A stretch of 64,000 bases of DNA from Sclerodactyla briareus (lineage: Eukaryota > Echinodermata > Holothuroidea > Dendrochirotida > Sclerodactylidae), in NCBI GenBank assembly GCA_026419785.1, contig JAODTK010004665.1, positions 171,775 through 235,774 on the forward strand, in the 5' to 3' direction. Position 1 is the stretch's first letter. Each line of letters opens with the position of its first letter. The translations under genes and the position numbers were made by a program. The notes beneath the pieces were generated by a model. That model did not search any database, was not told the DNA's origin, and saw only the letters and a list, made by a program, of their open reading frames with translations. Below, piece by piece: positions 1-64,000 of this stretch.

Positions 1-2690
1 TAAATCTGCATGTGAAGCCTAAACGGGCATTACATATGAATGAAGAGCGATATATGGTTGTTCAACTGTGTAATCATACGCTGTTGAACTTGTTGTGCAA
101 TACGGGTTCTCACCAATTGCTCTGCATGATGGACCAAATTTTGAAAATTGCAATAAACCACATAGCAACATCGTATTGATGAAAATGGGGTTCTCACCTA
201 TAGTTATAGGTGTCGTGCATTGAGTCATGTAGTTGTCAATTAATGGATCTTTTTTAAAGCCCGGATTAAAAATCATGGTCAAGATTAAGAACAGAATGAG
301 GCATAATACGTCTATGGGTTTCTACAGACATGATCGTAGTCGTATGGCTACCTTCTCCTCCTCCTCCTTCATGTAATTATAGGAATAGGCCTAGCTCCCT
401 GTCAGCGTTCGCATTTTTCCATTTGATAAACCTTTCATTGCAATCCATTCTCTGGTCCCTGTAGTGCCTTGTATTTTGTCCACTGTCACGAATATATATG
501 GGGGTCCCATTCATAGTCGCGATCTGCCTCTATATATATATTTTTTCCGTTAGCGATTGTCAAAAACAAAGAGTGGACATCCGATTATAATATTTATAAA
601 TTTAAGCGATGTATTTTTCTCATAATATTAGGAATTTTAATTTTATTCGGTATAGATATATTTTCTTTAGTATGTTGGTGTTGGAGCGCACTCTAAAGTA
701 CGTGTTCGGGAACTAAGCACCCTTTTAACCAATAATATGACCACTCGGAGCATGTTCAAATGTATCAACTTTCTAAATGTATGTACCGAAACTTGATTGC
801 TATTTACATATGTACGGTATGTTCGATTGATGAACATGATCAAAGTATAAACGCATTTCAGATGACGAGTGAAGTCGATATAGTTTTAGAGGAATGTTTA
901 TTCCTAAACACTGATTTCCAGCGTGTATATATATCGTCAACTACTCTCAATTTGCGCACCTGCCCTATACCCAGCCACACTAAATTCGTAACCTAAGCTT
1001 GTAGCCTAACTCCGAAAAATCGGCAAATTGTTTTCAGTTTACTGTTTTCTGACTGTTTCGCCATCGTTTTTATTAGTCAAATCGCAATTTTCAATAGAAA
1101 TTGAGTATCTTCTTGTACCTGTTATATGACTTCCTGAGACAAGTTCCTGATTTAGTGGCCGGTGGGGTACCGACCCATTTCCAAATGCTGCAAATTGAGG
1201 TGGTGGTTCAAATAATTACTGATTTGTTGTCCTTCACAATAGTTTCCTGAATTTTTTTTCATTCACCGGGTTTGGGTATGGCCCGTTTAGGTATCATTTT
1301 GAAGAGCGTGAGGAAGTGACATGGTTGTATTATTATTTGGAATCAAGTTATGACAGAAAGTATTGATTGCGATCAGAGTGCTGACGCTAGATGAGCAAAT
1401 TCAAGATGGACCATGCTACTAGGTAACAGCGTAATCTGATGTACGCAGTTCAACTGTCGCGTTTTTAACTGCGGGAGAGCAGCTCTACAAGTCATCATGT
1501 CTCTCCGTCCGTCGTCCGTTCGTTCGTTCGTTCGTTCGTTCGTTCGTTCGTTCGTTCGTTCGTTCGGTAGTTTCGTCCCGTCCTGTTCGTCACGTTCATT
1601 CATAACTTCTAAACCGTACGTTTGATCAGGTTGAAAATTGTAGGTGGATGGAGGCTCGCTACTGGCTAGGTGAGGCCACATTTATGTTCGCATAGTGTGA
1701 TTAGATTTTACTTAAATCCAATTAATTACCCCAATTTCCAACTCCATTCAGCGCTCGGACTGCTGAGATGTGGTTTTTGTTACATGTACTCCATCCCTCC
1801 CCGAGCAGTGTTGACCTTATCTGTCAGAAGTCCAAATTGGCAGCCTAGTTGACAATAAAACCTATTGTCCAGGGGAAATTATTTGTCTGGTCTTCACATC
1901 TCGCCCTAGATTTTTGGTTGGTGAGTCTCGCCCTAGATTGGTGGCGGTGAGCCAGAAGAAAGACAGGTTTTCACCTGTTGGGTTTTGTTGCATACATATA
2001 GCTAATCTACATGACTAGGAATTATTCAGTGGGGTACTTTGTGCTGGGCACTGATATTAAATATTAGGCCAATGTGGTAGTAGACATGTTCCAAGCCATT
2101 CCATGGTTATGACAGCTGTCAGTAAGGTGGATTGAATGTGGGCAAACAATAAAAGTGGATTGGTGAAGAACTTGCAGTGTATTCGCCACAGGAATTTTTG
2201 CCATCCGCAGCTATCAAAACGTTTCGACTTGCGCTTGTTTTAAATGTATATCATGATAGCGGAGTTTTTTGGTGAGAAGGTTAATATAAAGTACACACTT
2301 CGAGGCTGAATTACCTGCATAGCAATGCATGAATGCTGGCCAGTTTATTGTTAATCTTAAGGGTTATTTCCTTATTAGAAGCCCAAAAACTATCTTGTTG
2401 CCTTCTCCCAATAAAATACTTTTTATTGTTTTTTTTTTTTTTCTTTGACGTGCACGATCGAGGAACTATAATAAGATAACACTACTTATTCGCGTCCTCG
2501 TCCTAAGTATATTCGGCGGCCGGAGTAATCGAATTGGATGGCTAGGGTCATCTGATCTCAATCACATTTTTCTTCACAGACGGCTGTTGCTGGAACGACT
2601 GAATAACGGCAGAATTCTTACGACCTTCCATTCAAAGATGTTTTAAAGTTGACAGAAACACACAAAACAAACACAAAACAGACGCAATTG
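1..2690. other. No gene seen
   Basis: AT-rich sequence with the GTTC microsatellite and short chance open frames. Nothing else supported. Confidence 0.5.
1518..1566. repeat. (GTTC)n microsatellite
   Basis: About twelve uninterrupted GTTC units. The minus-strand open frame across it (repeated NERT) is a product of the repeat. Confidence 0.95.
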
Positions 2691-2849
2691 GATTAGATGT
2701 CATGTACGTGCATGGGGAATGGACACCAGGTTTCCGGGTTAGAGAATGCATTCATTTTACCTGCGGATGCAATACAGCATAAGCGTTATTGTGGGAAACC
2801 TGACTTTTGCCCGCACTATAATCCTACATCGATGAATCCATTTGATGAA

Positions 2850-4410
2850 TTTTTTGTGTGGTACTATCTAAGCGGAGCGTCACCATTCGTTGGCGCGGAG
2901 CGAACGCGCCCATTTTGGTGTTTTACAAACCTCCCGTGGCGGAAACAAGCCTTCCTGAGCGGTGCCGAGCTATATGTACCCAGTCATCAAACTGGGGTCA
3001 TGTCTGCACATCGTAGTTTCTAATAAATCTATGTATGAAGAATCATAATTCATATCAGATGGGTGTGGAGACCGCAATCCCCCCGCTGAGGGAGAGCCTG
3101 GGGAAGTGGATGACACACCTCCTTCTCACCCCCCCCCCCCCCCCTCAATCTAAGAAAATCGACTGTCTTCCTTTTCTCTATCTTCTTTCCTCATTACGGT
3201 GAATTACCAATGCCATGATCGAGACTGGTATTAAGATGATGCTACCCCAGGTAGCCCCTTTCTCCCTCCCCAGTTGGCCATCCCACTGTGATACGATGGT
3301 TAGAGTATCGGACTTACAATCTGTTCGGGTTAGGTCGACTCCCGTAGGTGAGACGAACCAAACACGAAAAGATTAACATTTTTTGACACTTTGGTTTCCT
3401 CGAATTTTCATAGTTGACCAACTAAGTGGAACAAATTATTACGTACGTTTAAAAGACACGAAAAGTGGACCTAAATTGGTATCTTTGAAACGTATACCGT
3501 ACCGTAACAAAAAACACAACAACAACACCTTTTTTCACTTGGTGATGAGTTTGTAACAAACAATTGAATCAAGGTTCCAATAATGCTATTGTTTGTATCG
3601 CAACATATCTGTAGAAATTATAATAGCAATTCTAACAGCGAAGACACGCCCTGTCCCTGACAGTTGGGGGGTCAAGAGGGCACTTGGAGGGGGGGGGCGG
3701 AGCATTGAATGAGAAACATTTGTGTGTGGAAAACAATCATTATGTTGGAGGGCCTTTCCCAAAAGTTGGGGGTCATGACCGCCCCCGGACCCTCCTAGTG
3801 GTTGCTCCTTTGTTTTACAGTATACAGTTTGATACTTAAATCATGCTGTCTTTGGTGTCTTTTTTGAAAAAAAAAATATTTGAAACGTACGTAAAACCTA
3901 ATGCCATTATAACGCAAGATAGTCATTGCTAAGTCATTCACAGACATTCATTTGGGGTTTCTTCATGTTCATCATCAAGCTGCAACAAAATGCAAGCATC
4001 ACTTTTCTTTTTTTACTAATAAATCTTTTTTAATCTAAGGACTACTCTTTTCTAAGGTCCCACTTTTGTTGCCGAGTATTGTACGGCCTTGTACATACAG
4101 CGTTGATTCGATTACAAGTTTCGCTACAAGCCTGCGAAATAATCGCAGACCGTACCAGGCGGCAACGGGTTCGATAACGGCAACATTTGGTGAACTTAAA
4201 AAGATATTAGTTTCACATTTATTTAGGCATGTTATAATCCATTGTTTTATTCCATCATGTTCTGCAGGTCGATAATGATAGTTTTAATTGTCGATGTTGT
4301 GTAAATTTTCAAATTGCATCTGTCAAAAGTTTTAGGGGGGGACGGTCCCACTCCCCAATTTAAAATTTTTGGGGCGCTCCCCCCTCCCGTCCCCCCGCTG
4401 GTCCGCCGCC
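2850..4410 (+). repeat. Copy 1 of a ~1.5-kb dispersed repeat with embedded tRNA-like segment
   Basis: It matches the reverse complement of 21,595-23,075 along its length. Shared blocks include TTTTTTCACTTGGTGATGAG (from 3,530), TTTGTATCGCAACATATCTG (from 3,593), AATGCAAGCATCACTTTTC (from 3,989) and the GCGAAATAATCGCAGACC/CAGGCGGCAACGG block near 4,134. A tRNA-like stretch (GATGGTTAGAGTATCGGAC ... GGTCGACTCCC) lies at 3,296-3,346. The right end, GGTCCGCCGCCTATG, could be a terminal inverted repeat partner of CAGTGGCGGCGG in copy 2. Extra sequence at ~3,637-3,822 is absent from copy 2. The 108-residue frame at 2,697-3,023 is not a gene. Confidence 0.75.
3637..3822. mobile_element. Nested insertion in dispersed repeat copy 1
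   Basis: The G-rich segment (TTGGGGGGTCAAGAGGGCACTTGGAGG ... GGGGGTCATGACCGCCCCCGGACCC) interrupts sequence that is continuous in copy 2 around 22,270-22,310. It is probably a small MITE. Exact ends and target duplication are not resolved. Confidence 0.5.
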
Positions 4411-4661
4411 TATGATTGAAGGTACAAGATCGTCAAGCGAAAGTATAGGCGGTGCTATTTGAATACATCCTCGCTAGAGCCGCCCATCGAACTTATCGGA
4501 AGAATGATCGTATTGACCATTTATATTCAATTTAACTTACGTCATCCATATGAATTCTTCTAAGAACGCGTCCTTTGGTGGCTCGTGTCGGGACGCCATA
4601 AAGCGCTGCAGCGCTCTTCGCCTGTGGTTCCAGACGATAGTGTCTCCTTAACTGCTCTGGA

Positions 4662-4933
4662 CAGTGGCGTACCCACGGGGGAGGGTCAGAACCCCCTCTC
4701 CATACCGAAGTGATTCGTAAATTTGTAACACGAACACTGATTTTTCTTGGCTGTTCAGATAGGTTTTGCAGCTGTTATTTGGCAAATATTGCCGCAGCAT
4801 GTATCTAGGGGCCCCTAAATTGACGATACTTATTTGGTAATAGTGAGGGTAAGGCCTTTATTGAGGGCGCTCCCTTGGGTTTCCGACCCCATCCCTCCCC
4901 AAAAAAAACCCACAAGTCTCTCGTACGTGCCTG
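4662..4933. mobile_element. hAT-like MITE, copy A
   Basis: The start CAGTGGCGTA and end TACGTGCCTG are imperfect terminal inverted repeats. The flanks GCTCTGGA (4,654-4,661) and GCTCTGTA (4,934-4,941) form an 8-bp target duplication with one mismatch, the size typical of hAT elements. The interior aligns loosely with 7,781-8,021. Confidence 0.72.
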
Positions 4934-5341
4934 GCTCTGTATATGTTACTGTGTACTATTTAAAGAATATTTCTCATCGAACAGTCTTCTTTCCTGGAAT
5001 TAAGGTCAATCCTCCCGCCTACCAGAAAATCATTCACTGATATGATCGAGCTAAATAGTGAACTTGAGTCACAATATTAACTAAATGAAATAGTTCTTGT
5101 ACCGGTACCTTTATTTCCATTTTTACGCCATCGACTTTTTTCGAAATAACGTGACTGTGGTGTTTGTTTTTACTAAATCCTGCAGCTGTGGGCTAATTCT
5201 GTAGCAGTTCAGCTCACTATCCAGGGGGGGGGGGGGGCCTGGAAAAATTCAACTTTCGGTATTTTCTTATTCTAGTTGTTATGTCCCCTGCAGATTTTAT
5301 AAAAACAATTATAGGAAACTTCACTGATTTTTCCCATGTCA

Positions 5342-5539
5342 TTAGGCACGCAAAAATAATCCAGTAAATTTAGGGCCATGTTGAATATCCTCTATCAATT
5401 GCTCAAGTACACTAAAAACAACTTCCGCAGCCAGCTGATCGCGAAATGCAAACCGGGATACCATTTCGTGCAAAATTGACAAACCTTTAATGTAGATCAC
5501 GGATTCATAGCAATTTCGTGCAGTTAGTCTATTAGTCAA
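5342..5539 (-). CDS. Isolated coding-like segment, unidentified
   Basis: The minus-strand frame reads RLTARNCYESVIYIKGLSIL, HEMVSRFAFRDQLAAEVVFS, VLEQLIEDIQHGPKFTGLFL, RA then stop. The amphipathic helix pattern and balanced composition look like real protein. No family recognised. No convincing acceptor upstream; it may be a terminal exon or a transposon gene remnant. Confidence 0.33.
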   Translation of the reverse strand: MTNRLTARNCYESVIYIKGLSILHEMVSRFAFRDQLAAEVVFSVLEQLIEDIQHGPKFTGLFLRA

Positions 5540-5559
5540 TAGGCAACAAGGCGGGGATG

Positions 5560-7780
5560 TCTACTAATATCTCCCGCTGAATTAGTGCATGCATGGGAGC
5601 GTACTGCTTAATCCTCGGAAGAGCAATCAATATATATTTGTCACAGTTTTTATATCGGCAGCGTATATTCTAGAACAGGAGAGAATGTTCTCTGAATGTA
5701 GTCATTACCCCTCGACCAGCGTTAACCCCGTATTGTTAACTTTACTTGGTTTCCACTCTCAAATTAACGTGTTCCCGCCGCCACTGCTTCCGCCACACAC
5801 CGCGTTGTGAATTAGTAAACCTCGAGAACGTAAGAAGTCATTCCGAGATCACCCATGGCCTCAGAAGTCAAATTCTGAAACAGGGGCAACGCATTGGGTG
5901 CGTTCACATTCAGTCGACTTTTTATTGTTAGATAATTACTACGTCATTAGCCTTCAATAAAGGGACCTGATTGGCGGAAGAGTCAAATGACATGCATCAT
6001 CTAACAGAGCTAACAGTCCAAAGACACTGATAGTTAGGCCACGCCACTGCTAGCACTGATCTTAGTATACAAAATTACGTTTCACTTGACAACACAGCTG
6101 ATTACTGATCACTTGACCCCCTTCTGTTCGAGTTCGCCCTTGCGAAAGTTATCATCATTACAGTCGACCGAAACGAACCCAGTATTTCCCGGTTTTGTAC
6201 CACACGATACTCATCCGCGCAGTAATACCTGCGAAGGGATGGTTGCCGGTTTTTAACTCGTGTGATGGTTTTGCCCTGCTAATATCACATGATGTCACAT
6301 TGAGCAACGAGAGAAGGGGAGGGGTAAAACCCCAATCCCTCCGTGAGTTACGCCGGCCCTGCCACTATAGTTAAAGAGGGTTGTCGTATGCTAGCGTCCA
6401 GCAAACAAGCGAGGGCGAATTTTGCATGAACCACGACAGAATAAGGTAATGTGCAGTACAACTCGTATATCGGGATACATCCTTCAATATTATTATTTTT
6501 CAATAATTTTACTTGGACGAAAAAAAAAATGCGGGTGAAATATACCATTTTGGTTTCAAGTGATCTAAATGCTGGTGCAGTATATGTTTACAAGATTCAT
6601 TTTAATTGACGGCAATCCCCTCAAGTTTTCCAGGTCCTAGTCACAACCAATGGAGGTAGGCCAAACGTGGGCACAGCTGGGGCTCGTCAAAACCTGTGCT
6701 GAAACTTCGAATAAAAAAAATGGGTTCCCGATTGAGGCAGAAGACTTCTCGGTCAATATCAGAAAGTCTCTATAGCCGAATCAGTTCTGGCCACCTAGGA
6801 TTGAGCTGGGACGGTGCGAAGAGTTGGACAAAGCCTCGGAACACCATGCATGAGACTGGCGACTCGAGGTCTTCTCTTTTTCCAGTTTTCCGGGTGGTAT
6901 TGAAAAAAGAAGACCGAAAAAAGGAAAGAAGCCGGATACCTCAAAGAGGGGGGTGGTGGCACGGTGGGGCGTTTCGAAGTACACGGTGGACATCATATAT
7001 ATCGACGGATAGCGCCACCATGACCAGTGTCACATATGTTGCTCCTATGTTGCCTAGCTAGAGAAAACCATGGCAATTTCATGCGTGCTTTTGACACTAT
7101 ACAAGGCTCCCCGACTTCTTTAAATCGGAAACAATTACTATATGCATAACGCAAGTTCTCATGGAGTTTGATCCTGGCACAAAGCCTGGCATATCTATGA
7201 GCGTTTGCACAATAATGAATGATAGCGCAAAATCACAAAGTTCGATTCGACATCTTGGAACCCGATATGGAGAGGCGGAAGAACATTTTTGTGCACGGTT
7301 CACTTGAGCACGTAACTTTGGTTTATGTACTGGTGTCGTTGGTTGTAGATTTACGTATGTTTGCCGTGAAGGAACAACCGTCAAATTCACAAGGTGAATG
7401 AGATAACTCGATTAATAGTTAGGATAACACATTTCCCGAAACACACATATCGGGTGCAAAGACGGTATGCATTATAAAAATGAGACACGGCAACCTATAT
7501 TAGGTAGAAACAAACGAACAAATCTGGAAAAATAATAGGTACAGGTCCGTGAAACCTTGTTTTGTAGATTCCTTCCAATCCATAGGTAATTTCATTCAAA
7601 AATTTTGGACGGCAAGGGAGCCTACTATCTGAATAAAATAGGTACAAAGCCTTGTCAAGAGTTGGTCAGAGTAGGTCCGAAGTGGAAAAAAGTCCGACTT
7701 GTTTAGCGAGTGCCGAATTCGGATCCGAATATCAACTGCCAGCGACATCGTTAGTACGTTGTAGACGAGTCGAGGTGAGT
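5560..7780. other. No gene seen
   Basis: Short open frames only. The 121-residue frame at 6,696-7,061 is basic and low in typical protein pattern, and its opposite strand is also open. No splice pattern. Confidence 0.45.
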
Positions 7781-8021
7781 CAATGGCGTATGTCGAGGGG
7801 GAGGGGTTGACCCGTGTGCCTTTGTGAACATATTTTTCAACAAAAAAACACTTTTTGACAGTTCAGTAGACGTTTTACAGTGTTGTTTAGCAAATGCAGA
7901 AGCATGTGTCCTAGGGACCCATGTATTTATTGTCGGAACGGGAGGGTGAGCTAAAAATTAGGGCACACTCCCTTTTGGTCCGACCCCCCCCCCCTCCCTG
8001 ACAAATATCTGTACGCCACTG
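7781..8021. mobile_element. hAT-like MITE, copy B
   Basis: Start CAATGGCGTA, end TACGCCACTG. Flanks AGGTGAGT and AGTTGAAT agree at 6 of 8 positions. It shares with copy A the G-rich start, the CTAGGGxCCC block and the C-rich end. Confidence 0.7.
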
Positions 8022-9590
8022 AGTTGAATGATTGAATTACTAAACTTATAGCGATCTGGAGGGAGGGGGGGGGGGGGGTTGGTTGAGACTGGACAGTGAA
8101 CACTCGTGCTGCCCAGAAATGCAAGACGCGATTATAAACACCGCTCGTTTATAATGAATTGCGGGCAGCCATCGATGGCCGAGGGAATTCTCTCCCCGGT
8201 CACCACTATGCAAGGCACTCGGGGCCCAGCTATCTGGATAGTGTTCAAGGAAGAAATTTATGATCGCGGTTTTGCTGTCTGATATGCCCATACTGCTGTT
8301 GAGGCCGTCTTAATAATACGACTTAACAACCGGATTGCACCCACTAACGACTCTGTGGCTCGAATAGTAACCAAACATGGGAATCACACACGGACACTGG
8401 AAAATCAACCAATTTATTGATCTCCTTTCTGACAACTCTTCACCATTAACTGAGGGTCAATTTATTGGTGGCCATGGCTTGAGAATCATTCAAGCGTGCA
8501 GACTACAAGCATGGTCCTGACCATGATATGGGAAGTACTATATTCTTAAGTACTGTTGGGCGATGTGCAAACCTATGTAACTGTGCAGGCGCAGTACTCA
8601 CATTTACACCAGGAAGTCGCTTTAAAACGGGCTTATACGCGGTTGACCATAGTATTGGGTTTGAATTTTCTGGTCGGGTCGTCAGTCATTATTCGTTGAA
8701 TGTTGTGCGGAAAAATGAGCTTAACGAAGACCGGAACCTTATTTTGAAGGAAAATTTGCGGGACAGAATGGCTGCATTCCAGAAGTTAATATTGAAGAAA
8801 TTCGTTCTAACGTAGAAATACCGTTCGAAGAGTACGTTCTTCTACAACTGAACTGCTCAGTTCCCGTCTTTTCGAGCAAAATCATGGCGTAGGGAGAGCT
8901 ATGTTCTCTGCTGGTGTTTAACTGCTGTCTGGAAAATTATTCTCCAAATGACGTTACGGAGGGAGCCGTTTGCGACATAGCGCGTTCAGCAGTGTCGGAA
9001 GATGACTGTCAGAAAGAACAGAACATGAGGTCGAAGTGCGGCAGAGTATCTGTAATTCGACGCCTTATGGTTATGTATTCTTGGGTGGTCGGCGTCCTGC
9101 ACTGTCCGAAGCCATCTGGTTGTGCAAAATGAAGTGATTGTCAGCTGAAGAGACATGGATCTTAAAGAAACATCGTCGTGTTGCTACACTCGCCGAATAT
9201 AGACGGTGTCAATTCACATAACGTCACCACGAAATAGTCTTAGTGTTTATCGGCACTGGCTATAACATATGACTAGTGACGTCACGAACGTTCCACCGCA
9301 TCGCCCCGGGTTCCGCCATTTGCTACTAGACGACAACGCCTCTATATGGTCACAGTTTGTGTGATTGTCACTGAAAAATGCACGCTCAATGGAACGGGTT
9401 GAACGAATAGGCCTATTATTATGGTCATAACGCGGCGGTACATAATATATTATAATAATCATAATTTATGGAAAAAAAAGAAAAAGTAACAAAAAAAAAA
9501 TAACATGGATAAAGAATATAAGATATTGTTTGTTTTAATGTTCAGATTATTAAAAAAAAAACAGTAATAATAATAAAACAAATAATATAA
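8022..9590. other. No clear gene; some coding-like pieces
   Basis: The + strand at 8,690-8,815 reads NELNEDRNLILKENLRDRMA AFQKLILKKF in part, and 8,914-9,132 is also open, but neither has a clear splice structure or a known family. Confidence 0.4.
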
Positions 9591-9741
9591 CAGGGGCGCA
9601 GCCGCTAGGGGGAAGGCCTCCATACATAATTGATTTTTTTCACACACAACATGTTTCCCATCACTGCTTGCCCCCCCTTGCCCCCCCCCAATTTCTCTTG
9701 ACCCCCCCTCCCCCAACTTTCAGATAGTGGCTGCGCCCTTG
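9591..9741. mobile_element. Short MITE with inverted ends
   Basis: Start CAGGGGCGCAGCCGC and end GTGGCTGCGCCCTTG are inverted repeats. The interior is C-rich. It is inserted in AT-rich sequence, so an 8-bp duplication cannot be judged. Probably hAT-like. Confidence 0.65.
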
Positions 9742-10849
9742 AATAATAATAATATTTTTTGTTTTAAGTCAGTTAACCTTCAAAACAACCTTACACCGTA
9801 TCGAATGGTGCAAGTAATCGTAAAGAATAATCATCTACAATTGCAAAATTAAGCTAAGATCACAACATCATAATTTATTTTAGTTTGTTTATTTTCATTT
9901 CAAATGAATAATTCTCGAAAGTATCAGTAATTCATATAAAAATATTCAACTGAACATCAATTATGATGGGATTGATTTCTTGACAGTGGTCTCCTCGGTG
10001 GAGACAAACAGTAGTTGATTACTTAAAGACTTGGGAAATTCATTTGTGCAATTGGCACGCAGTAATTAATACCCGAGACTTGTATATAGCGTATTTCTGT
10101 TTCCTTCTTTCTGCCTCCCACCGAACGGATTAAAGTGGTTTACATAATTATCGTAGGACCTCTGTATTTAATCCGACGATCCAGAGGGAATTTGGCAGCA
10201 CTGCTCCGGTTCAGTTCCCACAGGTCCCCGATTAGCACCAGGGTGAAGGGGAGCATGAAGATGCAGTGTCTTGTCCAATCACACAACGGGAGAGCTGATC
10301 GCGACCGTGGGATCCGGATTCGATTCGATTAATAATCACTGCATAGCCATCATGCTTCATTTACAAAAAAAGTGACGAACACCTACTCCCACTCATCGTG
10401 AAAAGTAATGAGCCCTCTATACCATTTTCGTTTCAAAGTTATCAGGCTCAACGACGCTTTCAGACATTGACCTCCCTTGACCCTTCGTTTACCTCGGGAC
10501 CAACCCCCAAGAATGAGCTATCGACCCCACGTGGCAATTAACCCTCCTGTATGAGCTCTCTGTATATCATTTCGACTGAGCTCATCTCCGAGTACATTGT
10601 TATTGCATTATTATGCTCCGATCCATTGGGAAAAGTGCGAGCATATACAATTCGTAAAATATTCAAGCTGTGTAGAGAACGCCCAAAACTGCTTGACTTT
10701 CAATATTATAAAAATAAAAAATATCAAAATGCCCGATAATGTGAAACGCATATAGCCTGTATGTTTTTGCAAACAATTACTCATGTAGCCCTGAATACTA
10801 CATGTAGGCTATTATGATTATTTTCATGATTTCGTACCTTTATCTTCAG

Positions 10850-11054
10850 CTTGTAGCGTTCCTTGGAGGTGGTGTCAGCCGGTGGGCGTGGACGGAGGTC
10901 AATAAATTACCTGCGAGGGAAGGGGTTCTCCTAGCCATGGGTGCTGTATTCCAAATCTGTCTAGTGGCGCCTGCCGCCGAGTGGGTCGCAGCAATGAGCG
11001 GCGCTTCTGGACCCTAAGGAGCTACATTACAGGAGCAGGAACGTTCTGCTTTTA
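10850..11054 (+). CDS. Candidate exon of an unidentified gene
   Basis: Acceptor TTTATCTTCAG; donor TTTTA|GTAAGT. The open frame reads LVAFLGGGVSRWAWTEVNKL, PAREGVLLAMGAVFQICLVA, PAAEWVAAM. Then, after an apparent one-base slip, ERRFWTLRSYITGAGTFCF runs into the donor. The composition (W, R, G, hydrophobic helices) is protein-like and unlike the AT-rich surroundings. I do not recognise the family. The donor and its upstream 20 nt are repeated on the far side of a (TA)n tract. Confidence 0.42.
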
Positions 11055-11059
11055 GTAAG

Positions 11060-11148
11060 TATATATATATATATTATATATATATATATTATATATATAA
11101 TATATATATATATATATAGATATATATATTATATATATATTATATATA

Positions 11149-11179
<31 letters not shown>

Positions 11180-11183
11180 ATAG
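11060..11183. repeat. (TA)n microsatellite
   Basis: About 120 nt of AT dinucleotides with occasional phase slips. It is flanked by a direct duplication of GGAGCAGGA(AC/AT)(G/T)TTCT(G/A)CTTTTAGTAAGTATA at 11,032-11,063 and 11,199-11,230. Confidence 0.95.
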
Positions 11184-12589
11184 CGACGTTAAATTTCAGG
11201 AGCAGGAATTTTCTACTTTTAGTAAGTATACAACATCGACGTTAAATTAAAATTTCGGTAGGTGTTGTATAGAACTTTGTGTGTGAAATGAAAGAGAGGG
11301 CACACCTGCAACATATGCAGGGTGTTTGTGGTTTGTTGGTTAGCTACTAACGGATGAAAACGTTTCCACATGCAGAACGTTTTCACACTTCTTTACAAGA
11401 GAAAATTACTTGATAATTTTTTCTGCGATATATGACTGAGCATTCTCGTATTGTGGTATCATCCAGTGTTTCTTTCTATTTTATTGACCAACCTTTATGG
11501 ACATTGAATGATACAATGTTTGTTAGGCAAGAACCAAATTTATGTTTGTTTTTAACGGAACGGCAGGGTCCACATACTAATATCGACCTATGCAATAACA
11601 TCGTAACCATAGGACACTGGAGGATAATCAGCTTAGTTAACAAATAAATGCATGATACAGTCATCGCTTTGACTTTTATCTTTCAGCATTTCTCGATTGT
11701 TCTAATTGGTGCAGTGTCGGCGTTAATATTCGCAATAATCACAGCTACATCTAGTTAGGGTGAGATCTGTTTCATTATAATGACATCTTACACATGGCTC
11801 TAGCCTCCAGTTTTCCAGTTCACGAGACACACGAAGCAGTGATATTCTTGGCATGGCTGAATAAGCAGTGACGTCATATGTAAACAATCTCCTAATTGGT
11901 CAACAGTTCTATATCGTTCATGAATCGGATCGGTATATCGCCGCTATGTTCCCATTCGCCCTGTGTATACATGCACAGTCTCAAATCAAGTGGCAAGAAC
12001 TGATAATACAATTGCAGCCTTTCTTGGTCTCTGTTTCTTCGCGAAAATGAATGCTTAGCATTCTCGTGATTATTAGTCACCAAATAATTTCACATGTTCT
12101 ACATATAGATAATGTTCGAGTATTTCCTCATTCCCTTCACCGTCCCTCGCTCACCCATGCTTTTTGACGGACCCCTGCGGAACTATTACTAGTATAGACC
12201 AAGCCCCCCGGGACTGTGCTGTACTGTCAAGCTCCATACAAAACAGAAGTCAAGGTGGTGCCTCGTTGCTATGGCAAACAGCGCACTCACTTGACAGTGG
12301 TGTTATAGTGACATGGCATTCAGGCGACACATGATTAGCATTTCGTCGTTAGATCAGAATGTGTACGTTTGACAGTCTCCTTTGATTCGAGCTTCACATT
12401 ATTAAGCGCTAGTTCAATCCGTGATGTCATACCTTACGCCTAGCTGGTGTTTCGTATTCCCGAATTAATCATGTCGTTTTCTGTGCTTCCGTAATAGATG
12501 TCTGATTTTCCCGCGTTTTCTGAAATAGGGTAACACTCACTGAATATGTTGCAGAATATTGCACTATGATATACATCTTGACTATGGAA

Positions 12590-12790
12590 CAAACGACGGG
12601 GAATTTTCGGGGGGTCTCTGGTGGCCAGAAGGAAATTCGCGCAGGATAGAGAGTAAACAAAACTGAATGTGTTTTACATGTTACACACAATAGGGCGCCT
12701 CCTCACATCGTGTTTGTGTTCTCTGACGGAAATTTGGACAGGGCACACAATACGCGCTCAAATGTCCTCTCCAGTTAATATTAATTAGCT
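12590..12790 (+). repeat. Dispersed repeat, copy related to 20,990-21,160
   Basis: GTAAACAAAACTGAATGTGTTTTACATGTTACA...TCTCTGACGG...GGCACACA is matched by GTAAACAAACTGAATGTGTGTCACGATTGTTACA...TCTCTGATGG...GGCACACAG at 21,021-21,135, same orientation. Confidence 0.5.
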
Positions 12791-13111
12791 CCATGGTATA
12801 GACCCACCAACAATGTTAGAGTTAGAGACTCCTTAGGTCAGGTTGAGTAACACTGGCCTCGGATAACACGTTCATCCAAACGGCCGTGCCCCGAACAAAT
12901 TTTTCATGGACTGAGGGAATGATCACCGTAAACCTAGAAGAAGTACAGTAAAATATGGAATTGGTTTCATAGATATTAATAGTTCTGAGCGTCATCACTA
13001 TCCATGAGCCTCATCGGGGCTACTGAATTATGATTGTTGCTGAATTATGATTTACCTGAAACTTGACAATTTTCTGTGTCTTGTTTTATCTAATTTCCGT
13101 CCTTTTTTTAG

Positions 13112-13214
13112 CCAGGGAGCGTGATACGAAGTATTGAGATGCATATCGATAACGACTACGGGGGCTATGGTAACGATGACGTCACAAACAGTATCGACAT
13201 ATGACAAATGGAGG
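13112..13214 (+). CDS. Weak candidate exon, unidentified
   Basis: An acceptor CCTTTTTTTAG precedes PGSVIRSIEMHIDNDYGGYG then NDDVTNSIDI. A donor GG|GTACGT follows at 13,215, but a stop lies 10 bases before it in this frame. It lies between two better candidate exons on the same strand. It may belong to the same gene with an indel, or may be chance. Confidence 0.22.
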
Positions 13215-14224
13215 GTACGTTGATTTTTTTTTCAAGTATTCCGTTATCACGGATAAGGGTGTTGACTACTCCATATGTTTCTCGAACAGATTGAGGCTCA
13301 CGTCCAGGATATCAATCTCAAAACCTTCAAATCATACCACGTCCCGCCATTTTGTGTGGGCCTACTGTAATTGTTTCTCATACCACTGTGTTTACGGAGC
13401 CCATGACGGTGATTTCCACTGTGGGGAGCTTCAGTACGAACGAGTAGTCGGCTAGTCTCGCTTATGGCTCACTATACAGTGTAAGTATAGTATTTGTAGA
13501 CCGCATGGAGAGGTCTGGATCAAGACCGCTGGCTAGTATGACCCAGCCTGAAGCCGAATCCCGAACCTATCGACGCATTCATATGCTCTGCCCACTTGAT
13601 CAAATTCTGGTTATTTTTCAATCAATCATGTCTCCGGAGTATTTTAAGATATAGTCCGCAAAAGCAGGCAAAAAAAATGGAACGGTTGCCGTTTATATGG
13701 CGTCTCGACGGAATACGGTATATAGAAATCAATAGTGTGTAACAACATGGTAGTGACGATTATTTTAATATACCTGTACCCGGTATATAAATTGCACTGA
13801 GTCGATGTTGGGTTATGAACGTCTGTCAACGTTCTATCACTTAGTTGCTACTAGACAATATTGCCCGTTTTCAACCGTGGTCTTTCACCTCGATTCCCAT
13901 TTTCTCTATGGCGGTATACGAATCGTATTGCCCTGAGGGATAGTCACTATGTAACACCTATATGTTAATAACGACATATCTGCCTACCGCCCTTGTATAG
14001 TTCAAACGGGGAAAGAATTTAACTTACTGAGAGTCCGGCCACGGTGGCCGACCTGGCATCTGCGCACAATGATTCCGTTGCCCTATTTGCAGTACCCCAT
14101 AATATCGAGGTGAGTGTATCTTCATGCGCAATGGCATTTACCAATTACCAACCCGTCGTTCTTCCAAGAGTCCATCGCTCTTGCTGAGCATCCATCGAGA
14201 ATGCAAGTAGCCTACTGTTTCCAA

Positions 14225-14345
14225 AATCTTGGTATATGACCCGACCGGGATTCGAACCCGCTCATGAGCCGCCACTCACACATTTCTGTGGTTTGTTGCA
14301 AGATATTTACAATAAGTCTCGTTGGCCAACAGTGAGCATTCACGC
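14225..14345 (-). mobile_element. tRNA-like box B remnant
   Basis: The minus strand carries CGGGTTCGAATCCCGGTCGGG (14,261-14,241), a good Pol III box B with the start of a T-arm stem. No clear box A or cloverleaf is present, so this is probably a SINE remnant and not a tRNA gene. Confidence 0.4.
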
Positions 14346-14894
14346 TGGATATGACTCTTCCGCTCCTCCAGTTTCCAAGAAAGTGTCTGAACCTGGAGTT
14401 CACTGATCGTCGTTTCGGAATAGGACGTAAAATGGCGCATCAGGAGTAGGTTTGGGAATTAAAACTAAACGCCCCTGCCTCGATATCATCCGAGCATCTT
14501 ATCTATAAGAAAAGAATGGGAGTTATCGCCAGTGCTCACCCACTGTCAATACGAAACGTCCAGGGTTTCCTGATGAGCCCTAATTGCATTTTGGCTTCCA
14601 AAAAAAAAAAAAATCAAATCATGACACCACACTCCATCTCGTACGTGTTGCACAAATTTCATAATAGACTTGTTGCCTCCCGACACGATAGGAGTGTGTG
14701 TAGGGCCTACTTTTTGTTTTTTGTTTTTAAGGTTTTTAAAAAAGAGGCGCTTTCAATCGGATTATGGCTGACATGTTCGTCCAGTACCCTACAAAGTACG
14801 GTACTTTATTACTTCAACTAATACCAACCAACCACTATAACTACCTTTTACCACACGTATCCCCCCCCCCCCCCTTCCCTCTTCCCTGTTCCAG

Positions 14895-15058
14895 CTGACG
14901 TTTGCGGGAGTCTGTCCTACGAATCTTGGGCTGACAGTGAGTGGCTCAAGCTACAGCGGCTGGCGCACTTCCTGGACGAGACTGTCCCGAGGCTCCCTCT
15001 GTCCTGTTGTCAACTTTTCCAAACTCTACTCGACTCGCCCTCTACCCAATTAACCAGG
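14895..15058 (+). CDS. Candidate exon of an unidentified gene
   Basis: Strong acceptor (C-rich tract, TTCCCTGTTCCAG) and donor AGG|GTACGT. The 164 nt are 2 + 54 uninterrupted codons: DVCGSLSYESWADSEWLKLQ, RLAHFLDETVPRLPLSCCQL, FQTLLDSPSTQLTR. The helical leucine-rich pattern and clean frame make this the most convincing exon of the left half. It is likely part of the gene that includes 10,850-11,054 and 16,034-16,403. I do not recognise the protein. Confidence 0.5.
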
Positions 15059-16033
15059 GTACGTGCCAGGGCATGAACCAACCGGTACCCAATCCGTCCA
15101 TGTATCAACGGGTAAGTTTCAGTGTCAAAGTGTGCAGTCCCACCAACTACATTATAATATGCACCCGGTCTACGAGTAGACGAGACCAAGTCAGTCGAGC
15201 CCTTCGTTATTTTAAATATAGGGACCATGTAGCACCGTTCATTCAAAGGGTTTTACGAGGGTCTTGTATTGAAGGGTTTTCGTTATTAGGAGAAGAGGAA
15301 GATGAATCCATTGATCAAAACCATTTCTTGTTACGACGACAATCCTTTACGAAGTTTGGAATCGGGGGGGTCATGGTGTTGCACAATATCATGAAGAATC
15401 ATGCGAAATAATCTGAGACTACCGGTGGTCGGTGCGAGAATCCTAGTCCTCATATTTCTATTATTGTAAGTTGAAATGAGACATTGCACAAGCGCTCCAG
15501 GAAATGTTTTACAGTATAAGAATAAAAGAACACATATATCAACTCAGCGGCTCGACCATGGTTAGGTAAGTAAACTTCATTAATCCCGAGGGGAATTCAG
15601 GCACCCGCTCATATAACAATAATAATGTTACAAAGAGATGTTTCTACAGTATAACAGATGTTTAAAAAAAAAACAGGGGTGAGAAATTAAAATAACAGTC
15701 AACGCTAATCAACCAATGTCTTTTGAGTAGCTTTAGTTCAGTTGTTCTCAAACTTCCAAGGGCTGCCGTCCCTTCTGTCATTATGGGTCAACGCACCCCC
15801 CCCCCCCTTCCAACCTCATGTTACTGGTAAGAACGGTGTTTGTATTCTTATATCCAATAGTCTGAAGCGCGCAAACAGTTGGGGGTGCCCAGGCCTCTGC
15901 AGCGGGACTAATGATATGAACGATACTATAACTGTGCGGAAGGTGAACATGTTAAGCACAAACCCTACACATCCTATATAAGTACTCACGTCCTTTTTCA
16001 TGCCAACACCCACCTAACTGCCGAAGCTTCCAG

Positions 16034-16181
16034 TGGACCGCGCCTCCTACTGCCAGTTGAATTCTGTAGCGCCCTCCGGTGGTTGTCAATGCTGATGAGA
16101 GACAACAGATACCACTCTGCAGTGCCAGTCTGTATGTCTTGGATTTGGATGATGAGAAACCCAAAAATATTCTACCCGGAG
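16034..16181 (+). CDS. Candidate exon of an unidentified gene (frame slips)
   Basis: Acceptor AAGCTTCCAG. Three short frames join end to end: DRASYCQLNSVA, then ALRWLSMLMRDNRYHSAV, then SLYVLDLDDEKPKNILPG up to a donor GGAG|GTTAGG in phase 1. That phase joins the next candidate exon (split codon G|TG). Each slip is consistent with a one-base loss or gain, the same pattern as in the HORMAD exons from 43 kb on. Function unknown. Confidence 0.42.
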
Positions 16182-16284
16182 GTTAGGAGGAGGGTACGTC
16201 CAGTCTGCTTCTTTCCCCGTAGGATGACTGATCAGATAGCAATCATCCCTTTGAGAGAACTCGAAATTTTCTTGTAAAACCCAG

Positions 16285-16403
16285 TGCTGTGGGACTCGAC
16301 CCCTGCAGAGATTGACGCGAGCCTAAAAGAGATTCAAGCAATGATGGAGCGCAGATACCGTGAAGCACGCACCACCCAGGATCAGTATAGGGATTATTGT
16401 AAC
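16285..16403 (+). CDS. Candidate coiled-coil exon of an unidentified gene
   Basis: Acceptor TTGTAAAACCCAG, weak donor AAC|GTATCG. The 119 nt are 2 + 39 codons: LWDSTPAEIDASLKEIQAMM then ERRYREARTTQDQYRDYCN. Charged residues are spaced as in a coiled coil. It continues in phase from the preceding candidate exon. No recognised family. Confidence 0.45.
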
Positions 16404-16409
16404 GTATCG

Positions 16410-19400
16410 ATATCCAATAGGTGCTTGATTGATTTTATCGAGGTTTCCTTCCTTTAATGAAAAAGAAAAGAACAAAAGTCCGATATCTACTATTGTGTTT
16501 TGTCCCAGGGGTGGCGCTGATGCTTCATGAATTCACCTTTCCACTCCTCTTTTGCCTTGGTGTGCTGCCCAATATCGGTCTTTTCTCATAAGGTCAGTGT
16601 TCAATTGATTTCATTAACCTTGTATAAATATGACATGTATCAGCACGAGTCGAGATCTTCGCAATATTACCCCGCCAATCTTGACATTAAGGTGGCTTGT
16701 GTGAGTTAGGGTGGGGGCAATGAAGTTAACGTTTACTTTTTACTGGAGGAAGAGTACAACTTTGCAACGTTTCATGAAAGTAACATCAGCCGTTTAATTT
16801 CGTTTTTCGGAGACATTCCTATACACACATCACTCTGTTTTTCGATGGGTGTTAATAGGGAGTGCAGTGGATGTTATTACTAATATGCCTCAGTATAATG
16901 GAAGGGCAGCTAGACATTGCCTAAAATTACGACCACGTACATGACTGTTATATGACATCGAAACGTCATTATCAGCTATCGCCTATGTATACGGCTAGGA
17001 TTCCGTAGAGGCGGCTGATAAATGCGAAGTCAATCATCAACGTGCATACATGATTAGCTGCAGTTGATATGCAGAGATGGAAACAAGTTCCTTTGTAGGA
17101 AATAAATCTGCCAAATGAAAATGGGAACGAAAACTGAGAAGCCAAAGCGCATAAACCAATGCGGCAGTGCTGCCGCATGATTCCGCATCACGGCAAATTT
17201 TTATCCATTGGATATTATATCTTGCCCTCATAAATCATTTACGCGTCGTAATTCATAGTTGCCCCATATTCATATTCTTTCATCTCACCATACAGTTTGA
17301 TCTTTTTTGAATACTTTTCTCCCTCGCGCAAATTGCGATGTTACCATCCGTGCCGCAGACTACTTTACCCTGCCATCGCTATACTCCAATCCTCATAATG
17401 AAGGCATTCCTAGAACCATTTCGGCATTGGTACACGTGGTACTTTTTTTGCTGACTCAGAACTCGTTCCATATAATTTGGATTGGATATTTACTGCTGTA
17501 GAAACTATTCTCATCTCCACAACGATTGCTCATTGGAAAAGACCCCCGCCAAATGAAATGACCACTGCTTTTCTTAAAAAGTGGTGGGACATTTCAAGTG
17601 CTGTTCGTATCTGAATAATATTCATCTGTTTTTTTAAAATTTAATTGAATAATTTTCTGAGATAAGTTACCATAACATAGCAATGTACACAAATAATTAC
17701 TTTTTTGGTGGAATCCCTTAACAAAGTTAGGAAACCATTCTCATGTTCTTTGTTAATTTACGTTGTAAAACGTTTATTGCCATTTCGGGAAGTCTATTTG
17801 GCTCAGATATGACTTGTAACTCGCCCGATACAAAAAAATTGCAATGAATTCCCGATTTCTTGTCCCCGTAGTTTCATTACACGGCACAGGAACCTATACT
17901 GCTAAAAAATTTAATGACGCATATAATGGGTTTCAGCCTCAGATTGTGTTACATTTTAAAGGGAGCAACATAAACGTTGCTGTAGAATTCGGATTGTAAT
18001 TATGGCATTAAATATGCCGTCCCGTTGCACGGTAAACCATTAGTTGCATGAAATGTGGCGATTTTTAGATGTAGCATTCATGATATATTAAAAGTGCTCT
18101 TTGGAACACTGTAAAAATTTAGGATTCATGAGGAAAACTGAAAGTGTTTATAACAATCAAATTAAAAAATTATACAATCAATACTTAAAATGGCCATTCG
18201 CAGTCGGTATAACTCTGGACAATCAATTGAAATTACCCATTTACTTTACAGTCAGGGGGACCATACTACCGGGAAAGTTGCTCATATATCCTTTTTTTGA
18301 CGTATAAAGCGCTTCACCCCAGATATTATACCCCTGATCATGAGTGACTCATCACCACCTTATACGATATTTATATACGACGCATCTCTTTCTTGTTCAC
18401 TCCCGACACAACATTTCAGTGCGCCACTTTATCGTGTCCACCGGGGAATTTCCGATAGGGTGCAGCCACATACGACGCACGCCTACTAATCACATGTCAC
18501 CTCCAATGTCCCATTTTCCACTTGGGTACCGTGGTAATCGTAAGCTTTCTGATTACCTCTTCCACAGTTACTGGTAATCGTCACGAGCGTCGTCCTTTTA
18601 ACATCACAACCTCCTGTCAGATGACCCCGCACTTGCAAGGAGTCCGAGTACATTCGCGAGCTATACAACTCCCTCTACCAGAAATATGGCGAAACGTGTC
18701 GTTGAACATCCGCCAGAAGGGAGTCAAGGAGAATTAGAGTGGACACACCGGTTGCTTCGCGAATCTCGTTTATATATACATGCACGACTTCGAGTCGAGC
18801 TCAGAACAGTCACCCTCAGAAGCCACGTCACGACAATATGCATAGGCTGCTGTATCGACCCAATTAAGCAACTTAATGGGCAAATATACTCTTTTTCTTT
18901 TTTTTCGCGTTCCATCAATTTACGGATTCTGTAAAAGGATCGACGAATTCATCTCAGCCGAACCATTGATTCACCCGGCTGAACTCATCGTGGCTGTAAG
19001 TGCTGTGAAGCCTGTAACATTACAATGAACATTAATAGACTATCATTTAGTGCCCAATGCATCTTACAATACTTTCCAACTAAGATTCTTAATATCGTTC
19101 TATAGTGTGCCATTCTCTCATGAGTGTAGCTTGAAAAGAGGTATGGAGTCTAGTATACCCGATTTTATTCCCGCAAGACGGACTAGTACAAATGAATCGA
19201 TAGATTCTTTGGTATCTTTCACATCATCCATTTTCCACTCTAAGACTGTCTCCTCGTCATACTGGCAACTGATAAATACGAAATAGACTTTGACATCTGA
19301 CCCTCCAACTTTTAATGTACACTTGACGAGATGTCAGAACATTTCAGTTTATGTAACTCTATGCTGGCAACTCTCTCAAGATACAAAGATATATCAGCCA

Positions 19401-20980
19401 TCTTTGTGGCGTTTTCGAATATTAGCCTTTACGCTGTGTACGACCAGAATAACATGTGATCGTTTTGACGTATTGAAACCACAATTCTCCGGAAATGACA
19501 ATGGAAGTTTGGGTCTTTTTTTCTAATATTTTCTGGTCCCATCTGATGAAACTTTCCTAGAAGGAAAACGAACCGAGGAACAGTTGTTCCACGTTTGACG
19601 GTGACGCGTAAACCCTTTGCACAATTGCACACAAACGGGTTTTGGTGTAATTGTAGCCAATAGAGGTTAACTGACGATATATGTGCAGTTTTCATGATGG
19701 CTGCCGACCCGTAGATTCAATCTTCCACCCGGAATCTATAATAAACCTCCCCTCACAGAAGCGTATTTCAGTTGCACTCGGGACAAATTATACCTGATTT
19801 CTACAATTCCTTCCACTGTACTCACCGCATGGACCTATTTGAGTCAACCATTTTCCACAGTATACGCAATGTATTGTGATTGCACAAAAGAGTTTCAATA
19901 TGGTCGCATAATTGGCCTAATGTTTCGGAAATCCGCTTTTCACTACACTCTAAAATTGACCAATAAGTCGTTTTCAGACTATGCACCGACTAAAAGTAGT
20001 CTACTCCTTCATTCAACCTTGTAAAAAAGGATCACCTTATAGTCGATTTACATTAGTATTCAATATTTAACTACTTTCCTTGCTTCGGATCATCAACTGA
20101 CTTGTTTTTTAGAGTTTACAGCGTAGGAACTCGGTTCTATACCACAACATGACAAAACGCGCTTTACACATTTGTGGGGTAGTAAATATTTTCCCCATCT
20201 CTTCATTGCTAATGCTGAACGACAACCTCATTGACGATGAAATCATGTCGAAACACAGGTAGACTGACTTCGAGCTCTCCAGATGCGATTTATCAACATA
20301 TTTTCCATATCTTCGTCTATTCGTATGTGACACGTTTGAAATATTCGCACAAGACTTCAGGATGTAACTCTGCTCGAAAATATATGACATGAAGAGAAAA
20401 ACCTTCTCAATTTTTTTTTTTTTTTTTTCCAAGACAATTGAAGCTTACACCCCCTGGCTACAGAATCGTTGGTCACGAAAGAGAGTATGCCGACCCAGGG
20501 CTGGGCAATTCGCATGTTGGCTGTGGGTACAGATCGTCTGTCGATCTTTCTCTGGTATTAATTATAACACCGATGAACATTGTCAAATAGTGTTTACAAG
20601 GAAAAGCACTCAACCGAAATGGCATAGTGCGATTGTAACCAAATCACTCTGCTTGAGTGGCCTGGGCCACCAGCCTTGGCCATACTGCACTACCATTGAG
20701 CGGTTTGCTTTGTCCCCTGCCAGCGCCCTCATGACATAGTCCTTATTGTAAAATGGGCCAAGTTGATTCGCATTCAAAAGAATACTAGCCGTTCGGCGCA
20801 GTCTAGATTATGCTTCCTGCCAGAACCAATCGAGTTTTCGGAAAAATAAGTGTTTTCGGTAATTTTATAACGGAGAACGTACTGCGGTTTTTGAGTATGT
20901 TATGGAATATATGACGGCAACTCGCTAAAGATGTTCCAGGATCTTACGCTGTGACATCAGGGCACTTAAGCAACGGAGGT
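16410..20980. other. No clear gene apart from the weak exon at 18.6 kb
   Basis: AT-rich sequence with short open frames. Poly-T at 20,409-20,428. No recognised repeat family. Confidence 0.45.
18568..18737 (+). CDS. Possible terminal exon, unidentified
   Basis: An acceptor CCTCTTCCACAG opens a frame VTGNRHERRPFNITTSCQ that ends RNVSLNIRQKGVKEN and a stop. A second frame inside it reads ESEYIRELYNSLYQKYGE, which looks more protein-like and would join to the first with an indel. It could be the last exon of the 10.8-16.4 kb candidate gene. Weak support. Confidence 0.22.
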
Positions 20981-20989
20981 ATGCGTCGG

Positions 20990-21160
20990 GGCATTTCTCT
21001 GACTAAAGACACAGATAGAGGGTAAACAAACTGAATGTGTGTCACGATTGTTACATACGATAAAGCGGACAGATCATGGCCTTAATTTGAGTCTGTGGGT
21101 CTCTGATGGCACTTTCAACAGCTATGGCACACAGTACGGCAACTGAAAAAACATCAACCC
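20990..21160 (+). repeat. Dispersed repeat, copy related to 12,590-12,790
   Basis: Same-orientation partner of 12,590-12,790. Copy boundaries are not resolved. No coding sequence in either copy. Confidence 0.5.
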
Positions 21161-21594
21161 AATATTTTAGAGGTGTACAAGTGAAGAATATACAAAAAGT
21201 CATAAGCATCTCGAACATGCTTAACGGTTTAGGGATCGTGTGGGGTAGAATTCTATTTGGCCGAAACTAAAAAATGTGTTGTTTTCCCACGGAGTCCATG
21301 TACAAATAGATAGGCGTATAGAATATTTAGTCTACTATTGAAAAAAATCTTGGGCAATCGTTTGAAAAGGGTGATTACCAAACGGGCATGGTGGCATTGA
21401 GTCATTATCGGTCCTTCTTCCAGTAGAAGATGAATTTCACATGCTATACAGACATCTCTACGGAGTGCAGGTTTGTACTCGATTCTCAAACCCTTACATA
21501 TTGTCTCCGTCAGTTTATTGCCTGGCGAATGAGGGCCCTCTTACTGGTGGAATTCAGCCAGTTCTTCATCGTCTGCTGACTATTAATATTAAAG

Positions 21595-23075
21595 GAATAT
21601 TGTGGGGGGGGGGAGGGGGACGCGTTCCCCCCCTCCCAAAAAAATTGAAGTGGGTGGACGCGTCCCCCCCCCAAAACTTTTGACCAAATGAAATTTGAAA
21701 ATTAACACCAACATCATATCTGCGGACATGATGGAATAGGACAATTAGATTATAACATGCCTAAATGAATGTGAAAACTAGTATCCTTTCTAAGTTCAAC
21801 AAATGTTGCCGCACCAAACCGTTGCCGCCTGGTCCGCGATATTCGCAGCTTGTAGCGAAATCTGTAATCTTGCCCATGTTCACCAGTCAGTTCTAGATAC
21901 TCTTGAGCTGTGCGCTTACTTCGTCAACAAGAAGGAAACACGATTCAGCATTTTTAGCAAATAAGTAGATGACGACTGACTGTAATGCTAGTTTTTTGAC
22001 TAGGCCTACTAGATTATTCAAGATGGACAATAAACACCGCTGTATGTACAACAATACTCGGCAACAACAGTGGAACATTGAAAATGTTAGTCGCTTAAAA
22101 AAAATAGGAAAAGTGATGCTTGCATTTTGTTTCAGCTTTAATGCTGAACATGAAGAAATACCCCAAATGACATGTCGGTGAATGACTTTATCATTTACTA
22201 TCTTGCAGTAATGGCTTTAGTGTACTACGGTCAAATAAAAGAATACACCAAAACAGCATGATTTATGTATCAAACTGTATACCGTAAATTGCTATAAATT
22301 TGCTCACAGATATGTTGCGATACAAACTATATCATATTTAAACCTTGTTCCCTTGTTTGTTACAAAACACTCATCACCAAGTGAAAAAAGGTGTTACGTA
22401 CTGTTCAAAGACACCAATTTGTCCCACTTTTGGCGTCTTTTAAACGTACGTAATAATTTTGCACTTACAGTTGGTCACTATTGGCAACTATTTTCCACCA
22501 GTGTGCTGTTACGGTCCCGGCTGACTAGGATTCGGACCTAAACCACACCCTGACAGACTGCAATTCCGATACGCTAACCACGTGATCCCACAGTGGAATG
22601 GTCAACTGGGGGCGGGAAAGGGGCTACCTGGGCTAGCATCATAATCACTCAGTCTCGATCATGGCACTGGAAATTCACCGTAATGAGGAAGAAAGTCGAT
22701 TTTCTTAGATGAAGGGGGGGGGGGGAGGGGGTGCGAAGGTGTGACATCCATTCCCCGGGCGTTCCCTAAGCGGGAATGGGAATTTGCGGTCTCCACAACC
22801 ATCTGATATGCATTCTCATTCTTCTACATACCATTTTATTAATAACTAGGGATTTTGCAGACATGACCCCAGTTTTATGACTGGTGGGTAATAGCTCACA
22901 ACGCTCAGGAAGGAAAGTGCCGGGTTTCCGTTCGGCCATCTTGGAACGTTTAAAACCCCACAATGCCTGTACGCTCCGCGCGACCAATGGGGGGCGCTCC
23001 GCCGTCGTAGAGTCAGTAACACACATGAATTCATCAAAAGTTTGGTCTGCGCCCCCCTAAACTGTAAGCTTCCGC
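21595..23075 (-). repeat. Copy 2 of the ~1.5-kb dispersed repeat, inverted
   Basis: Reverse-oriented partner of 2,850-4,410. It keeps the tRNA-like piece on the minus strand (GTGGTTAGCGTATCGG at 22,582-22,567; GGTCCGAATCC at 22,538-22,528). The terminal sequence CAGTGGCGGCGGAAGC is at 23,082-23,067 on the minus strand. It carries ~170 nt near 21,870-22,060 that copy 1 lacks. The poly-G/C stretches at 21,604-21,680 belong to its end. Confidence 0.75.
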
Positions 23076-23999
23076 CGCCACTGGGGGCACTGAAGGGGGC
23101 CCCCCCCTTCGGACAGTGTGTCACAATATCTTGAAATAATTTATCTTATCAATCTGTAACAAATGTTACCGGGAGACCCACACACGGGTTAGACTGGGAC
23201 ATGGTGCTCACTGCTCACTATGCTGTAGTCGGACATATATGATGAGGTTGGTCTCCTCAAAATTGAAAGTCTCTATTTGTCGGTATGACGTCCTCGGTCA
23301 TGGATGCGAGACCGCGTCACTGGGCAATCCGAGAACAACGCTATCATGCTACTAAATATAAAGCGGAAGTATTGAGAAAATGAGTTTGCTGAGAATAGTC
23401 AGAGATGACGTACTCCGTGTTAGACAGCTTACTCAACCGTGACAAAACAGAAATTGCTGGTGTTAGCCTCTAGATAAACTTCTACACTGAAAAACTCCAT
23501 ATATGAGATACACTGTCGGGGCAGTTTAAACTCTGGAACCTGGGGGATTGTTTTTCGATAGCCAGCTAATTAAAGTATGGACATACAGTCCAGCCCAACT
23601 CTGTCTGTAAAATCTGTTATTTTCCTTAGTAATATACAGGCTATATATGTTTACTGAGGATTTGCCCATGTTGTAGTAAGCTTTAGTTCACTCATTGTTA
23701 CTTGCCCGCCTTGATATGGCATGTTTCTCGTCGGATTACCTCGAACACTTCTTGATCGAATTCACTGGTTCACAACACTTGCCACTCCGCCTGGTAACCA
23801 GTACTGTAGGACAAGAAGTTTCGATTATAAACACCCACATTGAGTAGTCAAGTGCATTGGCTTTCGATACCGAACCGCTTTTGGTACAAAATTCTAATTC
23901 TGACCTAACACGGCACTCAATCCACCTTCTCCTGGGTATATGTGTAGGTATAGTAATAAAATCGCTCCACGCGTGACCTACCAACCGACTTCTCAACAA

Positions 24000-24280
24000 G
24001 CTTACTACTTCAGTTGGTGTACCCAGAAGCCGCAGGGGTTTCTCATGGGAACAGGGGTTTCAGCGTGGTGTCCCACAAGCTATACGGAATTCCATTCTGC
24101 TGCATATCCACAATTCGGCGACTGGAGATGCTTCAGGAGTTACATTGAAGATGCATTATTTTTCATTCCTCCGATTTCATCTTTTTTAGTCTTTTTCTTG
24201 GGTCCATGCTCCGTAGTGTAATTTCTTTAAAGCGCTTAGAGCAGTCCGTGACTGATTAGGGCGCTATATAGGCGCATTGT
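24000..24280 (+). mobile_element. LINE or SINE 3'-end remnant
   Basis: The stretch AAAGCGCTTAGAG...GGGCGCTATATAGGCGC at 24,230-24,275 is the stem-like 3' end typical of L2/CR1 LINEs and the SINEs that use them. The SINE at 48.5 kb ends similarly. Upstream sequence includes possible RT C-terminal pieces but no clear motif. Confidence 0.45.
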
Positions 24281-25074
24281 TTGTATATGTATTGTATATG
24301 CTTTTATCCAACTCAGGGCCATTGTTGGTAAATTTTAAAATTACTGACTAACTCTCCTATGAAAGGTGTCATCACACGTTTTCCAGATAGCGTGAGAGAT
24401 GGCGGCCCGCCGGTGGTCCACTGGTGGCAACACCGGCGATCCACGGGTGGACCCCCCCCGGGACCGTAATTGGACCGGTGCTCGCTGGCGGTCCACCATA
24501 TTCAGCTCAAAACTCCGAATCAAAGGTCACACCCCAGCCAGGGCATATGGGGTGATGGGGTGATATGTGATTCCTTAATAAAAAAAAGGGGGAGAGGAAA
24601 ATAAAAAAAATAAAAAAAATAAGGATAACAAGTGAGCTTGAAAATATTGCTTCCACTGATCCGACTGCTAAAACAAACGTTGCAGACTCGTCTACCACTC
24701 CTCACAACCTCGATCAACAACTGTGTAGCCTGTTTCTTTTCTCATCTCCACTAAAACAAACAGTTATTGCGCCACCCTTTCCTAGGAATTAATCTCCATG
24801 GTAACTATCCATACTCAACTATATGCCTGTTTCGAACATGTTCTTTCTTGGTCAGATAACGAGCGCATTGTCCTGACTCAGTTGAACGACTATTCAACTG
24901 CGAGGCGATACATGAGTGGAACATTTTAATCTTGTCTTTAAAATTAGGTTCATCCGCGAAAATTGACCTTATGATTTTTCATAACAATATACTACCTGAG
25001 GCTTAGATAAAAAAAAAAAAAAAAATGAAGCGGTTATCCTAACACTCCTGATTAGGCTTGGCATTCGATATACC

Positions 25075-25600
25075 ATTGATCATGAATATATGTTTGATAC
25101 CTTAACGCCATTGGACTCAAGGAGCTGTTGTAAAATGGTTTTCATTCAACCTCGAATATCGTGAGCAAATTGTCGGTATTGACGGGAAAGCCTCCGCCGG
25201 ATGATCTCTAAGGAGTGGGGTTACCACGGGATCAGTGCTTGGCCCTGATTTTTTTGTTGACACAATGCCAATACAACACTCACTCACTCATGGGAGCACG
25301 TGTCGGAAAGGCACCTAGCTGCTTCCACCCGTCGCTTCCAATCGCCCGGCCTCCTCCGGCGAGGGGCCTGGCGGCGCTGGCGCATCCTCCCTCCCAACTC
25401 GCCGAGGTACCCCCGAAGCTGCGCCAACCATAAGCTACAGATAGTTCAGAAATATCCCTCAAATATAAATACGCTGATGACATCCAGTTCTACATATCAT
25501 ACAAACACAGATAGGGTTCAGTTTGCAGTCGCGAGCCTTCAAAGTTGTATTAATGAAATGAAATGTTGGATGTCCCAAATATATTGAAAACTGAGAAAAT
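25075..25600 (+). mobile_element. LINE reverse transcriptase fragment with GC-rich insert
   Basis: Frames include FDTLTPLD, KWFSFNLEYREQIVGIDGKA, SGVTTGSVLGPDFF, then, after about 200 nt, KYADDIQFYIS and CINEMKCWMSQ. These are RT motifs with the catalytic YADD. The spacing between the GSVLGP and YADD motifs is normally about 20 codons. Here an extra ~150 nt GC-rich stretch (about 25,286-25,440) lies between them. Confidence 0.75.
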
Positions 25601-25675
25601 GAGTGGAAACTGGCCTGATCAGTATAGGCAACGTGCGAAACTCATTTCATAGGGGCACTTTCAGTGTGTTATCAC

Positions 25676-26075
25676 TTAGCAGTCAATAGCAAGCCAGAAA
25701 AATCACGATACTTCACTCATACGTGGGTGTATTGCCACCACATCCTCATAGTTTGTCTTGTTATTCCACTTCACATGAAAATTGCGAAATTCTGATTAAT
25801 ATCCGAATTTTCATACTCAAATCGAACATTTAATAATTTTGGTTTTTGGCCGATATGCGTTCCATGGAGGCCTAGCCTTCACTGTTTATCATGGGAGCTG
25901 CGTTACGGAGATCGAAATACGCCCCATTTGAGATAGAAAAATCGAATTTCAATCGGAATTTCTGCAATTGTTATGTGAAGTAAAATAATAAGAACAATAT
26001 CCGATTTGGTGGTTATACACCCACACATGAGTGGAATATCGTAATTTTTTTTTGACTTGCTCCATTGACTGCTAA
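25676..26075. mobile_element. Foldback (long inverted-repeat) element
   Basis: Arms of ~150-190 nt face each other. The left starts TTAGCAGTCAATAGCAAG and includes CACTCATACGTGGGTGTAT. The right ends CTTGCTCCATTGACTGCTAA and includes ATACACCCACACATGAGTG. The centre is a ~90 nt loop. No coding sequence. Confidence 0.75.
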
Positions 26076-26834
26076 CCCACGTGCGCTTTGATAAGTTTCG
26101 GCACTCTCAGTTGCTTAGAACGTCCTATATCATTATCAAGTTTTTGGTAGCACTTCTATCGTCTTAGATGGTTTTGTTGTTCATGGGCGGCGATCACGGG
26201 GGGTGATGGGGGGTGGAGGGACGGGGGGGGGGGGGGACACGTCCCCCAATCGTTTTGGTGGGGGACACAATATCAAATGTCCCCCCCCCCCCAATATTTA
26301 GCGGACTGGTGAAAAATCCTACGATCAAAGGTAAAGTAGTAGCGAGAACAAAAAGCCCCCCTGACAATATTCTAATCCCCCAGATTGCTCAAATGTTATG
26401 TTGTGAAAGCCAAAATGCCAAACATTTCGCGCTGCGCGCGCCTGCTTCGCTGCAGGTGTCTTTCCGGTTCGTGTATAATACAGAACTCATACACAATAAC
26501 TTCAGATTTTGGCAGATCGTGCACATCATATGGAAAGTTATGTGATTGACGTATGACACTACATAGGCGCGGGAAAACAATCTGAGGCATGAACATTTTA
26601 GACCAAAATTTTGAGGGAAAACAAATCTGAAAAAATGACAACTTTTCCTGCCGGAGTGACGGGCTCGATTTGTTTTGATCGAACGACCGGACCGAACAAT
26701 GCACACTTTTTCCACGACAGCAAATTTTCAAGATGCGGGCAATTTCTCCACCCAATTGGAAGGCAATATATAGCAGCGGAAGGTCTTGGCATTTTATTGT
26801 CAATTTCAGTGATGTCGCTTACTGCCGCAGCACT

Positions 26835-27640
26835 AGGCCCGGAAGTGCCGCTCCCTGAAATCTGGGGTCTTTATATGACAAAGTTTTTTTCTTTTCTTGT
26901 ACGCTCAAAACACGTCAACTGATGGTGGCGTGAACTGAAAGGCTAAACATCGATATTTCCCTTCAAAACGTTTCTTGAGATATAAATTTCGGACTCATTG
27001 TTTCAATTTGATGGATGTTGCATAAATTCTCTCCCGTACGGCCCGGGAAGTGTCGTTCCTGCATTCCTGGTGGGTCTGGCGAGACAAAAAATGTCCCGAT
27101 AGTGGCCCGAATTGTAAGGAGTAACATCGATCAGTTCCTTCAAGAATGTTCCTTGAGAGTTGAAAATTTCGGAATTTATAGCTCATGTTTAGGTCCTGTG
27201 CTTACTGACATACGGCCCGGAATTGACGTTTTCTGCCTTATGGGGAGGGGGTTCTTGTAAGCAAGAAACTTGCACGCTACGCGTCAACTGGGTGGCCCTA
27301 ATTGTGAGGAATAAACACTTCTATGCCTTCTATTTTTGCGCACTGCCATAAGGCCCAGAAAGTGCCGGTCCCTACGACTGGGTCTTCAAGACGACATAAG
27401 TTCTTGTACACTACGCGTAGACCAATGGTTGCGCAAATTGTGAGGCGTAAACATCGATCGATTTCCCCCTTCAACAAAGTTTTCGGAATATGAATTGCCC
27501 CCGGACATCCATTGCAATTTTGGGGGTGATGTTTAACTGCACCATACGAGCCCTGGAGTGCCGTTTTCGGCTGCAATCTAGGGTTTCTGTGGAACGTAAA
27601 ATTTTCGGGTACGCTACGGTACCCATATGTGGCGCTCCGC
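26835..27640. repeat. Diverged satellite-like tandem repeat
   Basis: The phrase GGCCCGGAAGTGCCG (variants) recurs near 26,838, 27,041, 27,215, 27,351 and 27,548. Each is followed by variants of TTCTTGTACGCTACGCGTC, GTGAGGAGTAAACATCGAT and TTCCCTTCAA. Units are 135-205 nt and heavily deleted. Confidence 0.65.
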
Positions 27641-27649
27641 TTAGATGGT

Positions 27650-30380
27650 CATGACCTCAAATGTCTGCTCCCCAATAATTAACACAGAACGCCGCCCCTT
27701 ACTTCTTCCAGCGTTTTTAAAACAATCCATGATGCATTGTGTTGACGAGAGCTTTCCCTCATGGTTCAACAGATATCAATTGCGTAATTGCCGGCCACAC
27801 GCCTCACTCTCAGTAGCAGACGACTACAAACAAAAAGTTTCGCGGAAAATTTGAACAACAAATTAATTACTCGCTGTGGGGGGGGGAGCATACGTTGACA
27901 CGTGGTTATTCCGGAACAACATATTCATTGGATAGTATATAAAATATTCAATGTATATCCCCCTGTTTTCTATCATTTATTACACTAATTACTTCTGTTC
28001 TATCTTGTCGTCTACCCGACCTAAATTTGCAACTTTTGAGAAGTGAGTTTGGAATATGGTGTATGACACTGATTTGGCTGTTGGGCAATGCTAGCTGTAC
28101 CTAACTGAGAATCGCAGTCCTACTTCCGACCGGCGACCAGTCCTTTTCTTCAATTCTTGAGTCTTGGACTTGTTGAGCCGCGACGACAATCGTGAAATTC
28201 CCGCAGGCCTCCGATTGAAAACAGCAATTCCAAAACAGTTGTAACACATTGTTATTATTAATTTGTAATTTAAGTAGAGTCCTCGGCGACGATCTGGCTG
28301 TCTGAGCAGGTCATCAGGCTACTCAGTAAACGAACTGTACTTAGGGCATACGTTTGGCTAAATGTTACGGCGCTGGTGGGCAAAACTACACTTTAGCGGG
28401 TTTGATTATTCCCAGTCAGAACCTAGGGCCTACTATATTTCAGAGGGCGAAATGACATCACGGAGCCCCGCTTCTTTCCCAGTTTTTCAAGGAAAGAGTC
28501 CATTCTACGCATCACCATAGCCTAGGGCCAGGGGCTAGCTTTCACAAAATATTCATGGATTTGCCGTTATGTCAGCTCGTGTACACTACACAGTGTGGCC
28601 TAACGTTATTTATTGCACACTGAAGGGCTTCTAAGCTTAAACTTTCATTGCGGAGTCTCACATTTTTGTACTGCGCGTGTTGTAAACTTATGCACAGCTA
28701 CAAAATATTGATGGAAACATTTCAGGCTGGAACTAGTGGAGGACTGTAACATAAAACTGTAATAATTTGAAATGAGCAAGTCCCATTGAGTTTGTACAGA
28801 GATTTACAACCAGTAATGTCTGTGCGTGATATTTGGCTATCGTGACGTACGTCGTTAGCGCGTATCTCGGATCCCATGCATTTCATCATGATTGATCAGC
28901 CTACGGTAGGCTAGCCCATAAATAATGACCCCACAAAAGCTCAAGTTTTTCACAGCCTAATGAAGATCCTTCCAAGCTGGCAAATTCCCGATGGCTTCAA
29001 TTACAGAGGCGTATCCGGATTTTCCAATTTGGTAACCCCGGGGGGCACGATCAACACAATTTTTGGACCTTGCCTTACCCCCGTTGCATCTGTGTCCAGT
29101 TTTCATTCACTGTTTCCCCAGTTGCTGTTAATTTTTTTAAATTCTTTTTATATTGCTAATATAGGCCTAGAGCTATAAGGCAACTAAAAATATTTCATGT
29201 TTAGCGTCCCCGCCCGCCTCCTTTTTTGGAGGATTCTGAAAATTTCCTTTTTTTCTTCATTCAGGCCATAACTTTTTTTGAAAGAATATTTTGAAAGTCT
29301 CACTCCATGGAATCAGTTTGCTCTTGACAAAGGACAATTTGAAGTATGTTTTAGGTTAGTAGACCCTGTAGAACCATAAAATAAAAAGGGAAATAAAAGA
29401 GGCCTATCCTCTGAGAATAGTCAACGTGGCAAAACCCCTGCTTGGACCGCTTCTTTTCAACCTGTCTAACGTCTGGATTTCTCATGTTGCATCGATCAGA
29501 AAAATGGGTATTATGCAATTTCTGGTTAGGAATGGCTATTATATTAGTTCGAAATACATGTGGGACACCCATCTGGTATAAAAATGTTGATAAGCAATGA
29601 TGGTATCGCCCACAGAAAAATAAAAAAGAAGGGGGCCGCCTCCTCCTCATTTTTCGAAAAAGCCGGGCGCTAAACATGTTTTTTATTTTTACTTTGGCCT
29701 AACAGAAATATCACCCTAATGGAGTTCATGAGAGCAGTAGTATCCAAAGGGGGCTGTGATTGGTTGGTACTGAATTCATTAGTCTCAGCATCGTCAGGTG
29801 CATGAGAGGGAGAGTGATGGAAGAAGTGTGACCCTCCATCCCCATTCTAGAATAAAGATCCTGGTAGAAAGACCTGTGGGGGTGAAGGTAAATCATATGG
29901 GATATTCCCCCGCAGGAACAAAATGGGTTGGGAATAATAAAACCTGCTAAAGGTAGTTTTGCCTGCTGGTGACTGTTCCAACTTCCACTCCATTTCGCTA
30001 TCTCTACTTACAGTTGTTATTGAAGCCTGCCTCCCACTGTCCGGAATTTGCTGACGCACAGCTCGCGACAGCTTACAGTTACGCCATAGTACTCACAGTC
30101 GCTGTTTTATTACCGTAACTTGTGAGACGATGACCTCAACACTGAGTGTGGCCACTGTGAGCAGCCAGAATAGCCGCAACTCTATACCCTGGAATTCAGT
30201 CACTGTGCACTATCTAGACTGGGATCACTGAACAGTGGGGGAATAAAAGCTGACCTGTAAACCTCCAATCAACATGCCAGCACATATTTTGGCCCAGTTT
30301 TTCCCATCACCCTAACCCCATTCATGTCCTCCTTCTTAACCCCTGCCATCCTCATAGAAGACATAACCCAATCTCCCTCC
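27650..30380. other. No gene seen
   Basis: Unremarkable sequence with short chance frames. A 108-residue minus frame at 29,351-29,677 has no supporting features. Confidence 0.45.
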
Positions 30381-30500
30381 ACCTTGGTGGATCAAGTTCA
30401 TACTAATGAGTACCTAATCCCTATTGTTTGGGGTCAGGTCAAATGTCATCTGAGGTTGAAGAACTTCAAGGAATCACTAAGCCTCTTGGCTTGTTCTTAG
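30380..30500. repeat. Single relative of the 41.6-42.7 kb repeat
   Basis: GGATCAAGTTCATACTAATGAG and ATTGTTTGGGGTCAGGTCAA with GTCATCTGAGGT follow in the same order as in the tandem array. Confidence 0.55.
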
Positions 30501-31027
30501 CAATACTAAATATCTGAGGTGAATGGTGAAGATAACTGATAGGGCCATAGGAGAACATTAATACTGTGCACCGTTCTCCCTTCACTGGTAAAACACAACC
30601 CTCACTGTAATACCTGGTGGCAAAAGCCTAGGTATATGGTGTTCATCTGCATTGAGGTGGTAGTAAATTTGATGAGGAGTTAAACCTTTATAGCAAATCT
30701 CACAAGCATTAACATCTTAACAACTGCATTCTTAGTTTTTTCATTCTGAGTACGACTTGAAAACTAAAGTTGTTTCATATCAATTGTCATCCATCATTTC
30801 CGGGACTTCAAACATTTTTGCTCCTATATACATAATGACTAGCTGTAGCCATGGGGAAGACGGAACAAAATTATGTATGTATTTAAACATCGGTAATTTA
30901 AAATTTCATTCGCTATAATATTACTTGGCTTCGTACTCAACGGGTGCGGCCTCGGCCTTGGCCTCAGATGGGCAGCGCCTCGACTACAACACGGTAACCT
31001 TATGCATCATGGCCCCTGAATTAAATT

Positions 31028-31446
31028 CAGGGTTCACGATAAGCGGGGGCCCAGGGGCTATTAGCCCCCTAAAATACATCATAACCCCAGGTCCTAATGA
31101 AATTGAATAACCCAGGGGCTATTTGAGGGGAAAATAGCTCCTGGGTTCTTCACTCAGTCACATTTAGGTAGGCCTACTACCAAATGCAGCAAGCACTCTT
31201 TCAAGGTTTTGTTGGCAACTGACACTTCAGTGTATATAGTATGGCATGTTGAGCTAGGTTTTATAGCCTTTGTGGTTGATTTTCTCATTTGAAGCACTGG
31301 TCCGCCTCAGTGCAGAAGTCGAGAAAGTGATCAGAGCCCGCTGGTCGCTGCTAAAATAACCACTGGTCCCATGCCAGATTCCACTAACCAGGGGCTCTTT
31401 CTTTTGAAAAGAACCCCTGGACTCTGATCCCTTATTTCGAACCCTG
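31028..31446. mobile_element. hAT-like non-autonomous element with perfect 8-bp target duplication
   Basis: The ends CAGGGTTCACGATAAG and (reverse complement of the right end) CAGGGTTCGAAATAAG are terminal inverted repeats. The flanks ATTAAATT at 31,020-31,027 and 31,447-31,454 are identical. Length 419 bp with no transposase. Internal CCAGGGGCT repeats occur near both ends. Confidence 0.88.
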
Positions 31447-31454
31447 ATTAAATT

Positions 31455-33422
31455 CCTTTTAAATTGCTATCGTGCAATGCTATCTTGCTGAAATTGTTTC
31501 ACTTCTTGTGCCAACTGAAGGAAAAAAGTCAATGAACAACTGAAAACTATCAATTTCAAGAAAGACTGTCACATTGACTTTGTCCAGGTTTGCTCTTGTT
31601 TACATCTAAAGACGTCAGTGGGTGGTGTCTTGCTATTTAGACGTAGGCATTTCGCACGTATCTCGGATCTGTGAATAATCTCCAAAGTCCTAGTGGAATG
31701 ACAGTTGGGAATGACACAGTGGAGTATATGTTCCATGGCGATCAGGGAAAATATCTTATATATAAGCAGTTTCTGAGTCCAAGTCTAAATGTTAACCCAT
31801 AGAGCTCAACCACTCACATGATCTTCTAAACAACGAATAGGAGCGTTTTGGGTAGGCCTAGGCTATATTCGGAATACACCGATTAAACGTGTTTTTATTC
31901 CTGTGGCGAATATCATTTATGGTATTTTTAAAAGCTAAACAAACAATATTCATGCCTGTGCCTATGCGCTGTAACCCATTGTAGCTCATCACATTCTTCA
32001 CTTCAAGTCAACTACTCCTAAATTTTTCATTTTCCGACGAGGCTATGTGTACACGCTACATCATATTTCTACTCAATGTTTGCGACGGTGCAACCATCAC
32101 AATGATTATTCATCTTCACCAATGTGTGCTATCAGTCATGTCTTACTATCAAATCAATACCTGGCAAATAGCTTTGTTTAAACATTGAAATTGAAATGTC
32201 ACTTAAACAGCTCCGTATAATAAATGTTGCTAAAACGGGGTCAATAATAAATCAATGTCATTCCAGGTATTTACAGACTGTGGCGGTGTCGTCATTCCAT
32301 TGCATCTTTTAGTATGTCCCAAGATTGATCCCTGTTTTTCCCCTTTTTTTCTCCATGCAATTTCAAAACATTACAGTCACTGTCTGTGTCTGGGAAATCA
32401 AGCCACAGTGAATTTTGCAAGGAGTCGCAAGAATCTCAGTGTTGCGCGTATTATAAGTGTGAGGTAGGCTTAAGTTCCGGAAGGTTGAACTATTGGAGCA
32501 GTCTTGCTTCAATTTCGAGTATGGAGGATAATTTATACCCATTAGGCCTAGGCCTATATCTGGATGTAGGCTACTATGAGTTAGGGTGGTGGGGGTTAGG
32601 CTGTTTATGCTCTATTCAGCAAACCAAACTTATCATAACATTTTGAAAAGTTCTACAATGTTTTCATAAAGGTAAAATGTAGTGTATGTAATAGACATAA
32701 GACTAACAGCTTTGAACTTTAAACAAGATAATTAGGATGTTGAAGTGTTTATGTAAGTAAGTGAATTCTAGCATTCTGTTATTTTATTCATGATGTGTAT
32801 CATACAGTAGTAATGAGAAGAATCTGAAATTTGGTTAAGATTGGTTTGAACGGTTGCAGAAACAGCATCAGTCAAACATGGCCACTTTTTCCTCTGTGAA
32901 CAAATCCCCCCTCCCCAGGATTTCGCTTTTATTACATGAACAAAAACAAGTGTACAGGTTCGATTGACAGCACTAGCCTAGCCAACTACATAGCAAGTGC
33001 CATAGCAACTGTGGGTAGCAACCGGTGTTTGAGGAGACCATGCACATGTGTATTCATTGGTTGTACACTTGCAATTTGCGTTAATGTGCGAGAGGCAAGT
33101 GGATTTTGGTAGTTTTCCTAATGCTATTGGTACCATTATCTTGAAAACAGCTAAACTTTTTAAATAGAGACTTTTCCTCTTTCCATTGATGTATAGTTGG
33201 GCAGGAATACAATTTTACAGCCAGGGAAACTTCATTAGTCCATAGCTTTGTTTCTTTCGAGTGTTGTTGGGGTTGCCTGGAAAATTTAGTTCGCCAGTTA
33301 GAATTTGAATCCAAGCCAATGCATTCACTACGCCAGGGCCTTAAAAGGAAGAATCAATATTGTATCTTTTTTCCGTCTGAACTCTATCATACAGTATTGT
33401 TTGTTTCTTCTCTACTTCTTAG
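31455..33422. other. Presumed upstream region of the HORMAD gene
   Basis: It contains two overlapping TAGGCCTA palindromes at 32,543-32,556. A promoter and the upstream 5' UTR exon must lie here or further left, but no TATA box or initiator could be singled out. Confidence 0.35.
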
Positions 33423-33458
33423 GTCTGAATCGGAAGGAATATGGCAGTTGAAACTGCT
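33423..33458 (+). CDS. hormad1: HORMAD exon 1: 5' UTR end and start codon
   Basis: A pyrimidine-rich acceptor ending TTCTTAG at 33,422 precedes 18 nt of UTR. ATG follows at 33,441 and reads MAVETA up to a GTAAGA donor at 33,459. The exon ends in phase 0, which matches the next exon exactly. The short N-terminal leader before the HORMA domain fits the family. This is the only ATG that splices in frame to the HORMA exon. The presence of an acceptor implies at least one more 5' UTR exon upstream, which could not be located. Confidence 0.72.
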
Positions 33459-36400
33459 GTAAGACTCAAACTCAACTAATGCTGGACAGGTCTGTACAAA
33501 ATAATTTTCATGTAATATTTTACCCAACTTCACAACCCACCAGTCTTCCCGTTTAACATCTGAAGATCACCACTGAAAAATGAAACAAAAACTGCAAGTC
33601 AATACACATATAGGGGTTTTCCTCAAACTTGTGAGCTGAAAGTCCTGCAAGTGACTGATCAGCTTTACTGCAGTGCCTTGAACAAATTAATTTCATTGCT
33701 CCATCCTCCTTAGGTGCAAAATGGAGACCTGTGAAAATGTTGAGTACAACCTGCATTGTTTTATTTGACTTCTGCTATAATCTCTGGGATCGTCAGTGTG
33801 TACTGGATCGTGTGTGATATCGGTAAAGTGCTGTGGACAAACCTAATCGAATGCTGCAGTTCTTCTACACTTGTACAGTATAAGTACTCAGATATCATTA
33901 CACTTGCCAGCGATGACCAAACAATGTAGGATTGGCCAAATGGCAAGGGACCATGAGACTGCACTTCGGTAAGCTGCCCCAGGAAGATAACCTCAGGACA
34001 ATACCTCCAAGTTACTGTATCTGTGGTGTTAGTGTTACTGTGGTGCAAGTAGCCAGTATTTATTTAACATGCAGGACACCAGCATATGGTTGCTTAGACC
34101 CCTAAAAGTAGATGATCAACTTTGTTTTATTGGCAGAACATGGGCTCAAACTACTATCCATCTTGTTTGCAATCAGACCACCATGCTCTACAAATATCCA
34201 ACTAATCTTTAGTGTCAATTTCTGTGCCAGTGCTATAGTTTCGAACCATTCTAGTTGTTTATATATTATCTCATTCTTCTTCCAGTGGTCATCAATATTT
34301 CCATCAGAACAGATATCTGAGCAGCAGTCTGCCTTGTTCGTGAAGAAACTTCTAGCCGTTGGAGTCTCTACAATAACATACCTTAGGACATTTTTCCCTG
34401 AACATGGATTGGGGACAGGTGCTTGGAGGGTAAGGCTCGGTCCTTATCGAGGGGAAGGGGGGGGGGGCAAGAGGGTTTCCTAAAGGCTGCTTGTTCAACT
34501 CATGGATACTCAGTGGAATGAACTTACCGGGTAGTTAGGTATTTGTGAGACTGAGTGACGATTGTGAAAAAATCTGTTGAACAAGTGGTTAAGGCGTTGT
34601 TGCTAAACTTAGGTAGTAGGCAAGGCCACAGACCCTCAAAATATTTCAATTTGATTATGCCTTAATAATAGTCATGTGACTTATCCGGACTACGGTGTTT
34701 CTCTCACACCATTGTTTTTCAGAACAAAAGTCAAGCTGAGTGACCTACAATGATAAGGGCCTGTATATTTAGCACATCTTTATTAACTAGCATGTGGCTG
34801 CTAACTGGACTCTCTCCTGATAACAACTGTTGACATATCATATTCATTCAAAAGTTTCACATCCCGTTCAATGGTTGAATTAATCCACATGTATGTATGA
34901 AATATGGTGCTGCTCTGCTTAAGAAGGCATAAATTTATGATAGTTTGGTCACTCTAAGTACAATACAGTTGCAAAGGTGATTTACTGCGGAACTGAAGAA
35001 ATTGTTGTTTATTTTCTTACGATTATGCCTCATGTACTCTTCTACCTGTATGTGCTTCATCCAGACTAAGAAAATTCTCAGTTGAGTCTCCAAGGTTTGT
35101 GTGTGTAGAACAAATCAAATCTCCCCCTTCCCCTTTCAAAGAGTGCCTTTGATAATGTCGCAGAGGTGATAATTCCTGCTCCCGGACCATTATTAGAAGT
35201 TTGTCTGAAGGACATGGGGTGCAACTTCCTTCATGCAAGCCACTTTTTCCTAGGTGAGACAACAGTGGGGGTGAAAAGGGGTATCAATTTCGGTGCTAAG
35301 GTTTAAACCGGGGACCTGGAATTGCAGGCAGGCGTGTCACTGTTCTTGTTACCCGCCGGCAGTCCTTGTTCAGTGTTGCTGAACTTTTGCTGCTAAATCT
35401 TTTTCTCTAACAGATTTGAACCTCAAGATCCTGAGGGATGATAGCAGCTGCCCTGGTGCCTGTAGAGTCATCAAATGGATGAAAGGATGTTTTGACGCCT
35501 TGGACAAGAAATATGTAAGCTTTGAGTGATGGTAGAATTGTGAATTGGTTTGTGTGAGTCAGCGAGATTCCGTGCTATTGCTACAGGTATTTTTGTTTCA
35601 AATCTGCCTGCCCATTAACTTGTTGCATGTAACAGATTTGGTAATGGGATGACAGGGGACTCTTTTGCCGACTAGGTTCCAGTGTTGGATGGAAAAATGG
35701 ATGTCCTCGTGTCTATCCATACCTTGCAGTGTTGTTTTATGCAGTACGAGATGCGGGTCACCCCTTTATAGTATCGTTCGGGGACCACAGAATTTGGTCA
35801 GATTGAGAAACTGAGTATTTAGCAGTGTTTTTTTTTTTAACTTTGGGGAGCTTGAGTAATGGGTAATAGACATTTGTCAAATTTGTGAGTGTGACCATCA
35901 ACTGCCTTCTTAGTGATATGGCACTCTATCTTGGAACGGCCCCTACCCATTGTGTTTTGTCAGCACAAGGCTCGACCAGTTAGTGATGGTGTTGAAATGG
36001 CCTTGTAGAATGATTGCTTGCCCGGTGACGCTAGGACACAGATCCTACACTTTCTTTGTGACCTAGCACACTTGAACAACGTTCCATGCAGTTGCTGCAC
36101 CTACGGGTAACTTGAAGTCCTGTAACATTGCTGAATACTCTTTACAATGCATAAGTGTAGGCATGGGGGTGTTGCAAGGATACAACCACTGTCGTGGTCC
36201 TTGTGGAATATACAGTGTGGCTCTGATAATGATGCATGGAACCTGTGGTATCAAGGCCCAGGAATAGTATTAGGTTACCACGACCTATTGGTACAATTTA
36301 TGGCCATGCAATTAGGCATCCTGGCTTTGCCAATTTTTGATTAACCCAGTTTTGTGTGTTGGGTATGTCCTGCTGATATGTTTTTGGGAGTGGTGCCGCT

Positions 36401-39400
36401 ATTGCACTGGTTACACTTTTTGCAGTTGAAGAGCTATCCAGTCAATATAGGGAATCTGTGGTGTCAACTGATACCAAATCTTCATTCCGCTCCTTTATTT
36501 CACTCTCGTCTGTCAGATGTGATAGTGGACCTGACTCCCAATAGCAGATGGGGTATAACCTGGGGCACTACCGGTATACATGGATGTGCCCAGAAAATTC
36601 TGAGTACCGGGTGAAAACCTGGTCACAAATGGCAAGTGGAGCAACTCAACTGACAGCATTGTATGTAATTTAATGGAAAACAAGTGCCGGGTAAATTTGG
36701 CTAATATGTCATGAGTGCCAGTAAAATGCTTGAGTGCCGGGCGTTACCACCTGGTGCCGCCCGGCGTGGGCCATCTCAGTCCCCTTTAGGGGATTGCCAC
36801 ATGTCTAACTGAATGTTAATAACCCCAGATCGTGTAGTGATTCCTGCCCTGGTATGCAGATTATGGTGAAAATAATGTTCATCACATCACTTCTCGAAAT
36901 GCACTGAACATTGGAGCGGTGTGATGATTGTCATTCCATTCTTATTGTTCATTCAGATCTATTTTTAAGGGCCTGTTTTTTTGTTGGTATTGCAGTAAGA
37001 GTAGGTGCATTTCTAATCCCCAAATGGAGCGAACCACTACTAGCAGCCTATTCTGGCCTTTGGCCATTCTGACAAGGCCAACAACCGGTTCTACGTAGAA
37101 GAACTTGTGTTTACTTTATTTTGATGCATGATATGATTCTGTGCTTTCCTGCCTTTTCTTCCCTACAGCTGAAGCTCTGTAATTTGGGTGAAGTTTTGAC
37201 CTCTTGATATGCAGTCCTACAATGATACAATTTGAATCATGCACATCCAGTAGTTGTTCAGATGCTGACAGTTTATATGATTTTTTTTTTTTTTTTTTTT
37301 TTTTTAGCTCCAATGGTGACATGAGTAAGGGGAACCCATAATCGCCTAAATAAAAAGGCAACCCCCAAGCACAAGGAACTAAAAGAAAGAGGAAGATCCA
37401 GCTTTTTGATTCCTACTCTTGAACTCTGGAGGTCAAAATCAGGAGGAAATACAACATCCCGATGAAGCCTATTCATGGCACGCGAAGTGCGAGGAAAAAA
37501 GGACGAGCATAGTTTCGGGTGGCGATTAACGTGGAAGATGCAGCCGAAACGGGTGGCTGGAAGAAGAATAGCGAGTATGTGCGAGTAACCTCAAGTAAAG
37601 GAGGGACAGCATCCCCAAGCTCATAAGAACCATTACCATAAGTAAAACGGTAAAGGAGGCAAAGAGATGATGAACCATCTGCGGGTATGAGATTCAAGTT
37701 AGGAGGTAAGATGATCATCTTTGATGAGACGGATGGACTTTCTCTGGATACGATCAAGGACACTGAGAGAGGATAGCGAAGGCCCCACCCCCATATGGCC
37801 AACCATTTTCCATTAGGGAGCGAATTTGGGCGTTGTAAAGCAGAAGTAGCTGTTGTGGGGTGAAGTTTTTCCTTGTGCGAATAAGAAGCACAGCTTTCTA
37901 GAAGCATTAGTAGCGTTAGACTTGATATGGGGAGTTCCAGGACAGATTGTTGCTGATTTCCATACCAAGGGATATTAAGAGAAGAGGACTGAGGGGAGGA
38001 TCTGGTCAGCCATGAAAATAGATGGTGCATCAGCCATACGCGACCAGAAATCAGCAAGTCTGAGTTAGATGGTTGAAGTAAACCAGATTGCAGTGCCCCA
38101 GTTCAAACTAGAATGAGATCATTGTTCAGCTGATTGGCAACTAGGGAACGGTTGTAGATAAAATCGTTCCGCTACGGGGGCGAGGAAAGCACAGAGAGTG
38201 GGAAGGGTAGAATCATCAGCAAATGAGTGAATACTACAGGAGGTAGAGATAAGAAGATAATTGAAAAATGAGAAAGGTGTAGGAGAGAAAACACAACCTT
38301 GAGGAACCACCAGCATTGATACGGACGGTCTCGGAGAGAAGCACCATCAAACCCTAACCAGAGAGAGAGGGACGGTAAGAAAACTGGCAGTCCAAGAGGT
38401 GCGAAGGGGGATGAAACCAAATGAAGTTTTATTTGGCCAAGGCGTACGGAGTGCCAAACACAGGTCAAAGGCCTTAGGATAACAAAGCAATAGACACTTT
38501 CACCGAAAAACTCAAGGGCTTGGGCCAACTGATTGGTGACAAAAGATAGTAGGTCCCCATTAAATCGGGCCATGGCGGAAACCATACTGGTGGTCAACTG
38601 ATGAGAGAGTGAAACTCAAGAAAGTTCAAAACATGCTGTTTAATATAGTGTCCAGACACCGTTGGAGAGGACCGAGGTATGGCAATCGGCCTGTAAATTG
38701 GAGGGGTGGATTGGTCACCCTTTTTAGGTATGGGCAGACATGGTAGCATGTTCCACACAGAAGGGTAGCATCCCATAGAATAACAAAGGCGGTGAAGCTT
38801 GCTAAGGATGGCGCCAGTTCGGGGGCACACTCAGGAGGACTATAGGAGGAATGCAAGCAGGACCAGATGCTTTATTAATGTCTAATTTATTGAGTGTTTG
38901 GCGGACCATGCGAGTAGTGAAACAACATCCAAGATCGTTTCACAAAAGCTGGCAAAAGATGGAGGAGGGTGAGCATCGGGTTCATAGTGGAATTAGAAGA
39001 AATAGCTCGGCAAAGTATTAGCTTAGAGGTGGCATTTCCCAACTAGCCACAAGCCATCAGGTTGACCAGCGGGGGGGAATTTGGAAGACAGAGTTGGGAC
39101 ACAGATTTGGGCCGCGACCCAAATGAACGACTACCAGATGGGCAGGGTGAAAGTTTATTAGCCATTCGTGAAATGAAAGAATTTTTGCTCAATCGATATC
39201 TCAGAGCACACATTACGAGCAGTAACATAGGGTTGACGGGAATCAGGTGAGGAGAAGATAGCCCAAGCTCGCATTAAAGCGGTTCTTCTCCTGGGGACGT
39301 GCAGTAGTACATGATGGTTGAACCATGAAGGTGATGAAGAGGAGGCCTGATCTTAAAGTGTTGGGATAAAAGTGTCTTCTAAAAGAATAATTTACCGAAA

Positions 39401-42400
39401 TAGCAGAAGCAGAGGTAGAGGGGTCTTGAGAAGGAGTTTCATCCCAAGGGAAGACTGAAAAAAATCCCCGAAGACAAACCAGTCAGCTTTGGAGTAGTTC
39501 CGGTTTTATGCCTGTGGTGGGAAGCTTGCATATAGGAGTTAGATTGATGAGCAGGGTAATGAGGCAAGGGTCAGAGGAGCCAATAGGGGCAGAGAAGTGC
39601 TGGACGTAAATAAGGGGATGAGTAGTGAGAAAGAGAATCCAACATAGTTAGCGAGGTCCGGCGGCCCGATCTGGGATAAGGTGGGGGGGGGAAGAATTGA
39701 TGAGCTGGGTGAGACCATTGGTAATCGCAAAAGACTCAGCTTCGACACAGCCTATCAGAGCCGTTCGAGTGTAGAGCCATTCTCGTATGCACATTGAAAT
39801 CCACCAGTATAGCAATTTCACAGTCGTTATATCGTTGAATTAGTAATTCAACAGCAGAGGTGAGATGCGAGAATAGAGCCTCATGATATTACCAACTTGG
39901 CGAACGGGTAAAACACACCGAAACACCTTAGTCGGAAGCGAGGAAGTAGAGATTTGAGCCAGAGAAGTTGAAAGTCATCACAACAGAGATCAAATTCAGA
40001 AAGGCGGCTGACAGGATGCTGGAGTGGACAAAGGCGCAAACTCCAGCCTTAAAATGAAAACAATAATGAAGATATAGTGGGGGACACTGCGAGATGTTGT
40101 TATCAAGTGGTGATTTAATCTGTGTTCCGTTAAAAAAAGTAGATGAGGACGCTGAGCATGAGGAAGTTGGTGGACGTGGTTGAGATTGCGGTGAAGACCG
40201 CGTTATTCGAGAAGAGAAGAAAAGAGAGAACCAGATGTTCAGTGAGGGGCTGCAGTCGGTGGTAGTTCACAGGTGTGTAGTTGACATAGAGGTCTATTAC
40301 ATGAGCTCACAGATGATTCTTGAAAATGCTGACTGGGGTGGAGAGTCCTAATATCCATGGAAAGGTTGTTCCAGAGAGGCAACATGTGACATACAGGTAA
40401 TGTCCATGTCAGGATTTGTCAAGGCTGGTGTAGACTCATGCTCCCACTGGATCATCAGGTATAGTATGTGTGTATCTGTATAAGATGGCAAGGGAATAGT
40501 GCGACTTGTTCACAGAGCGATAAGTTAATAGTGGAAATCTTTGAAAATTACATGGTATTCCATGATGATTTGTTGGGATGGGTATGATTCTGCTAGTCTC
40601 CCCTTGGAAGCTCTGTGGCAGAGTTGGAGGATAGGGCATTATAGCATAGTGGGTTACCATCATGTTGAAGAAGTTGTTAGAAAGTCAGTAGAGAATTTCG
40701 TCCCATGCAGACCGGACAAAGGACTTGGCTAATTTTGGCATGAGTCCGTCGTTTTTAACACAGTGGCTGCCTTGCTTCATGGAAGAAATTGTAATGCCAT
40801 TAAGTGGCACTAAACAAAATGGCCTCATTCAAATGTGTAGCATTGGGTCTCAGTCAGCAGCTGTTAGGAGTGTAGTATCCACAAGATGTGGCACTTAGTT
40901 GTAAATGTTACTAACTAGGGAACAGAGAAGTTGTCCTTCCTTATGGACTTGATCGTGATGAAATTATAGTGGAGTTCAATTCCCTCCAAATTGGAAATTT
41001 GCCTCATGCTAATGAAAAATTTATAGTTTGAGTGAACCAACTTGCAATCCCAGAATTGTACGGTAATGCACAGTTTTAAACTTATGTACCATGTGATTGC
41101 TTGAATAATGCATATTACAAAGATAAACCATGAGGGCTCATTCCTACATTCTGAGAGGTTAGGTCGACATATCATTTGGGCTAGGCAGCATGAAAAGACC
41201 TCACCAAAAATGATATTGCCTGCCTTTTTGAAGTCCCTTCGTCATTCTCGGACAATGGTTCTTCATGATTGACATAATTAGGTAATTACTGTGGAACAGT
41301 AAATTGTATGCTTTTTGTTAAATATCTGATGAATTTTTAATGTTCTCAAATTTCTCTTCCTATCCAGCTCATGTTAACTCAGATGATCCAGATGTGAGTC
41401 ACTTTTTTTCTTTTCATTTGTTCGAAATTTGTTCTTTAACCTCTTGTTTATTCAGATAGCTCTGTGTAATGATACGAAACATTAGTGATGCAGTTTGGTG
41501 AATATGACAGCTATGAGGTGTACAAAAACCTGAATGAATTCTGGCATAGTAAGTAGCCTAATTTGCATATTTTAAATTGCAGTTAGTTATGCAGGTACTG
41601 AAGTTATGCTGTGTGCATGTTTATCTGTGTCTGTGACGCCTGGTTTGTAAACATGATAAATCGACCCCACCTGAATGGATCAAGCTCATACTGAAAAAAT
41701 GAGAGAAAATGTTTTTGGGGTAGAAAATTTAGATATTTTGGCTTGTAAACAGGATAACTAAATCCCAACTCAATGAAGTGGCAGTGGAGTTCCCCAAAAT
41801 GAGTTCATGTTTCGGGGTCAGGTCCAAAATCTGAAATCCTTTAAACAGATGAGGTCTAGAATGCTATGTTTGATCAAGCTTGAATTTGGTGTGTAGCTCC
41901 CTTCTGGAGATCAGGGAAAATGAGAAAATTAGTGAAAATTAATATTTCGACCAATTTCTGTTTGTAAACATGTCAACCTCACCTCTCACCTGACAAATGA
42001 GGCTCATACTTGATATGTGGGTTCCCCCATGGATAGTGCTTCAAGATGTCTCAGGGTCATAGACACCTTTGAGCAGTTTAGACCCCTAAATATGCATCTA
42101 CCTAAAGAGTAAAAAGGAGGAAAATATGACACATTTTCAGAGGGGACAGCTGTTTTAGTTTTTAGGTTACCTGACTGAACACTAGTATTTTGAAGCCAGC
42201 GTTAACCTGGTTCCCCATGATGAGTTCATGAACCCTATTGCTTTGGAGGTAAGTCAGAAGTCATTTGAGGTGACCAGTGATTCAAGGCTGAAATACTTGC
42301 AAACACCTGCTGGTCCGATCAAGCTGATTTAGCTTGTGAACAAGATAAGTCAACCAGGTGTGGATGAATCGAGCTGATACTTATTATGTATGTTCCTATT

Positions 42401-45400
42401 GATGACTACATAAGTCCCATTGTTTTGGAGTCAACAGAGTTCAGGAAAGTATAAAAATCCTCGTTACCATGAAGTCTGGAATGTGTGGTCTGATCTAGTT
42501 GAAATTTGGTGATGGTAGCTTCTCATCAAGATTACACGAACACCATTGTTTTTGGTGTATAGTAGATTGAGAGTAATTTCTTATCGAAAATATGAAATTA
42601 GTGCAATATTCATATGTGAACATGATAACTCAATTCTGATGGATAGAGCTGATACTGGATAAGTGTGTTCCCCACAAATTGCATGAGCCTCATTGTTCTA
42701 AGTACGTACAGTCAGAGGTCAGCAGAGGTCAGAGGCGTCTGCATTGGCCAAATTATATGGACCTTTGGAATTTAGATCGAACCTTCCTAACTAAGGGCTT
42801 TGATCCCTCGTTATCTCTACAAATCAAATTCTTACTTTTGTTATTTGAACTGATATTACAATTCATTAACAAATTAATCTGTCCCCAACAGAAGAATCAT
42901 GTATTGCAGTGTTAAATAAAATAATGCTCATATTCTATTCTGGAATGTTTGTTTTTGTTTAGACTGTCATCGAGTCCTACACATTCAAGTTCTCATACAA
43001 ACCAGAATGGGCCGAGTGTAGATATATACAGGTTAGTAATATTCACTTGAAATCAAGAGAGTTTGCGAAGAGAGTAAAATTGGTTGCCCTGCCCCCCCCC
43101 CAATGATAAAAAATCAAAAGGTTCATGAGTTTGAATCGGGGGTACAGGTACACATCAGCCATATACTGTATTTAAAACTTGTTTGCTTGAAAGGGCTGCA
43201 AACATGTTTATTATGGTGTCAATAGCACCAGGTAACATTTTGAATGTGTGCTGTATGTTCTCTGAAAGAAAAAAAAAGCAGCAATGTTGAGAAACATTAA
43301 CATTATCTTCATTTGCAGCAAAGTTTGCACAAACCATGCATTTGTGAACTTTTTTGTAATCTTCAGGCAGCAAACTTCAATTACAGATTCTCATTTTCGT
43401 TTCATACAGGAATAAGAACAAAATAAGCGGAGCAACCTCAGAGCGGGAGACAAAGAAGGCGACCCTGCAACTGCTCCGTACAATAATTGTCCTGACACAG
43501 TCACTGAAGTTACTCCCTGATGAGGCCATGATGACCATGAAACTGCTGTACTATGATGAGGGTAAAGGCCCAGTCACTATGTAATGATATAACGCCAACC
43601 CGAAATAACAGAAAAATGTGTATCCAGTGATTAAAAAAATAATACAATCTGCACATCTATTTCTCTATAATTTATCACAATAACATGGCAAGTTGGCTCG
43701 TGCATGGAATATGGGGAATGCAAGTGCTAAAGTAAAACTGTAATATGGACATTCAGATGAACATGATTCCCCAATGATTCCACGCAACATTGTGACACAT
43801 TTATTCTTGAATTAGTCTCCTGCATATCAATGTCAGTTGACAGGATCTGTGCTGTCTGGACTGCAGTTCTCTTTCCCATTGCGGACACCAGGTACTCATC
43901 ACATTAGTTGGGGCACACCTTCAGCCAGAATTAAGTGGCGCGATATAAAGTTCACTCCCAGCCAACTTCCCCGATTACTCGGCAACCTGGCAACCAACTT
44001 GATTATCCCTGCCAGGAAACTAAATCGCCTTGCTTGGGATCTGAACTCAACACCGTTGGGTTCCAAGCATGATCACCAGACCACTGTACTACTTGCGGTA
44101 AAGATATCATGGCTGCATAAAAAGCTTCTTCACCATTCACTGGGTTTGATTGGTTCATGTCCCCACAGAAGGAGGAATGGAGTGACCAGAAGGATTTCTT
44201 TAATCTATATCATCTGTTATTTGTGGGACAATCCATAAGTGGGTAGCCTTAATTATGCCATTACAGAAGGTGGAATTGAGTGCAGAGTTAGTATTGTTTG
44301 AAGCACCATTATATAGTATGTTTGGTTGATATATCACTGAACATTATTGAATCATTCAGTCATACAGGAAAATAGTATTTGTTTATATTCTCTTGGTATT
44401 GCACAAAGCTTTCAAAGGTAACACTTAAAGGATATCACACATTACACAATTGACAGGTTAGGCCTAGTTATTATGACACACACTTGTACAACAAGTGACA
44501 TCGTGCCCACCCAATAGTGATTGTAAAAACACGATCAATTTGGTGAAAATGTTACCCTGTGAGCTCTGTTGTAATTTTTACCAACATTCATCTTCTTTCT
44601 TGACTGCTGTTTTCTGCTGTAGTGACTTCTACAACTGGGCAAATCAAGCTAAACAGTATCATGGGCGCTAAAATTTCAACTATCATGTTGACTTTACAAA
44701 GTATGCCATTGTGTAATAGACAATTCAAATTGAAATTCCTTAAAGTTTCGAACCAAACAGGATTTGTTCGCAATTTTGTATTGAATGATGAAAACGATAC
44801 TTTGGGGTAAAAAATCCTCAAAAAAAGACCAGGCATTAGCCAGTTTAAATGTTGTTATTCAAAAACACAAGTGAGCACTCAAACACATATATCCTGTTGA
44901 GTAGGTGGGGTATTATTAGGATAAACAACAAAATTTCATTCATATGTGTAGTAGTAAGCCAACGAACAAAGTCAGACCACTTGAATAGTAACGAAACTAA
45001 CAAAATTTTCAGTATTTTTTCCCTTACCTTTATATTGCTGTACCATTATAGGCATGAATTTTATACAATATTTTGCCAGTCCTACCTAGTGTAATAATGG
45101 ACAGAAAAAGAAAAAATGGAGAATTGTCAACTTACCCTATCAGGATAGCAATGTCTAAGACTGTAACGAAACTAACAATGTACGAAACTAACAAAAATTA
45201 GGGGTATGTAACGAAAAACTAACAATGGGCTGTAGTAGTGAAAGCATTCCACCAAGTTCAACAAAAAACCATACAACATGAGAGACAATGGATCCTAGTG
45301 TAGATCATTAGAAGAGGGGATGCTTTAAATATAGGTCAAAGGTGATCTGGAGGTAATTTGAGCCATTCCATGGAAATCACAGAATTCAAAATTAAGTGCA

Positions 45401-48400
45401 ATGATAGCCAAAAAATATTTACAGCCGAACCATGACCAATTGATTGAATACAAGTTATCAGAGATTGTCAATTTAAGATTATGTAGGCTTAATTTGGTGG
45501 TAAGGCTGATTCAAAATATAATGTGCATGCTATGGTAGGGAGGGGGGGGGTGCACACTGAAAGAATATCCATGATGCTAATTAAATTGGATGGACTGTGA
45601 AAGCATGAAAATGTTTTTGTTCAGTTAGCACATTGAATACACACTCGCGTAGTAATTTTTTCTGGATACTGTCATTCATTATGGCTTACCAGGTATGTGC
45701 CAGGGCAGTTTGGATTGCGAGGGGAGGGGTCGGGGGGTTTATTCAAAAGGTAGCCCTTTTGACAAGATGTACCTGGTAATCTCAGTCTGTGCCAATAAGT
45801 TGCTGAGATTGAAAGGAAAAGTTGAATGGTGCAGCAACTTTACCTTCCAAACAATCAGGTACAATGCCTACATTTTTATATACACCCTACAGTGTTTTGG
45901 GTTTTCCCATCGCATAGTGGTCAATCATAGAATGCGTGTAATGAGGGGTGGTTTCAAAGTGTAGTCGTCAAAGTAGGGCAATTCACCAAGTGAGAATTCC
46001 ATTCTTGCACAGGGAGTCAGCACAATTCTTCAGATATGCTCCTATAGTTAGCATCTTAGGCATGGGCTGAAGTGCCTCTGCTCATGTGTTGCAAGTACTG
46101 TAAAAGATACGACATGGACTGGGTGGTTTGGGAGGTGCCTTTATTTTCTTTAAATCGTTTCTATAGGTTACGTGGCCCATAACCAACAAACAGCATGGAT
46201 GCTATTCCTGTTGCATTAAATTTGTAGTTTATTCAATACTTTAATATGGAAACCTTACAGAGCTCTGTCAGACTTGCAAAACATTGAGTTATTGTTGTTT
46301 AGTGTCATTTCTAACTAGCTCAGTGTATTTTTAAAAACCCAGCAAGTTGCACTAACTATCAAGTGAATCTCAAACCATGAATACTACAATCCGCGTGATG
46401 AGCCAAAAAAATCAATATTCACCCCTAAAAAATGCAAATCAGGGAATTTTCAATGTTTCAAAGACATTTTCGTGAGTACCAATTGCTAATTCATAACCAA
46501 CTTTATCAGCTAAGCATACATGAATTAGCAATGGTATTCGAAATTTGAGTGCTCTATGAATTCCCCATACATGAAGCATGTTAATGAATCTGTAACGGAA
46601 ACGTACGAACAAAACTAACAAGATGTTTTCAGTTCTCATTGATCCTAACATCAACATGATATGTTTGGCCAATATTGATGTGTAATGGAGATGAGTAATT
46701 CACTTTCACTTATAAAAAATACCGTGCCATAGCACTTGTGGGTTGACGAGAATCTGATTAAACAGGAGTGGTAAAAAACCCATGAGATTTTTGCGTAACG
46801 AAACAACGAGGACAAAAGTAGTTTGATAGAGATCCACCAAGGATCCTCAAACTTTTGTGGTTGTTGTTGATGAATAGTATGGACCAAGGTTGTAGCAACA
46901 TTAAACATGCATATTTATTACACTATGACAATGTACAGGACCAAAGTTGAATGGTACAAAGCAGTAAATGTAACGACTAATGTGGAATTGCCAACTGGAT
47001 ATTTAGCATTCGAGAACTTGGGCAGTAACTAGAAGAATAAAGATGCTCAAGTTCACAACTATAACTTGAGAGCAGCTCTCCCTCTCTCTGCGTGGGTTGT
47101 ATTCTGAAGACGTATTCCGCAGCTCAGTAGCCCTTCCACCCTTCTTAACTGCCTAGAAGACTCATCAATAGTAGGCCATTATCAAATTACAGGCAGGTTT
47201 AAAAGCCCCAGGGATGAAAAACCATCTAATGCTTATACCACCTATATAGAATTTGGTTTTTTTTAGTAATTAACAAAATGAATTTTGTTCACTGTTACTT
47301 TACCTCAGTGACACCATCAGATTATGAACCGCCCAAGGTTTCCAGGCTGCCCCGTCAGATCATTTCCAAGTATTGAGGATGAACCTATGACATCAAAGTG
47401 GGAGATGTTTCAACTGTGAGTACCATATAAACTTATTCCATCCACATAAATGATGTCGTCGTGGAGCATCCTAAAGTAAACTGACAGGGTTGGTATGTTA
47501 TTTTACATCCAAAGTCCCGCCTCCCCGTTTTGGTATTTCTCATAATTTCACCCCCTACCCCCACCTTTTACAAAATGTGTTTTGTGATAGGACTGGGGGA
47601 AGCTGTCATGCTTCAGTTATGCGATGGTCATGGACATATAGGGCAGTTACAAAGGCTGTCTATCTAGGGATTTTGATATTTCTTCTCTGGTGATATTGGA
47701 ACCAGCAGGATATACTCAACTTTTAGTATCCTAAACACAGCTTTATAATAATAATATATATAATAAAAAAAATCTTGGTACTAATGTAGTGCGGCATTAC
47801 GTTACTGGCTTGTCAAGTAAGGGAGATTTAATGCATAAACATTTTCAGTTATCTTTATTGAATGACACATTTGAAATAGTGTTTCAGGTATCATTTTCAT
47901 AGATTTTGAATCATCTACCTTCTCAAAATTGTTACATCTCATGAAAATTCATGTGACATGAATAGTGCATGAATTTCATTTTGTATTTTGTATAAATTAG
48001 GACTTTCTGCAATATTGGCATTTTGTGACAAACTAGGAGGTCGGCAGAGTCTCTCTGTGTATAATGAGGCACATCGATAAGCACCTGGACCCGACCCAAT
48101 TCAAGGTGGCAATATAAAACCATTCAGGATACATGTTCTTCATTATTTCATGTATTCCACAACCTGAAATTGACAGGAGTCATGAAAATGGTTTCCTAAA
48201 ACTTGAAATGCCATATTTTCCTTTTCTGTGTGAAAGTATTCCTTCCACTATCGATGTGATCCATACAATACACAAGCTCCAGAAAATGTACTGGCAGTGA
48301 GTGAATCCAGTCTTTTAGTATGGATATATACTATGTGCATGTGCAAAAGTTGTAAGGTTTCCCATGTTAAAGGGAGAAATTCATGGGGAGCATAATTTTG

Positions 48401-51400
48401 GCCCTCAACTGTAAGAATATAAGAGTTTCCTGCCAAAAAAGTAATTCAATTGTGTGAATGGATACTTTGTTAACACATGCATGTTGATATGAGGCATTTC
48501 TTAGCTGTTTAGTCAATTCTAGGAGGAACTTATGGGAGGTGGATTAGCTCAGTCGGTAGAGCTCCAGACCAAAACCATTGATTGCGAGTTCGGAGCCCAT
48601 TGGGAGCCCGAGGATTTTTCCGCATTGCTGATGGACGAGGCATGTCTCCTGAACTGTACCACACACCCACGTGTAAAAGTGGGTACCTTTGAGGTGACTT
48701 GTGAAGAGTAGTGAGCGCTGTATGTGGCTGCCCTATTGGGAAGTCCCTGGGGAACACGATGAAGTGACGTACTAAAATGGTGCGGCAGGAGCGAACAAGC
48801 CAAGAAATGCATGCGTGCTAGTAGGGTGTGACAATCACTAATTGATAGGGCGTAAATCCATCTGTGAAGCGCTTTGAGCCTGTGGAAAAAAGCGCTGTAT
48901 AAGCACTGTATATTATATTAACTTCAATACTGTAAGTGTCCAACTGGACTTCGGTGGTGACTGGTTCAACTTATACTACCCAATACACAACTCTTCTTTT
49001 CTAACCCTTGGGGATCACCTGTCCTTATCAGGGTAAAGAGAACATTGAAGACAAACCCCTTGCCCCTTAGATGGGTTGTAAGTAATAACTCATCGAATTC
49101 ATTGGGTCTGTTTACAAGGAGAATCACAGGCACAAAAACCCCAGAAATTGCAGTTGTTGAGTTTCTGACATCAAATTACCACTGTTGTCTTCAGTTCATA
49201 CCACGGCTTCACACAAAGAAGCAATATGGTTAAAGCAGTAGTGCTCGGTTAAGAAAAATTGCCTTTATTATGTAGTAATAATTATGCTTCACGAAAAAAT
49301 TGTTTTTCGTTTTTTTTGTCCCAACAGCAATTCCACACGTGAGTACTTTGAGTTGTTTTCTACGTGTCAATAGGTATATCAGCCTAGCAGAATCAAAATC
49401 GTGAACTGGAATAGCTTATTTTGAGTGCCGGGAGACTGACAGATGAAATCATTGACAAGATGTGTTGCTCAGCCGGATTAAAGATGTGACCTATTATTAA
49501 TCATGTCAATCCACTGCTACTAGCCTAATCCTCTCAAGTGACATGAAGTAGTAAAGGGAAGAGTCATGTTGGTCATGCAAATTGTAGAACTACATTATAA
49601 AATAACCGCATAGTGAATCATTTCTATGGTGGATTAATGAGTAATTTAGTATGTCGTGGCTTAGTGAAAGTCTTTATGTATAGATTATGTCCAGGAATAA
49701 CTCACAGAGAAAGGGGAACATAGCTAAGCAGTTACTTGTGATGTACTCTGTTCAAATTTACAGAAAGATTCATTAATTCAATCTACTGTGAAATGAATTT
49801 TTGTTTGAAAATCCAGTACGTCAATATGTTTCTTAGGAATTGTAATTCATATGTGACATTGGTTTTGAATTTACAAGGGTGAAGTGAGAATGAAGACTGA
49901 CAAAAAGCAATTGAGATCCAGGAGGACGAGGGACAGGAGAGGCAGCCACCCCAGAAGAGAAAAAACACAGAAGAGATCAGCAACAAAGGACTGGATGAGG
50001 ATGAGATTGAACTCATCTCTGAGAAACTGGTTGGTACCATATAACCCACAATTCTTGCTAAAAATATCTGCTTCCTTGCTCATGTTGAAGCTGCGATGAA
50101 ATACATCATGAATAGACTAGGGGGAGGGGTTTGCGCATGCTCTTCATTGTTTTTCAATGCTTCTTTTATTTCAAGAAATCTAGCTTCTTGCTCCATGCTT
50201 GTAAAACACCCAAACGATGGTCGGAGCTCAGTTTTCAATGTTTTTCTCTATCAATGAGTTGGGAGCAGAATTGAAGAATAACAGGAATTGGAGTGCAATT
50301 AAAGTCATCTGGGAAATATGTTGTACATACACTGTCACCCCAGGGAGACACCTATTAGCACAATGTGTTGAAGGTGGTAAAATCTGGGATTACGGTTTCT
50401 CATTTCCAGTTTAAACACAGCATGCATGAATAAACAGGCGGTGAGTGAATAGTGGGTGTGTCTATAGCCACATATCATGATTCTCAGGGCAGGCCTCACT
50501 TATTGCGGAGGCATTTGGGCTGTGCCTGCATGAACCTAAGAACCTTTCATTTCTGGTTTCCTTCATTAAGGCAAGGTGATGCTGGTGCATGTTTGCTTGA
50601 GAAAACTATGTTTAGGGTCATTTTGTGAAGAAACAAGCAATTCGGACTGGTCCAGTTTGGAAGCTGTGTAGTAAATTTGAGTGATTTTTTCAGAAACAGA
50701 TTCGTGGAAAAAAAGCGGGATATGTTATGTATCAGATTTTCTTGAATTCATGCCTGTGTCAAATATGTACATTGAGCAAACAAAATTCCAGTGATAATTC
50801 ACAGAGCCTAGTTGCTAAGTTGACTCACCACCTATCTCTAACACAATGTGGGTCACCTTATTGTTTGTTCACCTGCGTTATAAAATGCAGTAGTGGGCTT
50901 CTTATTTCGTGCAAGAAAACACTTCACCTCACAACAGCTAATTATGCTTTACAAAGCCCAATTTCGCTCCGAATGGAATATGGTTGCCATGTATGGGGTG
51001 GGGCCTTGATCTTATCCAGAGAAGGCCATTCGTCTCATCAACTATGATCATCTTACTTCCTCACTTCACCTCTATCCGCATCGAATCTGTATCATCTCTC
51101 TGCCTTTCCTTTACCCGTACTTTATGGTCAATGTTCTTCTGAGCTTGGGGATGCTGTTCCTCTTTTACTCGAAGGTTACTCGCCGATACTCGCTCTTCTT
51201 CTCGGCCAACCCCTTCGGTTGCATCTCCCACGTCATCGCACCGAAACCTATGCTCCGCTCCTTTTTTTCCCTCGCATCGCGTGCCTGGAATAGGCTTCCT
51301 CCGTATGGTATTTTTCCAACCTTCTTTTGATCTCCAGCGGTAGAATCAACAAGCTGGACATTCTTCTTTCTTTTAGTTTCTTGTGTTTGGGGGTTGCTTC

Positions 51401-54400
51401 ATTTTGTTTAGGCAATTATGGTTTTGCTTTCCTCTTTGTTACTTTGTTTGGTCACTTTTTTTTTTAATTTAATTGTTTTTTTTAATCAGCCCTCTTAATT
51501 AACTGTTAGTGTACGGTTATTGTTAGCTCATTTGTGATCGGCCACCGTCAGTCTACCCTACCTTCTCCACAGTATGTAACTTTTTCCTTTCTGGCTCTCA
51601 CTGGTTTGTTCCTTGATGGATAATTACATGGGATCATAGGACAGCTTCAAACTTGCTTCTCATACAGATGTTTGATTGAGGGATTTGATGTGATAGACAT
51701 TGGAGGGGAATAATGCGCTTTTAGGTAAAAATTAAAAATTATTGTCCTCTCATAGATAAGGTTGGGAGATATACTGTATACTTGGTTATTGGTTAGTTCA
51801 TAAATGTTAAATCAACCAGGGCCCCAGGTTTGAATTTACCGGTGGGGTCCTTTGACTCCACAAGCGTGGGGAGATTGCATAACCTCCCATAAATTAGCAA
51901 TAAATTCTCTTTAAATTATGGGGCAAGGGCGACCAATGCATAGCTCTAACTCTAGCTCATGAAGTGTCTTCTGAAAATTGGGGTCCGTGATTATCTGGGG
52001 ATCTCATGTCTCAGCAGGCTCTAGTAGATATTCCTATACCCAAAGTGTTTTTAGAAGAGTCAATTTTTGGATGATCGTATCATTTGAGTGATTGTCATCA
52101 CTGACCAATTGTACTTTTATGAGGTGGGGGTGGGTGTTTATAAAAACTCAATCATCCATGATAGCAGTTTTAGGGAATTTGAAGTCAGTGGTATGTGGTC
52201 TTTTATCTGCATGAAATAATCGCATGTGTGTTTTGGAGCTGCAGCCTTGATGGGCTGTGGAACCCTTGACTATGCCGCGTGTATGTGGGGATAAGTAGGG
52301 GCTTATTTGCTTTATAATACTTGCCTTGAGAGACTGATGGTTTGCTTGGAAATTATCAGAATGATTTGTTTTTATTTTATAATTCGCACAGTGTACTCTA
52401 CAGACATGATTGCTCTGTTGCCATATCACAAATGACAAGTTGCGCAATCCATGCTGCACCTCCTCGAACTAGCTTAACTGCTTCCAAAGAATGCCAGCTT
52501 CATGATTGCTCTGTGACAGTTATCACAAATGTACAAGCTGTGCATCTCCATGCTGCACCTCCAAACTGGCTTAAGGGCCGTTACAATAAACGATATCGTG
52601 TGTGCATTATCAATATTATTGGTTCAGGCCGATTATACCGGGCCCATTAATATGATGGCTGGAACAACACCCTCCCGCATGGATGAAGGACTTGATTCGC
52701 TATTTGCCAAACCATTCCACTGTGGAAAAGCCCTTCCCGGCATTTTGATATCACATTTTCCTATTTAATCGTTTGAGCTCAACGTATTTATATCGTACGA
52801 CTCCTTCCATTTTTCGATATGACGCTATTTAGGAATAGGTTTTTTTCGACTTGAGAAGGTATGTGATAAATGTACTAGATTTCATGACAATTGTTACCAC
52901 ACAGACCCTCTTCCTCCCTGGTTCAGCCGGAAATCTAAAAAAGATTGTGTAGCATAACGATTGAAAGTACGTTAAGTAGAAGTCTGGACGGCGAACCACT
53001 TAAACATCTTCCAGAATAATAGCCAGCTGGCATTATCTCCACATGTGCCTAACTCTTTGAGTCTATCGCATTGTCACAACGCACAGATACGGTGTAGATC
53101 TCTCGACTCTGTAGACTCGGACTGTGGGCAAAGAAGATGCAGTCATCAAAGTTACAGAAGTACTACATTTCTTTCAGAATTGAATCTCTTTCTTAAGGCA
53201 CTTAGAGTATTCCTAGCTCCCTCCCTTGCAAGCGCACAACCTCCCCCCCCCCCTCCCCCCCCCCCCCCCCCCTTCCCACAATCCTGTAACACATGATGAG
53301 TGGTACGCCACTTTATGTAAATTTTACTCTACAGTCTCAGTACCCTGCAGGCATGTGTTTATACTTTGAGAAGTTTGTTTGCGATCTACTATCCAACTGT
53401 ATGGAGTGGCCATAATAGAGGGCGTGCCTCAACAATCACAAATCGTTAATTCTGCCAAAACTGCTTTGTTGCCTATAGGCGTGGTGGCAGATTATATGGC
53501 GCTGTCGACTGAGTTTTACCTATGGTATTGAATGTTTCATGAGGAGTGACGGGTACGGTTCATGTGCCATTAGGGAAAGTACTATGAAGCTAGAATGCAG
53601 CATTCTACTGACTGTAGTCTCACATTGTAAAAAGAAAAAAATGTTCATAAAGATTATCATGTTCATTGTTCATTTTTTTTTCAGTCACCTCGAAAAGGAC
53701 TCAGGATGCCTGAGCCCCAGTGCACGATGTTCCTCTTGAGAGCCCCCCCCCCCCAGGCCAGCCCGTAATGCCTCATCAGTTTTATATTGAGGAATATAAG
53801 GATGGGGATGTTCAAAGTGAGCAATATTGTCTCCCAACACAATGGGAATAACGGAGACTGCCGATTACTGTTTACCTAAATGGAATGTTCATTTTTTATA
53901 ACAAAGAGCAAAAACAAGTAAAATGCTATACAAGAAGACGTGAGTGAAGGACTTTGCAAGGATGAAGTATGACTCTATTCATATTAAAGAAGATAAATCC
54001 TAACCCGTTGTCCGATCCGTATTTTTGAATGACATCTGTTTTGCCGATTAATAGACCCCCCCCAAAATTTTTGAAGTATCAATATGTATATTCGCTGTAT
54101 TACTCACTATAACGTCCGCAATGAAAATGACAAATAACAGCATTACAACCCAGCAGTTTTTCTTTTTTTTCATTCCAAAATCGAATGTTATTTTCTCCTT
54201 GAAGAATCAACGGGTTTTGAGCACGGTTCACCATGCTGATTTATATGTATATTTGCCCATAATTTTGGGTCAGAAGCGTTTGAGCGATGTCAATTTTCAA
54301 TACATAAAAACAATAGAATACATAGGAAATGCTAGGTTGTTTAACTCATACGTCCCATAAACTATTGCATCAATAGGATTTTTCTGGTGTTGTGCAATAG

Positions 54401-57400
54401 GCATGGGGATCCCCAACTCACAACTTTTGAAGTACAATCACTTTGCAACGAAATGTTGATGAAATTAGGGTTTGAACTAATGGATACAGTTTTGCTTCCT
54501 CGACCCTGCACACAGTGACTTTTGGAAACCCTTTCCCTGCAATTTCTTTTTCCTAAGCCACTACATCTGATGGGCTGCTGTTGTACCACTCCAGAGGCTC
54601 CAAATGAAGAGGAATATCCGTTTTAAGTTCTCATGTGGATTTGGCTGAGGTAAGATTGATTCTTTTGCATGTGGGAAGTAAGACTTTCCTCTTCCCCCGT
54701 TAACCTGAAGACTGATCTGATTGCTTTGATTGTCCTCCCAAGTGACTCACTGTGGGTTTGAATCATGGAGTCATTATATCAACGGGAAAAGCAATGGACT
54801 GCGCTGTCTTGCCCAGATGAAAAGTGAATAGTCCGCATGTACTACATATAATTGTGCTCCTAGCGCAAGGTAGTAACTGACAATACTTCCATCCACAAGC
54901 TATCATTAGAATATGCAATAACATACTGGGATTTCGGAAGTAACATTTTCCCTCTCCCACGCAAAAACATATTGAGCACATGACACAATGTTTGTGTGTA
55001 TGATGCGAGGCAGTGCATAAGTCGAGTAGTATATGCGTGTTGTAGGAAACATACATATTACACATCGGAACCTGTTTAACAGTAGAAATTGGGACGCTGT
55101 ATGGGGCCTAATTATTGTCTTAACTCTTATCACGCGGGAGGCGGCTGCGCCACGCGCAATCGCGTCAGCAACGGGAGGGCGACTCAGCCGCCGGTGCAAA
55201 ACAGGCAATTCTAGGGATCCCCGCCTCATCTAGCTTCCAGCGAATCGGGGGCGTAGACCTCTTCTATAAATACGTAATCTGCACTCTGCACAAACAAAGA
55301 GCTGCTCCCATTGAAATTTTTCGAGAATATCGTGTGTGAAAACTTCAGAAGAAAGTCGGATTCGCATCTGCGGAAGAGGAGTTGATTGTAGGGCGCGATT
55401 AGAAAGCTGATGCCGATTCGGACACGAAAATGAAGACTTTGGGCAGGACAAGTGCAGAAGAAAGTGGTAATTCTAGTGGTAGCGATGAAGAGGCTAAGTT
55501 AGGCCTTCATCCGTTAGAGGGGCAGGTGGAAATGCGGATTAGGATGAAGGGACGGGAGTACGATTGTGGTTTGGCCCAATTTCATGGAACCGCATGGACC
55601 AAGAATACCTGATGTTGATTCGTCACTGCTGAAAGTTCAGTATTTAGTGGGGGAGGGGGTATAGAGGTAAAAGGGGTGGGAAGATAGCTGTGGTAACCAT
55701 ATGCTGTTGTGTGCCAACATCATCTATGGATTACCAAGCAAATTATAAAAAAAATGGTGAAACAATGATTACAACAATATGAGCACATCATCTCATATGA
55801 ACGAGGAGGTTCAATTTTATTTCAGTCTCATTAGCATATCATTTACATATAAAACAAGGAGGTTTTACGTTTCATGGATAGAATGCCATGGTAATTGATG
55901 CAATTTGTTATTCAACAACTTACATGAAGGTAATTTACAAAAGTTTTATCAGCACACGGGTGGATGTAGTGCATTTTTCCGAAATTATACGAATTTGCAT
56001 ATATTGGCAGAATTACAGATTTCATTACAAAAATTTCCGAAATAAATTTGTAATCCATAGAGCTATCCTTCTGAAATCTTTGCTGTTCAAAGTATGTTCA
56101 GCAATACTTGCAAATACTGTACAAGAAGAAAGACATTCAAACGGATATTGGTTTTTCCTGAAAATAGCCAGTTGCACACTGTTTTCCCATATATGTCGTT
56201 CAGCATGATAAGAGATAATAGTTGATTAACTGGACTTATTTAGTGCTTTTTCATTTGAGAATTAAAGAAACATATATATAATAACAGCCGAAAATGTGCT
56301 GAGAGGAGGATAGAATTACCTAACAAGTGTTTGCAGCTGTCCTCTTGAAGCTACAACAGATGCACACTTCGATCGAGAAAGTTCAGCATCAAAGTTGTGG
56401 GCTGTCGCCTGAAGCTTGTTTTCTTTCACGTGGGTGGGGCGGGCCACTCGCCTGGTACCTGTTTCCATGCACGCAGGCATGGTGGTGGCAGGTGCCGCAT
56501 TTTTAAACACAATCATGCACCTCTTCCCATTTTTAGTATGTATATGCACTTTACAAACGGTGTTGAATATATTTTTAATAGTTATATTATTTTATTATAA
56601 GCACCGCTGCATACTAGTTTTAAAAACCTAAACCTGGTGTTTTCATTTCGAGAACCTTTTTCCGAATGGTCAAGATAAGAGGCGCTTAAAAAATCTATTA
56701 AAACTTCACATTATTGACAGGTTTTGGAGATCTGATTACATAGACTTGACCCAATCAAGGGTTCAAACCTCAAAATGTGTTCACTAGGTTTGTCCTGGCC
56801 TCCAAAGAGGAAAAATTTGAGAGAAAATTTGTTAAGATATCATTACGAGTGTTGAAACAGTTATGAGTGTTGTTTGGAAATTGGAACATGACTTGATAAT
56901 AAGATTGTTCTCTACCGCGTGCATCAAAACACAGCTTATAAACATCACCTTGGTATCACACTTAGACTTCATCAGGTGAGATTATAGGTCTACTTCGCTC
57001 CTCAACCTCTCATACTTACACAATGCCCCCCTCTATTTAGCCTATTAGTCCCATTCTGGGACTGCAACTGGACCTAGCCTCTGCACGATATAGAGGCCCA
57101 GTGAATGTTGTCTATCTGTGCTATTAGCGGTCTGAGCTGATCCAGATTCCAGACAATGACTCATCATGTGATATGGGACTACTTGGGCTAAGAATGAGTC
57201 TCTATCATAGACTGGAGGCCTAATCATGCATGCTCTGATCATGATCAAACTTGATGCATTTGCTTCACTTGATGGGTACATACTATTGTTGAGGGGAGGG
57301 CTATTGAATTCTATAATAGTTGAGACACCCAGATGGTGGTGTTCAAGGAATTACTGAGCTGTTTTAGGCTGAATAGTGAAGTCCAGAGTCATAATTTCAT

Positions 57401-60400
57401 GAATACAGAACACCTCTTGAACACTTTTCTCAAAATTAAAATAATCTTTAACAGCTGCATTTGTAGTGAAGCAGCATTACACATCAAAGAATGAAGTGCT
57501 TCGTTAAATGGAAACTGCAACTATGAAGAGTCAGAACTGGAAAATGCTTTTCTGCATCAGCTTGGTTTCATAATCAGCAAAACAGGTCTTTTTATCAATC
57601 ATTGTAATCCTGAAACACGCCCAAAGACAAATATTGCTTTTTTCAGATAACAAGTTGTAATATACCAAGGTTATTCACTTCTTGCAAATAATGCTCGATA
57701 TTCGTTTATATATCCCAACAGGATGATGGCTTGATGATCAAGTGTGAGTTCTGTGTATTTGGCAGCAGCAGTCTGTTACAAGATCATGTCGGAGGAACAG
57801 GCTCCAAGCAAACATGTTTGCTATAACTGCAGGGAGGTAAGTGGGTGCAGTAGGTAGGGAGGGGCCTTTATCAAGGCCTTGCAGTTTGTTGCAAGAGTTG
57901 AATTTTTGTAAAATATAACCAAGCAGTACAGCAGTTTAAGGAGTTTCTGTCAGAGGTTTGTTGTATTCTGTAGGAACCTTAACTTTCTACTGGAGTAAGG
58001 GGTGGAATGGAGTTCTTTCCAGTGTGTAATTACCTAATGACCACTGTTACAATATCAGGTTTGCTCAGCAAAATACAACCTGCAGTGTTCTCCACTGGTC
58101 AACTTCTGTGGATCAATTGTGAATGCCAGCTTGGTGCGGCATTAAAATTGAGGTCATGTCACTGTTAGACAATATGCCCAATGTGAATTAGGAATGTGAA
58201 TATAGCTTTTTTTGACAACTGCGAGCCTTACTAATCACTGTCTACACTGAAGTCATCACATAATGGGTCATGAGAAAGCAATAATTCATACTTTTTCACT
58301 ATTTTTGTCATTTTTTTGTCCGGGTGATCTTTTGGTAAGCGGCACACTCTTTGTTCATGTGGTAAAGCCATTTTTCAAAACTGCTATGAGAACACAGAAC
58401 ATTTGACTACTCATGTGGAACTCCCCCTGTGTCTTAGGAACTTTTGTCTCCGAATCTCATTAGTCCCTGCAAAGGAAATGGGAGAACTTGAAAAATGTTG
58501 CCAGAGTGATAACTTGCAGGGAATAGGGCACAGTGCTTTTGGTATTTTATGATAAATTGTGCATATCTTCACAACTACAACAAAATTATGTCAGAGTTTG
58601 CTGGCAGAACGTGCTACAATACAATCATAGATCTACTTAAGATACTGCAGAGGCTCACAACACGATTGTATGCACCACTCCTCTCCGGCAGTCCTCCCAT
58701 GGGGACTTCTATGCTCCCTCTTCAACAGAGACTACTATGCTCCTCCTACCACGGGGACTACTATGCTCCCTCTTTCCCCCGCCCACAGGGACATTGTGCT
58801 TCCCCTCCCGCAGGACCTATGCTCACCCTCCACTCCGGCATGGACTACTATGTTCCACCTCCCCTGGGAGGGGAGGTGAAGCAAAGAAGTTCTTGTGGTG
58901 GGAAGAGGGGGCATATAGTCTCCGTAGGAGGGGAGGGGGATCATAGAAGTCCCTGTGGGTGGGAAGTGGGAGCATATCAGTCCCTGTAGAGATCGATCGG
59001 ATGCATCAATGCAAGTGATGGTTGTCAGCCAACAAGAGGCAAGTTGTATACCATTCCAATATTAATTGACAATACTCCCCTTGAACTAGTGAAAGAGCAT
59101 CCCTATCTTGGAGTGACCATCACTTCAAAGCTCTGATGGTCAACTCATATAAACAATGAAGTGGTAGAGCTTGCAAGATCCTCAATTGATCCGTAGACTC
59201 TGTATGACTGTGATACTAAACGAAAGACATTGCTTATGAGTCTCTGGTTCGTTTCTGTTTAGAATATAGCTCCTCGGTTTGGGGTCCATACAAAGCTTGT
59301 AAAATTAGGGGCTGGAAATGGTTTAGCACAAGCTGCCAGATTTGTTTGCAAGGATCACCGCCAGTCAACGAATGTCGCAAGGCTCCTGCAACATCTTGCC
59401 TGACCTACTTTACAGGAGAAGGTGCATGCAAGACTCAAGCTGTTTCATATTATATCAACGACATATTGGCTTAACTGGTTTCTGATTTCGTGGAGTTACA
59501 AACTAACTATAGCAAATGACCATATTGTTATTACCAACGTCTTCGGTTGGTCATTTTGGCCCAGAACCATTCCAGATTGGAATGCATCTAGTCTCACTAT
59601 GCGGAATCCATGGTCTCCGTGGGTGTTTTCTGGTGATGGTGAAAATTCTTTATCATCATCTCCAACTCTTGACTCTTTAATAAGCTTGTGTCTGTTTGTG
59701 CTGTCCCCTATCAGTGATAACCACTAGTTGGTGTTTGCATAGTACCAGACAAGACAGGCGGGGGGGAAGCATAAACGTTTTGGCGGGAGGAGTCCCAGCA
59801 GCTCGGATTGAAGAGGGAAAACAACCAATTTTGGCTATGATCAGACATTGTCGACAAAGCTTTAGAACCCTACAGGAGACTGAAGAAACATGAAGACAAA
59901 ATAGGTAAGGTTACTCACTGGGGTCATGCTGTGACTTGTTTATATATCATGCATAAATTTGGTCTATCTTGCGCTGGGAGTCTAGCCATTGCCATAACAT
60001 GTCGGAAGCTTGATGGTAGCCTGTGTTAGTAGATTTGTAGATGATACCCGATGGATTTCTAAGACTCGTTACCTACCCTACTATCTTTCGTCCAGTGGCA
60101 ATGTGGACAAATCATTTCCATTTCCTGCCTTTCCATATACATCTCTAATTTTCTTACATAACATTACTAGAACTTTCTACTTGGTACATGCTCACAGAAA
60201 GCAACGTCAGACTTCCCAGTGACCGATCCTTACCTGTCTGAGCTAAAACCAGCTGTCGCCACAGCAACCTGTCTCTGGAGACGAGCACTGATAGCAGCTA
60301 CAGAATTCACTAAGATTCAGGTAATTAATTTCTCAATATTAATCTAGTTTTTCATGTGCTGGTCTAGGTGATAGCCTGCTTATTTGGATGGTCCCATGGA

Positions 60401-62852
60401 ACGGGAATAATGCCAATTGCCCCAGGAGCAGTTAGAGAGAGCATGGACCATGCACAGTCCCCGCTGGTCCCATGAGGCAACCCATGTCAAATTGGGGAAC
60501 TGGATACAAAATTGATGTTCTAGCATATGCACTATGACTGACTGATAACAGCTGAAGAAGTATTCCTGGATATTAGGGTATGCAATTTAAATACCAGGTA
60601 TTCAATGTGCATGGGCAAGCAAACATGTGTTGAACTTGGCATTAAGAAAGGTGGTATGGTGCTGTGTCAATTGCAGTCATCGTACCACATTTTAACTTCA
60701 TCACTGCCACCTGGCTACTTGCTACCTGAATATTCAAAATGCACCAAAGAAAATGAAAGAATGAAAATAATAAAAAAATTTGATTACTTTCACATCAAAC
60801 TTGGATCCAGAGTTCAACTCCAGATGAGTCATACTGGAGACTTGGTGTAGGATGTGGATTATTGTGTGTCATTTATGGAAGAAGCAATAAGAAAAGTGCT
60901 TTTGAATCCACAAAGTTAAATGTTTGGGGTGTGCTGGTTGTGCAAAAGAAACATTGCTAGCTAAAACCTATTGAACTTCCATCCGGGCCGTTAGAATGCT
61001 GCCGAGCTCCTAAAATGACATTTATGACAGCATCGCATATTGCAGTTCACCAGACAGGTTTAGAGAAAATTATGGGAGCTGTTAACACCCCTCAGTGAAG
61101 CAACTTCGAACCCCTAAACACAGCAAGAAAGCCTATACTCGAAGAGTGCCCTTGGACGTCCACTGAAGGCGCCATCCAAGGCAGTCAATGCCAAGCAAAA
61201 GATACTTGGGTGTGGTGGATGCAAGTGTCCGCAACCATGAAGATGATGTTAGAGGAAGCAACACTGGTCCACAATCTATGCTGCTAGGGACGTTACTGAA
61301 TGGAAATCGTGATGGAATATGAAGACAAGTGTGCGGTTATTTCCAATGATTACATGAACAAGGTTAATGTCGGGAGACTTGCTTTCAGCCACTACAGCCA
61401 GATCAAGAGAATGGTATCCAGCCTAACGATGGTCGAATGTGCCAGATCACAACTTTCCTCTTGGGGAATCATGGAACATTGCAGTTGAGAGTCCTCAGCA
61501 GTTATTATTATTTCCGACACGACTTTTCGAAAGATTGAAGCTAGATGTGCTTTGCACGACGACCTACGGACAAGGTCAGTCAGCTTTGAACCTGATAGAA
61601 ACACCTCTGGGCACGATTGTCAAAGCTGACCTCTGTTTACTCTACCCAGCATGCCGTTTAACCAGACGCGCCACTGTCACAGACGCCCGGGTTATCCGAG
61701 AAAGACGTCGTCAGAAATAGCACTTGTGTTTGACGTTGCCATAGAGCCAAGCTACTGGCAGAGTACTAGAGTGGCACATCCTCCAATAGCTCAGGTTGTA
61801 TATAAATTTTGACCACGCGTCAGTGGACGCTGGAAAACTATGGGAGTGTCGGTGAGGAAGTAAAGTCAGCAACCAGGAAGGCATTGAAGAGACCAACGAT
61901 CCATTACTAGAGGAGATCAACTTTGTGAGGAGCTACTGTGTTCGAGAACTGGGTGAAGATCACCATCAGAATAGGTATAAGTGGACATGTAGCTACTCCC
62001 AGAAGGGTCCTGTCAGTCATGTCTTTGACTCGGACGTTATGGGATCACAGCGGATGCGCAATATGTGCTGGATCCGCCCTCTTCAAGTCAAGAAGACAAG
62101 TGATGGCCACTACATGACATACATGGAGACTATGAAGGCATTTTCCTGCACTCCAGCAGATGAGGGGGTGGCCTGGGTCAATGTGCGGTGACAGGATGTT
62201 GTTGCGTGTTCACTGGTAAGAAGGATATGTTACAATGCAGCGAGCTTTCCCACTAGGGAGCTTTAGGTTCAGGAATAGCCAGGATTAACTGTTCTATTGT
62301 AAGCTCTATTGTCTTTGCTGATGATGGGCATAATAGACAATCGGAGGTCCCTAATGGCGTGTTTCAATGAGAAGCTTCAGAGCCCTCTGTTGTCGCTGTC
62401 CATAGGTCTCGAATGGTTAGGGCCTAATATGAGTCGAAACGACTCGGCTCCACAGCTGTAATGTCACTCAGAATATCGATTGATTGTAATAGTTAATCGC
62501 TGGCCTGTAGACCTGCAGAAAAAAAAGATTGGATGGCTTCCTCAAAGGCAATTTGACAAATACGTGTAGGCCATTGCAAATTATTTAATTCACGGAAATG
62601 TGCAAAATTCATACAGAACCACCTGCAAATTTGATTTTGTAATGTTGTTTGTGGTCATGAGAGATCCCATGCATGTATGCGCAGTCAGTATCATCCACTG
62701 TGTCAGTGCCAGATGAGAGAAATTCCCGCTGAAGTTAAATCTAAAAGTTAAAAATCATTGCTCTATTTTTAATAGGTGCCAGCCGTTCGCCAACGGATCA
62801 GTGTGGAGGTGACTGTATCCATGAGGGCTCATCAATCGACTGGAGAGTGAGG
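33441..62852 (+). CDS. hormad1: HORMAD-family meiotic chromosome-axis protein with PHD finger and winged-helix-like region (partial, 3' end outside)
   Basis: Spliced gene assembled by eye from 15 exons. Known HORMAD/Hop1 proteins sit on the unsynapsed meiotic chromosome axis, promote double-strand breaks and homologue pairing, and are removed by TRIP13/Pch2. The HORMA domain is recognised from blocks shared with vertebrate HORMAD1: [76 protein letters not shown] and KVGDVST. After an acidic Q/E-rich linker comes a PHD-type finger (KCEFC, CYKIM, CYNC), then a helical block ending in INRLESE, which fits the PHD plus winged-helix chromatin-binding region known from Hop1 relatives. Mammalian HORMAD1 lacks a recognisable PHD finger. 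Exon phases agree throughout if the indels noted in exons 8-15 are allowed. The 5' UTR exon(s), the first half of the PHD finger, the C-terminus and the polyA site were not found. It could equally be named hormad2 or hop1. Confidence 0.88.
34286..34418 (+). CDS. hormad1: HORMAD exon 2: N-terminal HORMA domain
   Basis: Acceptor TTCTTCCAG at 34,285; donor CAG|GTGCTT at 34,419. The 133 nt give 44 codons plus one base: [14 protein letters not shown], then [28 protein letters not shown]. This is the most family-typical part of the gene and has no indels. A second possible donor (AGG|GTAAGG at 34,431) would add four residues, the number by which this protein is shorter than vertebrate HORMAD1 here, but its phase does not fit the next exon. 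Confidence 0.92.
35275..35355 (-). mobile_element. Possible SINE remnant
   Basis: Minus-strand CCGGTTTAAACCTTAGCACC resembles a box B (GGTTTAAACC) but lacks a convincing box A. It lies just upstream of the exon at 35,414. Confidence 0.25.
35414..35514 (+). CDS. hormad1: HORMAD exon 3: HORMA domain core
   Basis: Acceptor TTTTCTCTAACAG, donor TAT|GTAAGC. The 101 nt are 2 + 33 codons, so with the preceding G they read [19 protein letters not shown] and [15 protein letters not shown]. The CPG and IKWM..C.DAL..KY positions are family-conserved. No indels. Confidence 0.93.
37169..37187 (+). CDS. hormad1: HORMAD exon 4: 19-nt microexon
   Basis: The 19 nt CTGAAGCTCTGTAATTTGG sit between a strong acceptor (TTTTCTTCCCTACAG) and a GTGAAG donor. 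They encode LKLCNL plus one base, and the split codon becomes Ala with the next exon. This supplies exactly the seven residues (LKLCNLA, compared with LRMVVLA in vertebrate HORMAD1) otherwise missing between KKY and HVNSDDPD. Its donor lies 93 nt before the poly(T) end of an antisense LINE. Found by phase and homology, so it is well supported despite its size. Confidence 0.8.
37281..40250 (-). mobile_element. Antisense LINE (CR1/jockey-group non-LTR retrotransposon), frame-broken
   Basis: Read on the minus strand it shows endonuclease-like sequence near 39,900-40,080 ([17 protein letters not shown]). The reverse transcriptase block follows: IPKKGDQS and YRPIAI near 38,690-38,740, the [15 protein letters not shown] motif near 38,270-38,310, and the catalytic FADDSTL near 38,200-38,220. 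The C-terminal region runs to 37,473 and 3' sequence to a poly(A) tail (the T run at 37,281-37,306). Many frameshifts split the ORF. The 5' limit is approximate. It sits in the intron between the 19-nt and 26-nt HORMAD microexons, opposite to the gene. Confidence 0.85.
41368..41393 (+). CDS. hormad1: HORMAD exon 5: 26-nt microexon
   Basis: Acceptor TTTCTCTTCCTATCCAG, donor GAT|GTGAGT. The 26 nt (2 + 8 codons) read HVNSDDPD after the split Ala codon, which aligns with VYTNPEDPQ of vertebrate HORMAD1. It ends in phase 0. The intron before it contains the ~3 kb antisense LINE. Confidence 0.85.
41640..42730. repeat. Tandem array of ~290-nt AT-rich repeat
   Basis: The start phrase TTGTAAACATGATAA (variants) recurs near 41,646, 41,740, 41,963, 42,324 and 42,612. 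It is followed by AGCTCATACT, GTGTGTTCCCC and CCCATTGTTTTGG.GTCA...AGGTCA. Some units are truncated. A dispersed relative is at about 30,390-30,480. Confidence 0.65.
42963..43031 (+). CDS. hormad1: HORMAD exon 6: central HORMA strand
   Basis: Acceptor TTGTTTTTGTTTAG, donor CAG|GTTAGT. The 69 nt are 23 codons in phase 0, reading [18 protein letters not shown] then CRYIQ. The SYTFKFSY core corresponds to the ECYQFKFKY strand of vertebrate HORMAD1. This is the last exon with an intact frame. Confidence 0.92.
43410..43561 (+). CDS. hormad1: HORMAD exon 7: C-terminal half of HORMA core (frame broken at the start)
   Basis: Acceptor CATACAG at 43,409, donor GAGG|GTAAAG. From base 2 it reads [50 protein letters not shown]. 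The TKKAT and MTMKL.YYDE positions are strongly HORMAD-like. The previous exon ends in phase 0, so the first bases GAATAAG would give a stop. Two bases seem to be missing from an A run near position 2, after which length and phase agree (154 nt, ending in phase 1). An alternative acceptor at 43,386 would restore phase, but would add an implausible hydrophobic insertion. Confidence 0.86.
43840..44100 (-). mobile_element. tRNA-like SINE head, antisense
   Basis: On the minus strand a box A-like AGTGGTCTGGTGATCATGC (44,085-44,067) is followed by a box B-like GAGTTCAGATCCC (44,049-44,037), tRNA-like spacing. The long open frame on the + strand here is a shadow of this repeat. The left limit is uncertain. 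Confidence 0.5.
44985..46625 (+). repeat. Cluster of the short motif AACGAAACTAACA
   Basis: GTAACGAAACTAACAA or close variants occur near 44,989, 45,163, 45,183, 45,210 and 46,600 in otherwise AT-rich intron sequence. Function unknown. Confidence 0.45.
47309..47415 (+). CDS. hormad1: HORMAD exon 8: HORMA domain end region with three 1-nt losses
   Basis: Acceptor TTTACCTCAG, donor ACT|GTGAGT. The first frame reads [10 protein letters not shown]. The second, after one missing base near CCCAAGG, reads [10 protein letters not shown]. The third, after one missing base near CATTTCC, reads PSIEDEPM. The fourth, after a missing T following ATG, returns to the first frame with IKVGDVST. The pieces in order align end to end with the VTPPDYQPP...EGEPMYLNVGEVST region of vertebrate HORMAD1. 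Two of the three losses are in homopolymers. Splice sites are intact. Confidence 0.82.
48533..48921 (+). mobile_element. tRNA-derived SINE
   Basis: The head is tRNA-like: box A ATTAGCTCAGTCGGTAGAGC at 48,544-48,563 and box B GAGTTCGGAGCCC at 48,586-48,598. A ~250-nt body follows, with the tail GCGCTTTGAGCC...AAAAAGCGCTGTATAAGCAC and an AT-rich end. That tail resembles L2/CR1 LINE 3' ends, so a LINE of that type may mobilise it. It lies in the intron between the exon-8 and 11-nt exons. Confidence 0.8.
49328..49338 (+). CDS. hormad1: HORMAD exon 9: 11-nt microexon
   Basis: CAATTCCACAC lies between TTTTTTTGTCCCAACAG and GTGAGT. It encodes QFH plus two bases of the next codon, continuing KVGDVST as vertebrate HORMAD1 continues VGEVSTPFH. 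The phase (0 in, 2 out) fits both neighbours. It is very short, so support rests on the strong splice signals and position. Confidence 0.68.
49878..50029 (+). CDS. hormad1: HORMAD exon 10: end of HORMA domain and acidic linker (two 1-nt losses)
   Basis: Acceptor AATTTACAAG, donor CTG|GTTGGT. It begins TVK. After a lost G in a GG run it reads VRMKTDKK, and after a lost A in an A run it reads [20 protein letters not shown] then [21 protein letters not shown]. With both bases restored the exon is 154 nt and ends in phase 0. The charged low-complexity linker is what is expected between the HORMA domain and the chromatin-binding region. Confidence 0.78.
50880..51560 (+). mobile_element. 5'-truncated LINE fragment, same family as 37-40 kb
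   Basis: The C-terminal RT region and 3' end are recognisable: [30 protein letters not shown], then [20 protein letters not shown] and [19 protein letters not shown]. These match the corresponding [19 protein letters not shown] and [10 protein letters not shown] stretches of the antisense LINE. It sits on the gene strand in the intron after the acidic-linker exon. The 3' limit is approximate. Confidence 0.75.
52000..55240. other. HORMAD intron sequence, no exon recognised
   Basis: Should contain, or lie near, the missing exon for the first half of the PHD finger. A short exon with a CxC or CPCG motif was sought and not found. A 103-residue minus-strand frame at 52,148-52,459 has no supporting features. 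Confidence 0.35.
53237..53274. repeat. Poly-C tract
   Basis: Almost pure C with single T interruptions; similar C tracts occur at 3,130-3,143 and 14,861-14,874. A run of prolines in the overlapping open frame is an artefact. Confidence 0.9.
55245..55680 (+). other. GC-richer coding-like block with TATA-like box, unidentified
   Basis: TATAAATA at 55,265-55,272 is followed by several open stretches. One frame from an AG at 55,346 reads [17 protein letters not shown], a stop, then [33 protein letters not shown] and [20 protein letters not shown]. Another reads [20 protein letters not shown] from 55,584. It is acidic and serine-rich. It could be a retroelement start, an alternative first exon, or a fragment of another gene. 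It lies in a HORMAD intron. Confidence 0.3.
57722..57836 (+). CDS. hormad1: HORMAD exon: second part of a PHD-type zinc finger (two 1-nt losses)
   Basis: Acceptor TATCCCAACAG, donor GAG|GTAAGT. Frame 1 reads [13 protein letters not shown]. After a lost T (expected TTTTGG) comes WQ, and after a second lost base [15 protein letters not shown] then HVCYNCRE. Allowing two missing bases gives exactly 39 codons. Visible metal ligands are the CxxC of CEFC, the Cys of VCY and the CxxC of CYNC. The His after WQ falls on the broken codon. The upstream exon with the first Cys pair was not found between 50,030 and 57,721. Confidence 0.78.
58690..58985. repeat. Inverted minisatellite
   Basis: Forward units of ~31-33 nt (GGGGACTACTATGCTCCCTC and variants) occur about six times to 58,855. 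They are followed by reverse-complement units (GAGGGGGATCATAGAAGTCCC, GGGAGCATATCAGTCCC) to 58,985. It lies in a HORMAD intron. Confidence 0.75.
59040..59720 (+). mobile_element. LINE fragment (L2/CR1/Rex-like RT C-terminus)
   Basis: Broken frames contain [51 protein letters not shown], then [10 protein letters not shown]. This is the standard order at the C-terminus of L2/CR1-type reverse transcriptases. It is of a different family from the 37-40 kb LINE. It ends about 20-30 bp before the tentative HORMAD linker exon. Confidence 0.8.
59743..59904 (+). CDS. hormad1: HORMAD exon (tentative): basic linker after the PHD finger
   Basis: Bounded by acceptor TTTGCATAG and donor ATAG|GTAAGG. Phase in (0) and out (1) match the PHD exon and the next exon if about one base is missing. 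It starts [21 protein letters not shown] stop in that frame is followed by a different open frame that ends [17 protein letters not shown]. It lies directly after a LINE fragment and contains a run of seven G. No family motif was recognised in it. Confidence 0.45.
60220..60320 (+). CDS. hormad1: HORMAD exon: start of winged-helix-like region
   Basis: Acceptor GACTTCCCAG, donor CAG|GTAATT. The 101 nt are 2 + 33 codons with no indel: [20 protein letters not shown] then [13 protein letters not shown]. The helical pattern (LWRRAL..) and its position after a PHD finger fit the first helices of the Hop1-type winged-helix domain. That assignment is by position and pattern, not by a verified alignment. 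Confidence 0.72.
60970..62191 (+). other. Coding-like block in several frames, unidentified (possible retrocopy or transposon gene)
   Basis: Open pieces follow each other on the + strand: [108 protein letters not shown]-like [40 protein letters not shown] and [20 protein letters not shown], ending VAWVNVR and a stop at 62,191. No internal splice pattern is evident. It sits between two HORMAD exons that appear contiguous in the protein, so it is probably an intronless insertion. Family unknown. Confidence 0.4.
62776..62852 (+). CDS. hormad1: HORMAD exon: winged-helix-like recognition segment (two bases missing)
   Basis: Acceptor CTATTTTTAATAG, donor GAGG|GTATGT. The first frame reads [16 protein letters not shown]. 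After a break at ATGAGGG the second reads GLINRLESE. With two restored bases it is 26 codons plus one base. The V.V..M.GLINRLE..G pattern resembles a winged-helix recognition helix. This is the last exon seen; it ends in phase 1, so the gene continues past 64,000 or into an exon not recognised in the last 1.1 kb. Confidence 0.62.
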
Positions 62853-62859
62853 GTATGTT

Positions 62860-64000
62860 GGAAAAGCAACCAAGTGAAAGAGGTATGGATAATAAGTTGC
62901 TAGCAATTACATGGTCTATACATCCATGGAAAATAGTGAGCTGAATGGCAGGCTAAGATCACAGTTTGGATGCTAGTGCAATATCCACTAGGTATATCTG
63001 TCCACCCCCCTTCACCTTCTCCAGGATCCTCTCCCAGACCAACTTCTTGAACTTTTCATGGCCCTTCTTAACATTTGATAGGTTACATAGAGAAGAAAAA
63101 TTGCGCACTTCGCTGATTATTTTGATGGCAGCCAAAATTACAGCCAAATAGAGGGAATTCCAGATATGCCATGAGAAAAAATAATTTGGCAAAATTGGAG
63201 ACAATCATGTGGCCTGATCCTGTGATCAAGTAGGACTTATGCTCCATAATGGGAGGATTTCCACAATTTTCAAAAAAGGTTTGTGGAGGAAGGCCAATTT
63301 TTAGAAGCGATTAACCTGTTTGATGAGGAAGACTGGATGGGTCTTGAGAAGCTCTCTTGATAATACCCCAATTGTTGAACGTCCGAGTGATTGCAGGGCC
63401 CTTGAATCACCTGGTTTGTTTCCAAAGACGGGGGGCACCTCCAAAGCCTGTCAGCGCGTTAAACTCCGTTCTCCCAGACGGATGTTTAGTCTGGGATCGC
63501 AGTGATTGTTGTGGAATGTATCTCTCAACCAGCTCCGGAGATATTGGGAGCTTCAATCATGCAGGAATCCTAAAACCCTAATGAACCCCACTGCATATAA
63601 GCATATGTTGATGTGTGGTTAAACATCATCGGATGATAGCATATTTCAAAGACATGTCAACTGATACAATGAATCGATAAAGAAGTATCAACGCAGAACG
63701 TATGCAAAAAATCACATTCAGTGTAAATCAGGCTCAGTTCTAGTTTGTCTGATGGCCGAACACCACATTTCGACAAAACTAAAGTTTTGTCTAATCCAAT
63801 AAGGAATATTGTGTGTGTGAAAAGAAGATGAGGATCTAAACACCTCAATAAACACATAATAAAATTGTGCATGTTGTCACAATAGTCATGTGTGGTTGCA
63901 ATTACTTGTTGTGCGTGGGAGGGGTTGTAGAGACTAGGTGAACAACTTCGGTTGCACTGCCCGAAAGTGATCTGTACGTGTGTGAGTTGCAATTTGTTAG
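62860..64000. other. No exon recognised at the right edge
   Basis: Open frames at 62,959-63,204 and 63,657-63,992 on the minus strand lack recognisable motifs. The next HORMAD exon was not found here. Confidence 0.35.

Follow-up and report, generated by a model that had tools for sequence, protein, structure and literature searches.

The window, by which is meant the whole 64,000-base stretch analysed, comprises the final 64,000 bases of its contig (contig end at 64000) and harbours nine candidate exons on the plus strand between 33441 and 62882, which encode a HORMA domain, most of a PHD finger and a winged helix, in that order (Table 1). The exon model was extended in both directions from two Pfam HORMA matches, with exon borders set by us at AG/GT; because exon ends were placed there by the analyst, these borders are only partly independent evidence. 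With frame breaks set aside, splice phases match at seven of the eight exon joins, the eighth (47415 to 57722) being outside that count. Among the phase-matching joins, that from 35514 to 42963 spans a missing exon, and that at 34.4 kb uses the weaker-looking of two donors, as the alternative GTAAGG from 34430 looks stronger, yet is one base out of phase with the next exon. The donor following 62882 is in phase 1, and the gene is therefore expected to continue; nothing was recognised by eye as its continuation in the last 1.1 kb. On the basis of order, phase and known protein architecture, the HORMA, PHD and winged-helix exons are read as parts of one gene.

Table 1. Candidate exons of the HORMAD gene, with positions numbered within the window
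Feature	Coordinates	Strand	Description
Candidate first coding exon	33441..33458	+	ATG, MAVETA, GTAAGA donor, phase 0; proposed from sequence alone; least secure piece of the model
HORMA exon	34286..34418	+	44 residues; ends in phase 1; part of joined Pfam HORMA and 8j69_A matches
HORMA exon	35414..35514	+	(D) + 33 residues; frame intact; Pfam HORMA match
HORMA exon	42963..43031	+	12 residues, a single frame break, then 10 residues in the following frame
HORMA exon	43410..43561	+	50 residues; frame intact; Pfam HORMA match
HORMA exon	47309..47415	+	35 residues across shifting frames; at least three frame breaks
PHD exon	57722..57836	+	11 residues, WQ and 23 residues in three different frames; two frame breaks; 9myp_A match
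Winged-helix exon 1	60198..60320	+	41 residues; frame intact; 9myp_A match
Winged-helix exon 2	62776..62882	+	16 residues, then 19 shifted by one frame; a single frame break; donor GTATGG in phase 1

Pfam returned nothing convincing for seven neighbouring open frames or for two shorter stretches elsewhere in the window. A GC skew of up to 0.18 extends across 4 kb inside a HORMA intron (36001–40000), where two minus-strand open frames (37473–38057 and 38172–38597) match no Pfam family; this segment is perhaps a mobile element. Two short tandem arrays, with units of 26 and 31 bases, occupy 58704–58989 within a 146-codon open frame that has no Pfam match and is probably not a gene. Adjacent to these, at approximately 58990–59160 in the intron that follows the PHD exon, are short open frames (one of 18 residues, followed by SWSDH in another frame) reminiscent of fragments of a non-LTR retrotransposon reverse transcriptase; the 18-residue piece has no Pfam match.

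The HORMA domain and its copy number

The joined HORMA exons, with X inserted for the missing exon and at most of the breaks, match the Pfam HORMA family (PF02301) at E = 3.7e-45 and 154.4 bits (cut-off 24), covering model positions 1–206 of 209, and two of the exons exceed the cut-off individually. The best of two PDB matches at E ≤ 0.01 is HORMAD1 (8j69_A, E = 6.6e-41), a structure of the human protein, and the other is a HORMA domain-containing protein (8cxk_A, E = 0.0039). MAD2 and REV7, structures of which are present in the PDB, are absent from the matches at this threshold. The exon at 47309–47415 came from a match to VTPSDYEPP in a search for missing parts, and lengthens the HORMAD1 alignment from VTPSDYEPP through VGDVST (E = 1.5e-16 jointly with the preceding exon). 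Two further parts were sought, with and without tolerance of frame shifts, and in both cases scores fell within or below the shuffled range: the small HORMA exon, corresponding to LRMVVLAVYTNPEDPQ in 8j69, and the sequence following VGDVST, for which the query was the human stretch after VST.

With regard to copy number, Pfam HORMA at E ≤ 0.001 produced only two matches across the assembly (319 Mb in 3171 contigs; three candidates scored), at 35386–35517 and 43402–43569, both in the window. The PHD exon and the winged-helix exon at 60198–60320 each match the assembly once (E ≤ 1), such that no copy of the HORMA, PHD or winged-helix sequences was seen beyond this locus at these thresholds. RNA polymerase Rpb2 has no match in the assembly and CCT has four; the assembly thus looks incomplete, and the lone HORMA, PHD and winged-helix matches therefore do not prove a single-copy gene.

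The PHD finger and the winged helix

Of seven PDB matches to the PHD exon at E ≤ 1 (X at the break), 9myp_A ranks first (E = 2.8e-9) and 9mug_A second (E = 2.6e-6); against Pfam PHD_5 the exon scores 25.3, with the cut-off at 27. These two structures are the chromatin-binding regions (CBRs) of Hop1 from the sea star Patiria miniata (9MYP; XP_038051536.1) and from the blood fluke Schistosoma mansoni (9MUG), respectively (PMC12365614). According to the portion of that source used here, as throughout, the PHD of the holozoan CBR has eight zinc ligands, arranged as C-x-C, CxxC, HxxC and CxxC. Five are present in the window's PHD exon (CEFC, the cysteine of AVC, and CYNC), the histidine codon is disrupted, and neither a donor-anchored pattern search nor a guessed-motif search returned a convincing match for the exon containing C-x-C, the first zinc pair. 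From the second cysteine of CEFC to the cysteine of AVC there are 19 bases, compared to 21 in relatives, and its two breaks together shorten the exon by a net two bases relative to the spacing in relatives. Within the DDGLMI motif, D and M are in frame; a W codon can be read only in a different frame, between the broken halves. These three residues putatively correspond to positions of the H3K4 pocket, defined as W at position I, M or L at position II, a small hydrophobic residue at position III and, most often, D at position IV (PMC12365614, in part).

The two winged-helix exons, joined with the base at the break skipped, align without gaps over 65 residues with 9myp_A, the higher-ranking of the two PDB matches at E ≤ 1 (E = 6.9e-20); the other is 9mug_A (E = 0.0003). 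The exon at 62776–62882 alone, with X at the break, finds 9myp_A (E = 0.021) and no other match at E ≤ 10. No credible Pfam match was obtained for the winged helix.

Several of these results bear on a preliminary description of this DNA. Its central proposal, of HORMA, PHD and winged-helix sequences in one gene, is mostly correct, as are its family and domain assignments: HORMA, PHD and the joined winged helix match HORMAD counterparts far beyond chance (8j69_A and 9myp_A). The matching splice phases it described hold for seven joins; the breaks inside four exons had been overlooked. As to the zinc ligands whose spacing it saw, the CEFC, AVC and CYNC cysteines are present, whereas the histidine codon is disrupted and the C-x-C exon was not found; the 11-residue segment and CYNCRE, given there as a single reading, lie in different frames. 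Of the three domains for which it suggested an HMM search, HORMA passes its Pfam cut-off, PHD_5 stays below its own and the winged helix has no credible family match.

Frame breaks and the control genes of the assembly

By eye, at least seven frame breaks are distributed over four of the nine exons (Table 1); the other five read unbroken, one of these being only six codons long. As a control for assembly noise, conserved genes from elsewhere in this assembly were considered, namely HSP70 (14 matches) and CCT (four matches). Two of the HSP70 matches were without a locus, and the remaining 16 loci yielded 15 translated stretches, as L012 falls inside the stretch of L011. At least six of the 15 (L010, L011, L014, L015, L016 and L017, judged by eye) shift frame within a conserved exon, and an open-looking control exon can conceal compensating breaks. 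The CCT-eta exon, L017, exits and regains its frame, yet aligns ungapped to CCT eta (3iyg_H, E = 6.1e-15, with X at the breaks). Comparison of HSP70 exons with one another, again by eye, reveals approximately six single-base gaps in ~270 bases between L005 and L011, and approximately six single-base gaps plus one three-base gap in ~245 bases between L006 and L016; the remaining two of the four aligned exon pairs contain such gaps too.

This control comprises few genes, and CCT eta, represented by one exon, is its cleaner component because the HSP70 copies may include pseudogenes. As similar breaks are present in the HSP70 and CCT-eta exons, those of the HORMAD gene are read as assembly noise rather than as the marks of a dead gene. 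We conclude that indel noise in the assembly suffices to account for the HORMAD frame breaks, and that the animal itself probably carries an intact gene. More broadly, frame breaks in conserved exons of this assembly should not be taken as biology without a noise control.

Relationship to known HORMADs and proposed function

From the domain order, the homology, the AG/GT exon ends and the comparable breaks in control genes, all directly observed, the locus is, with a probability of about 0.88, the 5′ and central part of an invertebrate meiotic HORMAD gene (Hop1/HORMAD1 family). Its PHD-wHTH CBR would belong to the known holozoan type, the gene being probably intact and its breaks stemming from an indel-rich assembly. 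It is quite unlikely that we are instead looking at a decaying pseudogene of a PHD-wHTH HORMAD, in which the breaks would be real mutations in the animal. Such decay would be in keeping with breaks in four of nine exons and with the several expected exons that were not found; however, no stop codon was seen by eye that a frame break could not explain and that would call for a substitution, AG/GT is still found at the exon ends, and the conserved PHD and winged-helix residues are retained. The same kind of break also occurs in control genes of the assembly, with CCT eta, the cleaner control, contributing one exon to that comparison.

A very unlikely variant would have the PHD truly lacking both its first zinc pair and its zinc histidine, leaving a degenerate histone reader fused to a winged helix that still binds DNA; were this so, the lineage would stand as an intermediate between the animal HORMADs that have a CBR and those that lack one. 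Least probable is an arrangement of two adjacent genes, one a HORMA-only HORMAD stopping before 57 kb and the other a separate PHD-wHTH gene. The approximately 10 kb from 47415 to 57722 that contain no identified exon would allow for it, and CBR-only proteins without HORMA are described for Encephalitozoon (PMC10907721, in the part cited here). Against this, the CBR matches those of HORMADs best, not other PHD proteins, and both strand and order are as in known HORMADs.

A single HORMAD gene with a PHD-wHTH CBR, as favoured here, has precedent. The cited part of PMC10907721 surveys 149 HORMADs, 107 of which possess a CBR, this being some combination of PHD and wHTH; 36 opisthokont HORMADs have PHD-wHTH with no clear HTH-C; Strongylocentrotus and Nematostella are among the examples given, and loss of the CBR is inferred for vertebrates and chromadorean nematodes. 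Crystal structures of CBRs, DNA binding by the winged helix and bipartite nucleosome binding are reported in PMC12365614, where PHD binding of H3K4me3 is a prediction; there, too, the animal-type CBR is described as having a lysine pocket that is conserved and a wHTH that binds DNA in the canonical way.

Amongst individual proteins, Patiria miniata Hop1 is closest by its CBR, sharing the PHD-wHTH order, the DDGLMI motif, CxxC and 38 of 65 winged-helix residues; the window differs in a broken frame, for which assembly noise is the most likely cause, and in that its PHD histidine codon and first-zinc-pair exon are unreadable. The CBR of Schistosoma mansoni Hop1 is the same module and ranks second among the PDB matches for the PHD as well as the winged helix, but is further removed, with identity at 19 of 64 winged-helix residues. 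HORMAD1 (8J69) shares the HORMA domain, whilst mammalian HORMADs are without a CBR according to the cited part of PMC10907721, which agrees with the earlier statement that they do not show a chromatin-binding region. Saccharomyces cerevisiae Hop1 likewise has a HORMA domain followed by PHD and winged helix, but additionally has HTH-C, and binds bent nucleosomal DNA via a non-canonical PHD/wHTH surface, its PHD lysine pocket being poorly conserved (PMC12365614, in part). The suggestion that axis loading may be nucleosome-directed 'as in yeast' was consequently too specific, as the sequence is closest to the animal type. From the sequence comparison, the nearest mechanism would be holozoan, not yeast, because the putative pocket D and M are in frame, with the W codon in another frame.

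If the gene acts as its family would predict, the HORMA domain would bind the closure motifs carried by axis core proteins, and may help bring in the double-strand-break machinery, the PHD would grip the H3 tail and the winged helix would hold DNA. Acting together, PHD and winged helix would tether the protein to nucleosomes along the meiotic chromosome axis, with a possible preference for H3K4me3 chromatin. PHD-winged helix HORMADs have already been published for many animals, and the gene here is a further example of that described type. It would add one more invertebrate whose meiotic axis retains a module that reads chromatin, which fits the published loss of this module in vertebrates.
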